From Bifidobacterium tsurumiense (lineage in GTDB: Bacteria; Actinomycetota; Actinomycetes; Actinomycetales; Bifidobacteriaceae), in assembly GCF_000741765.1 (NCBI RefSeq), contig NZ_JGZU01000017.1, positions 1 through 64,000 of the forward strand: 64,000 nucleotides of DNA, read 5' to 3'. The position numbers and the translations under genes were made by a program. Under the pieces are notes generated by a model. That model was not told where the DNA came from and did no database searches. It worked only from the letters and a program-made list of their open reading frames with translations. Below are positions 1-64,000 of the stretch, piece after piece (within the stretch, counting starts at the first letter, position 1; each line of letters opens with the position of its first letter).

Positions 1-122
1 GCTATCTCGTCGGCCTCCGCGTCGAGCATCGCGTTGACGATCTGCTCGACCTTCTCGCGCACCATCGCGTCGAGTCTGGACTCGAACATGACGTCATCGA
101 ACTGTATCATTTCCTTGGACAT
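1..122 (-). CDS. IS256-family (mutator-type) transposase, N-terminal fragment cut by window edge
   Basis: The minus strand from 122 reads ATG and then about 40 codons that run off the window. The visible peptide contains VREKVEQIVNAMLDAEADEI, which resembles the N-terminal stretch of IS256-type transposases just before their DNA-binding region. The stretch is noticeably richer in GC than the sequence from 200 to 360, which fits an inserted element. Only the first 40 residues can be seen, so it cannot be judged whether the gene is intact. The family call rests on this short motif alone. Confidence 0.7.
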   Translation of the reverse strand, partial: MSKEMIQFDDVMFESRLDAMVREKVEQIVNAMLDAEADEI

Positions 123-185
123 GGCCCGTGCCTCTTTCCAATCGCGGTTTTCAATGTTTGGCGACTGAAAATCGTACACGACGCG
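1..185 (-). mobile_element. Probable end of an IS256-type insertion sequence
   Basis: The transposase start lies at 122, and in this family the terminal inverted repeat usually lies some tens of bases upstream. GAAAATCGTACACGA at 168-182 has the look of such an end, but the partner repeat is outside the window, so the boundary is a guess. A separate inverted repeat (ACATGGCCCG at 119-128 with CGGGCCATGT near 185-195) flanks this leader and may be chance. Confidence 0.35.
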
Positions 186-308
186 GGCCATGTTCACATT
201 CAGGAACTCAAATCACAAAGTGCGCAAGATTTCGGACGTTATCGTGCTTCTCGCCTCACTGGCTTCAATTCAGAATTTCTTTGCACATCGACAGTAACCG
301 TCGTTGTC

Positions 309-348
309 CCTATTTTATGAGTACGCAGTAGCGTATTCATAAAATAGG
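309..348 (-). terminator. Hairpin at the end of the xyloglucan locus
   Basis: Two 18-base arms beginning CCTATTTTATGA and ending TCATAAAATAGG pair with one mismatch around an AGTA loop. It lies 20 bases past the stop codon of the LacI gene. There is no clear U-tract, so it may act as a bidirectional terminator or mRNA-end stabiliser. Confidence 0.65.
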
Positions 349-367
349 TATAGCGCACTTCCTTCAA

Positions 368-1396
368 CTATCTGGCTTTGGCTTCAGCTACAGAACCTCT
401 GCGCAAATAGGTGACAGGGACTAAGTCACCCCTGCCTTCTTCAGAGGGTATGCAGCGTCCTTCTATCCACTCATGAAGCACATCCACGGCATGAGAACAG
501 GTTTGAGACGGACGAACAGGAATCTCATCCAAGCCCTGACCTTGCACTACCGCATCACCAAATGCACTGAGCACGATTACCGAAACATCTTGCGGAACAG
601 CCAGTGCCCGCCTATGCAAGGCATACATAATGGGCTGCCATGATTCCTGACCCTGTTGCACGACGACCGCGGTAATTCCCGGATTACGTTGGAAAGCCTG
701 ATCGATAACCCGTGCGGCATCTTCCTGACTACCGCCCCGCATCGATGAAAATATCACAGACATATTCAATTGCTGAGCAGATGTCATAATGGCATCCCTT
801 GTGCGAATCAGAAAATTAAGTTCATCCAAATATGACGTTACTTCTGCGCCGATAAACAAAATATTGCGATGTCCAAGACCTTGCAACCGTTTCAAGGCCT
901 CGTTTCCAGCCTTTTCGAAATCAAGATCAACCGCAACTATTCCGGCGCGATGACGCGGAAACCCGATGGCCACCACGGGAATACGAGAAGTCCGAGCGAC
1001 AGCAACGCGCGGATCGTCGAGAGAGACATCCAAAAGGACCACACCATCCACGCCGCCAGAATCGGCAATTCTTGTAAGTTCCGCGCCGTCCTTCTCCTGA
1101 ACCGACAACAGCACGGTGTATCCGTAATGCCGCGCACGCTTGGTAATGCCGAAGATGAACGGGGACCAGCACCGATAAGCCGTATCGTCATCCATAGGTG
1201 AGCTCACCGCAATGATTCCGGTGTGCTCACCTTGCCATGCTTGTAGCATGCCTTTGGGACGATACCCCAATTCACGCATCGCCCGTATGACTTTGGCCTT
1301 TGTCTCGGCACTGATAGGACGCCTGCCGCTCAAGGCATATGAAACCGTGCTGATTGACACACCCACTCGAGCGGCGACATCCTTAACTCCGACCAT
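368..1396 (-). CDS. LacI-family transcriptional regulator of the xyloglucan locus
   Basis: A 342-residue LacI/GalR repressor. The N-terminus VKDVAARVGVSISTVSYALS is a typical LacI helix-turn-helix with hinge, followed by a periplasmic-binding-like ligand domain (about residues 60-340). The longer reading frame starting at 1711 overlaps the GH42 gene; ATG at 1396 is preferred because it begins directly before the helix-turn-helix and follows AAAGGTG. It starts 10 bases after the GH42 stop codon on the same strand, so it is the last gene of the glycosidase row. Its position suggests it senses a xyloglucan-derived sugar, which is inference. Candidate target palindromes lie at 10217-10241 and 18277-18300. 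Confidence 0.9.
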   Translation of the reverse strand: MVGVKDVAARVGVSISTVSYALSGRRPISAETKAKVIRAMRELGYRPKGMLQAWQGEHTGIIAVSSPMDDDTAYRCWSPFIFGITKRARHYGYTVLLSVQEKDGAELTRIADSGGVDGVVLLDVSLDDPRVAVARTSRIPVVAIGFPRHRAGIVAVDLDFEKAGNEALKRLQGLGHRNILFIGAEVTSYLDELNFLIRTRDAIMTSAQQLNMSVIFSSMRGGSQEDAARVIDQAFQRNPGITAVVVQQGQESWQPIMYALHRRALAVPQDVSVIVLSAFGDAVVQGQGLDEIPVRPSQTCSHAVDVLHEWIEGRCIPSEEGRGDLVPVTYLRRGSVAEAKAR

Positions 1397-1406
1397 ATTG
1401 GCACCT

Positions 1407-3551
1407 TTACTGCAGATGGAAGACTGCCACTCCATATGAGGAGAGTTCAACCGTTCCATCATCGCCAGCCTTGACCTTGCGAGCACTGTCCTCTCGCGCC
1501 GCAATGACCGCATCGCTTTGCTCGACCCCATAATCAGGTGCGGCAATTCCTTGTTCGACCAAGGATTCTTCTCCTGCAAGCCAAGGAACAACAATGCGCT
1601 TGGAAGCGGATTCAAGATTGGTGACGAATACGAATCGACTGCCATCTTCGGCATACCGCACCGCGACATCGGCACCCTCTGGAATATCGAGGCATTCAAG
1701 ATCGAGACCATCTATTGCTCGAATGGCCACGGCCTTCATACCACCTTCGTCCAGTGCAGTACCGACGAAATACGCCCTGCCTTTGCCGAAGTCATGCTCA
1801 CTTACCGCCGTGGTACCTGCATAGAATCCGTCACCGCCGTATCTTGCGAGCGGTTTGGCTCCTTCGAGATGCATGATGCTGGCAACGATAGTGCCCTGTC
1901 CTTCGATGGCAGGTGTCGAGTCGGTTTCTCCGGACGCAGATTCCCCAGATCTGACCTCGATGCTTGCCTCTGGCGCCATCGCGTCGATTTCTTCAACCCA
2001 AACTCCGGTCAGCGAGCGTAATTCTCCCGGATATCCTCCTGGCACGATCAGATCATGTTCGTCATGCAATCCGGACATGTATCCCGTGATGAATCGACCG
2101 CCTTTGCGGACATATTCTTCCAAACTCTGGGCGACGCCAGGCTTGACCATAATCAAAGTAGGCGCCGCTACGATGGCGTATTTCGCCAAGGTTTGGGCAT
2201 CTGCCGTACTGGGGATAACGTCTACGCTCAAGCCCAACGAATGAAATGCCTTATAGAAGCGATGCACTTCATCCGGATAACGCAGGCCTTTGGTAGGGCC
2301 TACGCATGCTTCCAAAGACCAGTAGCTTTCCCAGTCGAAGATAATGGCGACCCGCGAGCGCACAGCACTGCCCATGATTGAGGTGCCGATCTGCTGCAGT
2401 TCTTCGCCCAAACGGGTGGTTTCCTTGAAAACTCGGGTGTTCTCGGTCCCGTCGTGACCAATGATGGCGCCATGGAAGCGTTCGCAACCGCCAATAGATT
2501 GCCTCAGCTGGAAGAATTGCACCGTATCTGCACCGTGGGCGACGGCATGCCAGCTCAGGGCTCGCACCTCGCCAGGTTGCTTGACTTCACAGAAGGGGAA
2601 CCAATTCTGCTGGTTTGGTGTCTGCTCCATGAGCATGAAGGGCTTGCCGCCGCCAACTCCGCGCATCAGATCATGGCGCATTGCGGTGAAGCTGGCAGGA
2701 GTATCCATGCCGGGATAGTTATCCCAGCTGACAATATCCATCTCGCGACCCCATGCGAAATAGTCGAGATCCTTGAAAGTGCTCATGAGATTCGTGGTGA
2801 TTGGTGTCGTTTCATCATTTTGGCGAATGGCATCACGCTCAATAATGAAGCAATCCAGCATGGCTTCGTTCTGGAAACGACGATAATCAATGAGCAGACC
2901 GGAGATTACCGACTTATCGGTTCCAATGCCATCGCCTGTGCCGAGAGGAGGCATTACATCTTCCCAAGCGGTTATTGTGTGGCTCCAGAAATTCATGCAC
3001 CACGCCTGATTCAGGGCTTCAATAGTGCCGTATTTCTTCTTGAGCCACAATCTGAATTCCTGAGCACAATTCTCGCAGTAGCAGATTCCTCCACCATTGC
3101 CATATTCATTATTGACATGCCATGCCTGCAGACCGGGGGTGCCGGCATAACGCTGGGCGATGCGGGTCGTGAGTTCTTTTGCCTGGCTGCGGAACACATC
3201 CGAGGTCGGACAGAAATTATGCCTGCCACCGAAAGTATTGCGCACACCGTCAATATTGGCACGGAGCACTTCGGGATGAAGGCGTGACATCCAAGCAGGC
3301 ACAGCAGCGGTTGCCGTGGCCAGCACGATATTGAAGTTATGCTTCACCAGAAGAGCGATAATGGCATCCAGTTTGGAAAAGTCATAGGTATGCTCATCGG
3401 GCTGAAGCAGTGTCCACGAGAACACATTGATAGTCGCTTCATTCATATGAGCGTGCTCGAGCATGGTCACATCTTGTTCCCATGTCTCCTCAGGCCACTG
3501 CTCCGGATTCCAGTCTCCGCCGAAAAGGAAGGAATCAAATTGTTGAGTCAT
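1407..3551 (-). CDS. GH42 beta-galactosidase
   Basis: A 714-residue cytoplasmic enzyme (no signal peptide) predicted to remove terminal beta-linked galactose. The family GH42 signature is clear: WHVNNEYG near residues 144-151 carries the acid/base glutamate (E149), and FMLMEQTPN near 305-312 carries the nucleophile (E309). CYCENC at 157-162 gives part of the zinc site typical of the family. Length is normal for GH42. AAGGAG lies 6 bases before the ATG. Within this locus the natural substrate is probably the beta-1,2-galactose on xyloglucan side chains; lacto- or galacto-oligosaccharides are the alternative. It is followed after 10 bases by the LacI gene. Confidence 0.93.
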   Translation of the reverse strand: MTQQFDSFLFGGDWNPEQWPEETWEQDVTMLEHAHMNEATINVFSWTLLQPDEHTYDFSKLDAIIALLVKHNFNIVLATATAAVPAWMSRLHPEVLRANIDGVRNTFGGRHNFCPTSDVFRSQAKELTTRIAQRYAGTPGLQAWHVNNEYGNGGGICYCENCAQEFRLWLKKKYGTIEALNQAWCMNFWSHTITAWEDVMPPLGTGDGIGTDKSVISGLLIDYRRFQNEAMLDCFIIERDAIRQNDETTPITTNLMSTFKDLDYFAWGREMDIVSWDNYPGMDTPASFTAMRHDLMRGVGGGKPFMLMEQTPNQQNWFPFCEVKQPGEVRALSWHAVAHGADTVQFFQLRQSIGGCERFHGAIIGHDGTENTRVFKETTRLGEELQQIGTSIMGSAVRSRVAIIFDWESYWSLEACVGPTKGLRYPDEVHRFYKAFHSLGLSVDVIPSTADAQTLAKYAIVAAPTLIMVKPGVAQSLEEYVRKGGRFITGYMSGLHDEHDLIVPGGYPGELRSLTGVWVEEIDAMAPEASIEVRSGESASGETDSTPAIEGQGTIVASIMHLEGAKPLARYGGDGFYAGTTAVSEHDFGKGRAYFVGTALDEGGMKAVAIRAIDGLDLECLDIPEGADVAVRYAEDGSRFVFVTNLESASKRIVVPWLAGEESLVEQGIAAPDYGVEQSDAVIAAREDSARKVKAGDDGTVELSSYGVAVFHLQ

Positions 3552-3663
3552 ATGTCTCCTTATTGTTTGTTTCTACGCAATACTGCGTGGATGCTCGCTG
3601 TTCGTTGAAATATTCATGATTCGCATCAAAGCCCACGTTTGAGTCACGACATCGACGATTGTG

Positions 3664-5265
3664 TTATCTACTTGCCATCAGCGGCTGATAGCGCACCTGA
3701 GAGAATTTCACTTGTCCCGTGCCATGTGCGAAAACGCCGAGTAGCGTGCCGGTGAACCCACCTGCATTGGTGAAACTCAACACTTTGCCAGGAACCGGAC
3801 CAAGTTCATGCACCAAACCATCAGCGGTTTGCACTGAACATACATAACCGGCATTTGTTCCCAAAAGTCGAAGAGTCACGGGTTGGGACCCATCCATGGC
3901 AATGCTGCCGACTGTGGATCTCAAACCAGCATTATTCACCTGCGCTGAAACCGTGTACTGCTCTGCAGAGGTCGAGTCCTTGCCACCTTGCTTATTCGGC
4001 GCATTTTCAGCACTCTCGGAATCTTTCGCAGCGCCGCGCTCGATACTCACAGTGATGACATGCTTATCGTTGCCATATGCGGCAATACCTGCCACTGCTG
4101 TTTCACATGAAACACCGGGCACAACAGCCGCCTCAAATAAGCAGTCCATATCAGTCTGACGTGTACCAATAAGCGGAGCTCCATCATTCGGCAGGTCAAA
4201 GTCATTGCCTGAGGCACTTACCTCAATATCGAATACAGATTCATCAGAATCAGCAACACCTTGGTTCGGTGATACGGAATACCGACCATAATCATCACGG
4301 CCTGGGGTAATCCATTCAACGTCATGTTCCAAGGCATCGCCATTGCCGTTGAGTGTGCAATCATATGACTGGTCTGCTAACTGTGGCCAGCCATCTTTCC
4401 AGGTGAACCAAACCGCATACGGTTCACGACCTATCCACCCTTGCGCAGGATACTCGTCATTATTACGGGTACCGTGGAATACCATCAAAGTTCGCTCATC
4501 TTCAAAGTGCGCGCAATCGCAATGACCAATGGCCTGCAAGGTAAGATGCGTGCTTCGATTGGTAATCAGAGGATTGCCCGAATACATCTCATAAGGACCA
4601 TCAGCCTTGTTCGATCGGGCGATATTCTCCATGTGCCCCGATTCAGTACCGCCTTCTGCCCACATGAGGTAATACATATCCCCGCGCTTGAGCATATGCG
4701 GACCCTCTGGATTTGATCCCGTGATACCTCCGCAAATTCGCTTGCGCTTATCGAGCACCTCTCCTGTGGTTACATCGAGACGAGACAGATATATTCCAGC
4801 CTCTTCGTGGTTGCCATCCTCATCTACACAGCCGCTTTCGTTGCCGCATATATATACAGTTCCGTCATCGTCGAAGAACAGGCTTGGATCGATTCCAGGC
4901 CAATCAGGAATCCAAATGGGATCGGACCATTCACCGCTCGGATCGCTGGCTGTCAACAGCATATTGCCAACATTCACATTGGTGACGATGAGATAATACA
5001 AGCCGTCGTGATAGCGGATCGTGGGAGCATAGATGCCCTGGCTGTTGCCCATGGATTCGTAAGGGAATTGGCTGGGACGCGAAAGCGCGTGCCCGACCTT
5101 GGTCCAGTGTTCGCCATCCTCGCTTTCGAATACCGGCAAACCTGGCATAAATTCAAACGAACTATTCACCATCACATATCCGCCATCGGGCTTCTCGCAT
5201 ATCGATGGATCGGGATGGAATCCAGATGCAATCCTTTTGGCTGGCTTGCAATTGAACAGCGTCAT
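3664..5265 (-). CDS. GH43 beta-xylosidase / alpha-L-arabinofuranosidase
   Basis: A 533-residue enzyme without signal peptide. The N-terminal five-bladed propeller of GH43 is marked by GFHPDPSI (base D19), GIDPSLFFDDDG (D127) and SNPEGPH (acid E187). The C-terminal half (from about residue 330) looks like the beta-sandwich domain of GH43 subfamilies related to 11 and 12. The start at 5265 is chosen because AAGGAG sits 7 bases upstream; an in-frame ATG 18 bases earlier places this ribosome site inside the gene. Next to xyloglucan enzymes it most likely removes arabinofuranosyl or xylosyl side groups, but the sequence alone does not separate the two activities. The preceding gene ends in a terminator (5307-5344), so it may have its own promoter. 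Confidence 0.88.
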   Translation of the reverse strand: MTLFNCKPAKRIASGFHPDPSICEKPDGGYVMVNSSFEFMPGLPVFESEDGEHWTKVGHALSRPSQFPYESMGNSQGIYAPTIRYHDGLYYLIVTNVNVGNMLLTASDPSGEWSDPIWIPDWPGIDPSLFFDDDGTVYICGNESGCVDEDGNHEEAGIYLSRLDVTTGEVLDKRKRICGGITGSNPEGPHMLKRGDMYYLMWAEGGTESGHMENIARSNKADGPYEMYSGNPLITNRSTHLTLQAIGHCDCAHFEDERTLMVFHGTRNNDEYPAQGWIGREPYAVWFTWKDGWPQLADQSYDCTLNGNGDALEHDVEWITPGRDDYGRYSVSPNQGVADSDESVFDIEVSASGNDFDLPNDGAPLIGTRQTDMDCLFEAAVVPGVSCETAVAGIAAYGNDKHVITVSIERGAAKDSESAENAPNKQGGKDSTSAEQYTVSAQVNNAGLRSTVGSIAMDGSQPVTLRLLGTNAGYVCSVQTADGLVHELGPVPGKVLSFTNAGGFTGTLLGVFAHGTGQVKFSQVRYQPLMASR

Positions 5266-5306
5266 TGCTTGCTCCTTAGTCACTCACCGTTGAATCCTCA
5301 AAATCA

Positions 5307-5344
5307 GGGGAACGGATCATTCAGAAAGAATCGTTCTGTTCCCC
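5307..5344 (-). terminator. Terminator after the GH5 gene
   Basis: GGGGAAC at 5307-5313 pairs with GTTCCCC at 5338-5344, with further partial pairing inside. On the minus strand the hairpin is followed by TGATTTT. It lies 15 bases past the GH5 stop codon. Confidence 0.7.
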
Positions 5345-5358
5345 AATCATTGTACTGA

Positions 5359-7827
5359 TCAGATTGTGGTCTGCACTCGGGCAACCCCATTGCTTATCTC
5401 GACTGTTAACTCGAGAATTTTTCCGCTTTGGAAGGTGATTTCCAATGTGATCTGACCATCCTGCACCGTCGCATCAGCGAAGAAGGATGGAGTAAGCGTC
5501 ACACTGCCCAAGCTATGGTCTGCAGTGTTGTCATGGACAACAACTGCGCTGCCATTCTGCAAATACTTCCACCAGCCTGAATTCGGCCCCACCTTGTTCC
5601 CGTTCTGGTACGTGGTAATGGATTTGAATTCATTGCCCGCGAAATCCAGTGCGATATCCAATCCGTTTTCTCGGGTACCAGCCGCCAGTCTGTCCGCATC
5701 AACTGTCGGCACTCCTGACTTCATAACATATTCATGCCATGGAGCCCCAGCAGAGAACCTCAGTGTCAGATCAGCCAGAAGACCGTTCCCCTTCCTGGCG
5801 TCAAAAACCGAGGCAAGATAATCAGCTTTGAGCACCACTGCGGACTGTTGCGAATCATAGGTATACTCTCCGCCTTCAGTCAAGCCGTCGATGCCTATGA
5901 AACTATTACCGTTCAAAGCCAGAGGGATGGAGATATCGGCATCTGGACGGTTTTCGATATACACAGTATCAAGACCGGTTGCGTAGGAAGATCTGCCTGT
6001 GGTACTTGCCTGAATCACATCGCCAGCCAACGGTTTTTTCCACGAATAGTCAGCATCATTCCTGTCTATTCCTGAACCGTTGTCCCAGAACATGGCTGCG
6101 ATGCCATGTTCTCGAGCCATGTGCCCCATGTACTCATAGTATTTTTGCTCTTCACCGGCTTGCAATGCATTATCTGAAGCTGAATCATATGCCAACAGAC
6201 CGTATTCTCCAATGACCGTGCCAATTCCACTTGTCGTAAACACGGCATTGACCCGTTGGAAGAAGTTTTCCATGGAATTGCGCGGGTTATATGGCTGCGA
6301 ACCTCCATAAAGATCCTCATCGAATCCGGTTATTCCGAGATTGGCGCTATACACCCACTCTGAATAATAATGAACCGTCGCCATAACATATGGATCGTTA
6401 TGCAAATCTTTCTGAATGAAGTCACGCGTGGCTTTCAACCTATCATCACCATAGGCGGTTTCAACAGTTGGAATGACTATCATGCGTTGTTCATTGCCAG
6501 GCGTGGCACGGATAATGTCATACGCTGCCTTATTCAGGGCATTGAGTTTTTCTTGTGCATCACCTTGGCTGAATTGCGGCTCGTTGAGAGTCTCAAAACT
6601 CACCAATTCTGGCTCATCAGCGAAGTATGAAGCCATTTGCTTCCACAGATCACTGAAGCGGATGTACTCAGCGGCATTAGTGTCGCCGTTCCAATTTTTG
6701 GCCCACAACCATGAATCGTGATGGATGTCGATCATGACATGCAATCCTTCATCGACTGCCCAATCAACGACTTCTCGGTAGCGTTCAAGCCACTGCTCAT
6801 CAAGAACGGTTTTTGTCGTACCGGTTGCCGCATCCACAACTTCGGTGTATCGACGGTATGCAGTCATTGGAATACGGATGCTGGTGAATCCCTTGGACTT
6901 AACGGAACGGATGAGTTCTTTGGTGACTTGTGGATTACCCCACGACACCTCACCTTGGTCAGGCTCACTGAGATCAGTCCCAACTGAGTCAAAGGAATTG
7001 CCCAAATTCCAACCAGAGCCCATGACTTTGGCATATGCCAACGATGAATATTCTTCTGGCTCTGCTTCGTCACCATAATTGATACGAACGTCTGAAATCA
7101 AGGCGTATTGCTGTCCAGATGATTCGATGCTGCTGCTTAATCCAGCGCTTTCACAAGACTTTTGAGCTGCCTGCGCTTCTGTGGCCATGCTCGGCATGCC
7201 GACGATCATGGCGACAACACCAATGCCGGCAACAGTACGACGAACGAATAGATGACCACCCTGTCTGCGGATAGAGACTCCGCACATAACAAGACCTGCC
7301 GCCAAGCATATTAGCCCTACTACAGGTGTGCCCGTCGTGCTGAGCTTGTCTGGTGTGCCGTTTTTCTTTTTAGAATGCGCAATATTCGATGCTTGGGAAT
7401 TATCTTCAATCGCTTTCCTCTCGCCTTCAGCGCCTTCGCCAATATGAATGACGAGGTCCTGGCCTTGAGCATCTTGAGCAAGTGCCGATTCACCAACCGG
7501 CAACTTCCCCACTGTCCATGAATAGACCGCCTGTCCGTCACTTGCAACGATTGATTCCGGGACAGAAGTAACGCCGTCTATCGAGACGATACTGCTATCA
7601 GAGACATTCGTCACTCGCAGTCGATAAGCTCCTTCGCTCGCGCGTTCTGACGAAATGCTTATGTCATTGGTTTCACAGGCAATCTCCTGCGCCGATGCTG
7701 GTTCTACTAGTACGAGCATGAGCCATGATATGGTCAACATGGCTGCCGTAAAAACACATCCAAGCTTCGCAGCTGTGGATTGTAGCCTACATATAAAGGA
7801 TATTTCCTGCGGGGACTGCAATCGCAC
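5359..7827 (-). CDS. Secreted GH5 endo-glucanase (likely endo-xyloglucanase) with N-terminal sorting-signal module
   Basis: 822 residues when started at GTG 7827, which follows GAGGAAAG at good spacing; upstream in-frame TTG at 7869 has no such site. Order: signal peptide (to about 46, ending PASA), a small extracellular domain of about 110 residues, an LSTTG sorting motif (about 163-167), a hydrophobic stretch, basic residues RRQGG, a second signal-like hydrophobic segment ending AQA, then the GH5 catalytic domain (about 265-600). GWNLGNSFD, ETLNEP (acid/base near 416) and VIGEYG (nucleophile near 541) mark GH5, and the whole resembles subfamily 4. The tail resembles an X2/Ig-like module followed by a CBM46-like module, as in Bacillus Cel5B-type enzymes. 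It is the only exported glycosidase of the locus and would cut the polymer outside the cell. Confidence 0.9.
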   Translation of the reverse strand: MRLQSPQEISFICRLQSTAAKLGCVFTAAMLTISWLMLVLVEPASAQEIACETNDISISSERASEGAYRLRVTNVSDSSIVSIDGVTSVPESIVASDGQAVYSWTVGKLPVGESALAQDAQGQDLVIHIGEGAEGERKAIEDNSQASNIAHSKKKNGTPDKLSTTGTPVVGLICLAAGLVMCGVSIRRQGGHLFVRRTVAGIGVVAMIVGMPSMATEAQAAQKSCESAGLSSSIESSGQQYALISDVRINYGDEAEPEEYSSLAYAKVMGSGWNLGNSFDSVGTDLSEPDQGEVSWGNPQVTKELIRSVKSKGFTSIRIPMTAYRRYTEVVDAATGTTKTVLDEQWLERYREVVDWAVDEGLHVMIDIHHDSWLWAKNWNGDTNAAEYIRFSDLWKQMASYFADEPELVSFETLNEPQFSQGDAQEKLNALNKAAYDIIRATPGNEQRMIVIPTVETAYGDDRLKATRDFIQKDLHNDPYVMATVHYYSEWVYSANLGITGFDEDLYGGSQPYNPRNSMENFFQRVNAVFTTSGIGTVIGEYGLLAYDSASDNALQAGEEQKYYEYMGHMAREHGIAAMFWDNGSGIDRNDADYSWKKPLAGDVIQASTTGRSSYATGLDTVYIENRPDADISIPLALNGNSFIGIDGLTEGGEYTYDSQQSAVVLKADYLASVFDARKGNGLLADLTLRFSAGAPWHEYVMKSGVPTVDADRLAAGTRENGLDIALDFAGNEFKSITTYQNGNKVGPNSGWWKYLQNGSAVVVHDNTADHSLGSVTLTPSFFADATVQDGQITLEITFQSGKILELTVEISNGVARVQTTI

Positions 7828-8083
7828 GGTTGCTACCTTTCCTCGATCTTTGAATATCTGGCGGCGCAAACGTACAAAAATGAAATGATATGCGCCATTG
7901 CATGCGGATAATCAATCCGCTCTTCTCTACTCATATTTCCTAACGATGCACTACAGCACCTCTGGAGTCCCGAACTCATCGGATTTGTCGACATCACGCA
8001 AGCACCGGTTTATGAGGTTACGCTGCTTCGCATTCGTTCTAGAAAATGCTAACCTTCATAACTTCGCTTGCGCGATATCGACA

Positions 8084-8119
8084 TTCGTGGGATAAATACC
8101 AAAGCGCTCATCCCACGAA
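8084..8119 (-). terminator. Terminator after the GH31 gene
   Basis: TTCGTGGGAT at 8084-8093 pairs perfectly with ATCCCACGAA at 8110-8119. It lies 17 bases past the GH31 stop codon. The rest of the 308-base gap 7828-8135 must hold the GH5 promoter, but I see no convincing -35/-10 pair. Confidence 0.75.
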
Positions 8120-8135
8120 CAATCTATTCGCAGGC

Positions 8136-10175
8136 TTATTCAGCCAAAGGATCGCTGCCGGGACGAACCAGAACAGGCAATGTGTGGTAGTCGAATTGTT
8201 CGGTGTACCACTTGCCTGGCTCATACATCTCGCCGGTCAGCAAATTCTTCCAAGACTTTCCTGCTTGATCGCCGCCTGCATCCGGCACGTAGAAGCGTGC
8301 GGTGCCGTCTTCGCTGAAGACTGGAGCAACCAGCAAATCATCACCAAGCATGTACTGCGTGTCCAGATCCTCGCATGCAGGATCCTTCGGGAATTCCAGA
8401 ACCATGGCACGCATCATCGGCACGCCAGTGGCATGGGTTTCCTCAGACATACGCTTGAGATATGGCACAAGCTTGAGCTTGAGCTCAGTGAATTCGCGAG
8501 CCACTTCTACAGCCTCTTCGCCATACAGCCACGGCACCTTGTATTCATTGGAACCGTGATAACGGGAATGAGAGCTCAGCAGGCCGAACTGGGTCCAGCG
8601 CTTATAGAGATCAGGTGAAGGCTTGTCTTCAAAGCCGGCAATATCGTGGCTCCAATAACCGAATCCGCTCATGCCGAAGCTCAGACCCGCACGCAAGGAT
8701 TCTGCCATAGAAGGATAATTCGAAGAGCAATCACCACCCCAGTGCACCGGGAATTGCTGGCCGCCGACCGTCGCCGAACGCGCAAACAGAATCGCCTGAT
8801 CCTCGCCCTTGACTTCAGCGATGACGTCATACACCGCCTTGTTGTACAAGTAGGTGTAGTAGTTATGCATCAGCTGTGGATCGGAACCGTCGTAATACAC
8901 CACATCATCAACCGGGATGCGCTCGCCGAAATCGGTCTTGAAGCAATCCACGCCCTGGGCCATCAAGGCCTTGAGCTTGTCCTGATACCAGCGAACAGCC
9001 TCGGGATTGGTGAAGTCGACAATCGCCATACCGGCCTGCCATTTGTCCCACTGCCACACCTGGCCGTTGGTGCGCTTGATGAAGTACCCCTTGGCTGCGC
9101 CTTCTTTGAAAAGCGGTGATTTCTGTCCGATATAGGAGTTGATCCATACGCATACCTTCAAGCCGCGCTCATGGAGCTTGGCAAGCATGCCTTCCGGATC
9201 GGGGAATTTGTCCTCATCCCATTCGAAGTTGCACCACTCGAGTTCCTTCATCCAACGGCAGTCGAAGTGGAAGACCGACAGCGGGATATTACGCTCAGCC
9301 ATGCCGTCAACGAACTGCATGACGGTGTTCTCGTCATAATCCGTGGTGAACGAAGTGGACAGCCACAGGCCGTAGCTCCAATCCGGAACCAGCGGTGGCT
9401 TGCCCGTCAAATCGGTGTATGTATTGAGGATTGCCTTCAGATCCTCGCCGCCGATAACGGAGTAGCTCATCTCTTGCTCGGGTACGGAGAACTGCACACG
9501 GGAAACCTTCTCCGAACCGATTTCAAAGCTGACCTTGCCGGGAGTGTTCACGAAGAGACCATAGTTGCGGTTGGACAAGTAGAACGGGATGTTCTTGTAT
9601 GCCTGTTCCGTGCCGGTGCCGCCATCCTCATTCCAAATATCAACGGTTTGGCCATTCTTGATGAAGTTGGTGAAACGCTCGCCCAGGCCGTAGATCTTCT
9701 CGCCGACACCCAGATTCATCTGCTCAGAAACATGGATCTGACCTTCCGGATCGGTGACCAAGGCCTTGGCGCGCCAACCGGAGCGAGCGATTTCCTTGCC
9801 GTCATAGAGATACTGGAAGTCGATGCTCTCGCCCTTGGCAATACGCAGGCTCAATCGTCCTGAGGTGAATACCCAAGCATCCTCACCGTCTTCTATGGAC
9901 ACCTCAGGATTGGAGATGTTCAAATTGAATTCGGGATCATGGCTGCGATCCTCTTCGAAATTCACGAGCCTTGTCGTAATGATATCCGGACGAGGACTGG
10001 TGACCTCGATGGTCATGATACCGCCATCAAGCGTCTGTCCGGCGTTATGAATTGGGACGCCGAAGGGACAAAACAGAGTGAGCTTGCCTTCTTCGATATT
10101 TGCCGTGTACACGTTTGCCGCATACTTCACGTCATAGCCGTCTTTAACAAGCCATCCGCCGTTGAGGAACTTCAT
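8136..10175 (-). CDS. yicI: GH31 alpha-xylosidase (YicI-like)
   Basis: 679 residues, no signal peptide, cytoplasmic. FKTDFGE carries the nucleophile D415 and HWGGDCSS the acid/base D482; both spacing and context match the E. coli alpha-xylosidase YicI closely. Order: N-terminal beta-sandwich (1-245), TIM barrel (about 260-590), C-terminal beta domains. It should remove the alpha-1,6-xylose from the non-reducing end of imported xyloglucan oligosaccharides, alternating with the GH3 beta-glucosidase encoded just upstream. AAAGGAG lies 9 bases before the ATG. The 67-base gap to the GH3 gene contains an AT-rich palindrome. An alpha-glucosidase role is less likely given the YicI-like motifs. Confidence 0.92.
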   Translation of the reverse strand: MKFLNGGWLVKDGYDVKYAANVYTANIEEGKLTLFCPFGVPIHNAGQTLDGGIMTIEVTSPRPDIITTRLVNFEEDRSHDPEFNLNISNPEVSIEDGEDAWVFTSGRLSLRIAKGESIDFQYLYDGKEIARSGWRAKALVTDPEGQIHVSEQMNLGVGEKIYGLGERFTNFIKNGQTVDIWNEDGGTGTEQAYKNIPFYLSNRNYGLFVNTPGKVSFEIGSEKVSRVQFSVPEQEMSYSVIGGEDLKAILNTYTDLTGKPPLVPDWSYGLWLSTSFTTDYDENTVMQFVDGMAERNIPLSVFHFDCRWMKELEWCNFEWDEDKFPDPEGMLAKLHERGLKVCVWINSYIGQKSPLFKEGAAKGYFIKRTNGQVWQWDKWQAGMAIVDFTNPEAVRWYQDKLKALMAQGVDCFKTDFGERIPVDDVVYYDGSDPQLMHNYYTYLYNKAVYDVIAEVKGEDQAILFARSATVGGQQFPVHWGGDCSSNYPSMAESLRAGLSFGMSGFGYWSHDIAGFEDKPSPDLYKRWTQFGLLSSHSRYHGSNEYKVPWLYGEEAVEVAREFTELKLKLVPYLKRMSEETHATGVPMMRAMVLEFPKDPACEDLDTQYMLGDDLLVAPVFSEDGTARFYVPDAGGDQAGKSWKNLLTGEMYEPGKWYTEQFDYHTLPVLVRPGSDPLAE

Positions 10176-10216
10176 ACTTGCATCTCCTTTGACCGCGTTA
10201 TTTCATTTGTATTTCC

Positions 10217-10241
10217 GTTATTGATAAGTCTATAAATAAAC
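10217..10241. promoter_or_regulatory. Candidate operator upstream of GH31
   Basis: GTTATTGATA and TATAAATAAAC form an imperfect AT-rich inverted repeat with a 4-base spacer, between the GH3 stop codon and the GH31 ribosome site. It resembles the palindrome at 18277-18300 at the head of the operon (shared half TTATTTATA). It may be a binding site for the LacI regulator at 368-1396; this is inference. Confidence 0.4.
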
Positions 10242-10242
10242 A

Positions 10243-12372
10243 TTATTCGACACGTCCATTCAGGCGAATATCTTGTACAGATTCGCCCACAAACACCTGT
10301 GCTTGTGGCGCGAGCGCAAAAGCGTCGCGTTCATTGGACCAATACCGCAAGGCCTTATGTGAAGCCATATCGATGGTCACCTGCCTGATTTCGCCGGGCT
10401 GCAACAATACCTTGTCAAACCCTTTGAGCTCTTTGACTGGACGGTCTTCACCGGTTCCCTCAAGTCCCAGATACACTTGAGGAACGGCATATCCCGCCCG
10501 ATCCCCTGTGTTCTTAATGGTGAATGCAACCCGCACCTTGTCATCAATGCGCTGCACCGAGAGCGCGGAGTAATCATAGCTGGTATAGCTAAGGCCGTGC
10601 CCGAAGCAGAAGCGGACTGGAATGTTGCGGGTTTCGTAATAACGGTAGCCCACATAAATATCTTCCGTATAATCCACATGCCCTGCCAAGCCGAAGGTGC
10701 CGACTGCGTGCGCAGGAGAGTCTTCCAGCGCAATCGGGAAACTCTCCGGCAAGTGGCCGCTTGGATTCTCCCTACCCACCAGCACTTCTGCGAGTGCGGT
10801 GCCACCCTCGCTACCGGCATACCAGCTCCAGACCAAGGCATGCACGCGATCAGCCCATCGCATGGTCACCGGCGAACCCGCGACCATGGTGACCACCATA
10901 TCGGGCGCGACATCAAGCAACGCTTCGATCAAAGCATCCTGACCATACGGCAAGTCCATGGTCTCGCGATCGCGACCCTCAAGATCATGGTCATGATCGA
11001 GTCCACCTACGAATATCACGGGAAGACCCGCTTGAGCATATTCCTTGGCACGAGTCACGGCTTCTTCGCGCAACTGCTTGGCCTGCGCCTCATCGGAGTT
11101 TGCATCGCCTGTGGAATTCTCCAGGCTCTCCTCCTGCCATGACGAATCCTGGGTGACCTGCTTGGCAAGATAGCCCGGAAGGTATTCTATGTCGACATTG
11201 CCGCCGATCAGGCCGTTCAATCCCAAAATGGGCGTAATCTCATGCAAGGCCTTGATGACGGCGCTGCCGCCGCCGTTGGAATGCGTTCGATCCGCGTTCG
11301 CGCCGATAACCAGCATTCGATCGAAACCGCGCACATCGAGAGGCAGCAGGCTCTTATCGTTCTTCAAGAGCACCACGGCTTGCCTTGCGATATCCAATGC
11401 TGTTTGCGCATGCTCGATGCTCGCGAAGCTGCCAGAGTGACGCGCGTTAGAATTCTTGCCGAGCATATGCAACGCATCCATAACGCTTAAAATGCGCACG
11501 ACTTTGGCGTCCACATCAGCTTCACTGACCTCACCCGCTTCGATGGCACGTTTGAGTGGATTGGCGAAATAGTATTCATCAAAATTCGGCGTCACCGCCA
11601 TCTCCACATCCAAGCCGACCTCAGCGCTTGCCTGTGTGCGCTTGACGGCGCTCCAATCGGAGATAACCGCACCTTTGAATCCCCACTCGTCACGAAGGAT
11701 ATCATCCAATAATTCGCTGGATTCACAGCACTGTTTGCCATTCACCAAGTTGTAGGCGCCCATAACCGTCAGCGTGCCGGCATCACGGACGGCAGACTCG
11801 AAGGCCGGCAGATAGATTTCACGCAAGGCCCGTTCACTTATGCTCTCATCAACTTCCAAGCGGTCGGTTTCCTGGCTGTTCGCAGCATAATGCTTTGCAC
11901 ATGCCGCAACGTCAGACTCCTGAACGCCCTTGATGTATTGCACACCTTGTTCCGCGGTCAGCACAGGATCTTCGCTCATATATTCGAAATTACGGCCGCA
12001 TAGAGGGCTGCGCTTGATATTGATAGAAGGTCCCAAAATCACGTCTTTGCCACGGCCGCGCGTCTCTTCGCCCAACACTTTTCCGGTCGCATATGCGAGA
12101 CCGCGATTCCAAGTCGATGCCACAGCGCTGCCGGAAGGCAGGTAGGTCACCAAATCACGGGTATTGTAAAGCGGTGCCCATGAGTCGTTATGCACTTCCG
12201 CACGGACTCCTCTTGGGCCGTCAGACATTTTCCAAGAAGGAATTCCCAGGCGCGGGACTCCTTCGGTGCGGAACAGGCCGGCACCGTGGATCATGCCGAT
12301 TTTCTCGTCCAGTGTGAGCTGCGACAACAGGTTGCGCGCTGTCTCGATATTGTCCTGAGTAATAGTGGTCAT
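10243..12372 (-). CDS. GH3 beta-glucosidase
   Basis: 709 residues, no signal peptide. The N-terminal GH3 barrel contains KH at 160-161 and GAVISDWSAVK with the nucleophile D239. It is followed by the alpha/beta sandwich domain (about 330-560) and a fibronectin-III-like C-terminal domain ending near residue 700. The start at 12372 follows CGAGGTG at 6 bases; an in-frame ATG nine bases upstream overlaps that site. It likely removes the backbone glucose exposed after alpha-xylosidase action on xyloglucan oligosaccharides, and could also hydrolyse cellobiose or gentiobiose. It lies between the GH29 and GH31 genes on the same strand, 58 bases after the fucosidase stop. Confidence 0.92.
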   Translation of the reverse strand: MTTITQDNIETARNLLSQLTLDEKIGMIHGAGLFRTEGVPRLGIPSWKMSDGPRGVRAEVHNDSWAPLYNTRDLVTYLPSGSAVASTWNRGLAYATGKVLGEETRGRGKDVILGPSINIKRSPLCGRNFEYMSEDPVLTAEQGVQYIKGVQESDVAACAKHYAANSQETDRLEVDESISERALREIYLPAFESAVRDAGTLTVMGAYNLVNGKQCCESSELLDDILRDEWGFKGAVISDWSAVKRTQASAEVGLDVEMAVTPNFDEYYFANPLKRAIEAGEVSEADVDAKVVRILSVMDALHMLGKNSNARHSGSFASIEHAQTALDIARQAVVLLKNDKSLLPLDVRGFDRMLVIGANADRTHSNGGGSAVIKALHEITPILGLNGLIGGNVDIEYLPGYLAKQVTQDSSWQEESLENSTGDANSDEAQAKQLREEAVTRAKEYAQAGLPVIFVGGLDHDHDLEGRDRETMDLPYGQDALIEALLDVAPDMVVTMVAGSPVTMRWADRVHALVWSWYAGSEGGTALAEVLVGRENPSGHLPESFPIALEDSPAHAVGTFGLAGHVDYTEDIYVGYRYYETRNIPVRFCFGHGLSYTSYDYSALSVQRIDDKVRVAFTIKNTGDRAGYAVPQVYLGLEGTGEDRPVKELKGFDKVLLQPGEIRQVTIDMASHKALRYWSNERDAFALAPQAQVFVGESVQDIRLNGRVE

Positions 12373-12412
12373 GGTGTACACCTCGTAGTGTTATTGCTGT
12401 GGTATTGATTTT

Positions 12413-12427
12413 CGACTCATTGAGTCG
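12413..12427. promoter_or_regulatory. Perfect short palindrome between GH29 and GH3
   Basis: CGACTCATTGAGTCG is a perfect palindrome around a single central base, 3 bases past the fucosidase stop. There is no U-tract, so it is either a protein site or an mRNA hairpin. The same half-sites (TGAGTCG/CGACTCA) occur at 19345-19365. Confidence 0.35.
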
Positions 12428-12430
12428 TTG

Positions 12431-13918
12431 CTATTCGACGGTGATTTTGAACACCACCGGAAGGCTTGCGTTGGCATTGGTGAAGTCCCGTTGCACAGAC
12501 TCCTGCCTCACGGAGATATTCAACCCTTCTGCATTGCGGTCGAATGAAACCTTTCCTGCACCCAATTGCTCAACGTTTCGAATAACCCCATGGAAGGGTG
12601 GCTGTTCGCTATTGTGATATGACTTCATGCTGGTTATCGTCACTTGTTGACAATCTCCAGGATTCAAACAGCATGCGTAAATCGCACCATTTTTGGATGT
12701 AAATCTGAAATCCTTGGAAGTCCAGACGATCGCCTGTTGATCACTAAATGAGCCGGAAGGCGTCGAAGTAGGCCCTTCTTGCGCCAGCCGCCAAGGCCGC
12801 GAACCATATATGGCTTCACCATTGACCTGCATCCATCGGCCTATGCCTTCGAGCAGCTTGCGATCGTGTTCGGCAATGGAACCGTCCGCTCGCGGGCCAA
12901 CATTCAATAACAGATTGCCATTCTTGCTGACCGTGTCCACCAGCGTAACCAACAGTTCGGCAAGTGTTTTGTATTCCAGCGAATTCGTGTAGCACCACGA
13001 ATTGCGCGCAATGGCCGTATCGGTTTGCCACACATATGGCTTGGCGTCAGCAAAACCGCCGCGCTCCACATCCACAAGACCGCTCCCCCATGCCATGCCA
13101 TCCTCTTTGTAGCAAATGGCGACGGGCAGCCCCAATTCTTTGCCGAGGTTATAGTAGAAAGCCGCCAGTTTCTGCATATATGGATTGAATGCGCTGTGCT
13201 GCACCCACCAATCGAAATACAGCAATTCAGGGCAATAGTTATCGATGATTTCGCATACTCGCAACAGCCAATCCTCAAGGAATTCCTCGGAGGGATATGG
13301 CGTACTGAACAGATCCTGGTTATCAGGTTCAGGCTGGGCTGGCCAATAGAAATCGCCACGTTGCATTGGTTCACGCACATCGGAGTCAAATTCTCGGCCA
13401 TGGCCCATAAACCACCAATGCTCAGCCCGGTGGTTGGATGTGGCGAAATGCATATCACGATTCAATGTGGCCTCGCGCAGTTCGCCCAGAATATCGCGGT
13501 GAGGTCCCATATCCACAGCATTCCAACGAGAAAGCTCGCTGCGATACATTTGGAAACCGTCATGATGCTCGCTGACGGGGAAATAATATTTCGCTCCGGC
13601 TGCCTTAAAGAGATCGAGCCATTCATTGGCGTCAAATGCCTCGGCCGTGAACATCGGAATGAAATCCTTGTATCCGAATTCCTTGTGAGGCCCGTATGTA
13701 TTGATATGGTGTTCGAACTCCGGATACCCTTTGATATACATATTGCGCGAATACCACTCGTTGCGGAATTCGGGGACCGTGTATAAACCCCAATGGGTAA
13801 AAATGCCGAATTTAGCGTCCGCGAACCATGCGGGTGCTTGCATATGACTGAGCGACTCCCAATTGGCGTCAAACGGCCCCTGGGCAATCACTCTGTCTAT
13901 GGTCTCCAGGTCCATCAT
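12431..13918 (-). CDS. GH29 alpha-L-fucosidase
   Basis: 495 residues from ATG 13918 (a second ATG follows directly), with AAGGAGG 6-9 bases upstream. The longer reading frame to 14053 adds 45 residues of no family similarity. The GH29 barrel is recognised by WFADAKFGIFTHWG (31-44), SEHHDGF (116-122) and LLYFDWW with the likely nucleophile D236. A C-terminal beta-sandwich follows. There is no signal peptide. In this locus it probably removes the terminal fucose of fucogalactoxyloglucan side chains after uptake, exposing galactose for the GH42 enzyme. Activity on human milk or mucin glycans cannot be excluded from sequence. Confidence 0.92.
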   Translation of the reverse strand: MMDLETIDRVIAQGPFDANWESLSHMQAPAWFADAKFGIFTHWGLYTVPEFRNEWYSRNMYIKGYPEFEHHINTYGPHKEFGYKDFIPMFTAEAFDANEWLDLFKAAGAKYYFPVSEHHDGFQMYRSELSRWNAVDMGPHRDILGELREATLNRDMHFATSNHRAEHWWFMGHGREFDSDVREPMQRGDFYWPAQPEPDNQDLFSTPYPSEEFLEDWLLRVCEIIDNYCPELLYFDWWVQHSAFNPYMQKLAAFYYNLGKELGLPVAICYKEDGMAWGSGLVDVERGGFADAKPYVWQTDTAIARNSWCYTNSLEYKTLAELLVTLVDTVSKNGNLLLNVGPRADGSIAEHDRKLLEGIGRWMQVNGEAIYGSRPWRLAQEGPTSTPSGSFSDQQAIVWTSKDFRFTSKNGAIYACCLNPGDCQQVTITSMKSYHNSEQPPFHGVIRNVEQLGAGKVSFDRNAEGLNISVRQESVQRDFTNANASLPVVFKITVE

Positions 13919-13986
13919 CGGACGCCTCCTTGCGCTGGAAATATCACCGGCAGCCGCGCCGGATATGAAAGGAAGAATGTATATAG

Positions 13987-14068
13987 GCACGCCCGCCGGA
14001 AGACGACGGGCGTGCACTGTCGAAATCGTGCGAATCTCATGCGGCATGCCCATGATGGGGCACGCCGC
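13987..14068 (-). terminator. Two tandem hairpins after the binding-protein gene
   Basis: GCGGCATGCCC/GGGGCACGCCGC (14041-14068) and GCACGCCCG/CGGGCGTGC (13987-14015) lie between the binding-protein stop at 14096 and the fucosidase start. Neither has a U-tract. They may partly stop transcription or protect the abundant upstream mRNA, so that the glycosidase genes are expressed at a lower level. Confidence 0.5.
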
Positions 14069-14095
14069 AATCGATTATTTTCGCTGCCCTGACTC

Positions 14096-15880
14096 TTAGT
14101 TGGAGGATGAGCTGGACTCGTCCGAAGAAGAGGTCTTATTGGCATACTCTTCGGCGATGGCCTTACGAGCCGCCTCTTGATCCTTGGCGTTCTTCATATC
14201 GACCTCGAGTACCTGGTCAACGCCCAGACCCTTGACCGTGGAACGCATTTCACTCAGGATCGAGCTGAACTCGGAATCGCTGGAAGCGAAGGAAGCCTTC
14301 CAAGAAGCATTCACGATCTCGGTCTTGACCTGTCCACGCAGTGTGGAGATCTGGGAATCCTCATCAGGCTGGATGAAGGTGGCGCCCGGAGCGACCATGA
14401 TCATGTTATTGGCTTCAAGATACTCCATAGTGGTCTTGTAGCCGCCCATATGCTCGGACCAATCCTGGTTCAGTGCATTGCTATTGGCCTTTTCCAATTC
14501 GCTCGGCCACATGGATGCATTGAAGGAATAGCCGGTTTCAGGATCGGTATCGTTGACGAGCACCGTTGGGAAGTTCAGAGCGGATACACCGTCGGAGTAG
14601 GAACCACCACCGTATTCATCAGGAACATTGGCGGATCCACCATTGAGCACGGTCTCGCCGAAGTCAGTGAGCACAGGCTGGCCGTCCTTGATCTCCCAGT
14701 TCAGACCCTTCGGACCTGCTGCGCCACCGGTTTGGGCGCCGGAATCATACACGCCTTCGGAGGAATACAGCCAATCGATGAACTTGACCAAGCGCTGCTT
14801 GTTCTTGGCATTGGCACCGAGTGCGATCATGGTGCTGCTGCCATCAGGTGTTGCACCGTAGGAGAAGATCTTCTGATCCTTCATTGGGGCAATCATGAAG
14901 CCCTTGCCTGCAGCCTTGTTTTCAGTGGTGTTGTATGCCGCCTGACCCAACCAAGGCCAGAAGGAGAAGAGCACCTTGCCTTCCTTGTACTTGGAGTTCA
15001 TGGTGTCGTAATTCTGCGTGGTGGACTCGGGGTCGACAATACCGGCCTTATTGGCTGCGTAGAAGAATTTCAGGACGCGCTCGTAGATGCCATTCTCATC
15101 GGTGACCGACTCATAATCAGAGCCGTCAGCCTTGGCGAGTACGAAGCCCATTTCGTCGAATCCGTAGAATGTTGCGGGCTGCTTGGCATTGTTCATCATA
15201 TTGCCGTCCCAGTCCTTGAACAGGCTCATGGCATAGATGTCGTTGGAGCCGGTCTCTTCGCGAGCCTTATCCTGCATCTGCTTGAGTACAGGGATCAGGT
15301 CTTCAAGAGTATTGATTTCCGGATAGCCGATTTCCTTGTAGTAATCCCAACGGATATAGGGGCCGAATGTTGGTTCGAGTCCTTCGCCTGCTTCTGTTGG
15401 AGCTTCGGAGGATACGGAACCCGGGATTCCCCAGACGCCGGATTCCTGGCCGATGTTCTTGTTCAGGTTTTCGGTGGCGTTGGAATACTTCTTGATATTA
15501 TCCATGCCGTCCAGATACGGGGTCATGTCGGCAATGAGCTTGGCCTTGACCAGCTTGGCGCCGCGGCCGGAACCGTAACCGGTGATGATGATGTCGCCGA
15601 GGTTTCCTGCTGCAGAACGAGTATCGAAGAGGGTGCTGCCACCGCCGGCAACATTAGGGGCAACGACATTGAGCTTGATATTGAACTTGTCCTTGATGAG
15701 CTTGGCGAACCAACCCTTTTGTTCGCCCTGGTAGTTGGCCAGCTCGTCGAATACTTCGACGGTCATCAGTGAGCCGTCATCGGCATCCGAAGCGGTTTTG
15801 TCGCCACCGCAACCGGTGAGCGCCAGCATGGCGGATAGCGTCACTGCAACCGCGATACCTGCCTTCTTCTTGAGGGACAT
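14096..15880 (-). CDS. Sugar ABC transporter substrate-binding lipoprotein (LplA-type)
   Basis: 594 residues from ATG 15880, preceded by GGAAGG. The N-terminus is a lipoprotein signal with lipobox LALTGC (C24). The body is a long extracellular solute-binding protein of the LplA/YtcQ kind, which normally pairs with LplB/LplC permeases, exactly as here. The C-terminal tail is serine-rich. It lies downstream of both permease genes after a long 343-base leader with several hairpins. The size and the neighbouring enzymes suggest it binds large branched oligosaccharides from xyloglucan, which is inference. No ATPase gene is nearby. Confidence 0.9.
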   Translation of the reverse strand: MSLKKKAGIAVAVTLSAMLALTGCGGDKTASDADDGSLMTVEVFDELANYQGEQKGWFAKLIKDKFNIKLNVVAPNVAGGGSTLFDTRSAAGNLGDIIITGYGSGRGAKLVKAKLIADMTPYLDGMDNIKKYSNATENLNKNIGQESGVWGIPGSVSSEAPTEAGEGLEPTFGPYIRWDYYKEIGYPEINTLEDLIPVLKQMQDKAREETGSNDIYAMSLFKDWDGNMMNNAKQPATFYGFDEMGFVLAKADGSDYESVTDENGIYERVLKFFYAANKAGIVDPESTTQNYDTMNSKYKEGKVLFSFWPWLGQAAYNTTENKAAGKGFMIAPMKDQKIFSYGATPDGSSTMIALGANAKNKQRLVKFIDWLYSSEGVYDSGAQTGGAAGPKGLNWEIKDGQPVLTDFGETVLNGGSANVPDEYGGGSYSDGVSALNFPTVLVNDTDPETGYSFNASMWPSELEKANSNALNQDWSEHMGGYKTTMEYLEANNMIMVAPGATFIQPDEDSQISTLRGQVKTEIVNASWKASFASSDSEFSSILSEMRSTVKGLGVDQVLEVDMKNAKDQEAARKAIAEEYANKTSSSDESSSSSN

Positions 15881-16079
15881 GGTGTCCTTCCTTTCCTTAT
15901 GGTGTGATTTTTCGGGATACGTGTTTGTGTGTGTTGTCGGCTTGACTGAGGATCGTTTCCGACAAACTTGCAACAGCCCTTTAACGATTTGCCTCGGCCT
16001 TACGGCTTGCTTCTCGCCATCCGATTTGAGGCCGTTGCCTTTTCCTTGCCTTCAGTTCTGTCGTCAAGGGTTGGTGGGT

Positions 16080-16097
16080 GTTAAAGGTGTCTTTAAC
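16080..16097. other. Hairpin in the long leader of the binding-protein gene
   Basis: GTTAAAG/CTTTAAC with a GTGT loop lies inside the 343-base untranslated stretch 15881-16223. Another compact hairpin, CCGGC/GCCGG, lies near 16131-16144. I see no open reading frame and no recognised riboswitch here. Confidence 0.4.
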
Positions 16098-16183
16098 TCG
16101 GTAACCGTGCTTGGTCTTATGCAATTTTTGACCGGCGGAGCCGGACTGTGTTTCTGCCTCAGCTCCCTTAGTGGGCGCCTCGG

Positions 16184-16227
16184 CTAAGTCGGATGACAGC
16201 CCACTGGGCTGTCATCTATCGACTTAG
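16184..16227 (-). terminator. Strong hairpin between permease and binding-protein genes
   Basis: GATGACAGCCCA pairs with TGGGCTGTCATC (16192-16216), extended outside by CTAAGTCG/CGACTTAG, so the stem includes the permease stop codon at 16224. There is no U-tract. It could be an mRNA-processing or stabilising element rather than a full terminator. Confidence 0.6.
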
Positions 16228-17174
16228 CCCTTTACCGCTCCAAGCATCATGCCTTTGACGAAGAAGCGCTGGAAGAAGGGGTAGACGAAGAGGATCGGGA
16301 GCACGACGATAACGGATACCGTCATGCGGATCGAGGTCGGCGTTTGCTGGGTTGCCAGAGCCGCAACGTTCATTGCAGTTCCTGCGCTCGCCTTCACCGA
16401 TGCAGCCAATGCATTGGCCTGGTTGATGTAGGTGTACAGCAAATACTGCAGGGAATACAGCTTGGAATCCGTCATGTAGATCAGGGTGTCCTGGAAGGAG
16501 TTCCACTGACCGACCGCAGAGAAGATAGCGACCGTAGCCAAGATTGGCGTACACATCGGCAGGATGATCTTGCCGAATACCGTCATGGTTCCTGCGCCAT
16601 CCATTTCCGCAGCTTCTTGAAGGCTTGCAGGAATGGATTCCACATAGGTCTTCACCAAGATGATATTGAATGGCTGAACGATGGCGGGAAGCACATACAC
16701 CCAGAAGTTATTGGTCAGTCCAAGGTTCTTCATGGTGATGAACATAGGAATAAGACCTGCGTTGAAATACATGGTCACCACGATGAAGCGGTACCAGAAG
16801 GTACGACGCCACATCTTCTGCTGAGTGAACATGAATCCCAAGAATGCGCTTGCAATCACGGTCAAGGCAGTACCGATAACGGTACGCGCCAACGAAATGA
16901 AGGCGGCAGTGCTCAGACCATCAAGTGCGAATACCTGCTTGTAGTTCTCCAGATGGAATCCGTCTGGCCACCAATTCACCTGGCCTGCGGCCGAAGCAGC
17001 ATTGTCAGAGATGGAATTGATGATGAGGTAGTAGAAGGGATATACGCAGATAAATGCGAACACCACGAAGAAGAGGATGTTGAATACGTTGTATATCTTC
17101 TCGCCACGGGTACGGCGCATGGAAGGTGCCACGCTGACTGCAACTTTGCTTTTCACGATACGATTCCTTTCCAT
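16224..17174 (-). CDS. Sugar ABC transporter permease (LplC/YtcP-type)
   Basis: 316 residues with six predicted membrane segments, a CUT1-family inner-membrane subunit. The cytoplasmic EAA loop reads EAAEMDGAGTMTVFGKIILP (about 189-208), which docks the ATPase, and the C-terminus ends in the usual KGMMLGAVKG. The YtcP/LplC subgroup partners with YteP/LplB permeases and LplA-type lipoproteins. It starts 4 bases after the upstream permease stop, so the two are translationally coupled. Confidence 0.92.
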   Translation of the reverse strand: MERNRIVKSKVAVSVAPSMRRTRGEKIYNVFNILFFVVFAFICVYPFYYLIINSISDNAASAAGQVNWWPDGFHLENYKQVFALDGLSTAAFISLARTVIGTALTVIASAFLGFMFTQQKMWRRTFWYRFIVVTMYFNAGLIPMFITMKNLGLTNNFWVYVLPAIVQPFNIILVKTYVESIPASLQEAAEMDGAGTMTVFGKIILPMCTPILATVAIFSAVGQWNSFQDTLIYMTDSKLYSLQYLLYTYINQANALAASVKASAGTAMNVAALATQQTPTSIRMTVSVIVVLPILFVYPFFQRFFVKGMMLGAVKG

Positions 17175-17178
17175 CCAC

Positions 17179-18195
17179 TCAGACGATTGACGTGCCGCGA
17201 GTGCGCTTGGACAGCCAGTTCACCACGAAGAGCAAGCCGACACTGACCAAGGATTTCAGCATGGAGATTGCGGTTGCCAGCGACAAGGAGTTGTTGCCCA
17301 TACCGACGTTGTACACATACAGATCAAGCACCTGAATATGCTTCATATTGAAGGCGTTCTGGAACACGAAGTACTGATCCATACCATTGTTGAGGAAGTT
17401 GGATACGGAGAGCATCAGCAGCACAAAATAAGTCGGCAAAAGCTGTGGAATCGTAATGTGGATGATCTGCTGCCACCGGCTTGCGCCATCGACCTGCGCG
17501 GCTTCATACAATTCCTGATCAATGCCTGCAATTGCAGCCAAGTAGAGGATCGATCCCCAACCGAGGCCCTTCCAGATACCCCACATCAACATCTTGAGCC
17601 ATGTATGGGAATCGGAATCGAGGAACTTGATCGGCTCGGTGATCAGATGGAGATTCTGCAACAACTGGTTGAACATACCGGTGGTGGAGAACATGGCAAA
17701 TGCCACGGAGTAGACCAGCACCCAGCTGATGAAGTTCGGCAGAGTGGTCAGAGTCTGCACCAGGTTCTTGAACCAGCGTGCACGGATCTCGTTCAACGCG
17801 ATTGCGCAGAGCAGCGGGAAGAACGAGGTGAGGATATTCAAACCACTCATGGCGAAGGTATTCGCCAGCACCTGACCGATGGTCGCCAACTGAGCCGGGT
17901 TCTGCACCAGCATCTTGAACCACTGCAATCCAACGAATTCGCTCTCGGTCAGTGGGATTGGCGGCTGATAATCAAAGAATGCGTAAATCCATCCGAACAG
18001 CGGCAGATAGCTGAACAGCACGGAGAGAATCAGGAATGGAACAATGAGCAACCACAGGCGAAAGCCATGTGTTTTATCGCTAGTGACCCCACCGTTCTTC
18101 TTCTTACGTCGCGATTGACGCCCTGCGACTGCCGCCGCTTCTGACGTAACACCTGCGCTCGCTGTCGCGCCGGCACTACCCTCTAGTGACTGCAC
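17179..18195 (-). CDS. Sugar ABC transporter permease (LplB/YteP-type)
   Basis: 338 residues starting at GTG 18195, which is preceded by AAGGAGGAAAG. A basic, low-complexity N-terminus of about 45 residues precedes six membrane segments. The EAA loop is YEAAQVDGASRWQQIIHITI. LplB/YteP-type subunits form the other half of the translocation channel with the LplC-type protein. It is the first gene of the xyloglucan operon, with a good promoter at 18312-18340. The substrate assignment rests on its neighbours. Confidence 0.92.
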   Translation of the reverse strand: MQSLEGSAGATASAGVTSEAAAVAGRQSRRKKKNGGVTSDKTHGFRLWLLIVPFLILSVLFSYLPLFGWIYAFFDYQPPIPLTESEFVGLQWFKMLVQNPAQLATIGQVLANTFAMSGLNILTSFFPLLCAIALNEIRARWFKNLVQTLTTLPNFISWVLVYSVAFAMFSTTGMFNQLLQNLHLITEPIKFLDSDSHTWLKMLMWGIWKGLGWGSILYLAAIAGIDQELYEAAQVDGASRWQQIIHITIPQLLPTYFVLLMLSVSNFLNNGMDQYFVFQNAFNMKHIQVLDLYVYNVGMGNNSLSLATAISMLKSLVSVGLLFVVNWLSKRTRGTSIV

Positions 18196-18276
18196 CTTTC
18201 CTCCTTCGGCTCGGTGTACAACCTGTCATAGTTGATGCGCTCCGTCCAAACGACTGCACCGTCGTCGTTTTTATGT

Positions 18277-18300
18277 CTTATTTATTACTTTATAAATAAG
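18277..18300. promoter_or_regulatory. Candidate operator at the head of the xyloglucan operon
   Basis: CTTATTTAT and ATAAATAAG form a perfect 9-base inverted repeat with a 6-base spacer, just downstream of the -10 box of the minus-strand promoter. The position suits a repressor site; it resembles 10217-10241. Confidence 0.5.
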
Positions 18301-18311
18301 TTGTATGCTTG

Positions 18312-18340
18312 ATAATAAACTCGTTTGACTTATCTGTCAA
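18312..18340 (-). promoter_or_regulatory. Sigma-70-type promoter of the xyloglucan operon
   Basis: On the minus strand TTGACA (18340-18335) and TATTAT (18317-18312) are separated by exactly 17 bases. AAACTCGTTT within the spacer is a LacI-operator-like palindrome. The region 18196-18406 is shared with the divergent DUF624 gene. Confidence 0.7.
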
Positions 18341-18406
18341 CTCATGTTGGCACACGCATGCATGCCGATGGCGGTATGCTTGAAATTCCAACGATATGGA
18401 GGCGAA

Positions 18407-19069
18407 ATGCGATTCAATATTGACAATTCATTCTGGCAATTCATCACGCTGTGCACGAGGTTTGCCATTCTGAATATTCTCTTCGTCATCACGATTATTC
18501 CGCTGGTTACGATCGGCCCGGCTCGCGCTGCTTTGTATAGCACAGTGTTTGCCTACAACGACCACGAAGACATCAACTTGGCTGCGGAATATCTCAAACG
18601 CTTCAAGAGGGAGTTCTTCCGCTCACTCGGGGCGTGGCTTATTTTCGTAGTCGCCATCGCAGCAGTGACTTTCGCCATCGTCTTTTGGAACTCACTCGAC
18701 ACTGATACCGCATATATCACATTGCCGATTCTCATTATCGCCGGAACGATAACGCTTATCAGCTTTGAATACTGGTTCCCTCTGCAGGCACGCTATTCCA
18801 ATACTTTCACCAATACCTGGAAAAATGCGCTGCGTCTGCCCTGGGCAGTATTTGGCAAGACGCTTATCTTGATCGCCATCGATGTGGCCGCGGCCGCACT
18901 CTTTGCATTCACCACGTGGCTGCGTATTGGATGCATTCTGCTGGGATTCGCATGGCTGGCATACGCGAAATCTCTTATATATTTAAGGATTTTTGAACAA
19001 GTAAGCGGGAATCCGAACACCCCTCGCGAAAAGCCGGATTACTCGTTGCCCACTGCGTCGTTGCAGTGA
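18407..19069 (+). CDS. YesL/DUF624 family membrane protein
   Basis: 220 residues from ATG 18407, with TGGAGG 7 bases upstream; the longer frame from 18344 lacks a ribosome site. The N-terminus (MRFNIDNSFWQFITLCTR, then a hydrophobic segment ending PLVTIGPARAALY) is the signature of DUF624, the B. subtilis YesL family. Five or six membrane segments can be seen. YesL-type genes are commonly found with LplABC-type importers of large plant oligosaccharides, and here it is divergent from just such an operon. The molecular role of the family is not established. Confidence 0.85.
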   Translation: MRFNIDNSFWQFITLCTRFAILNILFVITIIPLVTIGPARAALYSTVFAYNDHEDINLAAEYLKRFKREFFRSLGAWLIFVVAIAAVTFAIVFWNSLDTDTAYITLPILIIAGTITLISFEYWFPLQARYSNTFTNTWKNALRLPWAVFGKTLILIAIDVAAAALFAFTTWLRIGCILLGFAWLAYAKSLIYLRIFEQVSGNPNTPREKPDYSLPTASLQ

Positions 19070-19344
19070 GCACTAAACAATTTTGACAAGACAATGGATT
19101 CTAATAGGAGGAACCGAACTCCAATAGCTGACTCCATCCGATTTCGCCTTGTTTTAAGCTCTCATCCAACCCTACTAACCACAAGTAAGTTTGGCTTGGC
19201 ACCGAATAAATACATGTCGCGCTCACTTATGGAAATGCCAATTTCAAGCGACCGCGGCGAATACAGTTACTATCACAGCTCGGCGAGATACCCAGTCATG
19301 CCTGCCCAGATATCTCGCCATTGTCATAGGTATCAACATAGGTC

Positions 19345-19365
19345 TGAGTCGCTTGACACGACTCA
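19345..19365. terminator. Hairpin between convergent genes
   Basis: TGAGTCG and CGACTCA pair across a 7-base loop, with AGGT/ACCT outside. It lies just past the stop codon of the GH172 gene and downstream of the DUF624 gene. The rest of the gap 19070-19382 shows no gene. Confidence 0.5.
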
Positions 19366-19382
19366 CGCTACCTAGTTAGAGA

Positions 19383-20525
19383 CTATCGAGGCTGTCGGAA
19401 ATGACGATCGCCAATTGACGTGAATGGCACATGCGGCTCAAACTGATACCAATACGCCACCGAAGCAACATCATCCTGTCGCTCAAAATTACCCCTCTCT
19501 TCCGTCCCGATTTGCTGCCATTCAACACGCAAATCAGAATCGAAATATATTGGATCTGGGATATGCCACCGATACAGACCTCGCATCACGGGCGCATTGA
19601 TATCCCAGTAAGCACTCTCACGATTCCTGGCTATTGTTTGCGAATAAAACGGAAAGCCTAGATAAGGCCCAGTAAATGTCTGCTCTGACATATGGCCGCC
19701 CCTATCGAAACCAGCGAAGCTCCATGCCCCACCGAAATAATCTTCGGCCCCCGTACTGCACCATGTCGGATAACGGTCATCACCGTCAATGTACATTTTG
19801 AACTCGCCTTCTCCCCACCAACGACTTTCTAAAGCTGTAAGGGCAAGATAAGTTCCCACATACGCACCAGATCCATGAACACTGTCCAGAACCACATAGT
19901 CACGACCTGATTCTGTAACTCTTTCACGGCGCCACTGTGCGTGAAAACGCATAGCATCCGTAGGCAATTCATCGTATTCCGTGTAGTCAATCTGGTAGAA
20001 AAAAGCCGGAACATCCTCATTATGGTCGTTATGCAGCACAATACGGGCATGTTCAAAGGGCATAGCGAAGTAGCAATTAAAACCGCGATTAGGCGCCACC
20101 ATGACAGGAATAGAGTTGATGTTACAGCTCTGTGCATGACCACAACAGAAAAAATCACCAATGGGACACCGAACAGACGGGGATTCCTCCCCATCCCAGT
20201 AGAATTCGAGAATAAGATTTCGTAAAACATTTGGACCAGTTGACGAGGTCTGATCCGTAACAGTCATCCAGATATGACGAATTATGCCAGGCCCTTCCAC
20301 ATCCATCAAAGTTACAGTATCTCCTTTTCGAACGGTTTTGATACATGGACTCCCCTTGCGTGAGGGACCTAGGCTACTTGCGGCCATAGCGGCGACGCCT
20401 TTGCCTCCACTAGGATTTTCAGCGTTCACACAACGGCTGCGCCCATGATTCGTAGAAAACGGCAACCCTCCTAATGAATTATTTCCAAATACTGCAGTAC
20501 CTGCATTTGTATTAGTGGCTCCCAC
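19383..20525 (-). CDS. GH172 (DUF2961) furanosidase-like enzyme
   Basis: 380 residues from GTG 20525, which sits 5 bases after AAGGAG; the ATG at 20573 has no ribosome site. DUF2961 features are clear: GPGIIRHIW near 79-86, ALESRWWGEGEFKMYIDGD and STGAEDYFGGAWSF, which hold the conserved acidic residues. DUF2961 is now CAZy family GH172, whose first characterised member is a difructose dianhydride I synthase/hydrolase from Bifidobacterium dentium; other members cleave alpha-D-arabinofuranosides. No signal peptide, so it acts in the cytoplasm. It ends an operon behind a dedicated sugar importer. No GH32 lies nearby, so the true substrate (DFA I, inulobiose-type or arabinofuranosyl sugar) is open. 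Confidence 0.88.
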   Translation of the reverse strand: MGATNTNAGTAVFGNNSLGGLPFSTNHGRSRCVNAENPSGGKGVAAMAASSLGPSRKGSPCIKTVRKGDTVTLMDVEGPGIIRHIWMTVTDQTSSTGPNVLRNLILEFYWDGEESPSVRCPIGDFFCCGHAQSCNINSIPVMVAPNRGFNCYFAMPFEHARIVLHNDHNEDVPAFFYQIDYTEYDELPTDAMRFHAQWRRERVTESGRDYVVLDSVHGSGAYVGTYLALTALESRWWGEGEFKMYIDGDDRYPTWCSTGAEDYFGGAWSFAGFDRGGHMSEQTFTGPYLGFPFYSQTIARNRESAYWDINAPVMRGLYRWHIPDPIYFDSDLRVEWQQIGTEERGNFERQDDVASVAYWYQFEPHVPFTSIGDRHFRQPR

Positions 20526-20622
20526 AATTACTCCTTTTAAAAGAAACTCATCACATATCACTGAGCGCCTCATCAGCGCCTCATCACGTATAGTGTGTCA
20601 ACCGTTATCTTTTGTCCACTGC

Positions 20623-21501
20623 TTATTTGACGGCACCCGCAGTGATGCCTTGCGATAGCTTGCGTTGGAAAATAATGAAGAAAATAACAGTTGGAATGAT
20701 GCTTAATAATGATGCTGAAGCTAATGTAGTTGCTTCCATCGTACGCTGTCCCTGTAAGGTCGCTAGAGCCAGAGGTATGGTCTGCACATCATCCCCCATT
20801 AGGAATGCCATAGGAATCATGTATTCGTTCCAAGTCCATACGAAGAAGAAAACAAACAACACGCTTATAGTCGGCCAAGAAATAGGCAGTACCACTTTTC
20901 TTAGAATTTGCCACCTGGAAGCGCCATCGATAGCGGCAGCCTCCAAAATCGCTTGAGGAAACGTACCATAAACAGAAGAAAGCAAGTATGTCCCATAAGC
21001 ACTTTGGATAATTGTAAAAATGATAATGATAGCTAATCTGGTGTTGTACAGCCCCATCTGCTTAAACATGGTATACAACGGATACAGCAAAGCTTCTTGC
21101 GGCATCATGTTAGCGAGCATGATAGCTAACACAATCCATGTGTTGCCTTTTACTCTACCGATCCCCAACGCAAAAGAATTTAACACTGAAAGTATTACAG
21201 CGGCCACGGCTACAAAAAGTGAAATAACAAGGCTGTTCGAGAACTTAAGCGGAAATTTAGTAGTCGTCCAGAACGAAACAATGCCTTCCACAGTGAAGTG
21301 TTCAGGTAGAGAGAGCGGCCCTGTTGCATTGTAATCAGCAGAGGTTTTGAATGCATTAACAGTCAAAACCAGTAGTGGGAATAACACCAGCAGTGCCGCT
21401 GTGATCAAAAGAATCAAAGTAGTCCAGTCTCCAGCCGAACGAACATGTTTCGTCTTCTTTGAAATCTTCCTCGAAGAATCTGTGGACAATAATGCAATCA
21501 T
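20623..21501 (-). CDS. Sugar ABC transporter permease (MalG-type) of the GH172 locus
   Basis: 292 residues from ATG 21501, with AAAGGTG 6 bases upstream; the frame to 21576 overlaps the previous gene. Six membrane segments, with EAA loop LEAAAIDGASRWQILRKVVL and the usual C-terminus QGITAGAVK. It is a CUT1 inner-membrane subunit. It follows the other permease by 16 bases and precedes the GH172 gene by about 100 bases. That gap contains a small tandem repeat (GCGCCTCATCA twice, about 20566-20587) but no obvious terminator. Confidence 0.9.
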   Translation of the reverse strand: MIALLSTDSSRKISKKTKHVRSAGDWTTLILLITAALLVLFPLLVLTVNAFKTSADYNATGPLSLPEHFTVEGIVSFWTTTKFPLKFSNSLVISLFVAVAAVILSVLNSFALGIGRVKGNTWIVLAIMLANMMPQEALLYPLYTMFKQMGLYNTRLAIIIIFTIIQSAYGTYLLSSVYGTFPQAILEAAAIDGASRWQILRKVVLPISWPTISVLFVFFFVWTWNEYMIPMAFLMGDDVQTIPLALATLQGQRTMEATTLASASLLSIIPTVIFFIIFQRKLSQGITAGAVK

Positions 21502-21517
21502 GATTTCACCTTTGACT

Positions 21518-22455
21518 TCAAACGAGTTCTTTATCGACGTGCTTTTGAACCATCGTGAAAACGATTGAAAACACAATGATTACCACGGTAAGCGCTGTAG
21601 ATATTGCAGCCCCGTATCCAACTTGCTGCACTTGGAAAAATTGGTTGTAAGAATAATACGAAGGCACAGTCGTTGCAGTGCCTGGACCGCCCTTAGTCAG
21701 CAGATAGACGGGCGCGAAGGTCTTCAGCGCGCCGATAGTAGCCGTGAGTATGACCACCATCAATTCAGGAATAATAGATGGTAGCGTCACCACATAGAAT
21801 TTCTGCCACCAGTTAGCTCCATCAAGCCCCGCCGCCTCATACAATTCAGGATCAACTCTCTGTAATCCTGACATGAAAATCACGATAGGGTAACCGAGTT
21901 GGATCCAAGCGAGAATGAACATTAGCACCGGCAAGGCACTATCGGGGCTCCCTAGCCAATTATGCTGCATCATCCCCAACCCCAATTTTGAAAGGAGAGC
22001 GTTGACAGCTCCGTCTTCGGGGCGAAATATCCACCCCATTACAATCGCAGCGACCGCTACAGGCAAAAGCTGAGGAAGATAGAATAAAGCGCGTAGAAAT
22101 GAGGCTGTCTTACCACCAAACTTCTTTTGAATCACATCAGTAAGCAAAGATGATATAAACAAACCGAGCACAGTCGGGATAATTACGATAGCGATAATAA
22201 TCCAGAACGAGTTAACAAAAGAAATCCAGAATGTGGAATCCGAAAATAGCGTTGCCAATTCTTCAATCCCACCCATTTTACTGGTCCAACTCCACGCCAG
22301 CGAGTGAAGCTCAGATAAACATTCCAAATGAATGGAATTACGACGATAATTAATAAACCCAATAGGCCGGGAATGAGATATGGAATGAATCTTGACGATC
22401 GGCTGCCCGGCAGCCTCGACATCGAGACTTCGCCGGAATCAATCTTATGTAACAT
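21518..22455 (-). pseudogene. Sugar ABC transporter permease (MalF-type), single-base frameshift
   Basis: Two overlapping frames together make one normal CUT1 permease. The N-terminal part (from 22455, RBS GAAGGA; an ATG at 22503 lies in a hairpin loop) reads to VGLKNWQRYF. The rest (EAA loop YEAAGLDGANWWQKFYVVTL) is in the -1 frame from LFSDSTFW to the stop at 21518. The break lies at the run AAAA at 22243-22246 (TTTT on the coding strand); one more T restores the protein. This may be a true mutation, a homopolymer sequencing error, or slippage, since the TAT-TTT-C context allows a -1 slip. With it broken, the importer of the GH172 locus would be inactive. Confidence 0.8.
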
Positions 22456-22484
22456 TTTAGAATCCTTCGCTGAGTGGGACACAT

Positions 22485-22521
22485 TGCCGGTGTGGTCAGC
22501 CATGATCAGACCACACCGGCA
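22485..22521 (-). terminator. Hairpin between binding-protein and permease genes
   Basis: TGCCGGTGTGGTC pairs perfectly with GACCACACCGGCA across an 11-base loop. It lies 37 bases past the binding-protein stop and has no U-tract on the minus strand. It probably reduces permease expression relative to the binding protein. Confidence 0.65.
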
Positions 22522-22557
22522 GCTGACTACTTGACCATGTGTTGACTTATACGCTTC

Positions 22558-23865
22558 TTAGTCATTTTTGACACCCATGTCCTCGACGCCAGTATCGTAC
22601 TTTTCATGGATATCCTGTAGCACTTGTGAAGGCGACATTGTTTTGTTAACTAGCTCTTGGAAAGCCGCCGGCACCGCATCGGTAAGGTTAGAAGCCGCGT
22701 AATCCGGATAGAAGCTGAGTTTGCCGTCTTTGGCGAAAGAAGAATACTCTTCAATCATCGCCTTGCTTTTTTCATCCGTGATTTTGCTGATATCGGCAGC
22801 AACAGGAATACCACCTGCATTACCCAAGAAGTTCTGCACATCCTCCGAAAGCACATAGTCAATAAACTTGGCCGAAAGATCTTTATGGTGCGACCTTTCT
22901 GGAATGACCAACAAATTGCCTGCACAACCAACGGCGTAATTCGATTCAGGCAACACTGCAGCGTCCCAATCGAACGAAGTAATTTGCTTTGCAAAACGGC
23001 CTTGGTTCCAAGTACCTGTCTGATAGATTGGATACTCACCTTTAATGAAAGCCTGAGTCGTATCCTCAGCCTTCATACCAGTCGCATTTCGGGAAATGTA
23101 GCCTTTGTCAAGCCAATCGTTGATTGTATCGACAGAATCAGTGAGTATCTTAGAATTCCAGTCAACGTCTCCTTTGTAAAGTTGCCAATTATCGATGAAT
23201 TTCGAGTCGGCATTTTTAGAGACGAGTTGCCACCATAACCACATCACGCCGTATTCTTGTGCGTCAGCTGCAATGGGAGTAATACCAGCATCAACGAATT
23301 TTTGGCAAACATTTATGAATTCTTCATATGTGGTCGGAATATCAAGATTGTATTTAGCGAAGAAATCCTTGTTGTAGTAGACACGTTGGAATTCAGCGTA
23401 ACTAGTCATGCCATACCAGGTATCCCCATCCATGATGCCATTCTCATCATATTTGGCAACAGCCGCATCGGCACCCGTCACTTTTTTATCCCAGCCGTAC
23501 TGAGAAACATATTCGTCAAGATTAGTGAGTAAGCCCATTGTGGAGAGCACACCGGCAGATCCATTTCCTCGATTGGACTCCATCAGATCCGGCGCTTCAT
23601 CCGAGTTTAAAAACTGACTGCCATTTTGAGCAATTTGAGTAAACGACTTACGCTCGAAGTCGATCTTGACTCCCGTATCCTTTTCAAAGGCCTCTGCAGC
23701 TCGCTTCCATGCCTGGGTTTGTCCAGCGTCATCCTCTTCGTAGTACCAAAATGATAGGCTATCTGGCTTTTCTTCATCGGCTGCATTGTCGCCGCCACAC
23801 GCGACGAGCGAAGCTAATGACAACGCTACTACGGCAATAGAAGCCAGGCACTTATATATTTTCAT
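22558..23865 (-). CDS. Sugar ABC transporter substrate-binding lipoprotein of the GH172 locus
   Basis: 435 residues. Lipoprotein signal with lipobox SLVAC (C23), followed by a family 1 extracellular solute-binding fold. Aromatic-rich stretches such as WLWWQL and WYGMTSYAEF are typical of sugar pockets. AAAGGAG lies 7 bases before the ATG. It is the first gene of the operon, with a perfect CGAAACGTTTCG operator 50 bases upstream. Its base composition is AT-richer than the maltose-region binding proteins. Confidence 0.9.
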   Translation of the reverse strand: MKIYKCLASIAVVALSLASLVACGGDNAADEEKPDSLSFWYYEEDDAGQTQAWKRAAEAFEKDTGVKIDFERKSFTQIAQNGSQFLNSDEAPDLMESNRGNGSAGVLSTMGLLTNLDEYVSQYGWDKKVTGADAAVAKYDENGIMDGDTWYGMTSYAEFQRVYYNKDFFAKYNLDIPTTYEEFINVCQKFVDAGITPIAADAQEYGVMWLWWQLVSKNADSKFIDNWQLYKGDVDWNSKILTDSVDTINDWLDKGYISRNATGMKAEDTTQAFIKGEYPIYQTGTWNQGRFAKQITSFDWDAAVLPESNYAVGCAGNLLVIPERSHHKDLSAKFIDYVLSEDVQNFLGNAGGIPVAADISKITDEKSKAMIEEYSSFAKDGKLSFYPDYAASNLTDAVPAAFQELVNKTMSPSQVLQDIHEKYDTGVEDMGVKND

Positions 23866-23915
23866 TGTTTTCTCCTTTGTTTCTGGAAAATCATCTTTGA
23901 TGAATCCAAATTGTC

Positions 23916-23931
23916 ATCGAAACGTTTCGAT
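23916..23931. promoter_or_regulatory. LacI-type operator of the GH172 operon
   Basis: ATCGAAACGTTTCGAT is a perfect 16-base palindrome with the central CG of LacI-family sites. It lies about 50 bases before the binding-protein start. Confidence 0.8.
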
Positions 23932-23977
23932 TTTGCATATAATTACACGCCCCTCGAATCAATTCAGGACGGGAATG

Positions 23978-25021
23978 TCATAAAGATGACATCTGATCCC
24001 CTCTCCCGATATCTGCAATGGAGCCACGCTCTTTCAACACAGGCGCCTCCAAGTCGACAACATCCATGATCTCAGCATTCTCTTCTATTGCCGAAATCAA
24101 TAGTCGCATAGCCCGCGAGCACAATTTCTCCGGCATGACAGGCATCTCTGTAACCGGTCGAGACATCAGCTCGCCTTCAAGATATGTCCCGCACGATAAT
24201 ACCGACACATCCTCTGGGATAGACAGTCCGGCAACCGCCAATTCCTGCAGCACCAAATTCAGCACACTAGCATTAGCCTGATTGATAATAGCCGTCGGAC
24301 AATCGACCCCGGCAAAGGTGTCTCTTACGAAACGTTTTGCGTCGAAACAATCTGCTTCATAACGGGGGGATTCGATTACTTCCACGCCGCGCACCTTTGC
24401 CTGCGATAACATACTTCTCCGGAAAATCACGACATATCCAGATTCCCGTTCGTAGTCAGACTCATTATTGCGCAAAAAAACAATCTTTCGGTGACCTTTA
24501 TCAAACAGATAATCAACGGCTTTTTTGCCAGCTGCAGCGAAATCGATGTCGATACATGCGCACCTCTTGTGAATCGAAGGATAACCAATGGCTACACATG
24601 GTTTAGGTAACCGCCCAGATGCAGCAGCACGCTCATCGTTTTCCTCGACATCCAACAACACTACGCCATCAACTAAATTACCTTCCGTTACACGACAAAT
24701 ATCGTTCACCGCATCCTGCCCGGTCAACAGCAGCACGTCATACCCGGCGTTCCTTGCTGCCCATGCTGTGTGAAGAAAGTATGCATTGTACTTTGCTTGA
24801 TTTATATCTCCTCGAATTGGTGCACTCAGCGCTATGACTTGAGACCGCATACCCCTCATTTTGCGGGCATTTGCATCGGGAATGTAGCCGAGTTTCTCCA
24901 CCGCAGCCATTACCCTATCGGTAGTCTTGGCAGAGATAGAACGCTTTCCGGAAATCACGTACGATACGGTACTTACAGACACGCCCGCTTCTCGAGCCAC
25001 ATCTTTTATGCCTGCTACCAC
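23978..25021 (-). CDS. LacI-family regulator of the GH172 locus
   Basis: 347 residues from GTG 25021, which follows AAAGGGAG; the longer frame from 25081 lacks a ribosome site. The helix-turn-helix reads IKDVAREAGVSVSTVSYVIS, with a LacI hinge and ligand-binding domain. It resembles the regulator at 368-1396 in layout (same STVSY recognition helix). It is the immediate upstream neighbour of the GH172 transport operon on the same strand. Identical operators lie before that operon and before the regulator gene itself, so it very likely represses both. Confidence 0.92.
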   Translation of the reverse strand: MVAGIKDVAREAGVSVSTVSYVISGKRSISAKTTDRVMAAVEKLGYIPDANARKMRGMRSQVIALSAPIRGDINQAKYNAYFLHTAWAARNAGYDVLLLTGQDAVNDICRVTEGNLVDGVVLLDVEENDERAAASGRLPKPCVAIGYPSIHKRCACIDIDFAAAGKKAVDYLFDKGHRKIVFLRNNESDYERESGYVVIFRRSMLSQAKVRGVEVIESPRYEADCFDAKRFVRDTFAGVDCPTAIINQANASVLNLVLQELAVAGLSIPEDVSVLSCGTYLEGELMSRPVTEMPVMPEKLCSRAMRLLISAIEENAEIMDVVDLEAPVLKERGSIADIGRGDQMSSL

Positions 25022-25115
25022 AATTGCTCCCTTTGTTAAGGCACGCGCAGCACCATTGCTCAGATTCACGTATGACTTCACGCCGAATATGCCGCTTCAT
25101 ATGTTGCGAATAATA

Positions 25116-25142
25116 TTCGAAACGTTTCGTCGAAACGTTTCA
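25116..25142. promoter_or_regulatory. Two adjacent LacI operators before the regulator gene
   Basis: TTCGAAACGTTTCG (25116-25129) and TCGAAACGTTTCA (25130-25142) lie side by side with centres 13 bases apart. They match the operator at 23916-23931 and suggest autoregulation. The remaining gap to the DedA gene at 25381 shows only weak inverted repeats. Confidence 0.75.
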
Positions 25143-25380
25143 TACAGTTTATCTCTAGTCATTTGCTCTGTCAATCTTCACCAAACTGGTGATTAAGTGA
25201 AATACACTCAATCCCGTCCAAGATCTTGACAACTACATGCAGCAACTCATAAAACACAGACAGTCTGTATGGTTTGTGCAGATTTATATTCTTCATAGCA
25301 ATCCGCCATAATGCACCAGAAAGACACTGGTATCGTTGAGCGCGGTCAAACCTCTGATATGACACGAATCGCAGGAGTAC

Positions 25381-26094
25381 ATGGGATTTATCAACTTCAT
25401 ACTCGAATTGCTGAAGAACCCCCGCGCAGCCATTGCCGGATGGATAGCCATGGGAGTCGCACCTACTTTGGGGCTGATCTTCCTGATCATCTTCATCGAA
25501 ACCGGAGTCGTATTCTTCCCCTTCTTGCCCGGCGATTCTCTGCTGTTCGCAGCCGGCCTCTTTGCCGCACCCGACACCAGTACCGGGACCGCCGCACTCC
25601 CCCTGGCTTTCTTGCTGCCTGTCGTATGGGCCGCTCCGGTCATTGGCGACCAATGCAACTATTTGATCGGTCGATTTTTCGGTCGACGCATTATCGAATC
25701 GGGCAGGGTTAAGGCAATGACGCCGGAACGCATTGCCCAAACCGAAGCAATGATTAACAAGTGGGGTCCATTGGCAGTATTCCTTGGTCGGTTCTTCCCC
25801 TTCATCCGCACTTTTATGCCATTTATTTCCGGCATTTCAGGCATGAGGTGGCTGCGCTTTTCCGCATTTTCGGCGCTGGGCGGTCTGACCTGGTCGACTC
25901 TGTTCACACTGCTGGGCTATTTCTTCGGCAATATCCCATTCGTACAGAATAATTTCGAACTGGTTATCGTCGCCATTTTGCTTATCTCGCTACTCCCAAC
26001 CATAATCGGCTTGATTCGTATGAAGTTCGGCAAGAAATCAGAATCGCCTCAGCAGATTGAACAAGGCGGCCAGAGTCACACGGCAACCGCCTGA
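25381..26094 (+). CDS. DedA family membrane protein
   Basis: 237 residues of the DedA/VTT family of inner-membrane proteins, linked in other bacteria to lipid carrier flipping and membrane homeostasis. Family marks: the re-entrant motif FIETGVVFFPFLPGDSLLF (about 38-56) and FLGRFFPFIRTFMPFISG (about 133-150), flanked by further membrane helices. GCAGGAG lies 4 bases before the ATG. The C-terminus is a hydrophilic tail. It stands alone, ahead of tRNA-Ala. Confidence 0.9.
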   Translation: MGFINFILELLKNPRAAIAGWIAMGVAPTLGLIFLIIFIETGVVFFPFLPGDSLLFAAGLFAAPDTSTGTAALPLAFLLPVVWAAPVIGDQCNYLIGRFFGRRIIESGRVKAMTPERIAQTEAMINKWGPLAVFLGRFFPFIRTFMPFISGISGMRWLRFSAFSALGGLTWSTLFTLLGYFFGNIPFVQNNFELVIVAILLISLLPTIIGLIRMKFGKKSESPQQIEQGGQSHTATA

Positions 26095-26210
26095 ATTGTC
26101 ATCACGCACCGAATGCTGGAACCATACGAATGTCTCCGGTTCCAAGCACGAAAATTGCGCTTGGGCAGTGCTTGCATTATAGTGTTCAGAGTTGTCTTGA
26201 GACAAGGCAC

Positions 26211-26283
26211 GGGGCTGTAGCTCAGTTGGTAGAGCGCTTCGTTCGCATCGAAGAGGTCGCGGTTTCGACTACCGTCAGCTCCA
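26211..26283 (+). tRNA. tRNA-Ala, anticodon CGC
   Basis: All four arms fold: acceptor GGGGCTG/CAGCTCC with discriminator A, D arm GCTC/GAGC, anticodon stem CTTCG/CGAAG around TTCGCAT (anticodon CGC), and T arm GCGGT/ACCGT around TTCGACT. The 3' CCA is not encoded. A terminator follows at once. Confidence 0.95.
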
Positions 26284-26287
26284 CTAA

Positions 26288-26328
26288 GGCCGTTGCATTC
26301 ATTCCACCGCAGCGGCCTTTTTCTTTTT
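26288..26328 (+). terminator. Intrinsic terminator after tRNA-Ala
   Basis: GGCCGTTGC pairs with GCAGCGGCC and is followed by TTTTTCTTTTT. The stretch 26329-26578 beyond it holds no gene I can support. Confidence 0.9.
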
Positions 26329-26578
26329 GACTTCCCTTGGACGGCGTTCTCACACCATCCAACCACCATCACGCGCATATCATTTTCAATGAGGGAAAAA
26401 TAACAGGCTGGCACGCCGTCCCGCACAAGGCAAACCACGATCATAAGCACCACAAAAGTTCCTATAGGCCCCATTTCACATGTAATCCCTCATTTGCAAA
26501 ACGCGATGGCGTGCGTCATCTGAATCTCAGGGAATTTCTGCAAAGTGATGGTGATATCGACTTCGGATAGTGACTCTA

Positions 26579-27907
26579 TTACTGCAAGGCAGCCACGAGT
26601 CGCCTGCATGCCTCATCAACCACGCTGGCAGGCATAGCAAGATTCATGCGAATGAACCCTGCGCCCGCAGGTCCGAAGGAAGTGCCTGAACTGAGAGTCA
26701 AAGCATAATGGTCACGAACGTGCGCCACGAATTCATCGGTTAACTGGACCATTGACGATTGCGGCTCGGGGAAAGCACTCCCGGATGCATCAACACCCTC
26801 AATTCCGCCATCACCATCGATGTCAGCCGCACTGATCCCTCCAGCACGAACTTCCAATACCTTACGAATATCAATCCAACCCAAATATGTGGCATCCGCT
26901 GGCAACAGCTCAGCACCGGAACCACGCAAATGATCGGCAACCAGCTGGCGATTTTGCCAGACATAGGAACGCATCACATCCAACCATCGCTCCCCTTCCG
27001 GTGAATACGCAGCCAATAATGCCGGCAATGCAAAGATATTCTGCTCACCGGCTTCGTCTCGGTTGATTCCGACCAACACCCGCTCAAGCAGACTGCGATT
27101 CCTGCTCACCACTGCACTGATCTGCAAACCAGCCATATTGAATGGCTTCGAAGGAGAATTGATGCTCACTGCCCAATCGTGAGGTCCAGCCACAGCAGCC
27201 AAAGGAGTGTATCGTTTGCCAGGTGCACTGATATCAGCATGTGCTTCATCACTGAGCACGGCGACATTGTATTTGCCCATCAGCTCGAGCAGCTGTCGCA
27301 ATTCTTGCGCATCCCATATCGTTCCGGTTGGATTGTGAGGCGAGCACAACACGAACACGCTAATGCGATCACATTGCAGGATATCCTCCATAGCCGCGAA
27401 ATCCATAATCCAGCGCCCTGCGGATTCGGACTCGCTGCAACCGTCTGTCGCAGCCGACCAATGCAAAGGCACTTCGACACAGCGCCGTCCAGAATTTCGA
27501 ATGCAATTGAAGAAGATGCCGTACACCGGCGTGCACAGCATAACGCCGTCGCCAGGACTGCTCAGACTCCGGATGATACTCGAAAATGCTGGAATAGTGC
27601 CAGCTGACAGTCCGATTTCATGTATATCAAGCTTGCAGTCATATCTTCTTGCGAACCAACAAGACACAGCTTCCTGGAAAGTCTCGGGCAGACTGGCATA
27701 CCCAAAGATGCCATGCTGTGCAACCTTCATCACGGCTTCGCGGATGGCAGGCGCACATTGGAATTCCATATCGGCAATATCTGCGGCAATTGGGGCATAT
27801 TGCTTGGCGATTTGCACAGGGATCTGCTGCAATGCATGATCCCATTTGGCACTGCCTGTGCCCATTCTTGAGTGGATAGCATCGAAATCGAATTGATCAC
27901 CAGTCAT
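26579..27907 (-). CDS. PLP-dependent aminotransferase, MalY/PatB type (possible cystathionine beta-lyase)
   Basis: 442 residues from ATG 27907; the frame to 27982 would overlap the previous gene. Fold type I features: CSPHNPTGT (188-196), LSDEAHADI (218-226) and the PLP lysine in SINSPSKPFNM (K254). The PatB/MalY subgroup splits cystathionine or other cysteine S-conjugates. A less conserved insert rich in Gly/Asp sits near residues 355-385. The DUF3737 gene ends 16 bases upstream, so the two are probably co-transcribed. GAGGAGG lies about 11 bases before the start. Confidence 0.85.
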   Translation of the reverse strand: MTGDQFDFDAIHSRMGTGSAKWDHALQQIPVQIAKQYAPIAADIADMEFQCAPAIREAVMKVAQHGIFGYASLPETFQEAVSCWFARRYDCKLDIHEIGLSAGTIPAFSSIIRSLSSPGDGVMLCTPVYGIFFNCIRNSGRRCVEVPLHWSAATDGCSESESAGRWIMDFAAMEDILQCDRISVFVLCSPHNPTGTIWDAQELRQLLELMGKYNVAVLSDEAHADISAPGKRYTPLAAVAGPHDWAVSINSPSKPFNMAGLQISAVVSRNRSLLERVLVGINRDEAGEQNIFALPALLAAYSPEGERWLDVMRSYVWQNRQLVADHLRGSGAELLPADATYLGWIDIRKVLEVRAGGISAADIDGDGGIEGVDASGSAFPEPQSSMVQLTDEFVAHVRDHYALTLSSGTSFGPAGAGFIRMNLAMPASVVDEACRRLVAALQ

Positions 27908-27923
27908 TGCGTCCCGTCCCTCC

Positions 27924-28802
27924 TCAGCGCACCAGGCCTTCCTCAGTGTTCCGCACGTTGATATGCACCTGTTCCGGATCAATATATTGCTGATCCAAGG
28001 TTATTTCCCCCACAGAATCAACATCGATATAACCTGAGGTCGGATTCAAAATAGAATCGATATGCCCATGGATGTCAGCATCCAATGTGGAATACTCAAA
28101 GACATCGCGACTGTCCAACATCGTGCAGTTACGCATCACCAACTGATCTGTGTAATTCAAGCCCTGCAATGAACGAATGACGCAGTTTTCAAAGACGATA
28201 TTCTCGGTATTCCATGCCAGATATTCGCCGATTATGACACTATTCTTCACCTTGACATTCTTGCAATTCCAGAAGCAGTCCTTTGCCAAAATCGTCGAAT
28301 CCGTGATCTCGATATCGCTCGCGCCATCGAAGGCGTAGTTTCCGGCGATCTTGCAATTGGAAATACGGATATGATCGCTGTCCTTGGCGAAATATTCGCC
28401 ATTGATCTGGCAATCATTCAACACGATGTCCGAACAGGTCCACAGCGTCTCTTGTGCGTGCTGGAACGAAACATGATCGAAGCGTACATGCCGGGATCTT
28501 CGGAATCCCTTTGGCGCTGCCATGGTGGAATCAGCCATATGCAACGTATCGACATACCAGAATCCGGAGCGAGCCGTATCCGCGAAAGAGGAATGGTCAA
28601 TATCGATATTGGTGGTGTACCACAGCGGGTATTTCCATTCGAAATGGCATTGCTTGAGCTCAAGATTCTTGCCATGTTTCAATGGACTTTCACCCTGTGT
28701 GAAAATACATCGTTCCAACGTTGCATCCTTCAATGCAAACAAGGCGCGCTCTTGGGGGAAATGCATATTGAGGTAATAATTATCGCTTTGCGAAGATGTC
28801 AT
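27924..28802 (-). CDS. DUF3737 family protein (predicted right-handed beta-helix)
   Basis: 292 residues from ATG 28802, preceded by AAAAGG. The protein is a row of short imperfect repeats of the type nnIxIxNSxI (for example NVKVKNSVIIGEYLAWNTEN, IVFENCVIRS), which predicts a parallel beta-helix. This pattern and length match DUF3737, whose function is unknown. No signal peptide. It precedes the PatB-like gene on the same strand, a pairing that may mean a link to sulphur amino-acid chemistry. Confidence 0.8.
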   Translation of the reverse strand: MTSSQSDNYYLNMHFPQERALFALKDATLERCIFTQGESPLKHGKNLELKQCHFEWKYPLWYTTNIDIDHSSFADTARSGFWYVDTLHMADSTMAAPKGFRRSRHVRFDHVSFQHAQETLWTCSDIVLNDCQINGEYFAKDSDHIRISNCKIAGNYAFDGASDIEITDSTILAKDCFWNCKNVKVKNSVIIGEYLAWNTENIVFENCVIRSLQGLNYTDQLVMRNCTMLDSRDVFEYSTLDADIHGHIDSILNPTSGYIDVDSVGEITLDQQYIDPEQVHINVRNTEEGLVR

Positions 28803-28841
28803 CCTGAACCTTTTCAATATTGTGAACAGTAAGAGGATAAA

Positions 28842-28861
28842 ACTTCAAGTCGGCTTGAAGT
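28842..28861. promoter_or_regulatory. Palindrome upstream of DUF3737
   Basis: ACTTCAAG and CTTGAAGT are perfect inverted arms with a TCGG loop, 40 bases before the start codon. It could be an operator or a leader hairpin. Confidence 0.35.
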
Positions 28862-29014
28862 CAAGCGAGACAAGGCATTGTGCGCGCAGCATAAACACGC
28901 ATAACACAGCAGCTCAGACACTTACGACCAAGCCGCTGTCATATTTATGCTTGTGATGGAATAACCGCCGTCATGCAGTGCCCTGCGTCACCAACACCTC
29001 GAAAACAGCTATCT

Positions 29015-29683
29015 TTACGCAATGCGTTGCTGCACATACTCTTCAAGTACGGCAGCCGTAATTCCTTCATAACCATCGATAGAAGCGAACTGCGGACCTT
29101 GGGAAGTGTCAGAACGCATGAATCGCACCTGAGCCAAAGTCGTAGCGCCCGAGCTTGCCGCCGATTGCAGCCCTGAGATGGAATCCTCTATTGCAATGCA
29201 GTATTTCATATCTTCTGCCGAGATTCCGAGCTTGCTGGCAGCGGCCAGATAAGGTTCCGGAGACGGTTTCTTTTCCACATCATCCTCGCCGCACACATAG
29301 CCCGCAAATGCGCCCTCCGGCGCCTGATTCACCAGGTTTTCAGCCAGATAACGAGGAGATGTGGTGACCAACATCGAGGGGATTCCCGCATCCACCAAGG
29401 ATTGCAGCACATCCAATACGCCCGGATTCCACGGTAAATGCTCAATTTCCCTGCGCGTAACATATTCAACCAAAAGACGACCGATTTCATCAGCAGAAAG
29501 CTTCGTACCGTGATCAATCATGCTTTGGGCAACGCTAGGGATTGGGGTTCCTGAACCTTTCCAAGCCAAATCCTCATCCCAATAGCCACCGTGCTCTTGG
29601 GCGATTACCATCTCCCCCGCATGCCAATACGGTTCGGAATCAATCAACGTTCCATCCATATCCCAGAACACAGCCTTGAGCAT
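29015..29683 (-). CDS. HAD superfamily hydrolase (beta-phosphoglucomutase-like)
   Basis: 222 residues. HAD motif I is FWDMDGTLIDSEP (6-18), motif II lies in LVTTSPRY, the motif III lysine in EKKPSPEPY, and motif IV in AIEDSISGL. The all-alpha cap between motifs I and II places it with the beta-phosphoglucomutase/phosphatase subgroup. Such proteins dephosphorylate small sugar phosphates or isomerise beta-glucose 1-phosphate; the substrate cannot be read from sequence. GGCGAGG lies upstream of the ATG. It stands alone between the DUF3737 and asparaginase genes. Confidence 0.88.
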   Translation of the reverse strand: MLKAVFWDMDGTLIDSEPYWHAGEMVIAQEHGGYWDEDLAWKGSGTPIPSVAQSMIDHGTKLSADEIGRLLVEYVTRREIEHLPWNPGVLDVLQSLVDAGIPSMLVTTSPRYLAENLVNQAPEGAFAGYVCGEDDVEKKPSPEPYLAAASKLGISAEDMKYCIAIEDSISGLQSAASSGATTLAQVRFMRSDTSQGPQFASIDGYEGITAAVLEEYVQQRIA

Positions 29684-29957
29684 CAGCGACCTCGCCTTTC
29701 GTCATCTTTGCGCTCACAATCGGTACACTGCAATCTCAACAAAGATGCAAGACAAAACCGGTTCAGTACTGTTCGAATCTGTCTGAAAAGTCGGCCGTTT
29801 CAACTTGAATCAGCTATCGCTCGCTCTTCATTCCGCTTTGCCTTAATCTTGCACAACCGCGATCTATCGAGACTCGAAGCCATACTGGTAACGGTTGATA
29901 TTCGTTTTCCGGAACATTGAGTCCATCGACACCGTCCATCTTTCCAGAGGAGAATCC

Positions 29958-30956
29958 ATGCGCGTGCATATCACATACACCGGCGGAACGATCGGCATGG
30001 TCATGTCCCCTCAGGGTTTGTTGCCGGGCGCCGATCTTCAACAATGGCTCTACGCCATTTTGGACAATACTCATATCGACCGCGATCAGGTAACGTTGAC
30101 GCAACTTGACCCATTGATTGATTCAGCTCATGCGACCCCTGCAAGCTGGCAAGCCATAATCGAAGATGTTCTGGCCAATAGGCATGCGGCCGACGCCTTC
30201 ATTGTGCTTCATGGCACCGATACCATGAGTTACAGTGCATCCGCCCTGTCTTTTGCACTCACTGACTTCGATAAGCCGGTTATTTTCACAGGCTCACAGC
30301 ATCCCCTGGGAACCGTTCAATCCGATGCTGCAACCAATATTGCAGGCGCACTCTATGCTGCGCTCAGTGACAACGCCCAAGGAGTCAGCCTGTTATTCGG
30401 ACAGCATCTTTTTGCCGCTAACCGCAGTACCAAATCATCTTCGTGGGCATTCGAAGGCTTTTCGGCACCAGCCACCGGACCATTGGCCACCGCAGGAGTT
30501 CCATGGCGTTGGCACGGGAAACCTTCCCCGGCTCTGGGTTGGTGTGAGGCGAGGCCTTATGAGCTGCACGACGTCATGGTTATCGATATGGTTCCGGGCT
30601 TGAGTGCCGAGCGAATGCAATCAATGCTCCGGCCTTTGCCTGAAGCCATCATCATTCGCGCGTATGGAGTGGGCAATATTCCCAATAGCGATCCAGGTGT
30701 TCAGAAGTCATTGATCGATGCGATGGCTCATGATGTTCCTGTGATCATCGCCTCACAATGCCCGCAAGCCGATGTGATCATCGATCAATATGCCGCAAGT
30801 TCCGCGGTCGTCGAGGCCGGAGCCGTGGGCACAGGAGATATGACCTTGGAAGCCACATATGCAAAAACCATATTCTTGCTATCCCAAGGACTTCGAGGAA
30901 TGGAATTGGCACAATGGATGAACCAGTCCATCGCAGGAGAAATAACCACGGAATAG
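29958..30956 (+). CDS. ansA: L-asparaginase (type I-like)
   Basis: 332 residues from ATG 29958, with AGAGGAG just upstream; the longer frame from 29895 lacks a site. Asparaginase signature 1 is YTGGTIGM (7-14) with the catalytic threonine, and signature 2 is FIVLHGTDTMSYSASAL (about 83-99). No signal peptide, so cytoplasmic hydrolysis of asparagine to aspartate and ammonia. It is transcribed towards hspR on the opposite strand. Confidence 0.9.
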   Translation: MRVHITYTGGTIGMVMSPQGLLPGADLQQWLYAILDNTHIDRDQVTLTQLDPLIDSAHATPASWQAIIEDVLANRHAADAFIVLHGTDTMSYSASALSFALTDFDKPVIFTGSQHPLGTVQSDAATNIAGALYAALSDNAQGVSLLFGQHLFAANRSTKSSSWAFEGFSAPATGPLATAGVPWRWHGKPSPALGWCEARPYELHDVMVIDMVPGLSAERMQSMLRPLPEAIIIRAYGVGNIPNSDPGVQKSLIDAMAHDVPVIIASQCPQADVIIDQYAASSAVVEAGAVGTGDMTLEATYAKTIFLLSQGLRGMELAQWMNQSIAGEITTE

Positions 30957-30981
30957 CCGTTTGACCATAGGAGCTCTGCGA

Positions 30982-31019
30982 ATAATCACAGAGATTCTCC
31001 ATAGTCACAGAGACTCTCC
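30982..31019. repeat. Two 19-base tandem copies
   Basis: ATAATCACAGAGATTCTCC is followed directly by ATAGTCACAGAGACTCTCC, in the gap between the convergent asparaginase and hspR genes. They differ at two positions. Confidence 0.6.
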
Positions 31020-31061
31020 GAATAGCCGCGTGAAACACTTAGCCGTCATCGGCTCATCCGG

Positions 31062-31616
31062 TTATTCGAAATCTCCCCATAGCACGACGGAATTCGACAC
31101 TTCTTCACCGCCGACCCTTGAACCGGGCAATTCGCGACGCCTTGTATGAATATCATGCCGCCACATACGCGCACTCCGCGAGCGCTGCACCTCGACTATG
31201 TCACCATCGGTATCAGCCGCGAATATGCTGGATCCTGCCGGATTGCTCAGTCGCTTGACCTGTCTGCGCAATTGCCGGTTTTCTTCCTGAAGTTCAAGAA
31301 TGCGAACGATTCCTGCAAGATTGATGCCTTCATCCTGGCTCAGGCTCTGCGCTTGCACAAGGCGGTCGATATCGCGTAGTGAATATCTGCGTGCGCCGCC
31401 TTCCGTTCTCTGTGGAACGACCAATCCCTGACGATCGTATTGACGTAAGGTCTGCGGATGAATATCAGCCAATTGGGCAGCACGTCCCACAGTGAACATC
31501 GGAAGATCGATGTCGAAGCCTACTTCATCGGCGCCATCCAAGTCGGCACGCCCTTCAACCAGCGCAATGGCGCATAACTCATACAACGCCCTAATCTGCT
31601 TCGCAGCTCTTGCCAT
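31062..31616 (-). CDS. hspR: HspR, MerR-family heat-shock repressor
   Basis: 184 residues. The MerR helix-turn-helix lies at about 39-110 (MFTVGRAAQLADIHPQTLRQ and RYSLRDIDRLV), followed by a short coiled coil. In Actinobacteria HspR represses the dnaK operon and clpB at HAIR elements together with DnaK as corepressor. It is the last gene of the chaperone cluster, but a terminator and a promoter of its own lie between it and dnaJ. AAGGAAAGGAG precedes the ATG. The N-terminal 38 residues are longer than usual. Confidence 0.92.
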   Translation of the reverse strand: MARAAKQIRALYELCAIALVEGRADLDGADEVGFDIDLPMFTVGRAAQLADIHPQTLRQYDRQGLVVPQRTEGGARRYSLRDIDRLVQAQSLSQDEGINLAGIVRILELQEENRQLRRQVKRLSNPAGSSIFAADTDGDIVEVQRSRSARMWRHDIHTRRRELPGSRVGGEEVSNSVVLWGDFE

Positions 31617-31640
31617 GCCGACTCCTTTCCTTGCTGTGCG

Positions 31641-31669
31641 AATATATACAACGGCGAATATAAAAGCAA
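31641..31669 (-). promoter_or_regulatory. Promoter of hspR
   Basis: On the minus strand TTGCTT and TATATT are spaced by 17 bases, 25 bases before the hspR start. The -35 box overlaps the end of the dnaJ terminator. Confidence 0.55.
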
Positions 31670-31704
31670 CGGTGCCTCATCATAAAGAGACGAAGCACCG
31701 TTGC
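31666..31704 (-). terminator. Intrinsic terminator after dnaJ
   Basis: GCAACGGTGC and GCACCGTTGC are perfect 10-base arms, followed on the minus strand by TTTTAT. It lies 25 bases past the dnaJ stop. Confidence 0.8.
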
Positions 31705-31728
31705 AGGTTCGGCTCTGAGTTGCAGCGA

Positions 31729-32718
31729 TTACCGCTGCTCGCCCAATTGACTGACGAAATCGCCGGTCGCTTCATCAAATGCCTTGGCAGCCTTCTTCAT
31801 GGCCATGCTTGGCTTGTCGGGAACGTGGATTTCCACTCGACCGACGAGATCGCCATGACGTCCCGGAACTCCCTTTCCGGACAAACGAACCTCCGTGCCA
31901 CTGGACGAGCCAGAAGGCACTTTGAAGGTCACTGTCTCTCCGTCAATGTCGTGTGCTTCGATCTTTGCTCCGGCAACTGCCTGAGCCACGCTCACCGGCA
32001 AAGTCATCAGGATGTCGTTACCTCTCATGGAGAAGCGAGCATCCTCTTTTACGGTGATATTCAAATACATATCGCCATTTTTGCCGCCGTTGACACCGGC
32101 CTTGCCCTTGCCAGCGATGCGAATCTTCTGGCCATCTTTCACGCCGGCAGGGATATGCGTTTTGAATTGTTTGCCATCTACTCGCAGAGAAACCGTTGCA
32201 CCCTTAACCGCCTGGCGGAAGGTCAGGGTGATATGGGAGTTGCGATCCTCACCCTTGCGGGGAGCCATATCCTCATAAGCAGCCTGTTGCCCGCCGAATT
32301 GCTGTCCTGCGCCGCCGAACATCGAGAAGATGTCATTGAGATTCGGCTGTCCACCGCCCGATGTGGTGTAGCGAACACGGGTCCCGCCTGTTCCAGCACC
32401 TCCGAACATCGAACCGAAGATATCGGAGAAGCCGGCACCATCGAATCCACCTTGGCCCGAGCCTCCTGCGAAACGGGCACCGCCCATGCCAAACTGGCGG
32501 ATGGCATCATATTTCTGACGTGATTCCTTGTTGTTCAGCACATCATAGGCCTCGGAGATATCCTTGAACTTTTCTTCGGCCTCGGCACCCTTATTCAAAT
32601 CCGGATGGTATTTGCGTGCCAGCTTGCGGTACGCCTTGGTGATTTCTGCTTCGCTGGCATCCTTGGAGACACCGAGAATCTTGTAGAAATCCTTGGCCAA
32701 CCATTCATTTTCAGCCAT
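31729..32718 (-). CDS. dnaJ: DnaJ co-chaperone (without zinc-finger domain)
   Basis: 329 residues. J domain at 10-75 with the HPD motif in KYHPDLNKG, then a Gly/Phe-rich linker (about 76-145), then two C-terminal substrate-binding domains. The CXXCXGXG zinc repeats of classical DnaJ are absent, so it is a type II (CbpA-like) protein, as is usual for the dnaK-linked dnaJ of bifidobacteria and other Actinobacteria with two dnaJ genes. AAGGAGG lies 6 bases before the ATG. It follows grpE after 142 bases. Confidence 0.93.
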
Positions 32719-32860
32719 GTTGTGCCTCCTTCCGGCAACTTATCCCCACATGATCATGGCGTTGTGAGCGAACAAGTGGCGATATGGCAGATTCGTTTTG
32801 AACATTCTGCCTATCGCCTCTTGTTCTTGACTGTTGTGTGCGCATCGCGCTTCCTGCCGA

Positions 32861-33502
32861 CTACTGCTGTGGCGAGGCAACAACCACTCTGGCTGCGCGA
32901 ATAACGCGATCTCCGATGCGATACCCTGCCTCAACAACGGTATCCACGGTTTCGGTGCTCGCCTCGGCATCCGGTTTGTGCAAGATGGCATCATGACGGG
33001 TCGGGTCGAATTCTTCACCCTTTTCACCGAATTTCTCAACCCCGAACTTCTCGAAGGTCTTATCAATCTTTGCGGAAACCGCCTTGAATGAATCGTCCAT
33101 TTCACCGTGTTCGCGAATGCGGTCGATATCATCCAGAGCCGGGAGCAATGCCGTTAACACATCGATGATGCCGTGCTGACGGAAACGCTCCTGTTCCTTG
33201 GCGGAACGATTTCGGAAATTGATGAACTCCGCTCGCTCGCGCTGCAAGGCTTCCAGATATTCAGCGGCTTCTTTCTTGGCTTTACCCAAGGGAGTCAGAG
33301 TATTTTCCGAAGCGTCGGAGTCACTCTGGGGATCGCCGGAACCCTGTGTTTGATCCGAGGACTGCTGGTCCTGCGCAGCGTCATGCTGGTCATCTGCAGC
33401 AGCTTCGTTCTCGACTCCAGTTCCGGCGGATGCCGGGTCACCCTGCAGCGACTCGGCATCCGGCATGTCATTCAAGTAGTCGTCCTTATTGAACTCGGAC
33501 AT
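32861..33502 (-). CDS. grpE: GrpE nucleotide exchange factor
   Basis: 213 residues. An acidic, Gln/Asp-rich N-terminus (1-75) precedes a long coiled coil (about 76-130, KAKKEAAEYLEALQRERAEF) and the beta-wing domain with VDTVVEAGYRIGDRVIR near the end. It drives ADP release from DnaK. It starts 2 bases after the dnaK stop codon, so translation is coupled, and the dnaK tail codes for its ribosome site. Confidence 0.95.
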   Translation of the reverse strand: MSEFNKDDYLNDMPDAESLQGDPASAGTGVENEAAADDQHDAAQDQQSSDQTQGSGDPQSDSDASENTLTPLGKAKKEAAEYLEALQRERAEFINFRNRSAKEQERFRQHGIIDVLTALLPALDDIDRIREHGEMDDSFKAVSAKIDKTFEKFGVEKFGEKGEEFDPTRHDAILHKPDAEASTETVDTVVEAGYRIGDRVIRAARVVVASPQQ

Positions 33503-33504
33503 GA

Positions 33505-35370
33505 TTACTTGTTGTCCTTATCGTCGTCATCCACGACCTCGGCATCCACAACATCGTCATCAGAAGATGCACCGGCAGCAGAGCCCTCAGCACCAGCCGC
33601 GGCACCTTCTGCGCCTTGCTGGGCATACAGCGCCTGACCGATCTTCTGGGCGGAAGTCATCAGCTCGTTCTGGACGGTCTTGATCTTCTCGATGTCATCG
33701 CCCTTGAGTGCTTCTTTCAGCTCATTCACCTTGTCGGTGACTTCCTTGGCGACATCATCGGAGAGCTTGTCCTTGTTGTCATTGACGAGCTTCTCGGTCT
33801 GATAGGCGAAGGATTCAGCCTGGTTGCGGGTTTCCGCATCCTCCTTGCGCTGCTTATCTTCGGCCTCGTGTGCCTCGGCTTCCTTGACCATGCGATCGAT
33901 TTCGTCCTTTGGCAGACCGGAACCACCGGTGATGGTCATGGACTGTTCCTTGCCGGTGCCCTTGTCCTTGGCAGACACGTGCACAATGCCGTTGGCGTCG
34001 ATATCGAAGGTCACTTCGATCTGAGGAACGCCACGAGGAGCAGGCGCGATGCCAGTCAGCTCGAAAGTGCCGAGCGGCTTGTTATCACGTGCGAATTCAC
34101 GTTCACCTTGGTAGACCTGAATCAGTACGGATGGCTGGTTGTCCTCAGCGGTGGAGAAGACCTCCGAACGCTTGGTCGGGATTGCGGTGTTACGATCGAT
34201 CAACTTGGTCATGATGCCGCCCTTGGTTTCGATACCAAGGCTCAACGGCGTGACATCGATGAGCAGAACGTCCTTGCGGTCTCCCTTGATGACACCGGAC
34301 TGCACGGCAGCGCCGACAGCCACGACCTCATCCGGGTTCACGGACTGGCTTGCTTCCTTACCGCCGGTGAGTTCCTTCACCAGTTCCTTGACTGCTGGCA
34401 TACGGGTTGAACCACCGACAAGCACCACGTGGTCGATATCGCTTACGGAAATGCCAGCATCGGAAAGCACGTTATTGAATGGAGTGCGGCAACGGCCCAG
34501 CAAATCGGAAGTCATCTCTTCGAAGCGTGCACGGGTCAGCGTCTCATCCAAATGCACCGGAGTGCCGTCAGGAGTCATTGCCAAATACTGCATGGACAGC
34601 GAAGTGGAGCTGGAAGAGCTCAATTCCTTCTTGGCCTGCTCAGCCGCTTCCTTCAGACGCTGCAGAGCAATCTTGTCCTTGCTCAGGTCAACGCCGTACT
34701 TGTTCTTGACTTCGCCGACCAGCCAATCGATGATCTTCTGATCCCAGTCATCACCGCCGAGGTGGTTGTCACCATTGGTGGCCTGCACCTGGATGGTGGA
34801 GAATCCGTCCTCATCCTTGCCGATCTCAAGCAAGGAGACATCGAAAGTACCGCCACCGAGGTCGAAGACCAGGATGCGCTCGTCTTCCTTGCCCTTTTCC
34901 AGACCGTAAGCCAGAGCTGCGGCGGTAGGCTCGTTGATGATACGCAGCACATTGAGTCCTGCGATGGTTCCGGCATCCTTGGTTGCCTGACGCTGTGCAT
35001 CATTGAAGTATGCAGGGCAGGTGATCACGGCATCGGTTACCGGCTCGCCCAAATACGCCTCGGCATCACGCTTGAGCTTCATCAAGATCTGAGCGGAGAT
35101 CTCCTGAGGAGTCCACTTCTTGTCATCGATTTCCACAGTCCAGTCAGTACCGATATGGCGCTTGACGGAGCTGATGGTGCGATCGACATTCGTTACTGCC
35201 TGACGCTTGGCGACCTCGCCTACGAGGATTTCGCCGGACTTGCTGAATGCCACCACGGATGGCGTGGTACGAGCACCTTCAGCATTTACGATAACTGTTG
35301 GCTGACCGCCTTCAAGAGTGGCGATGCAGGAATTCGTTGTACCCAGATCGATACCAACTGCGCGTCCCAT
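33505..35370 (-). CDS. dnaK: DnaK (Hsp70 chaperone)
   Basis: 621 residues, normal length. Hsp70 signatures are all present: IDLGTTNSC (7-15), [14 protein letters not shown] and [12 protein letters not shown]. The substrate-binding domain follows, then an acidic tail ending in repeated Asp (DDDDKDNK). ATP-driven folding of client proteins in the cytoplasm. AAGGAG lies 7 bases before the ATG. It heads the dnaK-grpE-dnaJ(-hspR) cluster, with an HspR-type element about 190 bases upstream. Confidence 0.97.
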
Positions 35371-35504
35371 ATTGGTTCTCCTTATTGTTCCGCTATATTC
35401 GTCGTATTCGTTCAGGTTTCACGGATCACTGTCTCCTCGACGACTTATCAGAAGTCGTTCCGGATCTTGGATCCATGCGGTCCGTTTTGCCTTTCCAAAA
35501 CCTG

Positions 35505-35534
35505 AGCCTACATCACTCAACTTCCTAAAGTCAA
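35505..35534 (-). promoter_or_regulatory. Candidate dnaK promoter
   Basis: On the minus strand TTGACT and TAGGCT are 18 bases apart, giving a leader of about 130 bases. The 35371-35952 gap otherwise holds the HAIR-like site, the phosphatase terminator and no gene. Confidence 0.45.
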
Positions 35535-35560
35535 CTTCTATTCCCAAAATTCAGAAAAAA

Positions 35561-35581
35561 GTTGAGCTTATCTCTATCAAG
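35561..35581. promoter_or_regulatory. HAIR-like element (HspR site)
   Basis: On the minus strand CTTGATA, 7 bases, GCTCAAC matches the HspR consensus CTTGAGT-N7-ACTCAAG with a few mismatches and exact spacing. It lies just upstream of the candidate dnaK -35 box. Confidence 0.55.
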
Positions 35582-35772
35582 TTCCTGCATACCCATTATT
35601 CGGCACACCCATTGCGGGAATACCATGTAAAACCGCCGCTTCTGCCGAGTCAGACTACGCGGCCATTCCCGCCCCATCACGGCAGAGACATTGGCACGCC
35701 CTCTTTACCAATACCTCGAATTCAACAGCCGACCATGATCACAGCGCCAACCTGCAGCACCCCAAAAAAGAA

Positions 35773-35823
35773 GATGCCTGCAATACACCATGCGCTTGTG
35801 CGCAAGCATGCATTACAGGCATC
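35773..35823 (-). terminator. Terminator of the alkaline phosphatase gene
   Basis: GATGCCTG pairs with CAGGCATC, with an inner stem GCTTG/CAAGC, followed on the minus strand by TTCTTTTTTGG. It lies 130 bases beyond the phosphatase stop. Confidence 0.75.
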
Positions 35824-35952
35824 TGCCGAGGTTCCACGTCTACTGACGCCCCAACCCCATCTTCTCTTATACAAGCCGTCCCAATCCGGACATTCGCTCG
35901 AGACGGAATCCGCCTTCAGCTAGCGATCACCCGGCTAGGGCTTACGTTTACT

Positions 35953-37977
35953 TCAGCGCTTGTTGAAGGCGCCGCGGCGGTAAGCCACGATGAGTGCACC
36001 TGCAATCATCAAGGCTGCAGCCAAGAACACCGCACCCATAACCATGGCACCGGTGCGACCCAGCTTTGCCGGCTTGGTCTGCTTCACAGAGCCGGAGGCG
36101 AGTTCCTTGTCTCCTGTGGTTGAGCCGTTGCCAGCGTTGTCTGCAGGACCGTCGAAGGTCACGACAACCTGCTTGCCGGACTGCTGACCGGTGACGGTGA
36201 GGGTGTAACCCGTACCGTTGGTCTGCACGCCTTCCAGAGCGATGTTGGTGGTCTGACCAGTGGCCACGCGCACGCCGGACACAGGAGTGGAGGTGTTGCT
36301 TGCGGCGAGCACACCGTTTGCATCCTTGAGCTCATAGGAGAGCACTGCATCACCATCGAAACCGGTGACTGCTGCTTTGGTGCCGTCAGCGTTTACAGTG
36401 ACTTCGCCGTTATCGGAAAGTGCGTTCTGAGCCTCGGTCGTTGCGGCCAGTCCAAGTGCATATGCAATGGTGTAGAAGTTATCGGTCTGATCGGTCAAGC
36501 CGCTCACACGGCTCGCACCGGGTCCGGAGGCTGCGATGCGCAGCTGGGTACCGGTGTGGCCCATGCCGCCGTCGTTGTAACCGTCGGCGTCAGCATCAGG
36601 ATCGATCTGACCAGCGGTGCCGTAGGAAACCACGATGTTTGCACCGTCAACTGGGGACTGCAGAATCGTGCTCACAGCGTATGCCGGAGGAGCGGCAACA
36701 ATCTGGCTGGTGTGGGCGTGATCAGCGGTGACGATGATCAGGGTGTCCTGGAGTTCGCCGCTAGCCTCGAGGCTGGAGAGAGTGGCGGAGATCGCCTTAT
36801 CGAGGTCATCGGTTTCGCCGATCTGGCCGCAAGCATCAGCGGCGTGATCGCGCTTATCGATGGACGCGCCTTCCACCTGGAGGAAGAAGCCGTTGTCGCT
36901 CTTCGGATTGGCCTTGAGCAAATCCAGAGCCTTGCTGGTCATATCAGCCAAGGAAGCGGAGTTGCCGTTAGCGGTCTTGTTGCCCAACCATGCTTCGTTC
37001 GTGGAGCAAGTCTGTGCGCCACGTGCGATGGTGGCAGCCTGGCTCATAGCCGGCATGTTGTTGAACTGAGTTGGCATATTGCCATCGCTCAACAGTGCCA
37101 GCACAGGAGCGTCTTCCTGATATTCCAAGTCAGCAAACGCGTCCACATCATTTTCAATGGTCTGCAAACCGCGTTCCTGAGCCTGCTCCCACAGGGTCTT
37201 GCCTGCGTATTCGCCACCCTGTGCGGTCTGGTTGAAGTACTTGGAACCACCGCCGATGGTCACATCAGCGCGAGTGTCAAGCAGCTGCTCCGAAATGGAA
37301 CCGATACCGCCATTCTCCTTCAGCTGCTCGGCCTTACAACGCTTACCTGCATCGTTCTTGGATCCATCGGTCTTGCCCTGAGGTCCATAGCAGGAACGCT
37401 CGGTGGAATGGGACTCCTGAACAGCCGGCGTGGCATCCTGGATCTCAGAGGTGGTGACATTACCGGTTGCCAGGCCCTTGGCCTTGGCCAACTCGATAAG
37501 ATTCAACTGAGGATTGAGATAGGAATCAATCGAAACAGCGTTGTTATAAGTCTTGGTACCGGTTGCCCAGCTTGAACCGGAAGCGGAGGAATCAGTTACC
37601 GGCGTAATCACAGGGTTGTTGGCATCCTTGCTGCCGTTACCCAACGAATATGTGGTGTACTGACCGGTTGCCGCGGAGGTATCGCCCAGAGCACCTGGCT
37701 GACCGATCTTGTCAAGACCGTCGAAAGTGCCGTTGGAACCATGGAGATAATCACGAGCGACGGTGATTTCAGAATCGCCCATACCATCGCCGATGAAGAG
37801 GATAACGTTCTTTGCATTTGCTGAGCCAATAGTTGCGATACGCTGAGCTGCTCCGTGCCCAGCCAGATCAGCAGCCGACTTTCCATCTTGGGCCAAAGCC
37901 GCGGAAGGCAGCGCTGCGAGGAGTGCGACAGCCGCTGTCGCTGCGGAAACCATCCGCACCATCTTGTGTTGCTTCAC
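35953..37977 (-). CDS. phoA: Alkaline phosphatase, exported and wall-anchored
   Basis: 674 residues from GTG 37977, which follows AAGGA; the ATG 15 bases upstream has no site. Signal peptide to about residue 29 (SAALA). The metal-site motif NVILFIGDGMGDSE (57-70), the nucleophile serine in VTDSSASG (about S130) and VTADHAHTSQ mark the PhoA family. The C-terminus has LGRTG (about 639-643), a hydrophobic helix and a basic tail RRGAFNKR, that is, a sortase sorting signal. It is about 200 residues longer than E. coli PhoA; the extra part is an Ig-like region before the anchor. It should release phosphate from organic esters at the cell surface. Confidence 0.92.
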   Translation of the reverse strand: MKQHKMVRMVSAATAAVALLAALPSAALAQDGKSAADLAGHGAAQRIATIGSANAKNVILFIGDGMGDSEITVARDYLHGSNGTFDGLDKIGQPGALGDTSAATGQYTTYSLGNGSKDANNPVITPVTDSSASGSSWATGTKTYNNAVSIDSYLNPQLNLIELAKAKGLATGNVTTSEIQDATPAVQESHSTERSCYGPQGKTDGSKNDAGKRCKAEQLKENGGIGSISEQLLDTRADVTIGGGSKYFNQTAQGGEYAGKTLWEQAQERGLQTIENDVDAFADLEYQEDAPVLALLSDGNMPTQFNNMPAMSQAATIARGAQTCSTNEAWLGNKTANGNSASLADMTSKALDLLKANPKSDNGFFLQVEGASIDKRDHAADACGQIGETDDLDKAISATLSSLEASGELQDTLIIVTADHAHTSQIVAAPPAYAVSTILQSPVDGANIVVSYGTAGQIDPDADADGYNDGGMGHTGTQLRIAASGPGASRVSGLTDQTDNFYTIAYALGLAATTEAQNALSDNGEVTVNADGTKAAVTGFDGDAVLSYELKDANGVLAASNTSTPVSGVRVATGQTTNIALEGVQTNGTGYTLTVTGQQSGKQVVVTFDGPADNAGNGSTTGDKELASGSVKQTKPAKLGRTGAMVMGAVFLAAALMIAGALIVAYRRGAFNKR

Positions 37978-38462
37978 TTCATTTCCTTTCATACGGAGAT
38001 ACGACCACGTCGGATGACCAAAGCCGTCCCCGATTCACTGGACAGGCTAGGTTGTCAAAGCATCTCTGAGCTGTGGTGTTCACCAACTTCAGGTAAACAG
38101 TGATGAAACTCACAGTGGGCTTTCCCAATAATCAGATTCCAGATTTTTCTGCACACATTTGCAATGTCAGTGCACAATCCCCTCAATACCACGGAAATCC
38201 TCGCGCACACCATCCTGACGCAGCCATAATGCGCCACTCAAATCCATGGATTACGAGTTGTTTACCTTCTGAATATCGCAGCCCTTCCATCGATAATCCA
38301 GAGATTTGAACACATCTATATGGAATCGATCAAACCCTGATAATTTCCAGCACCGACGAATGCAGGAGTCATACAAATGAAACAGTGCATGAAACACTTA
38401 TGCAAATTTTCATAAATATGCGGAAAATGCCGACTATCCCAATATTCAGAAGGACTTGAATC

Positions 38463-38500
38463 TGACAACGTTTGCAAAACTATGTGAAGAGCATTACACT
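38463..38500 (+). promoter_or_regulatory. Promoter and operator of the LacI gene at 38540
   Basis: TGACAACGTTTGCAA (38463-38477) is an operator-like site whose last six bases, TTGCAA, form the -35 box; TACACT follows after 17 bases. The rest of the 562-base gap 37978-38539 shows no gene. Confidence 0.65.
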
Positions 38501-38539
38501 TGATGTACAAGTCTCAGCGTTGAACGACAAGGATAGGTC

Positions 38540-39559
38540 ATGGATAAAGCAGGCATTCGCGATGTAGCCAAGGCCGCTGGAGTTTCGATTTCTACAGTGT
38601 CACGTGCTTTCACTCGACCGGAATTAGTGTCGGATCGCACTCGTCGCAAAGTCCTGGACGCCGCCGACAAGCTGGATTTCAATATCTCACGTTCAGCGAC
38701 AGCCCTGAAAACCGGCCAGACCCACAGAGTCGCACTGCTGATGAATGAGGAAATCACCAGCTGGTTCAATACCCAGGTATTTGCGGGCATCAGCAATGTG
38801 CTTCACCCTCTTGGATACGATGTCTCCTTATTCCAGCACATCGATACCGCCGCTCATCGTCATGACTTTTTCACCAATCTGCCGATTCGACGCAATGTTG
38901 ACGCGGTTTTCGTCGCCTCATTCGATATTGACCCTCATGAGGCGGAACAGCTCCGACGTATCAACGTTCCTATTATCGGCATCAACATTCCCACAACCGA
39001 AGGTTTCGACGCATCGATAAGCATTGATGATGAAGCCAGCATGTTCACGGGTACGCAGCATCTCATCAATCTTGGGCATAGAGATATTGTGTATACCTGC
39101 TCGCAGGCAGAGGACAGCATCAATTCCAGTATCGACGCTCGAGGTCGCGGCTTCGTGCGGGCTTGCGAAGCGGCAAGCCACACCCGAGATCTCACATGGC
39201 AGGTAATTTCCGTTCCCCGAGGGAGGGATTTTGCAGATTCCGCTCTCGCTGCCCTGCTCGCCTTGGAGAAATTCCCCGACGCCATCTGCTGCCAAATGGA
39301 TATGATGGCCATTCCTTTGGTACTAAAACTCGGCAAATACGGGCATTTGACACCCCGCGATTACTCGATTATCGGATTCGACGACAGCCCTTATGCCGAT
39401 ACCATCAATCTCACCACAATGCGCCAGGATCCACAGGCCATGGGTCGCATGGCAGCGAATAAGGCCCTGGCATTGATGAATGGCGAAAGCTTGGACAAAC
39501 CCCATGAGTTGATCCAGGCACAGCTCATCTTGCGTGAGACGGATAGTCCAAGGGGTTAA
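38540..39559 (+). CDS. LacI-family regulator (MalR-like), copy 1
   Basis: 339 residues. Helix-turn-helix IRDVAKAAGVSISTVSRAFT at 5-24, then a hinge and sugar-binding domain (IGFDDSPYADTINLTTMRQD near the end). It shares a distinctive stretch (RAFTRPELVS, ISRSATALKTGQTHRVALLM) with the regulators at 52039 and 58517, so the three are paralogues. It probably controls alpha-glucan genes and itself through the operator over its own promoter. Upstream sequence AAGGATAGGTC provides the ribosome site. Confidence 0.92.
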   Translation: MDKAGIRDVAKAAGVSISTVSRAFTRPELVSDRTRRKVLDAADKLDFNISRSATALKTGQTHRVALLMNEEITSWFNTQVFAGISNVLHPLGYDVSLFQHIDTAAHRHDFFTNLPIRRNVDAVFVASFDIDPHEAEQLRRINVPIIGINIPTTEGFDASISIDDEASMFTGTQHLINLGHRDIVYTCSQAEDSINSSIDARGRGFVRACEAASHTRDLTWQVISVPRGRDFADSALAALLALEKFPDAICCQMDMMAIPLVLKLGKYGHLTPRDYSIIGFDDSPYADTINLTTMRQDPQAMGRMAANKALALMNGESLDKPHELIQAQLILRETDSPRG

Positions 39560-39586
39560 AAGGGTCGGGAGAACCCCATCTTCTGT

Positions 39587-40327
39587 TCAGACCAGCAGGG
39601 CTCCCGCTAGTAGCGTTGCGGGATACAAGGCATAGAAAAGCCATTGCACCCACGGCTTCGAATATCCGAGTTCATCATTGCGATAATGCAATACTGCCAT
39701 GCCTATGCCAGGAGCCAGGAAGGACACTGCTCCCAATAGCCCCGCTGTCAGCATCATGGTATTTTCGCGATCCTGAAGGAAATGGAAGATGGTAGCGAAT
39801 GCAAGAATAAGCACGCCCATATTCAACATCTGCTGACGCACACCGATATGTAGCAATACCATCCAGAGGAATCCAGCCAATTCCACAGCAACAATCACTG
39901 CAACTCGTGCCGCCCCTGCAAGATGGCTCTGCCCCCAATCCAGTACTGCCAGAACGATAAGCGCCACCACCAATGCGAATACCGGATTCTGTGAATCCAT
40001 ATCGAAGTATTTGCCCGAAGTCGCCAAATCATACGGGACCTCAGAAATCACCGCGAGCGCAGTCAGTCGCACGCCATACATCAAGACATTGTGGGTATGC
40101 TGGTACCCCTGCACCAACAGCCATGCATACATGGGTATCGCGCACCAAGACAGGACCTCGCATACCACAAGCACCGTCAGCGCAGTCATATTATCCGCGC
40201 TTGCGCCTCCCAATGACTCGGCAAGCACAGTGTTCCCCAAGGTCGATATGGCGATAAGCACAGCGCCAATTATCTTCAAATGCAGATCAGTCAAACCCCG
40301 CCACCGCCGCGATGTGTTTCGCGCCAT
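39587..40327 (-). CDS. TraX-like membrane protein
   Basis: 246 residues from ATG 40327 with about eight hydrophobic segments. The N-terminal LKIIGAVLIAISTLGNTVLA, a central YDLA motif and the terminal WLFYALYPATLLAGALLV fit the TraX (F-pilin acetylase homologue) family, which is widespread in Firmicutes and Actinobacteria as a putative acyltransferase of unknown substrate. No pilus genes are nearby. The usual DH pair after the first helix is not obvious, so the function is uncertain. Confidence 0.75.
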   Translation of the reverse strand: MARNTSRRWRGLTDLHLKIIGAVLIAISTLGNTVLAESLGGASADNMTALTVLVVCEVLSWCAIPMYAWLLVQGYQHTHNVLMYGVRLTALAVISEVPYDLATSGKYFDMDSQNPVFALVVALIVLAVLDWGQSHLAGAARVAVIVAVELAGFLWMVLLHIGVRQQMLNMGVLILAFATIFHFLQDRENTMMLTAGLLGAVSFLAPGIGMAVLHYRNDELGYSKPWVQWLFYALYPATLLAGALLV

Positions 40328-40475
40328 ATGATCACCACTCAATCCTTTGCCCGCATATCCGCTTGCCCGAAAACCGTTGCAGTCGGCCGTGAGCTACGCC
40401 TGTTCCTTCAATATGTAATCCAGTATTACGCCGTAATCCGCGCCATTCACAGAGAGTACCGCATGTTGCGCCGTA

Positions 40476-41153
40476 TCAGCGTCGGAAGCTGGCGAGATTT
40501 CCGTATGCAGATAGATGCCAGATTCCTGCGGCTTTGGCCCCTTCGATATCACAACGCTCATCATTGCCCACCATGACTGCGCGTTCGGCAGACATGTTTT
40601 CTTCACGCAAAGCTCTCAGGAATAATTCCGCAGAAGGCTTGCGCACGCCCTCGTCACTGGAGATAACAATATGGTCAAGTTCCGAAGTCAGACCCAACAT
40701 TTCCAACTCCGGCATCGTGTAGCAATGTTGCGCATTGCTGACCAGAACTGTTCGCAAACCAGCGGTCCTCAAACTCGCAAGCATGGAGTCTGCACCGTCA
40801 TACAGCTTGAGCAGGCTCGTGCTTGCTTGTCTGAACTCCCAAGCCACATGCCCTGCCAGTGACGGAATGTCTCCGCGCACAGATTTGGATGCGAGCAATC
40901 CCTCGTACACTGCAAGCAGATCCGGCTCCACATGCTCGGGTTCCACCATCTGTTGAGCCTGCCCAGCCCTTATGATTTCCGCCTGCAAGAGTCGGTCAAA
41001 TTCTTCTCGGAGCAGTACGGTTGAATCATATTCGGCACCGCATCGAGCGAGCGCCTCGCGCAAAGCCGCCCAAGCGTGGTCGGACTCTTCATCTGTTCTG
41101 ATATCTATGAGCGTGCCATACAAATCGAAGAGCACAATGTCGTATCTTCTCAT
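40476..41153 (-). CDS. HAD-family hydrolase with frameshifted C-terminus
   Basis: 225 residues from ATG 41153. HAD motif I is LFDLYGTLID, motif II lies in VLVSNAQ, motif III in VRKPSAELF and motif IV in MVGNDERCDIEGAKAAGI, so all catalytic motifs are present (YjjG/haloacid dehalogenase-like subgroup). After AAGI the frame runs into a short unrelated tail, while the +1 frame continues with YLHTEISPAS and a normal C-terminus to a stop at 40394. One surplus base near 40519-40525 explains this. The protein may still fold; otherwise the true gene is 40394-41153. Confidence 0.75.
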   Translation of the reverse strand: MRRYDIVLFDLYGTLIDIRTDEESDHAWAALREALARCGAEYDSTVLLREEFDRLLQAEIIRAGQAQQMVEPEHVEPDLLAVYEGLLASKSVRGDIPSLAGHVAWEFRQASTSLLKLYDGADSMLASLRTAGLRTVLVSNAQHCYTMPELEMLGLTSELDHIVISSDEGVRKPSAELFLRALREENMSAERAVMVGNDERCDIEGAKAAGIWHLSAYGNLASFRR

Positions 41154-41182
41154 ATTGTTCTCGACTTCGTCGCACTCATGCA

Positions 41183-42802
41183 CTACGCCAGCTTGAATAC
41201 GGCAAAGCTTTGCGCGCCCAGACACAGTGCGCTATCGGTGACCTGCGCCTCGCCAAGGGCAAGCAGTGGAGTCTGTGATCCCTGCGCAATATTCAAATTT
41301 TCAGGCAATGCAATGGTTTCAGATTCCAATCCTGGATTCAGTGCGACCAATACCGACTCACCACCGCGTTGCGAAGAACGCGTGTACACAAAGCTGCGGG
41401 CATCCGGTTCGGCACTGAGGACGTCAAAGCTGGCACCAGAATGCAAGGCATCATTGTTCTTGCGAAGCTGCAACACATCATGCACCCATGACCACATGGA
41501 ATCGTTGCGCGACATCTGTTCCTCAGCACATGGCGCATCAGATTCCTCATCGACTGGAAGATACAGCTCTTGCGCCGAGGCTTCAGAGAATCCTGCATTG
41601 GCTCTGCCATCCCATTGCATAGGCGTTCGGCTTCCGGTACGCGCATAACCGCCTTCTTTTGTTGGGATATCGCGATAGCACATGCCGATTTCGTCGCCGT
41701 AATACACGAATGGCACACCCGGCATGGTCAGCAGCATACCCAATGCCACTTTGCGCTCCCTTTCATCAAGACGCGGGGCCAATCGCGGGGTGTCATGGTT
41801 GCAGGTGATCAGGCAGAAATAGCCCTTGTCTCGCGTCGCCTCATATTGCGGCAGATAATCATCCAAGAACGCTGTGATGCTGCCACCGCCACGCGCGGAG
41901 AAATAGCTATGATCGTGTTCAGCGTCCAAAGCATTGACAACATCGCGGGCCAGCAGATTGTATCCATTTCCTTTGCCGTCCCAGCGCCAATCCAGATAAA
42001 AGTCCATATCGAAACCGGCTCGCAGAGCCTGTTCCGGCTTGCCCCATTCAGAGACGAAAGCGGCATCAGGATATTCACTCTTGACCACGCCCAGCATCTG
42101 CTGCCATGCACGAATGGTCTCCGGTTTGTCGTCCCCGTCGTTCTTGACCAAGGAATTGGCCATATCCACGCGGAATCCGTCGCATCCGCGGCTCAGCCAA
42201 AAACGCATGACATCGATCATCGCCTGCCTTGTCGCTTCAGCGGCTTCGGAGTCCACGCCGTCCTGCCAAGGCTTATCTATTGTTGCAAAACCGTAGTTCA
42301 GCGCGGGCTGGCATTTGAAAAAGTTGAGAATATATGTGCCGTTACGGTCGCTTTCGCCTCCGATAAAAGGCATGTTGTATCCCTCAAAAGCGCTATTGGT
42401 CCATATATATCGGTCGGAATACTCGTTTCGTTCGGCTTGTTTGCTGGCCTCGAACCAAGCGTGTTCCTCGCTGGTATGCCCTGGAACAAGATCAAGCAGC
42501 ACTCGAATACCCTTGCTATGCGCTTGCTCGAAGAGTTCTACCAGATCATCATTGGTCCCGTAACGTTCGGCGACTTTACAATAATTGCGCACATCATATC
42601 CGGCGTCTTTGAACGACGAATCAAAACAAGGATTGATCCAGAGCGCATTGCAACCGAGTTGCTGAATGTAATCCAGTCTCGAAATGATGCCCTGAATATC
42701 CCCGATACCATCCGCATTGGAATCCTGGAAGCTCTGGGGATAAATTTCATAGAATACCGCTGTGTCCAACCACTGTGGCCTTTCCCAAATCCGCTCGTCC
42801 AT
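41183..42802 (-). CDS. GH13 alpha-glucosidase-type enzyme
   Basis: 539 residues from ATG 42802, after AAAGGAG; the frame to 42901 extends into the leader. The alpha-amylase barrel has all four conserved regions: LVPGHTS, GFRVDMANS (nucleophile D213), FVSEWG (acid E252) and NHDTPR (D337). DGIGDIQGI near 31-39 is the loop of oligo-1,6-glucosidase/trehalose-type enzymes. No signal peptide. It should act on imported alpha-gluco-oligosaccharides; exact specificity is not readable. It is divergent from malE and carries an operator-like site in its leader. Confidence 0.88.
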   Translation of the reverse strand: MDERIWERPQWLDTAVFYEIYPQSFQDSNADGIGDIQGIISRLDYIQQLGCNALWINPCFDSSFKDAGYDVRNYCKVAERYGTNDDLVELFEQAHSKGIRVLLDLVPGHTSEEHAWFEASKQAERNEYSDRYIWTNSAFEGYNMPFIGGESDRNGTYILNFFKCQPALNYGFATIDKPWQDGVDSEAAEATRQAMIDVMRFWLSRGCDGFRVDMANSLVKNDGDDKPETIRAWQQMLGVVKSEYPDAAFVSEWGKPEQALRAGFDMDFYLDWRWDGKGNGYNLLARDVVNALDAEHDHSYFSARGGGSITAFLDDYLPQYEATRDKGYFCLITCNHDTPRLAPRLDERERKVALGMLLTMPGVPFVYYGDEIGMCYRDIPTKEGGYARTGSRTPMQWDGRANAGFSEASAQELYLPVDEESDAPCAEEQMSRNDSMWSWVHDVLQLRKNNDALHSGASFDVLSAEPDARSFVYTRSSQRGGESVLVALNPGLESETIALPENLNIAQGSQTPLLALGEAQVTDSALCLGAQSFAVFKLA

Positions 42803-42824
42803 GAGTCTCCTTTCACAGGAATTC

Positions 42825-42879
42825 ATCGCGATACCCGCGTCATTGCCACGCATATGGGCGACGTATCGCGATTCGCCCA
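42825..42879 (-). other. Hairpins in the leader of the GH13 gene
   Basis: ATCGCGATAC (42825-42834) pairs with GTATCGCGAT (42863-42872), and TGGGCGA (42855-42861) pairs with TCGCCCA (42873-42879). The two overlap, so they are mutually exclusive folds of the untranslated leader. Confidence 0.35.
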
Positions 42880-42919
42880 CAGCACTGGTCCCTGCCTGCA
42901 CATGTTGCAGCCGTCAGTC

Positions 42920-42946
42920 AGTATATGCAAGCAAACGATAGCATAA
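42920..42946 (-). promoter_or_regulatory. Promoter/operator region of the GH13 gene
   Basis: On the minus strand TATACT is a likely -10 box, and GCTATCGTTTGC just upstream resembles the CGTTTGC half of the operators seen elsewhere in this island. No good -35 box is visible. Confidence 0.4.
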
Positions 42947-43064
42947 ACCGGTGTATCACTATGCATTTCGACATCACCCGTCACCAGTCGTCTACATATC
43001 GTAAAACCATTGAATTTTCTCGATATACCAACGAATTACGGCATTTTCGACTTTCAGGGAAAAC

Positions 43065-43119
43065 TTTGCAAACGCCGAATGAAACAGGTTTTGCGAACGT
43101 ATTCATTTTCATGTATACT
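43065..43119 (+). promoter_or_regulatory. malE promoter with two operator-like sites
   Basis: TTGCGA (43091-43096) and TATACT (43114-43119) are 17 bases apart. TTTGCAAACG at 43065-43074 and TTTTGCGAACG over the -35 box are operator-like. Confidence 0.65.
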
Positions 43120-43265
43120 CGTACAACGTGAGGAAGCCGTATGGCTCACTGCCCCACATGCTTGCACAGATGAGGCGAGCATGTGCCAACAGGCAGGTCG
43201 AGCCGGGCCGACAAGCAATATGACGCTTCACCGGAGAGGCGAGGCGACTTGGTAGGAGGTCAAGG

Positions 43266-44504
43266 ATGACATATTTGAAGAAGATTCTGGGCGCAGGCGC
43301 CGCTGCTGCAGTATTATTCGGCATGGCTGCTTGCGGGAGTTCAAACTCCAGCTCAAGCTCCTCCGAAGGCGGCGATGTGACGCTGACCGTGTGGGGTCCG
43401 TCTGAGGATCAGGCAAGCTCTGATTCATGGCTGCCCAAGATGGAAGCAGCATTCGAGAAGGAACATCCCGAATACAAGATCACTTGGAAGAATTCCGTGG
43501 TCGCCGAGGGCGACGCCAGCAAGACCGTGAAGCAGGATCCATCAGCAGCAGCCGATGTGTACATGTTTGCCAATGATCAGCTGGGCACTTTGATCGACGC
43601 ACAGGCCATTGGCGAATTGAGCGATGACGCAGCCAAGCAGGTCAAGGAGCAGAATGACGATTCCATCGTCACCTCCGTCACCGGCACCGACGGCAAGCTC
43701 TATGGCGTGCCGTACACCGGCAACACCTGGTTCATGTATTACAACAAGTCCAAGTTCACTTCCGACGACATCAAGTCCTTGGACAGCATGCTCACCAAGG
43801 GCAAGGTTTCCTTCAACCTGAGCAATTCCTGGTACATGCCCGCCTTCTACATTGGCGCTGGCGCAACCATCTTCGGTGCTGACGGCACTGACGCCTCCGC
43901 AGGAATCAAGCTGGGAGACAATGCCGAGGCAGTGACCAAGTATTTGGTCAACCTGGTCAATAACGCCAACTTCGTAGTCGACAATGACGAGGGCGCTGGC
44001 TTGGCAGCTCTGCAGAACGGCACCGCAGACGTGCTGTTCTCAGGAACCTGGCAGGCAAACGACGTCAAGGAAGCTCTGGGCGACAACTATGCAGCAGCTC
44101 AGCTCCCTGAGTTCACCACCGAAGCGGGAACCTTCCAAATGAAGTCCTTCTCCGGTTCCAAGGCCGTTGGCTACAACCCGAACTCCAAGAGCCCGAAGCT
44201 GGCAGCGCAGTTCGCCGCATACCTCGGCTCCACCGAAGCACAGAAGCAGCACTTCGAGATGCGTTCGATCGTACCGACCGACAAGTCGCTTGCAAGCACC
44301 GTCTCCAGCGATCCAGCAGCCGTGGCTCAGATGGACACCATCGCCAACACCTCCACACTGCAGTCCACGCTCGCAGCGATGAGCGACTTCTGGGATCCTG
44401 CAAAGACCTTCGGCACTGCCTTGGTCAACAAGGAGATCACCTTGGACAACGCCGCTCAGAAGACTCAGGACTGGGCTGATCAGTACGCCAGCTTGAGCAA
44501 GTAA
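43266..44504 (+). CDS. malE: Maltose/maltodextrin-binding lipoprotein
   Basis: 412 residues. Lipoprotein signal with lipobox GMAAC (C23), a Ser-rich linker, then a MalE-type fold: VTLTVWGPSED, DVYMFANDQLG and LYGVPYTGNTWFMYYNKS are characteristic of maltodextrin-binding proteins. TAGGAGG lies 6 bases before the ATG. First gene of malEFG; a GC-rich hairpin separates it from malF. Together with pullulanase and MalQ downstream the role in starch-derived maltodextrin uptake is well supported. Confidence 0.93.
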   Translation: MTYLKKILGAGAAAAVLFGMAACGSSNSSSSSSEGGDVTLTVWGPSEDQASSDSWLPKMEAAFEKEHPEYKITWKNSVVAEGDASKTVKQDPSAAADVYMFANDQLGTLIDAQAIGELSDDAAKQVKEQNDDSIVTSVTGTDGKLYGVPYTGNTWFMYYNKSKFTSDDIKSLDSMLTKGKVSFNLSNSWYMPAFYIGAGATIFGADGTDASAGIKLGDNAEAVTKYLVNLVNNANFVVDNDEGAGLAALQNGTADVLFSGTWQANDVKEALGDNYAAAQLPEFTTEAGTFQMKSFSGSKAVGYNPNSKSPKLAAQFAAYLGSTEAQKQHFEMRSIVPTDKSLASTVSSDPAAVAQMDTIANTSTLQSTLAAMSDFWDPAKTFGTALVNKEITLDNAAQKTQDWADQYASLSK

Positions 44505-44535
44505 CACTAACCAGTCGCGTACACTGTGCGTGACG

Positions 44536-44582
44536 CCAAGGGCGCCCGCTCCCTGCACACCGCGGGGTCGGGCGCCCTTTGG
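44536..44582 (+). terminator. Partial terminator between malE and malF
   Basis: CCAAGGGCGCCCG pairs with CGGGCGCCCTTTGG (one bulge) 30 bases after the malE stop. The T-run is short, so read-through into malFG is likely and would give more MalE than permease. Confidence 0.7.
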
Positions 44583-44664
44583 TTGAATACCAGGCGACAC
44601 GCCCTGTCACCGGGATTACGAACAACTCTTTTCCACCACACCCATCAATGAGAAAGGTATCGCC

Positions 44665-46065
44665 ATGACAACCGCGATTGCCAAGACTCCACGCCGAGTT
44701 CGCAAACGCGCAACGGACCCGGATGGCTTGCAACCCTCTCCATATTCCACTGCCAAGGCCTGGCGCAATGGTGATGTGATCACCCGCCTGTCATTCTTCA
44801 TCTTCGGCCTGGGCAACCTGTTGCGCAAGCAAATTATCAAAGGACTGATATTCCTTGCCGTTGAAATCGGAGCCATCGCATATTTGGCCACCAGCGGCGA
44901 ACAGTATCTGCTCAAGCTGCCATCCCTGGGCAGCGCCGAGCAAACCAAGGTCAAGGTCGACGGCTTCTGGGTTTACCAGGCCGGTGATAACTCAGTGCAG
45001 ATTTTGCTGTACGGCGTCATGGCCATTTTCGTCATAATCCTGCTTGTGATCGTCGCCACTCTGTCGGGTCGCAGCGCTTACAAGGCACAAAGCGTCATCG
45101 CCGAGGGAGACAAGCCAGTCTCCATATTCAAAGATGTGCGCTCGTTGACCAACCACAATGCCCACGTAGGCCTGATGTTCCTGCCTACCTTGGGAATCGT
45201 CATCTTCACCATTCTTCCTTTGGTGTTCATGATTTCCATGGCATTCACCAGCTACGACCAGAACCACGTGGTGCTCTTCGACTGGGTCGGGCTCAAGAAC
45301 TTCGGAGCAATCTTCAGCTCCACTGGCGAAGTCAACGCCGGCCTGTTCATCTCAGTACTGATCTGGACCTTGGTCTGGGCGTTCTTCGCGACCTTCCTGA
45401 ACTTCTTCTTCGGTATGTTCATGGCCATGATTATCAACCGCAAGACCACCCACTTCAAGGGTTTCTGGCGCGCTTGCTTCTCCATGTCCATCGCCGTACC
45501 TCAATTCGTATCCCTGTTGGTCATGCATACCATGCTGCAGCGCGATGGCGCAATCAACCGTCTGCTGATGGGTTGGGGGCTTATCGACGGGCCTCTGCCG
45601 TTCCTTACTGACGCCACATGGGCACGCGTGACGGTTATCATCATCAACCTCTGGGTTGGTATCCCCTACACCATCATGCAGATCACAGGCATTCTGCAGA
45701 ATGTGCCCGCCGAGCTCTACGAAGCGGCTGAACTGGATGGCGCCAGCTGGTGGCAGCGATTCACCAATGTGACCATGCCATACATCTTCTTCGTGATGAC
45801 CCCGTATCTGATTACCACATTCACTGGCAACGTGAACAACTTCAATGTGATCTACCTGCTGACCAATGGATCGCCAACGCCTGTCGGCGCCAGCGCAGGC
45901 AAAACCGATCTGCTTATCACCTGGCTGTACAAGCTCACGGTCGATAGGTCCAATTACAACCTTGGCGCGGTTATCGGCATCATGACCTTCGTCGTGCTGT
46001 CGGTGGTGGCTCTGATCACCTACCGCAACTCGGGCTCCTACAAGAATGAGGAGGGATTCCGGTGA
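44665..46065 (+). CDS. malF: Maltodextrin ABC transporter permease MalF
   Basis: 466 residues, long for the family because of an N-terminal extension with extra membrane segments and a periplasmic loop (about 1-170), as in MalF of maltose systems. The EAA loop is YEAAELDGASWWQRFTNVTM. The C-terminal end NSGSYKNEEGFR precedes a 3-base overlap with malG. AGAAAGG lies 8 bases before the ATG. Confidence 0.94.
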   Translation: MTTAIAKTPRRVRKRATDPDGLQPSPYSTAKAWRNGDVITRLSFFIFGLGNLLRKQIIKGLIFLAVEIGAIAYLATSGEQYLLKLPSLGSAEQTKVKVDGFWVYQAGDNSVQILLYGVMAIFVIILLVIVATLSGRSAYKAQSVIAEGDKPVSIFKDVRSLTNHNAHVGLMFLPTLGIVIFTILPLVFMISMAFTSYDQNHVVLFDWVGLKNFGAIFSSTGEVNAGLFISVLIWTLVWAFFATFLNFFFGMFMAMIINRKTTHFKGFWRACFSMSIAVPQFVSLLVMHTMLQRDGAINRLLMGWGLIDGPLPFLTDATWARVTVIIINLWVGIPYTIMQITGILQNVPAELYEAAELDGASWWQRFTNVTMPYIFFVMTPYLITTFTGNVNNFNVIYLLTNGSPTPVGASAGKTDLLITWLYKLTVDRSNYNLGAVIGIMTFVVLSVVALITYRNSGSYKNEEGFR

Positions 46066-46979
46066 GTAATATGAACAACACTTCCGTGTCACAGCGTTCT
46101 GCTCAGAACGGTTCATTGCCTTTCTGGAAGAATCAGCATACCCGTCGCGTTATCGGCGATGTCGTATCACACATTTTCCTGGCAATCATGGCGGTAATCT
46201 GGCTGCTCCCCATCGTGTGGGTAGTGCTGGAAAGTTTCAATAAGAACACTGCGCCATATCAGGAGACCTTCTTCCCTCGCGAATACACCTTGGATAATTA
46301 CATTCAGCTGTTCACCGAGCGCGATGTCATGAACTTCCCACGCATGTTCATGAACACGCTGATCGTCGCCATCTTCGTATGCCTGATCTCTCTGTTCTTC
46401 GTGCTTGCAGTGGCTTTCTGCATGTCGCGACTGCGCTTCCGTGGCCGCCGAACCTTCATGAACATCGCGCTGATCCTGGGCATGTTCCCCTCGATCATGG
46501 CCGTTATCGCCATCTACTTCATTTTGAAGGCATTCGGCCTGACCAGCGGTGCGCTGGTATTGGTCGCACTGATAGTGGTGTACTCGGCTGGCTCAGGCGC
46601 TGGATTCTATGTCATGAAGGGATATATGGACACGATCCCGAAGTCCTTGGATGAAGCTGCCTATTTGGATGGCTGCACCACATGGCAGGTGTTCACCATG
46701 ATCATCATCCCCATCTGCAAGCCCATGATCGTGTATCAAGCAATCGTCGGCTTCCTGGCCCCTTGGTTGGACTTCGTCATGGCCAAGGTCATTGCCCGCA
46801 CTCAAGACAACTTCACCGTTGCTCTGGGCCTGTGGCAGATGCTGCAAAAGGAATACATCAATCAGTGGTACGCCCGCTTCGCCGCCGGCGCTGTATGCGT
46901 TTCCATCCCGATTGCCATCCTGTTCATCATCATGCAGCGATACTACGAAGAGTCGATGTCCGGTTCGGTTAAGGGCTAA
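46062..46979 (+). CDS. malG: Maltodextrin ABC transporter permease MalG
   Basis: 305 residues from GTG 46062, overlapping the malF stop (GTGA), with GAGGAGG upstream; an in-frame ATG lies 9 bases on. Six membrane segments, EAA loop LDEAAYLDGCTTWQVFTMII and the conserved C-terminus SMSGSVKG. Pairs with MalF to form the channel. No malK is found here. Confidence 0.94.
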   Translation: MSNMNNTSVSQRSAQNGSLPFWKNQHTRRVIGDVVSHIFLAIMAVIWLLPIVWVVLESFNKNTAPYQETFFPREYTLDNYIQLFTERDVMNFPRMFMNTLIVAIFVCLISLFFVLAVAFCMSRLRFRGRRTFMNIALILGMFPSIMAVIAIYFILKAFGLTSGALVLVALIVVYSAGSGAGFYVMKGYMDTIPKSLDEAAYLDGCTTWQVFTMIIIPICKPMIVYQAIVGFLAPWLDFVMAKVIARTQDNFTVALGLWQMLQKEYINQWYARFAAGAVCVSIPIAILFIIMQRYYEESMSGSVKG

Positions 46980-47004
46980 TACCGACCACGCATCGCAGAC
47001 AAGC

Positions 47005-47057
47005 ACAGCCCGGCGCAACCGACTTCGGCCTTCGGACCAATCGGATGACCGGGCTGT
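47005..47057 (+). terminator. Terminator after malG
   Basis: ACAGCCCGG and CCGGGCTGT are perfect 9-base arms around a 35-base loop, followed by ATTGTTT. Confidence 0.7.
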
Positions 47058-47153
47058 ATTGTTTCGGCCTTCGCAATCCACAACCAATCAACTTGCAATT
47101 AGGCTGAGGCGCTTTCTTTGGCGATCAGCCCGACTATCACAAAAGGAATTCCC

Positions 47154-49067
47154 ATGGCTTCCACTTCACTTCACAACTCAATATGGCCTGTGTATCATGG
47201 CCATCTCGGCGCAGCCATCAATGGCAATTCCACAATATTTACCGCATGGTCACCGAATGCCATTGCCATAACACTGCGCCTTTTCGATACCGACGACCCT
47301 TACCAAGCTCCGTTGGAAAGCATCCCCATGACTCCAGTCGAAGATGGGGCATGGCAATATGCATATCCGAATAATCTCTCAGGCACTTTCTACGACTATC
47401 TTGTTGAATTCAAAGAAGGCACCGTCAACCGGACCAGCGACCCTTGGGCGATGGCTAGCGGCTCAAACGGCCTGCGCAGCATGGTGGTCAATCTGCGGGA
47501 TACTGACCCTGAACATTGGCAGGAAGACCGTTCTCCTGAAATCCCTGACCATGAATGTGTTATTTGGGAGACACATATTGGAGATTTCAGCAACGATCCG
47601 CGCAGCGGTCATCCCGACGAGCACCGCGGCAAATACCTTGCCTTCACAGACGAGCACACAACGCTGGACGGTGTCCCCGGCGCTTTTCCAACCGGCATCG
47701 ATTATCTCAAGCATCTTGGCGTCACCTATGTGCAGATTCTTCCGTTCTTCGATTACGGTTCTGTGGACGAAGACACCGGGACTCCCTATAACTGGGGCTA
47801 CGATCCTGTCGCCTACGATGTGCCTGAGGGTTCGTATAGCACCAATCCTCACGATGGAGCCACACGCATTCGTGAATGCAAATCCATGATCGCCGCATTG
47901 CACCGTGCCGGCATGCGCGTGATTATGGATGTGGTCTACAACCACATGTATGTCTCCGACAACCCCTTTGAACGCATGGTCCCCGGATACTTCACTCGTC
48001 GCTACGAGGACGGCAGCCTTGTCAACGGATCCGGCTGCGGCAATGATATGGCCAGCGAACGCCTGATGTTCCGCCGCTTCATTGTGGAATCCCTTGTTCA
48101 TTGGGCGCGGGAATATCACATAGATGGCTTCCGCTTCGACCTTATGGGGCTGATCGACGTCGAGACGATGAATGAAGCACGCCGCGCGCTTGACGAATTG
48201 CCCGGCGGCTCTTCGATCCTTATGTATGGAGAGCCCTGGTCAGCCGGTCCCACCCTCGTCGAAGGACATGCCGCTCTAGCCGATAAGCTGGGTCGCAATG
48301 GATTGGATAGCCGTATCGGTTGGTTCAGCGACGAATCTCGTGATGCCATCAAAGGAAGCGTCATGGATCACAGGCACCCAGGATTCGCCAACGGCAATGC
48401 CCACGAATTCGCATCATCGGTCACGAATGCGCTCAACGCCTGGAGAGGAACTCCGGCAGCAGGCGAGGATGTTGGCCAGATCATCCAATATGTCTCTGCG
48501 CACGATGACCTGACATTGTGGGATAAGCTATGCATCTCGATGCGTGAACGCCCCTCGGATGATGATTACGCCACACGAGGTGAGGTCTCGGACATCTTGG
48601 CAGCCAACGCCATCGCCGCAGGATTGGTGCTTTCCAGCGCAGGCAGACCGTTCTTCCTTTCCGGCGAGGAATTCGCGCGCACCAAATACGGCTGCGACAA
48701 TTCCTTCAACCAGTCAGCACAATTGAATTGGCTGGATTGGTCGTTGGCAAAGCGCATGCATCATCTCACCGACTGGTATCGGACGATGATCGCAATCCGC
48801 AAATCGCATCAAGAGCTCTTTGACGGCGCTCGTTCCAGCGTGCCTTGCGACGCCGATATGATCGCAGTGCGCATAGGCAATCTTTTGGTCTGCGCCAACC
48901 CGAATCCCACCGCCAGGTCTGTGAGTGCACTCGAACGTGGCGAATGGACTATTCTGGCCGATTCCACAACGAATCTTGGGGACGCTTCACATGCATCGCT
49001 CACAGGCAATACCCTTCTTATGCCTGCTCGCAGTTTCGTTGTCTGCGAAGTGAGAGCGAAACAGTAA
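47154..49067 (+). CDS. pulA: Type I pullulanase (debranching enzyme, GH13)
   Basis: 637 residues from ATG 47154, after AAAAGGA; the frame from 47118 has no site. N-terminal CBM48-like domain (about 1-105), then the GH13 barrel with the type I pullulanase motif YNWGYDP (212-218), DVVYNHMY, GFRFDLMG (D329), MYGEPWS (E360) and SAHDDLTLWD. It cleaves alpha-1,6 branch points of pullulan and limit dextrins. It has no signal peptide and so works on imported branched maltodextrins, consistent with its position between malEFG and malQ. Confidence 0.93.
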   Translation: MASTSLHNSIWPVYHGHLGAAINGNSTIFTAWSPNAIAITLRLFDTDDPYQAPLESIPMTPVEDGAWQYAYPNNLSGTFYDYLVEFKEGTVNRTSDPWAMASGSNGLRSMVVNLRDTDPEHWQEDRSPEIPDHECVIWETHIGDFSNDPRSGHPDEHRGKYLAFTDEHTTLDGVPGAFPTGIDYLKHLGVTYVQILPFFDYGSVDEDTGTPYNWGYDPVAYDVPEGSYSTNPHDGATRIRECKSMIAALHRAGMRVIMDVVYNHMYVSDNPFERMVPGYFTRRYEDGSLVNGSGCGNDMASERLMFRRFIVESLVHWAREYHIDGFRFDLMGLIDVETMNEARRALDELPGGSSILMYGEPWSAGPTLVEGHAALADKLGRNGLDSRIGWFSDESRDAIKGSVMDHRHPGFANGNAHEFASSVTNALNAWRGTPAAGEDVGQIIQYVSAHDDLTLWDKLCISMRERPSDDDYATRGEVSDILAANAIAAGLVLSSAGRPFFLSGEEFARTKYGCDNSFNQSAQLNWLDWSLAKRMHHLTDWYRTMIAIRKSHQELFDGARSSVPCDADMIAVRIGNLLVCANPNPTARSVSALERGEWTILADSTTNLGDASHASLTGNTLLMPARSFVVCEVRAKQ

Positions 49068-49320
49068 CAACATGTTCGCCGGCTCGTGTGTTTCACGTGA
49101 AATCAGTGAGCCGGCGAGCAACTCTACGCATTTCATGCAGCCATCATCCGTCGAACGACAAAAGACTCCGTCCTTCAAGCACACAACACATAGGCACATA
49201 TCATCAATTACACACAAGCCCTGGCTGGCGCGGCATAATTCGCAATAATTGCATTCAACCATGGACCGCCCAATGACGACTGCACCATCTGCACTTTTGA
49301 ATCACTTGTATCATATTGAC

Positions 49321-49428
49321 CTGCAAACGATTGTCATATTCTTCACTGTCTTATGCGATGCAATCATCATAATCATTGATAATTATCATCAGACACACAT
49401 TGCAAACGATGTCAATACGCGTTAGAGT
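49321..49428 (+). promoter_or_regulatory. malQ promoter with two operators
   Basis: TGCAAACGATTGTCA (49322-49336) and TTGCAAACGATGTCA (49400-49414) are near-copies of one operator. In the second, TTGCAA serves as -35 with TAGAGT 17 bases on. The rest of the gap 49068-49520 shows no gene. Confidence 0.6.
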
Positions 49429-49520
49429 TGGAGAAGCACATGCGGTTTGCCTCTCCAAGGACGGCGCTGCACTCCGTATATCCCGTGAACACAACAAGCA
49501 TCATCGACGAAGGAGCTCAG

Positions 49521-51677
49521 ATGACCCCCATTCAGCAGCAGGAAAGCGCCGAGCGGCTTGCTCGCCCCCTCATCCGCCTCGCGCAAACAGCCGGCATTGC
49601 GACATCTTATATTGATCAACTAGGGACCTATGTGGAAATCCGTGACGAGGTTCTCGTCTCTGTACTTCATTCCCTTGGAATCAACGCCACCAATGACGAG
49701 GCGATCACCGATGCACTGGATGGCATCACACAGGAACGCAATACCCGCCTGCTGCCGCCGACCATCGTCAAATTCCAGGGCACGGACACGAGTATTCCTG
49801 TGAATACCGATGCCGCAGAAGTACAGATTTCCATAACCCTTGAAGGAGAAGAACAACCTGCGAGCATCAAGCTTGAACCGCATGTCGTCAACGACCAACT
49901 GGTGCTGAGCATCCCCGAAGATCTGCCCATCGGATATCACACCCTCACCGCACAAGATGGCGAGCGCACAGCACACGCAACGCTGATACTCGCCCCGGCC
50001 CGCATCGAACTGCCTGAGGCTCTTCAGGAGCGCCAACGTTGGGGATGGATGGCACAGATGTATTCGGTGCGTTCCCCTGAATCTTGGGGAGTTGGCGATT
50101 ATGGCGATTTAAGACAGCTCATTTCCGACGCCGCAACCAAATCCGGCGCCGATTTCATGCTGATCAACCCGATTCATGCCACCGCTCCGATCAGCCCTCT
50201 GGAGCCGTCCCCGTATTTGCCCGAATCTCGTCGTTTCCTCAACGTCACCTATATCCGCCCGCAAGATATCGAGGAATATCAGTTACTTGATGCTGAAAGC
50301 CTCGCCAAGATCGAAGCACTGCACAACAGTGTGGCCGCCATGAATGATGACCCCAACCCAATGGATATCAATGCCGCTTGGGATGCCAAGCGCAAGGCCT
50401 TGTTCATGCTATTCCAGCAGCCTCGCTCTGCCTCCAGGCAGCTTGCCTTCGAAGCGTTCAAAGAGCAGGCCGGCCCTGATCTTGACTCCTTTGCCACCTG
50501 GTGCACCGCCTTCGAAGTGTGGGGAGCTCCTTGGGAAGCCGGGTCATGGTTCACCACTATGGACAGGACTTCTCCGCAGTTGGAAACGCTACGCCAAGAC
50601 CATGCAGAACTATTCGAGTTCCAAAGGTGGCTTCAGTGGATTGCCGACGAGCAAGTATCCGAAGTGCAAAGCGCCGCTAAGACCAGCGGCATGGCATTGG
50701 GATTGATGCAGGATATGGCCGTGGGTGTGCATGCGCTGGGTGCGGATGTGTGGTGGAGTCCCGAACGATTTGCCGACGGCGTGACCGTCGGCGCACCGCC
50801 CGACTTCTACAATCAGCAAGGACAGGACTGGGGACAGCCTCCTTTCGACCCCAACTATTTGGAACGTACAGGATATGCCGTCTACCGCGATATGGTGCAC
50901 AATATGTTCTCCCACGCAGGCGCGGTCCGCATCGACCATGTGCTCGGACTGTTCCGCCTGTGGTGGATCCCGCAAGGTGAAGGCGCTCAAGGCGGCGCAT
51001 ATGTGACCTACAACGTCGACGCCATGCTGGCGGTATTGTCCATCGAGGCCACGCGCGCAAATGGTGTGGTTATCGGCGAAGATTTGGGAACCGTACCAAC
51101 CTATGTATCGAAGGTGCTTGCCTCGCACGGCATTCTGGGCACCGTGGTGGAATGGTTCTCTCGCGTCGACAACTCCCCTAATGCAGGAGATCCATATGCC
51201 GACCCAAGCACCTATCGCAAATATGCCTTGGCATCGGTGACCACGCATGATCTGCCGCCAACTGCCGGTTATCTCAATTTCGAACATGTGAAGTTGCGCG
51301 AGGAACTGCATCTGCTTACGGATTCCGTTGAAGCCTTCCAACAATCCGCCAAGGCCGAGCGCCAGGCCATGCTTGATCTGCTGGTTCAAGGCGGATGGCT
51401 GGATGCCGCGGCGGCGCAGGACGTTCCCGAAAATGAGCAAAGCATCGTGGAAGCCATGCACGCCATGCTGCTGAAATCCCCATCGGTATTGCTGCAAGCA
51501 GCGTTGGTGGATGGCGCTGGCGAGCATCGCACGCAGAATCAGCCCGGAACTTCGGATCAGTACCCGAATTGGAGAATCCCTTTGGCCGATGCACAAGGCA
51601 ATGTGATTCATACACAGGATGTGTTCTCGCAAGAACGAGTGCTCTCGCTATCAGCCGTTATGCGAGGTGAGCGCTAA
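49521..51677 (+). CDS. malQ: 4-alpha-glucanotransferase (amylomaltase)
   Basis: 718 residues from ATG 49521, with AAGGAG 5 bases upstream; the frame from 49428 starts inside the promoter. GH77 features: WGWMAQMYSVRSPESWGVGD (substrate loop), DMAVGVHALGADVWW, IDHVLGLFRLWWIPQG (nucleophile D) and VVIGEDLGTVP (acid E). The extra N-terminal domain of about 160 residues places it with the long MalQ proteins of Actinobacteria and E. coli. It disproportionates maltodextrins in the cytoplasm. Confidence 0.95.
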   Translation: MTPIQQQESAERLARPLIRLAQTAGIATSYIDQLGTYVEIRDEVLVSVLHSLGINATNDEAITDALDGITQERNTRLLPPTIVKFQGTDTSIPVNTDAAEVQISITLEGEEQPASIKLEPHVVNDQLVLSIPEDLPIGYHTLTAQDGERTAHATLILAPARIELPEALQERQRWGWMAQMYSVRSPESWGVGDYGDLRQLISDAATKSGADFMLINPIHATAPISPLEPSPYLPESRRFLNVTYIRPQDIEEYQLLDAESLAKIEALHNSVAAMNDDPNPMDINAAWDAKRKALFMLFQQPRSASRQLAFEAFKEQAGPDLDSFATWCTAFEVWGAPWEAGSWFTTMDRTSPQLETLRQDHAELFEFQRWLQWIADEQVSEVQSAAKTSGMALGLMQDMAVGVHALGADVWWSPERFADGVTVGAPPDFYNQQGQDWGQPPFDPNYLERTGYAVYRDMVHNMFSHAGAVRIDHVLGLFRLWWIPQGEGAQGGAYVTYNVDAMLAVLSIEATRANGVVIGEDLGTVPTYVSKVLASHGILGTVVEWFSRVDNSPNAGDPYADPSTYRKYALASVTTHDLPPTAGYLNFEHVKLREELHLLTDSVEAFQQSAKAERQAMLDLLVQGGWLDAAAAQDVPENEQSIVEAMHAMLLKSPSVLLQAALVDGAGEHRTQNQPGTSDQYPNWRIPLADAQGNVIHTQDVFSQERVLSLSAVMRGER

Positions 51678-51738
51678 CCGCCCCGCATGTTGCAGCAAGC
51701 GATTCGCTGAGCTTGCGAGGTGCAACAGCCATTCATAG

Positions 51739-51800
51739 TCAAGGCCCTGTGTATAGGAGCGGTGCCCATAGCGGCAGCAATCCTATACGCAGGGCCTTGA
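51739..51800 (+). terminator. Large hairpin terminator after malQ
   Basis: TCAAGGCCCTG and CAGGGCCTTGA pair and continue inward with GTATAGGA/TCCTATAC. It lies 60 bases beyond the malQ stop. No gene is seen from there to 52038. Confidence 0.7.
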
Positions 51801-52004
51801 AGAATATCTCGATCCAACCAAGGCAATGACGCCAGGTACATTGCGCGATGATTCGGTCATTCAGGTCATTCAAAACAATGCGGCACCACATACCCCCCCC
51901 CTCACGCAATACGCGACAACATACAATCGACATCCGCATATGACGACGTATGCGAATATGTCATCATGAATTGCGTAAACCTATATTATGCTTGGAATTA
52001 CAGA

Positions 52005-52018
52005 TGATAACGTTGTCG
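52005..52018. promoter_or_regulatory. Operator in front of LacI copy 2
   Basis: TGATAACGTTGTCG is a near-palindromic LacI-type site 20 bases before the start codon, downstream of a TATTAT-like -10 box. It suggests autorepression. Confidence 0.55.
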
Positions 52019-52038
52019 TGACTCAAGGATTTCAGGGT

Positions 52039-53052
52039 ATGATGAGAGCCAGCATTCAAGCGGTCGCAGCAGAAGCGGGAGTGTCAGTATCAACCGTTTC
52101 GCGCACCTTCACCAAACCCGACCTCGTGCTGCCGGAAACACGGGCCAAGGTCGAGGCAGCCGCCCGCAAACTCGATTTTCAGATCTCCCGCTCCGCAGCT
52201 GCTTTGAAATCCGGTCAAACCATGCGTGTGGCGCTGCTTTCAGGAGGCAATATTGCCTCATGGTTCAATGCGAATGTGTTCGCCGGTTTGGATTCGATTC
52301 TTCATCCGGCTGGATACGACATTGCAGTCTATGCCATGTCCACTGCCGAACAACGCCGCGACTTCTTCACCAGCCTCCCCGTGCGCCGCAATGTCGACGC
52401 GGTCATAGCATGTTCTTTCAATCTCGACCCCGACGAAGTGCGCCGTCTCAGCCATATGAAAGTACCCATCATCGGCGTGAACATCCCTTCGACCGAGGGC
52501 TTTGACGCGACCGTGAGCATTGACGACGAACAGGCCATGCACATGATTGCCGACCATCTGCGGTCATTGGGGCATCGTCATATTGCGTATGCAGGGACGG
52601 CCTCCGACCCCAGTAGCAATATGCGATTCAGCGCAGACGCACGACTGCAGGGTCTTATGTCAGCTTGCTCAGCTGAACCTGCCTTGCGACTTGATTCCAT
52701 CATCATCGATGACGAGAATCCGGTGAATGCCGTAATGAATCGGCTTATCAGCACCAACACCGCCCCAACCGCTTTGTGTTGCCAAAGCGACGATCTTGCT
52801 TTGCCGCTGCTCTATCGTCTCAAGCAGTATGGCAGGGACGTACCGCAATCCCTGTCACTCGTTGGATTTGACGATATCCCGATGTCCCAGCAAGTCGGGT
52901 TGACCACAATACGGCAGAACCCTTATGGGCTTGGCGAATACGCCGCGCAACAGGTACTTTCCTGCATCTCAGGCACGATGAACGATGACGAGCGCCACAG
53001 CACATACCCAGTGCAACTTATGCTGCGCGAGACCACGATGCTGCTGAGGTAA
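52039..53052 (+). CDS. LacI-family regulator (MalR-like), copy 2
   Basis: 337 residues from ATG 52039 (a second ATG follows), with AAGGAT upstream; the frame from 51988 would include the operator. Helix-turn-helix IQAVAAEAGVSVSTVSRTFT, then FTKPDLVLPETRAKV and ISRSAAALKSGQTMRVALL, closely similar to the regulators at 38540 and 58517. The ligand domain ends with VGFDDIPMSQQVGLTTIRQN. Its neighbours malQ and the alpha-glucosidase suggest an alpha-glucoside effector. Confidence 0.92.
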   Translation: MMRASIQAVAAEAGVSVSTVSRTFTKPDLVLPETRAKVEAAARKLDFQISRSAAALKSGQTMRVALLSGGNIASWFNANVFAGLDSILHPAGYDIAVYAMSTAEQRRDFFTSLPVRRNVDAVIACSFNLDPDEVRRLSHMKVPIIGVNIPSTEGFDATVSIDDEQAMHMIADHLRSLGHRHIAYAGTASDPSSNMRFSADARLQGLMSACSAEPALRLDSIIIDDENPVNAVMNRLISTNTAPTALCCQSDDLALPLLYRLKQYGRDVPQSLSLVGFDDIPMSQQVGLTTIRQNPYGLGEYAAQQVLSCISGTMNDDERHSTYPVQLMLRETTMLLR

Positions 53053-53187
53053 TCTTCGCGGTATTCCACAGGCCACCAAACGACAGGCAATCACCTCGAC
53101 ATACGAGAGAGCCGGACTGGGCTCTCCATTCAACCGCAGATCTTGAGACTCTGCTCGAAATATCCAATTGCCCATGCGACCTCGCCG

Positions 53188-53817
53188 CTATTGCTGTACG
53201 GAAGGCGTCATTTCTTCGGGCTGTGTATACGCTCTGAATACCCTCTCCAACAACGGGATATGCAGCATAATCACAGAACCGTATCCCATAATCAGCAGAA
53301 GCAGCACACCTTGGGGCATATATAGCCATGAGGCCACGATCAAGCCCAAAAACACGCCGTCAATGATCAGCATGGCCAGGGTGTATCCGATATGGGATAT
53401 GCCGAAAATAAACGCATTGGCGATTGTGGACAGCCACGCATTTTCAAAACGGGCCTGCAAAGCCCATACCCATTCGAATGCGATGAGCCATAGAATGCTG
53501 AAAGCGAATTTCGGGATGAGCAACGGCGTGATCTGCAAAATGACCCACGCATACACCAGCCCCACGGCGAGTGGGCCGAAAATAAGCCAGGTCAGGGTGG
53601 ATTTGCGGAAGTTGGATGCGAAAGCCTTGAAGAAGTTGGATGTCACATGGCCTTGGGCTGCGAGAGACCTGCGAGCAGCATCATGCGCCGCGGTCAGTGA
53701 AGCGCCTATGGTCACGATGGGGATGCTGGTCAGCACCATCAATATGTTGATCCATACCGCATCTGCGAAGGTGCTCAATCCTCGCATAAATGGCGAATCG
53801 GGTGACAGGAACTTCAT
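53188..53817 (-). CDS. YesL/DUF624 family membrane protein (second copy)
   Basis: 209 residues from ATG 53817, chosen because the DUF624 domain begins directly (MKFLSPDSPFMRGLSTFADA); the frame to 53925 is possible but has no better ribosome site. Five or six membrane segments; TSIPIVTIGASLTAAHDAAR is the family motif after the first helix. Unlike the copy at 18407, it has no LplABC-type transporter beside it; it sits between a LacI gene and an alpha-glucosidase. Function unknown. Confidence 0.8.
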   Translation of the reverse strand: MKFLSPDSPFMRGLSTFADAVWINILMVLTSIPIVTIGASLTAAHDAARRSLAAQGHVTSNFFKAFASNFRKSTLTWLIFGPLAVGLVYAWVILQITPLLIPKFAFSILWLIAFEWVWALQARFENAWLSTIANAFIFGISHIGYTLAMLIIDGVFLGLIVASWLYMPQGVLLLLIMGYGSVIMLHIPLLERVFRAYTQPEEMTPSVQQ

Positions 53818-54172
53818 GTCATTCCATTCTTCTAGACCTATGGCGTCATGCAGCCACGTGACCAATATAGCCTCATCCATCGTAATCAATACCACGCCTT
53901 GCTGCATGCAGCACCTCGATTCCAAGGCATGAGTCAGCGGATGCCCCCAAAATCGGAATCGGCATAGTTATGATGACGTCGCCCAGATCAATACGGCTTC
54001 ATAACGATACGCACCACGACATATGCAAATGACATACGCAAATGACATACACGGTTGGCAATCCCACATAACCCCATTCCCATTTCCTGCGATTCATAGG
54101 CGAAACCAGCCAAGAGAGTACGTCCCACACCGTTACCGGGCACCACTATGCGCAGATAGCCAATATGACACA

Positions 54173-54254
54173 TGATAACGTGGTCAAAATATACTGTAAT
54201 TTCCTTGATATTCTCGATGATATCGTTGTCAGACATGATTTTATGCCGTACACT
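54173..54254 (+). promoter_or_regulatory. Promoter and two operators of the alpha-glucosidase gene
   Basis: TGATAACGTGGTCA (54173-54186) and TGATATCGTTGTCA (54218-54231) are related sites. In the second, TTGTCA is the -35 box with TACACT after 17 bases. The remaining gap from 53818 shows no gene. Confidence 0.65.
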
Positions 54255-54312
54255 GAGACGTGATAACAAAGCAGTTCAAGGCAACGCAGCGATCAAGTCC
54301 TAAGGAGGCACG

Positions 54313-56073
54313 ATGACCGCCAATAACGAGCGCAGCGACTGGTGGAAACAAGCCGTCGTTTATCAGATTTATCCACGAAGCTTCAAGGATGCCAACGGCG
54401 ATGGATTGGGAGACATTGCCGGCATCACCTCAAAAATGGATTACCTGCAGAGTCTGGGCATTGACGCCATATGGCTCTCCCCCTTCTATCCTTCTGAACT
54501 GGCAGACGGCGGCTACGATGTGATCGATTACCGCAATGTCGACCCTCGTCTCGGAAGCATGGATGACTTTGACGCCATGGCCAAAGCCGCCCATGCAGCG
54601 GGCATGAAGGTAATCGTTGATATTGTCCCCAATCACACTTCCAATAAGCATGCCATGTTCCAAGAAGCATTGGAGGCCGGCCGCGGATCGGCAGCACGTG
54701 ACCGTTATATCTTCCGCGAAGGCCGTGGAGACAACGGCGAACTGCCGCCAAATGACTGGGAATCGGTATTTGGCGGCCCGGCTTGGGAACGTGTTGAGGA
54801 TGGCCAATGGTATCTGCATATCTTCACCAAGGAACAGCCGGATCTGAACTGGAAAAACCCCGATGTGCACGAAGAGTTCCTCACCACATTGCGCTTCTGG
54901 AGCGACCATGGCACCGACGGCTTCCGCATTGACGTGGCCCATGGACTGACCAAGGATCTCGACAGCATGCCCTTGGATGAGCTGGGCCGCCGCTACAGCA
55001 TTCAGGAGCAGGGCTCCGTGGATGGCAAGCATCCGCTCTGGGATCGCACGGAAGTCCATGAGATTTATCGCGAGTGGCGCAAGGTATTCAATGAATACGA
55101 TCCACCGCGATTCGCAGTGGGCGAAGCCTGGGTCGTTCCGGAACACCAGCATCTCTACGCTTCAACCGAAGAGTTGGGCCAGGTATTCAACTTCGAATTT
55201 GCCAAGGCCGACTGGAACGCCTCCTCGCTGCTTGCCGCCATCGAGGAAGGCCTGGATTCCGCAGCACATTCCGGAGGCTCCACCACCACTTGGGTTATGA
55301 GCAACCATGACGTGCCTCGCCATGCTTCGCGCTATGGCTTGCCGCAGATACCTGCGCGCGGACACCACCAGATAGCCCATGACTGGATATTGCGCAATGG
55401 CAATAGCTATTACGAAGATCGGACACTGGGCACCAAGCGCGCTCGTGCAGCGATCCTGCTTGAAACCGGCCTGCCCGGTTCCGTCTACGTCTACCAAGGT
55501 GAGGAACTGGGATTATTCGAGGTTGCCAATATTCCTTGGAACAAGCTCGAGGACCCTGCTGCGTTCTTCACCCGCGAAAATCTTGTCGAAAAGGGCCGAG
55601 ATGGCTGCCGTGTGCCTCTTCCCTGGGATTCCGAAGATGTCCCTTCTCCAGCCGACTGGGATGAGTCGTTTGGACAGGGTGCTTCTTTCGGATTCTCCCC
55701 CTCGACCAAGGAAGACGGCTCCCCTGCCGACGATCCGCATCTGCCGCAACCACTGTGGTACGCAGATCTCGCGGTCAACCGCGAAGAGGCGGACTCGGGC
55801 TCGATGCTGCACTTGTATCGCGAGGCACTCGAGTCAAGGTCAAGGCTGCTCACTTCAACCGGAAATACCGACTGCGAAGTCTCTCAGCCCACTGACGACG
55901 TTATCGCGTACACACGCACATCATCGGATGAATCAGGGCGTCGTTTCGCAAGCTTCACCAACTTTGGCACCACTGACTTTGCTCTGCCAGAAGGCGAGAT
56001 TGTGCTGTCGTCTCAGCCGATATCAGGGAGCTCGCTCCCGCAAGATACCACGGTGTGGATGTTGCTGAAATAG
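54313..56073 (+). CDS. GH13 alpha-glucosidase
   Basis: 586 residues with AAGGAGG 5 bases before the ATG. GH13 regions: DIVPNHTS, GFRIDVAHG (nucleophile D207), AVGEAW (E271) and MSNHDVPRH (D333). DGLGDIAGI near 30-38 and the overall length fit bifidobacterial AglA/AglB-type alpha-glucosidases (subfamily 30-like). It would hydrolyse short alpha-1,4 or alpha-1,6 gluco-oligosaccharides, possibly also sucrose-type or melezitose-type sugars. No signal peptide. Stands alone with its own promoter and terminator. Confidence 0.92.
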   Translation: MTANNERSDWWKQAVVYQIYPRSFKDANGDGLGDIAGITSKMDYLQSLGIDAIWLSPFYPSELADGGYDVIDYRNVDPRLGSMDDFDAMAKAAHAAGMKVIVDIVPNHTSNKHAMFQEALEAGRGSAARDRYIFREGRGDNGELPPNDWESVFGGPAWERVEDGQWYLHIFTKEQPDLNWKNPDVHEEFLTTLRFWSDHGTDGFRIDVAHGLTKDLDSMPLDELGRRYSIQEQGSVDGKHPLWDRTEVHEIYREWRKVFNEYDPPRFAVGEAWVVPEHQHLYASTEELGQVFNFEFAKADWNASSLLAAIEEGLDSAAHSGGSTTTWVMSNHDVPRHASRYGLPQIPARGHHQIAHDWILRNGNSYYEDRTLGTKRARAAILLETGLPGSVYVYQGEELGLFEVANIPWNKLEDPAAFFTRENLVEKGRDGCRVPLPWDSEDVPSPADWDESFGQGASFGFSPSTKEDGSPADDPHLPQPLWYADLAVNREEADSGSMLHLYREALESRSRLLTSTGNTDCEVSQPTDDVIAYTRTSSDESGRRFASFTNFGTTDFALPEGEIVLSSQPISGSSLPQDTTVWMLLK

Positions 56074-56100
56074 TACGAATTACCCTTTACGGATTCGTCA

Positions 56101-56140
56101 GTTGCGGGGATATGCCTTAACTCGGGCATATCCCCGCAAC
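56101..56140 (+). terminator. Terminator after the alpha-glucosidase
   Basis: GTTGCGGGGATATGCC and GGCATATCCCCGCAAC are perfect 16-base arms with an 8-base loop, followed by TGTTTATT. Confidence 0.9.
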
Positions 56141-56289
56141 TGTTTATTGGCACTCATGTATATCTTTTCGGCTTCGCCACTCGTAAACGCAACATTCAAT
56201 AGACCCAGACAACGAATTCTCAGAATCACATTCAGTTCCCTAAGCCGTAATTAGATACTCACGCTCTCGCTTCCCAGCCAACCGTGATC

Positions 56290-56409
56290 ACCCATTGAGA
56301 CCTACCGGCGCACTCATTCGGCGGCGATAACCCATTGAGGCATACCGGCTCGCTCACCCAGCGGCGATCACTCATTAAAGCGTTCCAGCACACCTAGCCA
56401 TTACGACCA
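56290..56409. repeat. Three degenerate 40-base tandem repeats
   Basis: Units begin at 56290, 56330 and 56370. The first two share ACCCATTGAG, ACCGGC and GCGGCGAT at the same offsets; the third is much decayed. They fill the gap between the terminators of two convergent genes. No reading frame is implied. Confidence 0.7.
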
Positions 56410-56416
56410 AAAAGAA

Positions 56417-56438
56417 AGCGGCCCCCGAGAGGACCGCT
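56417..56438 (-). terminator. Terminator of the second alpha-glucoside permease operon
   Basis: AGCGG and CCGCT form the base of a short stem with CC/GG inside; the minus strand continues with TTTCTTTTTGG. Confidence 0.75.
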
Positions 56439-56465
56439 GTTGTCAAAGGAGTAGGAATAGAAGAA

Positions 56466-57302
56466 TTAACCCTTTACCGCGCCTGCCATCACCCCCTTGA
56501 TAATGTACTTCTGGCAGAGAAGATAGAAGACGATAATCGGCACGATGGCGAGCACGAGGCATCCCATCATGGCACCCATATCCACTGAACCGTATCCACC
56601 TTTCAGGCTCTGCACTGCGATGGAGATGGTGGTGTACTTATTGAGATTCAAGGTCAACGATGGCAGCAGATAGTCGTTCCAGATCCACATGGTCTGCAAA
56701 ATCGCCACCGAAATCAGCGAGGGACGCATAATCGGCATGATGATCTGGAAGAATATGCGAGGAACACTCGCACCATCAAGCATTGCCGACTCTTCCAACT
56801 CCTGAGGGATGCCTTTGACCACACCGGTAAAGATGAATACCGCAAGGCCTGCGCCGAAGCCCAAGTACACGATCCACAATCCCCAAGGGGTGTTCAAACC
56901 GAGCATGTCAGCAAGCTTGGAAAGTGTGAACATGACCATCTGGAATGGAACGATCATATTAAACAAGAAGAGGATGTACAGCAGCTTGGCCGCCCAATTA
57001 TTCACTCGGACAATCCACCACGCACACATCGAAGTGCACAGCAGAATCAGAGCCACCGCGCCGACGGTTACCACGACCGTCCAGCCAAAGCTGGAGATAA
57101 AGTCGGTGGATTCAATGCCGCGCTTGTAATTCTCCAATCCGACGAAGGCCTTGCCTGTGGGGATGGAAAAGGCATTGCGCGAGATGTATGCCTTCTGCTT
57201 AAAAGAGTTAATGAGCACCAGCACAATCGGGAAAATCCATGCCAGCGCAATAACCGTGAATAGCGTGGTCCACAGTACGGGATGCTTGACTTTCTCGTTC
57301 AT
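56466..57302 (-). CDS. Sugar ABC transporter permease (MalG-type)
   Basis: 278 residues from ATG 57302, which follows AAGGAGG and overlaps the upstream stop codon (ATGA); the longer frame to 57536 is an artefact. Six membrane segments, EAA-like loop LEESAMLDGASVPRIFFQII (E and S replace the second A-A of EAA) and C-terminus KGVMAGAVKG. It belongs to the importer whose binding protein lies at 59717-61045. Confidence 0.92.
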   Translation of the reverse strand: MNEKVKHPVLWTTLFTVIALAWIFPIVLVLINSFKQKAYISRNAFSIPTGKAFVGLENYKRGIESTDFISSFGWTVVVTVGAVALILLCTSMCAWWIVRVNNWAAKLLYILFLFNMIVPFQMVMFTLSKLADMLGLNTPWGLWIVYLGFGAGLAVFIFTGVVKGIPQELEESAMLDGASVPRIFFQIIMPIMRPSLISVAILQTMWIWNDYLLPSLTLNLNKYTTISIAVQSLKGGYGSVDMGAMMGCLVLAIVPIIVFYLLCQKYIIKGVMAGAVKG

Positions 57303-58153
57303 GCTGCCACCTCCTTGCTTGTGGTCAGACGGTTTTGAATCAATGCGATTGCAGCCACGACGATGAAGAACACCACTGCCTTCGCCTGGCCGACGCCCTC
57401 GTAACCAACACGTCCATAGAATGTGCGGAAGATGTTCAACGCGAGCATTTCCGATTTGTTCGAAGGCATGCCGTTGGTAAGCGCGAGGTTCTGGTCGAAG
57501 AGCTTGAAACCGTTGGTCACCGTCAAGAAGCTGCACACGGTTATCGATGGCATCATCAGTGGAATAATCACCTTGAACATGGTCTGCGTTCCGTTCGCGC
57601 CATCTACTGCAGCGGCTTCGATAACATCACCGGGAAGGCTTTGCAGCCCTGCGATATAGATAATCATCATGTAGCCGATTTGCTGCCAGCACACCAAAAT
57701 GACCAATCCCCAGAAGCCATACACAGGAGAAGTGGTGATCGAGGTCTTGAAATATGCCAGAACTCCATTGAGCAGAAGCACCCAGATATAGCCCAGGATA
57801 ATGCCGCCGATAAGATTCGGCATGAAGAACACCGAACGGAATATCGTCGACCCCTTGATGGCCTTGGTCAGTAAATACGCAATGGCAAAAGCCACCACAT
57901 TGATCACCACGGTCGTCACCACGGTGAACGCCGCAGTGAAGCCCAGTGCACGCAAAAACTCCGGATCATTCAATGCACGCTGGTAGTTTTTCAATCCGAT
58001 AAATTTGGCATCGGTTACCGTAGTGAATTTGCAGAAACTCAAGTACACGCCCATGAAGAACGGCACCAAAAACCCTATTATGAAGGCCGCGAAAGTCGGC
58101 AACGCAAATAATGCCCACCACTTTCGTATGGCCTTGCCTGTCATTGCAATCAT
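57299..58153 (-). CDS. Sugar ABC transporter permease (MalF-type)
   Basis: 284 residues, ATG preceded by GAGGAGG. Six membrane segments; EAA loop IEAAAVDGANGTQTMFKVII. Short CUT1 form without the MalF N-terminal extension. Coupled by a 4-base overlap to the next permease. A LacI operator-like site lies 125 bases upstream at 58278-58292. Confidence 0.92.
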   Translation of the reverse strand: MIAMTGKAIRKWWALFALPTFAAFIIGFLVPFFMGVYLSFCKFTTVTDAKFIGLKNYQRALNDPEFLRALGFTAAFTVVTTVVINVVAFAIAYLLTKAIKGSTIFRSVFFMPNLIGGIILGYIWVLLLNGVLAYFKTSITTSPVYGFWGLVILVCWQQIGYMMIIYIAGLQSLPGDVIEAAAVDGANGTQTMFKVIIPLMMPSITVCSFLTVTNGFKLFDQNLALTNGMPSNKSEMLALNIFRTFYGRVGYEGVGQAKAVVFFIVVAAIALIQNRLTTSKEVAA

Positions 58154-58277
58154 GCGTTCACTTCCTCCTCATCGAGTCCGCCGCATTCTTATATGCGCAA
58201 AGCAACCCATCTGCTTCTGGCAGCCTTGCCGTAGTTTCGGACGAATATCTTTACGGTATCACCATTGACGCACTCAT

Positions 58278-58292
58278 GTCAAACGTTGTCAT
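58278..58292. promoter_or_regulatory. Operator upstream of the permease pair
   Basis: GTCAAACGTTGTCAT; reversed it reads TGACAACGTTTGAC, close to the operator at 38463. It lies between the divergent permease and LacI genes. Confidence 0.55.
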
Positions 58293-58380
58293 TTTATCGG
58301 TGTTTCATTTCATTTATCACCATGCATTACATCCTCTCAATACCCTCTTAACACTTGTAATTATTAGCATTACGATGTTA

Positions 58381-58406
58381 TATAATAGCTTTGCAAACGT
58401 TTGTTT
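58381..58406 (+). promoter_or_regulatory. -10 box and operator of LacI copy 3
   Basis: TATAAT (58381-58386) is followed at once by TTGCAAACGTTTGT, a near-perfect LacI-type palindrome placed to block the start of transcription. Confidence 0.6.
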
Positions 58407-58516
58407 TTCCATATGGTGAAGTCATAGTTGTTGCAGTGAAGCATGAAACTGTGTCACACCATTCGTCGTGGATGACGCGATACCATCGCTACAGGAACGT
58501 GTATTAAGGAGCTTTG

Positions 58517-59527
58517 ATGGCAGCAAATATTCAAGATGTCGCACGCGAAGCAAAGGTGTCCGTATCGACGGTTTCCAGATCATTCACCCGTCCGGACCTC
58601 GTGTCTGCAGCCACAAGAGAAAAGGTGCTGCGCATAGCGGATGAGCTGAACTTCTCCATTTCAAGATCGGCGGCAGCTCTGAAATCAGGACGCGCAATGC
58701 GTATCGCTCTGCTGATGAGCGACCATATTCGTCTGTGGTTCAACGCATCGGTTATCGAAGGATTGAACCAGGTATTTCATCCTCAGGGATATGACCTGTC
58801 AATTTTCCAGATTTCCAGCATCGAAGAGCGGCGGGAATTCTTCGAGATGTTGCCCATCCGTCGCAATGCCGACGCGGTAATCGTCTCCTCTTTTGATGTT
58901 GACGCTCAGGAAATCGCCCAGCTGGCCACCATAGGGGTGCCGATTATCGGTATCAACTGCGTGAACCCTCAAGAATGCGGATTCACCGCAGCCGTCAACA
59001 TCGATGACGAACAGGGTTCGCAGCTCACCGCACGGCATCTCATTGCCTTGGGCCATCGCGATATCGTGTATATCCGCACAGAACGCGCGGTCTCGCTGCA
59101 CTTCAGCGTGCAACAGCGTTATGAGTCATTCGTAGCCTCTTGTCAGGAAGCTGGGATTGATCCTTCGATTATCATCGCCCCAGAAGGTCCGAATCGCATC
59201 AGCATGATTATCACTGAATTGCTCAGCAGGCCTACCATGCCAACCGCAATAGCCTGCCAAGAGGACGGTATCGCCATCCCGCTTATTTTCCAGCTGGAAC
59301 GCAGCGGATACAGTATGCCCGGCGATATCTCCGTGCTGGGCTACGACGACAGCTTCTACGCACATGATGTCGGGCTGACCACCGTTCGTCAGGATCCAAT
59401 CGATATGGCTACGATCGCGGCGCGACAGACCTTGGCTCTTATCTCGGGAGAGAAGCTCGAACGGCTATTCGAAATGGTACCTGCGCAGCTCGTTGTGCGA
59501 TCCACAACGGCACGACTGACTAAATAG
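58517..59527 (+). CDS. LacI-family regulator (MalR-like), copy 3
   Basis: 336 residues from ATG 58517, with AAGGAG 6 bases upstream. Helix-turn-helix IQDVAREAKVSVSTVSRSFT, then FTRPDLVSAATREKV and ISRSAAALKSGRAMRIALLM, again like the regulators at 38540 and 52039. It lies on the opposite strand between the binding-protein gene and the permease genes of the same importer. It probably controls this importer. Confidence 0.92.
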   Translation: MAANIQDVAREAKVSVSTVSRSFTRPDLVSAATREKVLRIADELNFSISRSAAALKSGRAMRIALLMSDHIRLWFNASVIEGLNQVFHPQGYDLSIFQISSIEERREFFEMLPIRRNADAVIVSSFDVDAQEIAQLATIGVPIIGINCVNPQECGFTAAVNIDDEQGSQLTARHLIALGHRDIVYIRTERAVSLHFSVQQRYESFVASCQEAGIDPSIIIAPEGPNRISMIITELLSRPTMPTAIACQEDGIAIPLIFQLERSGYSMPGDISVLGYDDSFYAHDVGLTTVRQDPIDMATIAARQTLALISGEKLERLFEMVPAQLVVRSTTARLTK

Positions 59528-59648
59528 GGTCTGAAAAGCCTTTCCGGATAGGCCGCGATCAACTTTCAGAGGGGCGCCGGAAACCTATCAAGCAATGCAA
59601 AGCCTTCCCGTTCAATACCGTCGTCATCGGAAGTTTTACCCCACGAAA

Positions 59649-59687
59649 AAACGGGTGGCATGTCCATGCAGGACTCGCCACCCGTTT
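59649..59687 (-). terminator. Terminator after the binding-protein gene
   Basis: AAACGGGTGGC and GCCACCCGTTT are perfect arms; the minus strand continues into a run of T (TTTTTT in all, partly inside the stem). Confidence 0.85.
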
Positions 59688-59716
59688 CGATACTTGGTAG
59701 GGTATGGGACGTTCAA

Positions 59717-61045
59717 TCAGCCTTCGTGAGCTGCCTGGTATTCAGTCGCCCAGTTGTCGACGAATGCAGTCTTCACGGCATCCCAGTCGCCTGTGCCCTG
59801 AGCATATTCCAGCAAAGCTGAGCCCAACTGGTTCTTCCATTCCTCAGAAGGCATCATGGTGAAGTTCCAGGAGACCTGGGTCTTTCCGGACTTCTGGTCC
59901 TCGACAGCAGCCTGCACCAGAGGATTGTCAGAGGTGACGTCATCGAAGCTCTTGAACGGAGTGGTGAAGCCCATATCGGAGGACAGCGACTTCTTGCCGG
60001 CATCCGAGGTGATAACCCACTTCAGGAAGTCCTTGGTGGCCTTCTGATCAGCTTCAGAAGCCTTCTCATTGACGCACCAGTAGTTCTCAGAACCAGTTGC
60101 CAGACCTTCGTTGGAGTCATCCGCACCGAAGTAGATCGGCATCATGCCGATGGAATCGGCGCTCATGCCAGCCTTCTGCAAATCGCTCCAGGCCCAGGTA
60201 CCGTTCTGATAGAACACCGCTTCGCCAAGGGCAAATTCAGAGTTCGCATCATCACCGGTCTTGGAGCTGAGTTGCGTCGGTTCAGTGGTTGAATCCTTCA
60301 AATACAGATCGAAGATGTTCTTGTATTCCGGCAGATAAGTGCCCTTGATAGTCGTCGGCTGTTCAGTCACATCGTCCGCCTTGAACTCGTAATACAGCGG
60401 AAGGTTCGCGAGGTGGGTTTTGAAACGCCAATCGGAGCTGGAATCGAAACCTGCCGAAGTGAATGCACCCTGGACACCCAGCTCATCCTTACGAGCCTGG
60501 ATATCGTCGGCAACTTCCTTCAACTTGTCATAGGAATTCAAATCATCGAGAGAGGAGATCTTCGCACCAGACAACTCAGTGTACTTGGTAAGCAGATCCT
60601 TGTTGTAAATCAAGCCGTAGGTCTCCATGGCGTATGGGACACCCACAACCTTATCGCCATCCTTAAGGGCGATATCCTGGTTCTGGAGCTGAGCATACGG
60701 CTCGGTATCGCTCATATCAGCCGTATAGTCCTTCCAATTGGCATAACCAACAGGTCCGTTGACCTGGAACAGCGTCGGGGCCTCGCTCTTGGCCATCTCG
60801 CTCTTCAGCGTCTGCTCATAGGTGCCGGAGGCCGCCGTCTGCACGGTGACTTCCACACCGGTTTCCTTGGTGTACGCTTCTGCCAAATCTTTCCACTGAT
60901 CTGCTGCTTCAGGCTTGAAGTTCAGATAGTAGACCTTGCCCTTGCCATCATCGGACGCACTGGAACCACCGCAAGCAGCGAGCGCACCCAAAGACATTGC
61001 TGAGACGGCAATCAATGCCACTGCAGACTTAACCGTACGATTCAT
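59717..61045 (-). CDS. Sugar ABC transporter substrate-binding lipoprotein
   Basis: 442 residues from ATG 61045 (AGAAAGG 7 bases upstream; another ATG directly before it). Lipobox ALAAC (C25), then a family 1 solute-binding fold: VVGVPYAMETYGLIYNKDLL and WAWSDL are typical sugar-binding stretches. It is the partner of the permeases at 56466-58153 but separated from them by the LacI gene and its own terminator, so it is transcribed separately. The island suggests an alpha-glucoside such as isomaltose or trehalose-like sugars; not proven by sequence. Confidence 0.9.
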   Translation of the reverse strand: MNRTVKSAVALIAVSAMSLGALAACGGSSASDDGKGKVYYLNFKPEAADQWKDLAEAYTKETGVEVTVQTAASGTYEQTLKSEMAKSEAPTLFQVNGPVGYANWKDYTADMSDTEPYAQLQNQDIALKDGDKVVGVPYAMETYGLIYNKDLLTKYTELSGAKISSLDDLNSYDKLKEVADDIQARKDELGVQGAFTSAGFDSSSDWRFKTHLANLPLYYEFKADDVTEQPTTIKGTYLPEYKNIFDLYLKDSTTEPTQLSSKTGDDANSEFALGEAVFYQNGTWAWSDLQKAGMSADSIGMMPIYFGADDSNEGLATGSENYWCVNEKASEADQKATKDFLKWVITSDAGKKSLSSDMGFTTPFKSFDDVTSDNPLVQAAVEDQKSGKTQVSWNFTMMPSEEWKNQLGSALLEYAQGTGDWDAVKTAFVDNWATEYQAAHEG

Positions 61046-61130
61046 CATCGAACCTTTCTCTTCTGTCGTTCCATCCAACTCACCGTTGGGGCCGGTGCAC
61101 CGTAGCACCTCAATGATTCCGACGCAGACC

Positions 61131-61168
61131 ATTATGCACTACTTTGATGCGTTTTGCAAACGATGTCA
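61131..61168 (-). promoter_or_regulatory. Promoter and operator of the binding-protein gene
   Basis: On the minus strand TGACATCGTTTGCAA is identical to the operator before malQ; its TTGCAA is the -35 box and CATAAT follows after 17 bases. The gap 61046-61469 holds also a GCGTTTGC half-site near 61259 and no gene. Confidence 0.7.
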
Positions 61169-61403
61169 CTTTCAGCGTTTCATAATTTGCATTATTTGCA
61201 ATGCATATTCAATAAACCCTTGAATATCGGGGATATAAATATTATTTTCCCTATGAAAGCGTTTGCTATTCTATGCTGTTATATACAAGGATGTAATTGT
61301 TCTCCTGCAAAGAATGACAACTCACTCGCCATGAGGCGTATACATAGGTCACCGTAGCCAATCACTTCATGCCGACAATGACGCGATTGAGTCACAATGC
61401 AAA

Positions 61404-61447
61404 ACCGCGGCACCTCAATGGCAAATCGTTGCCAGAAGAACCGCGGT
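61404..61447 (-). terminator. Terminator after the phosphatase gene
   Basis: ACCGCGG and CCGCGGT with an inner GGCAA/TTGCC stem, followed on the minus strand by TTTTG. Confidence 0.7.
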
Positions 61448-61469
61448 CCAGTATTCGTATCGTTCTATT

Positions 61470-62168
61470 TCATGCGTTCCAGTGTTCAATAACGCGATCA
61501 CCCTTGTATTGGCTGAGTACGCAATAATGCGCTGTGTCAAGACGGAGCAATCTTGCAAATTGCGGCTCAACGCCGAGCCATTGTGAGGTCAGTATGCGCA
61601 GAATATGAGCATGCGCTACAAAGAGCACATCCTGTCCGGATTGCAGCAAAGGCATAACCATGGCTATGGCTTGCTGAGTCCTTTGCGCCGCTTCCTCCAG
61701 ACTCTCTCCAGGGCCGTTATGAACAGGAACCTGCTCCCCTGAAGGCATCTGCGCAATCCAATCGCCTTCAAGTTCCGCCGGCAAGGATTGCGGACCATCT
61801 CGCCACACATCCCAAGTGGAACCGAACTGGCGTGACAGTTCCTGACGGGTGCGACCTTCGGCACGGCCATAATCCCATTCCATTATGGAATCCAAGGTCT
61901 GATTGCCGCCGAATCCAGCCAATTCCGCAGTTTGACGTGCACGCAGCAGCGGGCTGGAGAAAATGCATGATTCCTCAAAGCCCTTGGGAAAAGCCGCACG
62001 GAGCCGTTCCCCAGCATCTCGAGCTTGTCGCCTCCCCACTTCGGTCAAGGGGATATTGGTACGTCCTGTATGCTGTCCGGATTCACTCCACACGGTTTGT
62101 CCATGTCGGAGAACGACCAGACGTCCGGGTGCTTGGGCTTCGTTGCCTGCATTACTCGTAATCGTCAT
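61470..62168 (-). CDS. Histidine phosphatase (phosphoglycerate mutase-like)
   Basis: 232 residues. The RHG signature VVLRHGQTVW (18-27) carries the phosphorylated histidine; the second catalytic histidine lies in VAHAHILR near 186. The GpmB-like subgroup includes phosphatases of small phospho-compounds as well as cofactor-dependent mutases; the loop WDYGRAEGRTRQEL favours a phosphatase. AGAGGG lies before the ATG. Divergent from the DUF4235-like gene. Confidence 0.88.
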   Translation of the reverse strand: MTITSNAGNEAQAPGRLVVLRHGQTVWSESGQHTGRTNIPLTEVGRRQARDAGERLRAAFPKGFEESCIFSSPLLRARQTAELAGFGGNQTLDSIMEWDYGRAEGRTRQELSRQFGSTWDVWRDGPQSLPAELEGDWIAQMPSGEQVPVHNGPGESLEEAAQRTQQAIAMVMPLLQSGQDVLFVAHAHILRILTSQWLGVEPQFARLLRLDTAHYCVLSQYKGDRVIEHWNA

Positions 62169-62284
62169 GCCCTCTACTCTAATACCTCGTTTGCCTCGCC
62201 GCCATGAGCAACGCGCATCGTGAATGCAATCGAATTCTTTCCTTCACTCAGCTTAGGGGCATATGCTCAACTACACTGGTGTTT

Positions 62285-62677
62285 ATGAGTGACGAAGCCG
62301 ATATCCAAACAGGCAGCGAATCCTCGTCGTCTGATCGCGCAGTGGCATGGCTGCACAATATCGATGAAAAGGTGAATGCGATGCGTGAAGAACGGGAACA
62401 GGACCCAGATTCCATGGTCGATAAGCTTATTAAGTTTGCGATTCCCACAGTCGCATCCATGGTGGCAGGAAAACTCCTGCAAACAGTTTGGAATAAGGGG
62501 CTCGACAGCAGACGCAGCAGCACTGGAAATGAAGAATTTGGAAACGGAATCATGATGGCTGCAGCCTTTGCAGCGATTTCCGCAGCTGTCAGCACTATTG
62601 TGACGCAGCTTTCCAATCGTGGATCGCAAGCCTTTGTTACACGCAAGCAGCAACGGCATAATAGGAAATCTCAGTAG
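62285..62677 (+). CDS. DUF4235-like small membrane protein
   Basis: 130 residues from ATG 62285. A polar N-terminus with a short helical stretch precedes two hydrophobic segments (about 48-62, IPTVASMVAGKLLQTVW, and about 87-107, GIMMAAAFAAISAAVSTIVT), then a basic tail KQQRHNRKSQ. The arrangement fits DUF4235, common in Actinobacteria and of unknown function. The ribosome site is weak. The alternative start at 62204 has no support. Confidence 0.7.
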   Translation: MSDEADIQTGSESSSSDRAVAWLHNIDEKVNAMREEREQDPDSMVDKLIKFAIPTVASMVAGKLLQTVWNKGLDSRRSSTGNEEFGNGIMMAAAFAAISAAVSTIVTQLSNRGSQAFVTRKQQRHNRKSQ

Positions 62678-62849
62678 ACTCCAAGACTCTTCGTCGTAAT
62701 TCCTGGTATCTCACCTTCATCACAAGGTGGATCCGTATGAGCCGGAATGTCGATCCACACGTATGTACTGGATAGTTCCAATTGAAAGCATTACGCCAAT
62801 AGTTGGATTGACTGTGCATGGATAATAGTGCTGTGCACATAATTGGTTC

Positions 62850-63626
62850 ATGCCACAAATACGTCATAATGAAACCATAGATACGCTGTTGCAACGTCGT
62901 TCGATTCGAGCATTTGCTGATGAACGAATCGACGAAGATACTATTTTCAGTCTCGAAACCGCTGCTCAGCACGCCGCATCAAGCCAATTCCTCAATGACT
63001 GGTCAGCTATTCGCATAGAAGACCCCGATATCAAACAAGCACTTGCACAGATCGGCAAGCAACCATATATCGCTCAGGCACCGCTACTGTATGTCTTTGT
63101 TCTGGATGAGCATCGCAACGCCGCGATCGCACAACAACAGGATATTGATGTCAATTCAGATGAATTCACACTCAACAGCAGTTATCGCTTCTCGCAAGCT
63201 CAAAATGACGGCGCATTCGCACTGCATGCAATGGAAACCGCGGCAAACTCGCTTGGATTGGGTTGCGTCATCCTCGGTTCGATTCTCAATGACATCGACC
63301 GCGTTATCGACTTGCTGGGGCTGCCTCAATACACATATCCGCTGCTCGGGCTGGCCATTGGCAAACCGGCACAAAATCCCGCTGAAAAGCCTCGTATGCC
63401 GCGTTCGATGCAGTTCTTCGTCAACCAGTATCCGCAACACGATGAAGAGCTTCTCGAGGGCCTTCAGGAATTCGACGAGCAGGTTCACCAGTATTACGAT
63501 CTGCGTAACACAGCACGACCTGTGGATGCGTTTAGTGCGCAAATCGCCAAGGCTTCAACTGACAAGGAAGTTTTGGTACGCAATTTCAGCCATGCACAGC
63601 GTCAGGGTTTTGAGTTGGACAAGTAA
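62850..63626 (+). CDS. NADPH-dependent nitroreductase family protein
   Basis: 258 residues. The N-terminal TIDTLLQRRSIRAFADERI is the FMN-binding start of NfsA/Frp-type nitroreductases, and the middle ETAANSLGLGCVILGSI and the later PLLGLAIGKPAQNP complete the family pattern. It reduces nitro or quinone compounds with NADPH and FMN; the physiological substrate is unknown. There is no good ribosome site and the leader appears very short. Confidence 0.88.
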   Translation: MPQIRHNETIDTLLQRRSIRAFADERIDEDTIFSLETAAQHAASSQFLNDWSAIRIEDPDIKQALAQIGKQPYIAQAPLLYVFVLDEHRNAAIAQQQDIDVNSDEFTLNSSYRFSQAQNDGAFALHAMETAANSLGLGCVILGSILNDIDRVIDLLGLPQYTYPLLGLAIGKPAQNPAEKPRMPRSMQFFVNQYPQHDEELLEGLQEFDEQVHQYYDLRNTARPVDAFSAQIAKASTDKEVLVRNFSHAQRQGFELDK

Positions 63627-63687
63627 TTTGCTCTGCAACTAACGTAAACGGCATGGCGCTTATTGCTGTGCTTTGACTGTTGCATAC

Positions 63688-63732
63688 GAAGAATATGGTG
63701 ACATCATCATATGTGATGTCACCATATTCTTC
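63688..63732 (+). terminator. Long perfect hairpin after the nitroreductase
   Basis: GAAGAATATGGTGACATCA and its exact complement (63714-63732) form 19-base arms around a 7-base loop, 60 bases after the stop. A T-rich stretch follows (GTTTTG is nearest). From 63733 to 64000 I see no gene. Confidence 0.8.
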
Positions 63733-64000
63733 TTGAGGAGTTTTGTCTAAGATTCCATTTCAATAGTGCCTGCGAATAGGCAATATTGCTCGCCTTTATA
63801 AATCACAATCCTCGAGGTATATGCATGCCATATTTTCTCATTCCATCATTATCAATATTCGCTAACCGACAGTGTCAGTCCATTGTTGAAGACAGACCAA
63901 TCAAAAGCTTCAGTTAATACAACCCTCTATCACTAGACTGCATAGCGTAATTGATAATGACGTATTTGTATACAATCTCGAGTGAGTGCTACCGCTGACG

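Follow-up and report, generated by a model that had tools for sequence, protein, structure and literature searches.

The window (the whole stretch of 64,000 nucleotides of Bifidobacterium tsurumiense DNA analysed here, from the first base of contig C17) carries ten genes on its minus strand. In transcription order they encode two permeases, a binding lipoprotein, GH29, GH3, GH31, GH5, GH43 and GH42 enzymes, and a LacI-family regulator (Table 1). All ten lie where an earlier note on this DNA had placed them, and each of its family assignments was upheld, with Pfam matches far above the curated cut-offs. The catalytic residues are also in place, namely D281 (conserved nucleophile) of GH29, D242 of GH3 and E149 and E309 of GH42 (assigned by motif), D415 and D482 of GH31, E430 and E555 of GH5, and D25, D132 and E193 of GH43. 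The solute-binding protein gave no Pfam match and was identified by homology. The open reading frame of the LacI gene extends to 1711 and overlaps the GH42 gene, with the helix-turn-helix beginning near 1396, and the likely start of GH29 is near 13918, inside its reading frame. About 25 other Bifidobacterium genomes share this gene order; hence, the cluster is not a chance grouping. The DUF624 gene is the neighbour of the importer genes in nearly all related loci.

Table 1. Features of the probable xyloglucan locus and of its surroundings. Coordinates are those of the window unless a contig is named.
Feature	Coordinates	Strand	Remarks
IS256-type (Mutator family) element, 5' end cut by contig end	1-244	-	
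LacI-family regulator	about 368-1396	-	PF00356, PF13377
GH42 β-galactosidase	1407-3551	-	PF02449, PF08532; 37% identity to R. cellulolyticum Gal42A
GH43 (+C2), probable α-L-arabinofuranosidase or β-xylosidase	3664-5283	-	PF04616, PF17851
GH5 subfamily-4-like endoglucanase with CBM_X2/Ig and CBM46	5359-7869	-	PF00150, PF03442, PF18448
GH31 α-xylosidase, YicI type	8136-10175	-	NF007940; 56% identity to Xyl31A
Second operator copy (predicted)	10218-10239	-	upstream of GH31
GH3 β-glucosidase	10243-12381	-	PF00933/PF01915; 46% identity to R. cellulolyticum Glu3A
GH29 α-L-fucosidase (or α-L-galactosidase)	12431-14053	-	PF01120; nearest solved structure BpGH29
Extracellular solute-binding lipoprotein	14096-15880	-	lipobox LTGC, MSLKKK start; 38% identity to SBP2458
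ABC importer permease B	16224-17174	-	PF00528; 56% identity to second TMD, Ccel_2451-2458
ABC importer permease A	17179-18195	-	PF00528; 64% identity to R. cellulolyticum TMD (Ccel_2451-2458)
Palindromic operator (predicted), CTTATTTATAAAGTAATAAATAAG	18277-18300	.	just 3' of importer promoter -10
DUF624 (YesL-like) membrane protein	18395-19069	+	PF04854; divergent from importer
GH94, esterase, TetR, Schlafen/AlbA and ROK genes with third operator copy	C4 153388-159737 (L081 3389-9738)		

Adjoining the cluster, the segment 19383-25081 of the window includes genes for a DUF2961 (GH172-type) protein, two permeases, a solute-binding protein and a LacI-like regulator. A tRNA-Gly called by ARAGORN antisense to the GH3 gene, within its bounds (11231-11305), was not supported by Rfam and was dismissed.

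The GH31 protein matches the NF007940 equivalog over its full length with 1152 bits (cut-off, 606), and E. coli YicI with 839 bits. The YicI active-site positions F277, C307, W345, K414 and D416 are kept (F277 and C307 are F276 and C306 in the window protein), and F308 is replaced by R. The prior assignment of this protein as an α-xylosidase is thus well founded. Like the GH3 and GH42 enzymes, it lacks a signal peptide and is cytoplasmic. A xylose isomerase is present in the genome.

The best solved match of the GH29 protein is BpGH29, an exo-α-L-galactosidase of porphyran metabolism. BpGH29 belongs to GH29 cluster 2, and members that release fucose from xyloglucan have been reported in clusters 2 and 3 (PMC11189522). 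The nearest characterised enzyme found is EntFuc of E. gallinarum, which failed to release fucose from either 2'FL or xyloglucan polymer (PMC10380807). The homologous locus of E. gallinarum (L131) has a GH29 reading frame of the length published for EntFuc, 487 aa, and the product of this frame is 59% identical to the window GH29; EntFuc is probably this protein. Removal of fucose from xyloglucan by the window enzyme is thus plausible. Fucosylated xyloglucan, named previously as a substrate, is therefore retained as a plausible one but not as a secure one, given the inactivity of EntFuc and the exo-α-L-galactosidase activity of the closest structure.

The GH5 protein is trimodular, with a catalytic domain followed by an Ig-like/CBM_X2 module and CBM46. 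Its best solved and structural matches are the trimodular GH5_4 enzymes 5e09, 5xrc and 4v2x, in agreement with the subfamily-4-like assignment made before; the AlphaFold model, which is of modest quality (pLDDT 65.6), served for the domain order only. The trimodular GH5_4 enzyme BlCel5B acts on β-glucan, xyloglucan, lichenan and CMC, and hydrolyses xyloglucan at 45% of its β-glucan rate (PMC4817029). Thus, a broad endoglucanase that includes xyloglucan among its substrates is the right expectation for the window GH5 by analogy. Since GH5_4-CBM46 enzymes are broad endoglucanases, xyloglucan may not be its main polymer.

Three hydrophobic segments precede the GH5 catalytic domain in the hydropathy profile, at 34-60, 176-202 and about 207-230. 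The N-terminal 270 aa comprise an ectodomain, a stretch resembling a sorting signal (LSTTG-TM-RR) and a further transmembrane segment. The B. choloepi version starts with a lipobox-like signal (LTGC). Given these hydrophobic segments and the lipobox-like start in B. choloepi, the GH5 enzyme is probably tethered to the membrane and attached to the cell surface. It had been described as secreted, but is probably not simply so. Three sortase-family matches were found in the genome. Sortase cleavage at the LSTTG-TM-RR stretch was considered and set aside, as the motif lacks proline and the GH5 domain follows it, and only membrane tethering is proposed. In the GH5 of one bee-gut species, LPKTG lies ahead of the domain.

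The substrate was further approached by comparison with R. cellulolyticum, in which SBP2458, the binding protein, binds XXXG very tightly and growth on xyloglucan depends on the importer (PMC4780118). On the R. cellulolyticum contig, genes for GH42, a response regulator, a sensor, GH3 and GH31 were found divergent from those for two permeases and a binding protein, which is the published order of Ccel_2451-2458. The GH42, GH3 and GH31 enzymes, both permeases and the binding protein are all homologous to those of the window, and the identities of the importer proteins to Ccel_2456-2458 cover most of each protein. Judged by this homology, the solute-binding lipoprotein is a probable binder of xyloglucan oligosaccharides, although it shares no more than 38% identity with SBP2458. 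In R. cellulolyticum, imported large oligosaccharides are digested inside the cell, and the cellobiose left by digestion is handled by GH94 (PMC8576529); the same route would apply here. The R. cellulolyticum cluster has no GH29 or GH43 gene, whereas the window cluster has both, and a GH5_4 enzyme of its own and a probable TetR regulator further set the Bifidobacterium system apart. No XygS/XygR two-component regulator was found in the window cluster, and the likeness is confined to the importer and the enzymes. No ATPase gene accompanies those of the importer, and one MalK-type ATPase is encoded elsewhere in the genome, on contig C18.

The XyGUL of Bacteroides ovatus likewise combines a GH5_4 endo-enzyme with GH31, GH3 and GH43, and BoGH43A and BoGH43B rank second and third among the solved matches of the window GH43. 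However, BoGH31A is a much weaker match to the window GH31 than YicI, and import in the XyGUL is by SusCD in the outer membrane with no ABC importer, which the window has. ABC import had been put forward as the feature that distinguishes the locus from those of Bacteroides and Cellvibrio. This no longer holds as a novelty, as import of xyloglucan oligosaccharides in this way is the known mode of R. cellulolyticum (PMC4780118) and islands of this kind, termed XG-1, were predicted in 2021 in the marmoset bifidobacteria MARM_A1, B. myosotis and B. hapali (PMC8406136). The XG-1 islands include predicted β-glucosidase, α-xylosidase and α-fucosidase genes, and those of B. hapali and B. myosotis are syntenic with the window. 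Unlike the window, they showed no GH5 gene in the stretch examined, and they include a contiguous ROK-TetR-esterase-GH94 module that the window lacks.

Orthologues of the binding protein with more than 50% identity were found in 26 of 112 Bifidobacterium genomes. Relatives recovered in the genus search include B. bohemicum, B. moukalabense, B. choloepi, B. myosotis and B. hapali, and among named species B. psychraerophilum has the most similar binding protein (86%). The order is nearly always permeases, binding protein, GH29, GH3, GH31, in some cases GH43, and GH42. In 57 of 79 loci, a homologue of the binding protein and a related GH31 gene are no more than 10 kb apart, and loci of this kind were also seen in Lachnospiraceae, Microbacterium, Enterococcus and Lapidilactobacillus. 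The binding protein is present in a second copy in B. bohemicum, bee-gut species and B. simiiventris (L022 5-3614, L180 9134-12884 and L057 17726-19501), and in some relatives a different GH31 (46-48% identical) with an importer of its own adjoins the locus.

The distribution of the large GH5 is much narrower. Within or beside the xyloglucan locus, it was found in just five of the Bifidobacterium genomes searched, and at a different position in bee-gut species, while most xyloglucan loci of the genus are without it. In B. tsurumiense it is the sole PF00150 match in the genome. Searches for this GH5 found none in viral contigs and only distant GH5s in plasmids.

Most relatives have ROK, TetR, esterase and GH94 genes as a continuation of the locus, and in several species there are further operators. 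In this genome, these genes form a module on contig C4, where the operator copy precedes GH94, followed by the esterase and TetR genes. The locus can therefore not be called complete, as it had been, and the C4 module probably supplies what the regulon lacks here. The window starts inside an IS256-type element, which leaves the left boundary of the locus open. Over its 244 bp, this partial element is identical to a stretch (L081 12829-13072) of an intact copy on C4 (PF00872), which is close to the GH94-TetR module and to a fragment of the binding-protein gene. The split may be a true rearrangement or an effect of assembly.

The importer genes are preceded by a promoter with -35 TTGACA (18340-18335) and -10 TATTAT (18317-18312), and by a 24-bp palindrome with the consensus CTTATTTATAAnnTTATAAATAAG, built from 56 sites. 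The palindrome occurs at only three sites in the 2.16 Mb genome, ahead of the importer, GH31 and GH94, and at none in a reversed-sequence control or in first-order random sequence. Orthologues of the TetR protein encoded on C4 are present in 24 of the 26 genomes with a xyloglucan locus and in 8 of the 86 others, and 6 of these 8 have the operator; the Fisher value for TetR (p about 1.7e-15) overstates the evidence, as related species are not independent samples and shared ancestry inflates the figures for both TetR and the operator. Counted by hand from the tabulated genomes, the operator is found in 29 of 32 with TetR and 7 of 80 without. The TetR gene is on the contig of the locus, within about 30 kb, in 23 of the 24 genomes. 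The exception is the genome of the window, in which it is on another contig beside its own copy of the palindrome. TetR, and not LacI, is probably the conserved regulator, as the operator co-occurs with it across the genus. The TetR genomes that have no xyloglucan locus indicate that the regulon may instead be centred on GH94.

In bifidobacteria, sugar regulators of the TetR family encoded beside cellodextrin phosphorylase genes are known as the BgrT group (PMC4746261). As there, the TetR gene described here is beside a set of genes for cellodextrin phosphorylase and β-glucoside use, and is linked to target genes that share a palindromic site (18-22 nt for BgrT). The main text of that paper, which distinguishes eight groups, describes no xyloglucan regulon for BgrT (PMC4746261). 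A ROK protein was also considered as partner of the operator, because the palindrome is AT-rich as are NagC/Mlc sites, and was rejected; the nearby ROK protein (304 aa) gave a match to a ROK domain only and none to a helix-turn-helix, and TetR fits better.

A part for LacI as the main regulator, suggested by the earlier note, is improbable. The LacI gene is present, is the last of the cluster and is on the same strand, and in B. simiiventris, B. oedipodis and one further genome (G052) a LacI homologue likewise closes the locus. However, LacI genes are found in the xyloglucan loci of only a few species, often beside a second binding protein, and are absent from most of the loci that retain the operator. 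LacI sites commonly have a central CG, which the palindrome lacks, and its presence goes with that of TetR.

Taken with the TetR link, the locus very probably supplies the importer and the hydrolases, one half of an ABC-type regulon for xyloglucan use in Bifidobacterium. The YicI-type GH31, the GH5_4-Ig-CBM46 protein and the importer homologous to that of R. cellulolyticum strongly support the earlier claim of a xyloglucan locus. Growth on the polymer, as proposed here, would begin at the cell surface with cleavage of xyloglucan, and probably other β-1,4-glucans, into large oligosaccharides by GH5_4-Ig-CBM46. The binding lipoprotein and the two permeases, driven by the shared MalK-type ATPase, would import these. 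Once in the cytoplasm, the side chains would lose their tips to GH29, GH42 and, if they bear arabinose, GH43, the YicI-type GH31 would take off xylose from the non-reducing end and GH3 would trim glucose from the backbone. Cellobiose would pass to the GH94 phosphorylase and acetyl groups probably to the esterase, both encoded on C4. The BgrT-like TetR protein, encoded with GH94, would probably repress the importer, GH31 and GH94 promoters via the palindrome.

A different substrate, such as a gum or host glycan bearing fucose or L-galactose, would fit the solved relative of GH29 and the generic nature of GH42 and GH43. It is very improbable nonetheless, as it leaves unexplained a YicI-type α-xylosidase, a GH5_4-CBM46 enzyme and an importer homologous to a proven xyloglucan importer in one cluster, and cluster 2 of GH29, to which BpGH29 belongs, is one of the two reported to include xyloglucan fucose-releasing enzymes (PMC11189522). 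The suggestion that the cells mainly scavenge xyloglucan oligosaccharides made by others, with GH5 serving chiefly on cellulose-like or mixed-linkage β-glucan and its place in the locus secondary, is rather unlikely but has more behind it. It accords with the rarity of the large GH5 in the xyloglucan loci of the genus and with the preference of its trimodular relatives for β-glucan. Against it are the presence of GH5 within or beside the locus in five genomes, and also in the bee-gut species at another position, and its standing as the only PF00150 match of this genome.

A joint proposal is slightly more likely than not: that a TetR xyloglucan regulon, acting through the 24-bp palindrome on importer, α-xylosidase and cellobiose phosphorylase genes, extends across the genus, that a membrane-tethered GH5_4 endo-xyloglucanase is added to it in a few species, and that it is split in this genome, perhaps by the IS256-type element. 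If so, the tethered GH5_4 turns a scavenger of oligosaccharides into a degrader of polymer in those few species, among them B. tsurumiense.

Xyloglucan is common as a fibre of the diet and of plant walls, and none of the papers searched reports an experiment in which bifidobacteria grew on the polymer. The interest of the locus lies in an endo-enzyme that is rare among relatives and in a clear link between operator and TetR. It offers a testable contrast between a possible primary degrader with a surface endo-enzyme and relatives without one that are maybe scavengers only, and the operator and regulator are defined sharply enough to be tested directly.

Two minor observations concern GH5 genes in other species. 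In B. bohemicum, a frameshift or an assembly error interrupts the frame close to where the catalytic domain begins (L021 8253-10558). A second, smaller GH5 gene is found in the xyloglucan locus of several species (L011 1297-2451, with a product of about 384 aa and no evident signal peptide; L021 about 10945-11928; L060 6989-7864).
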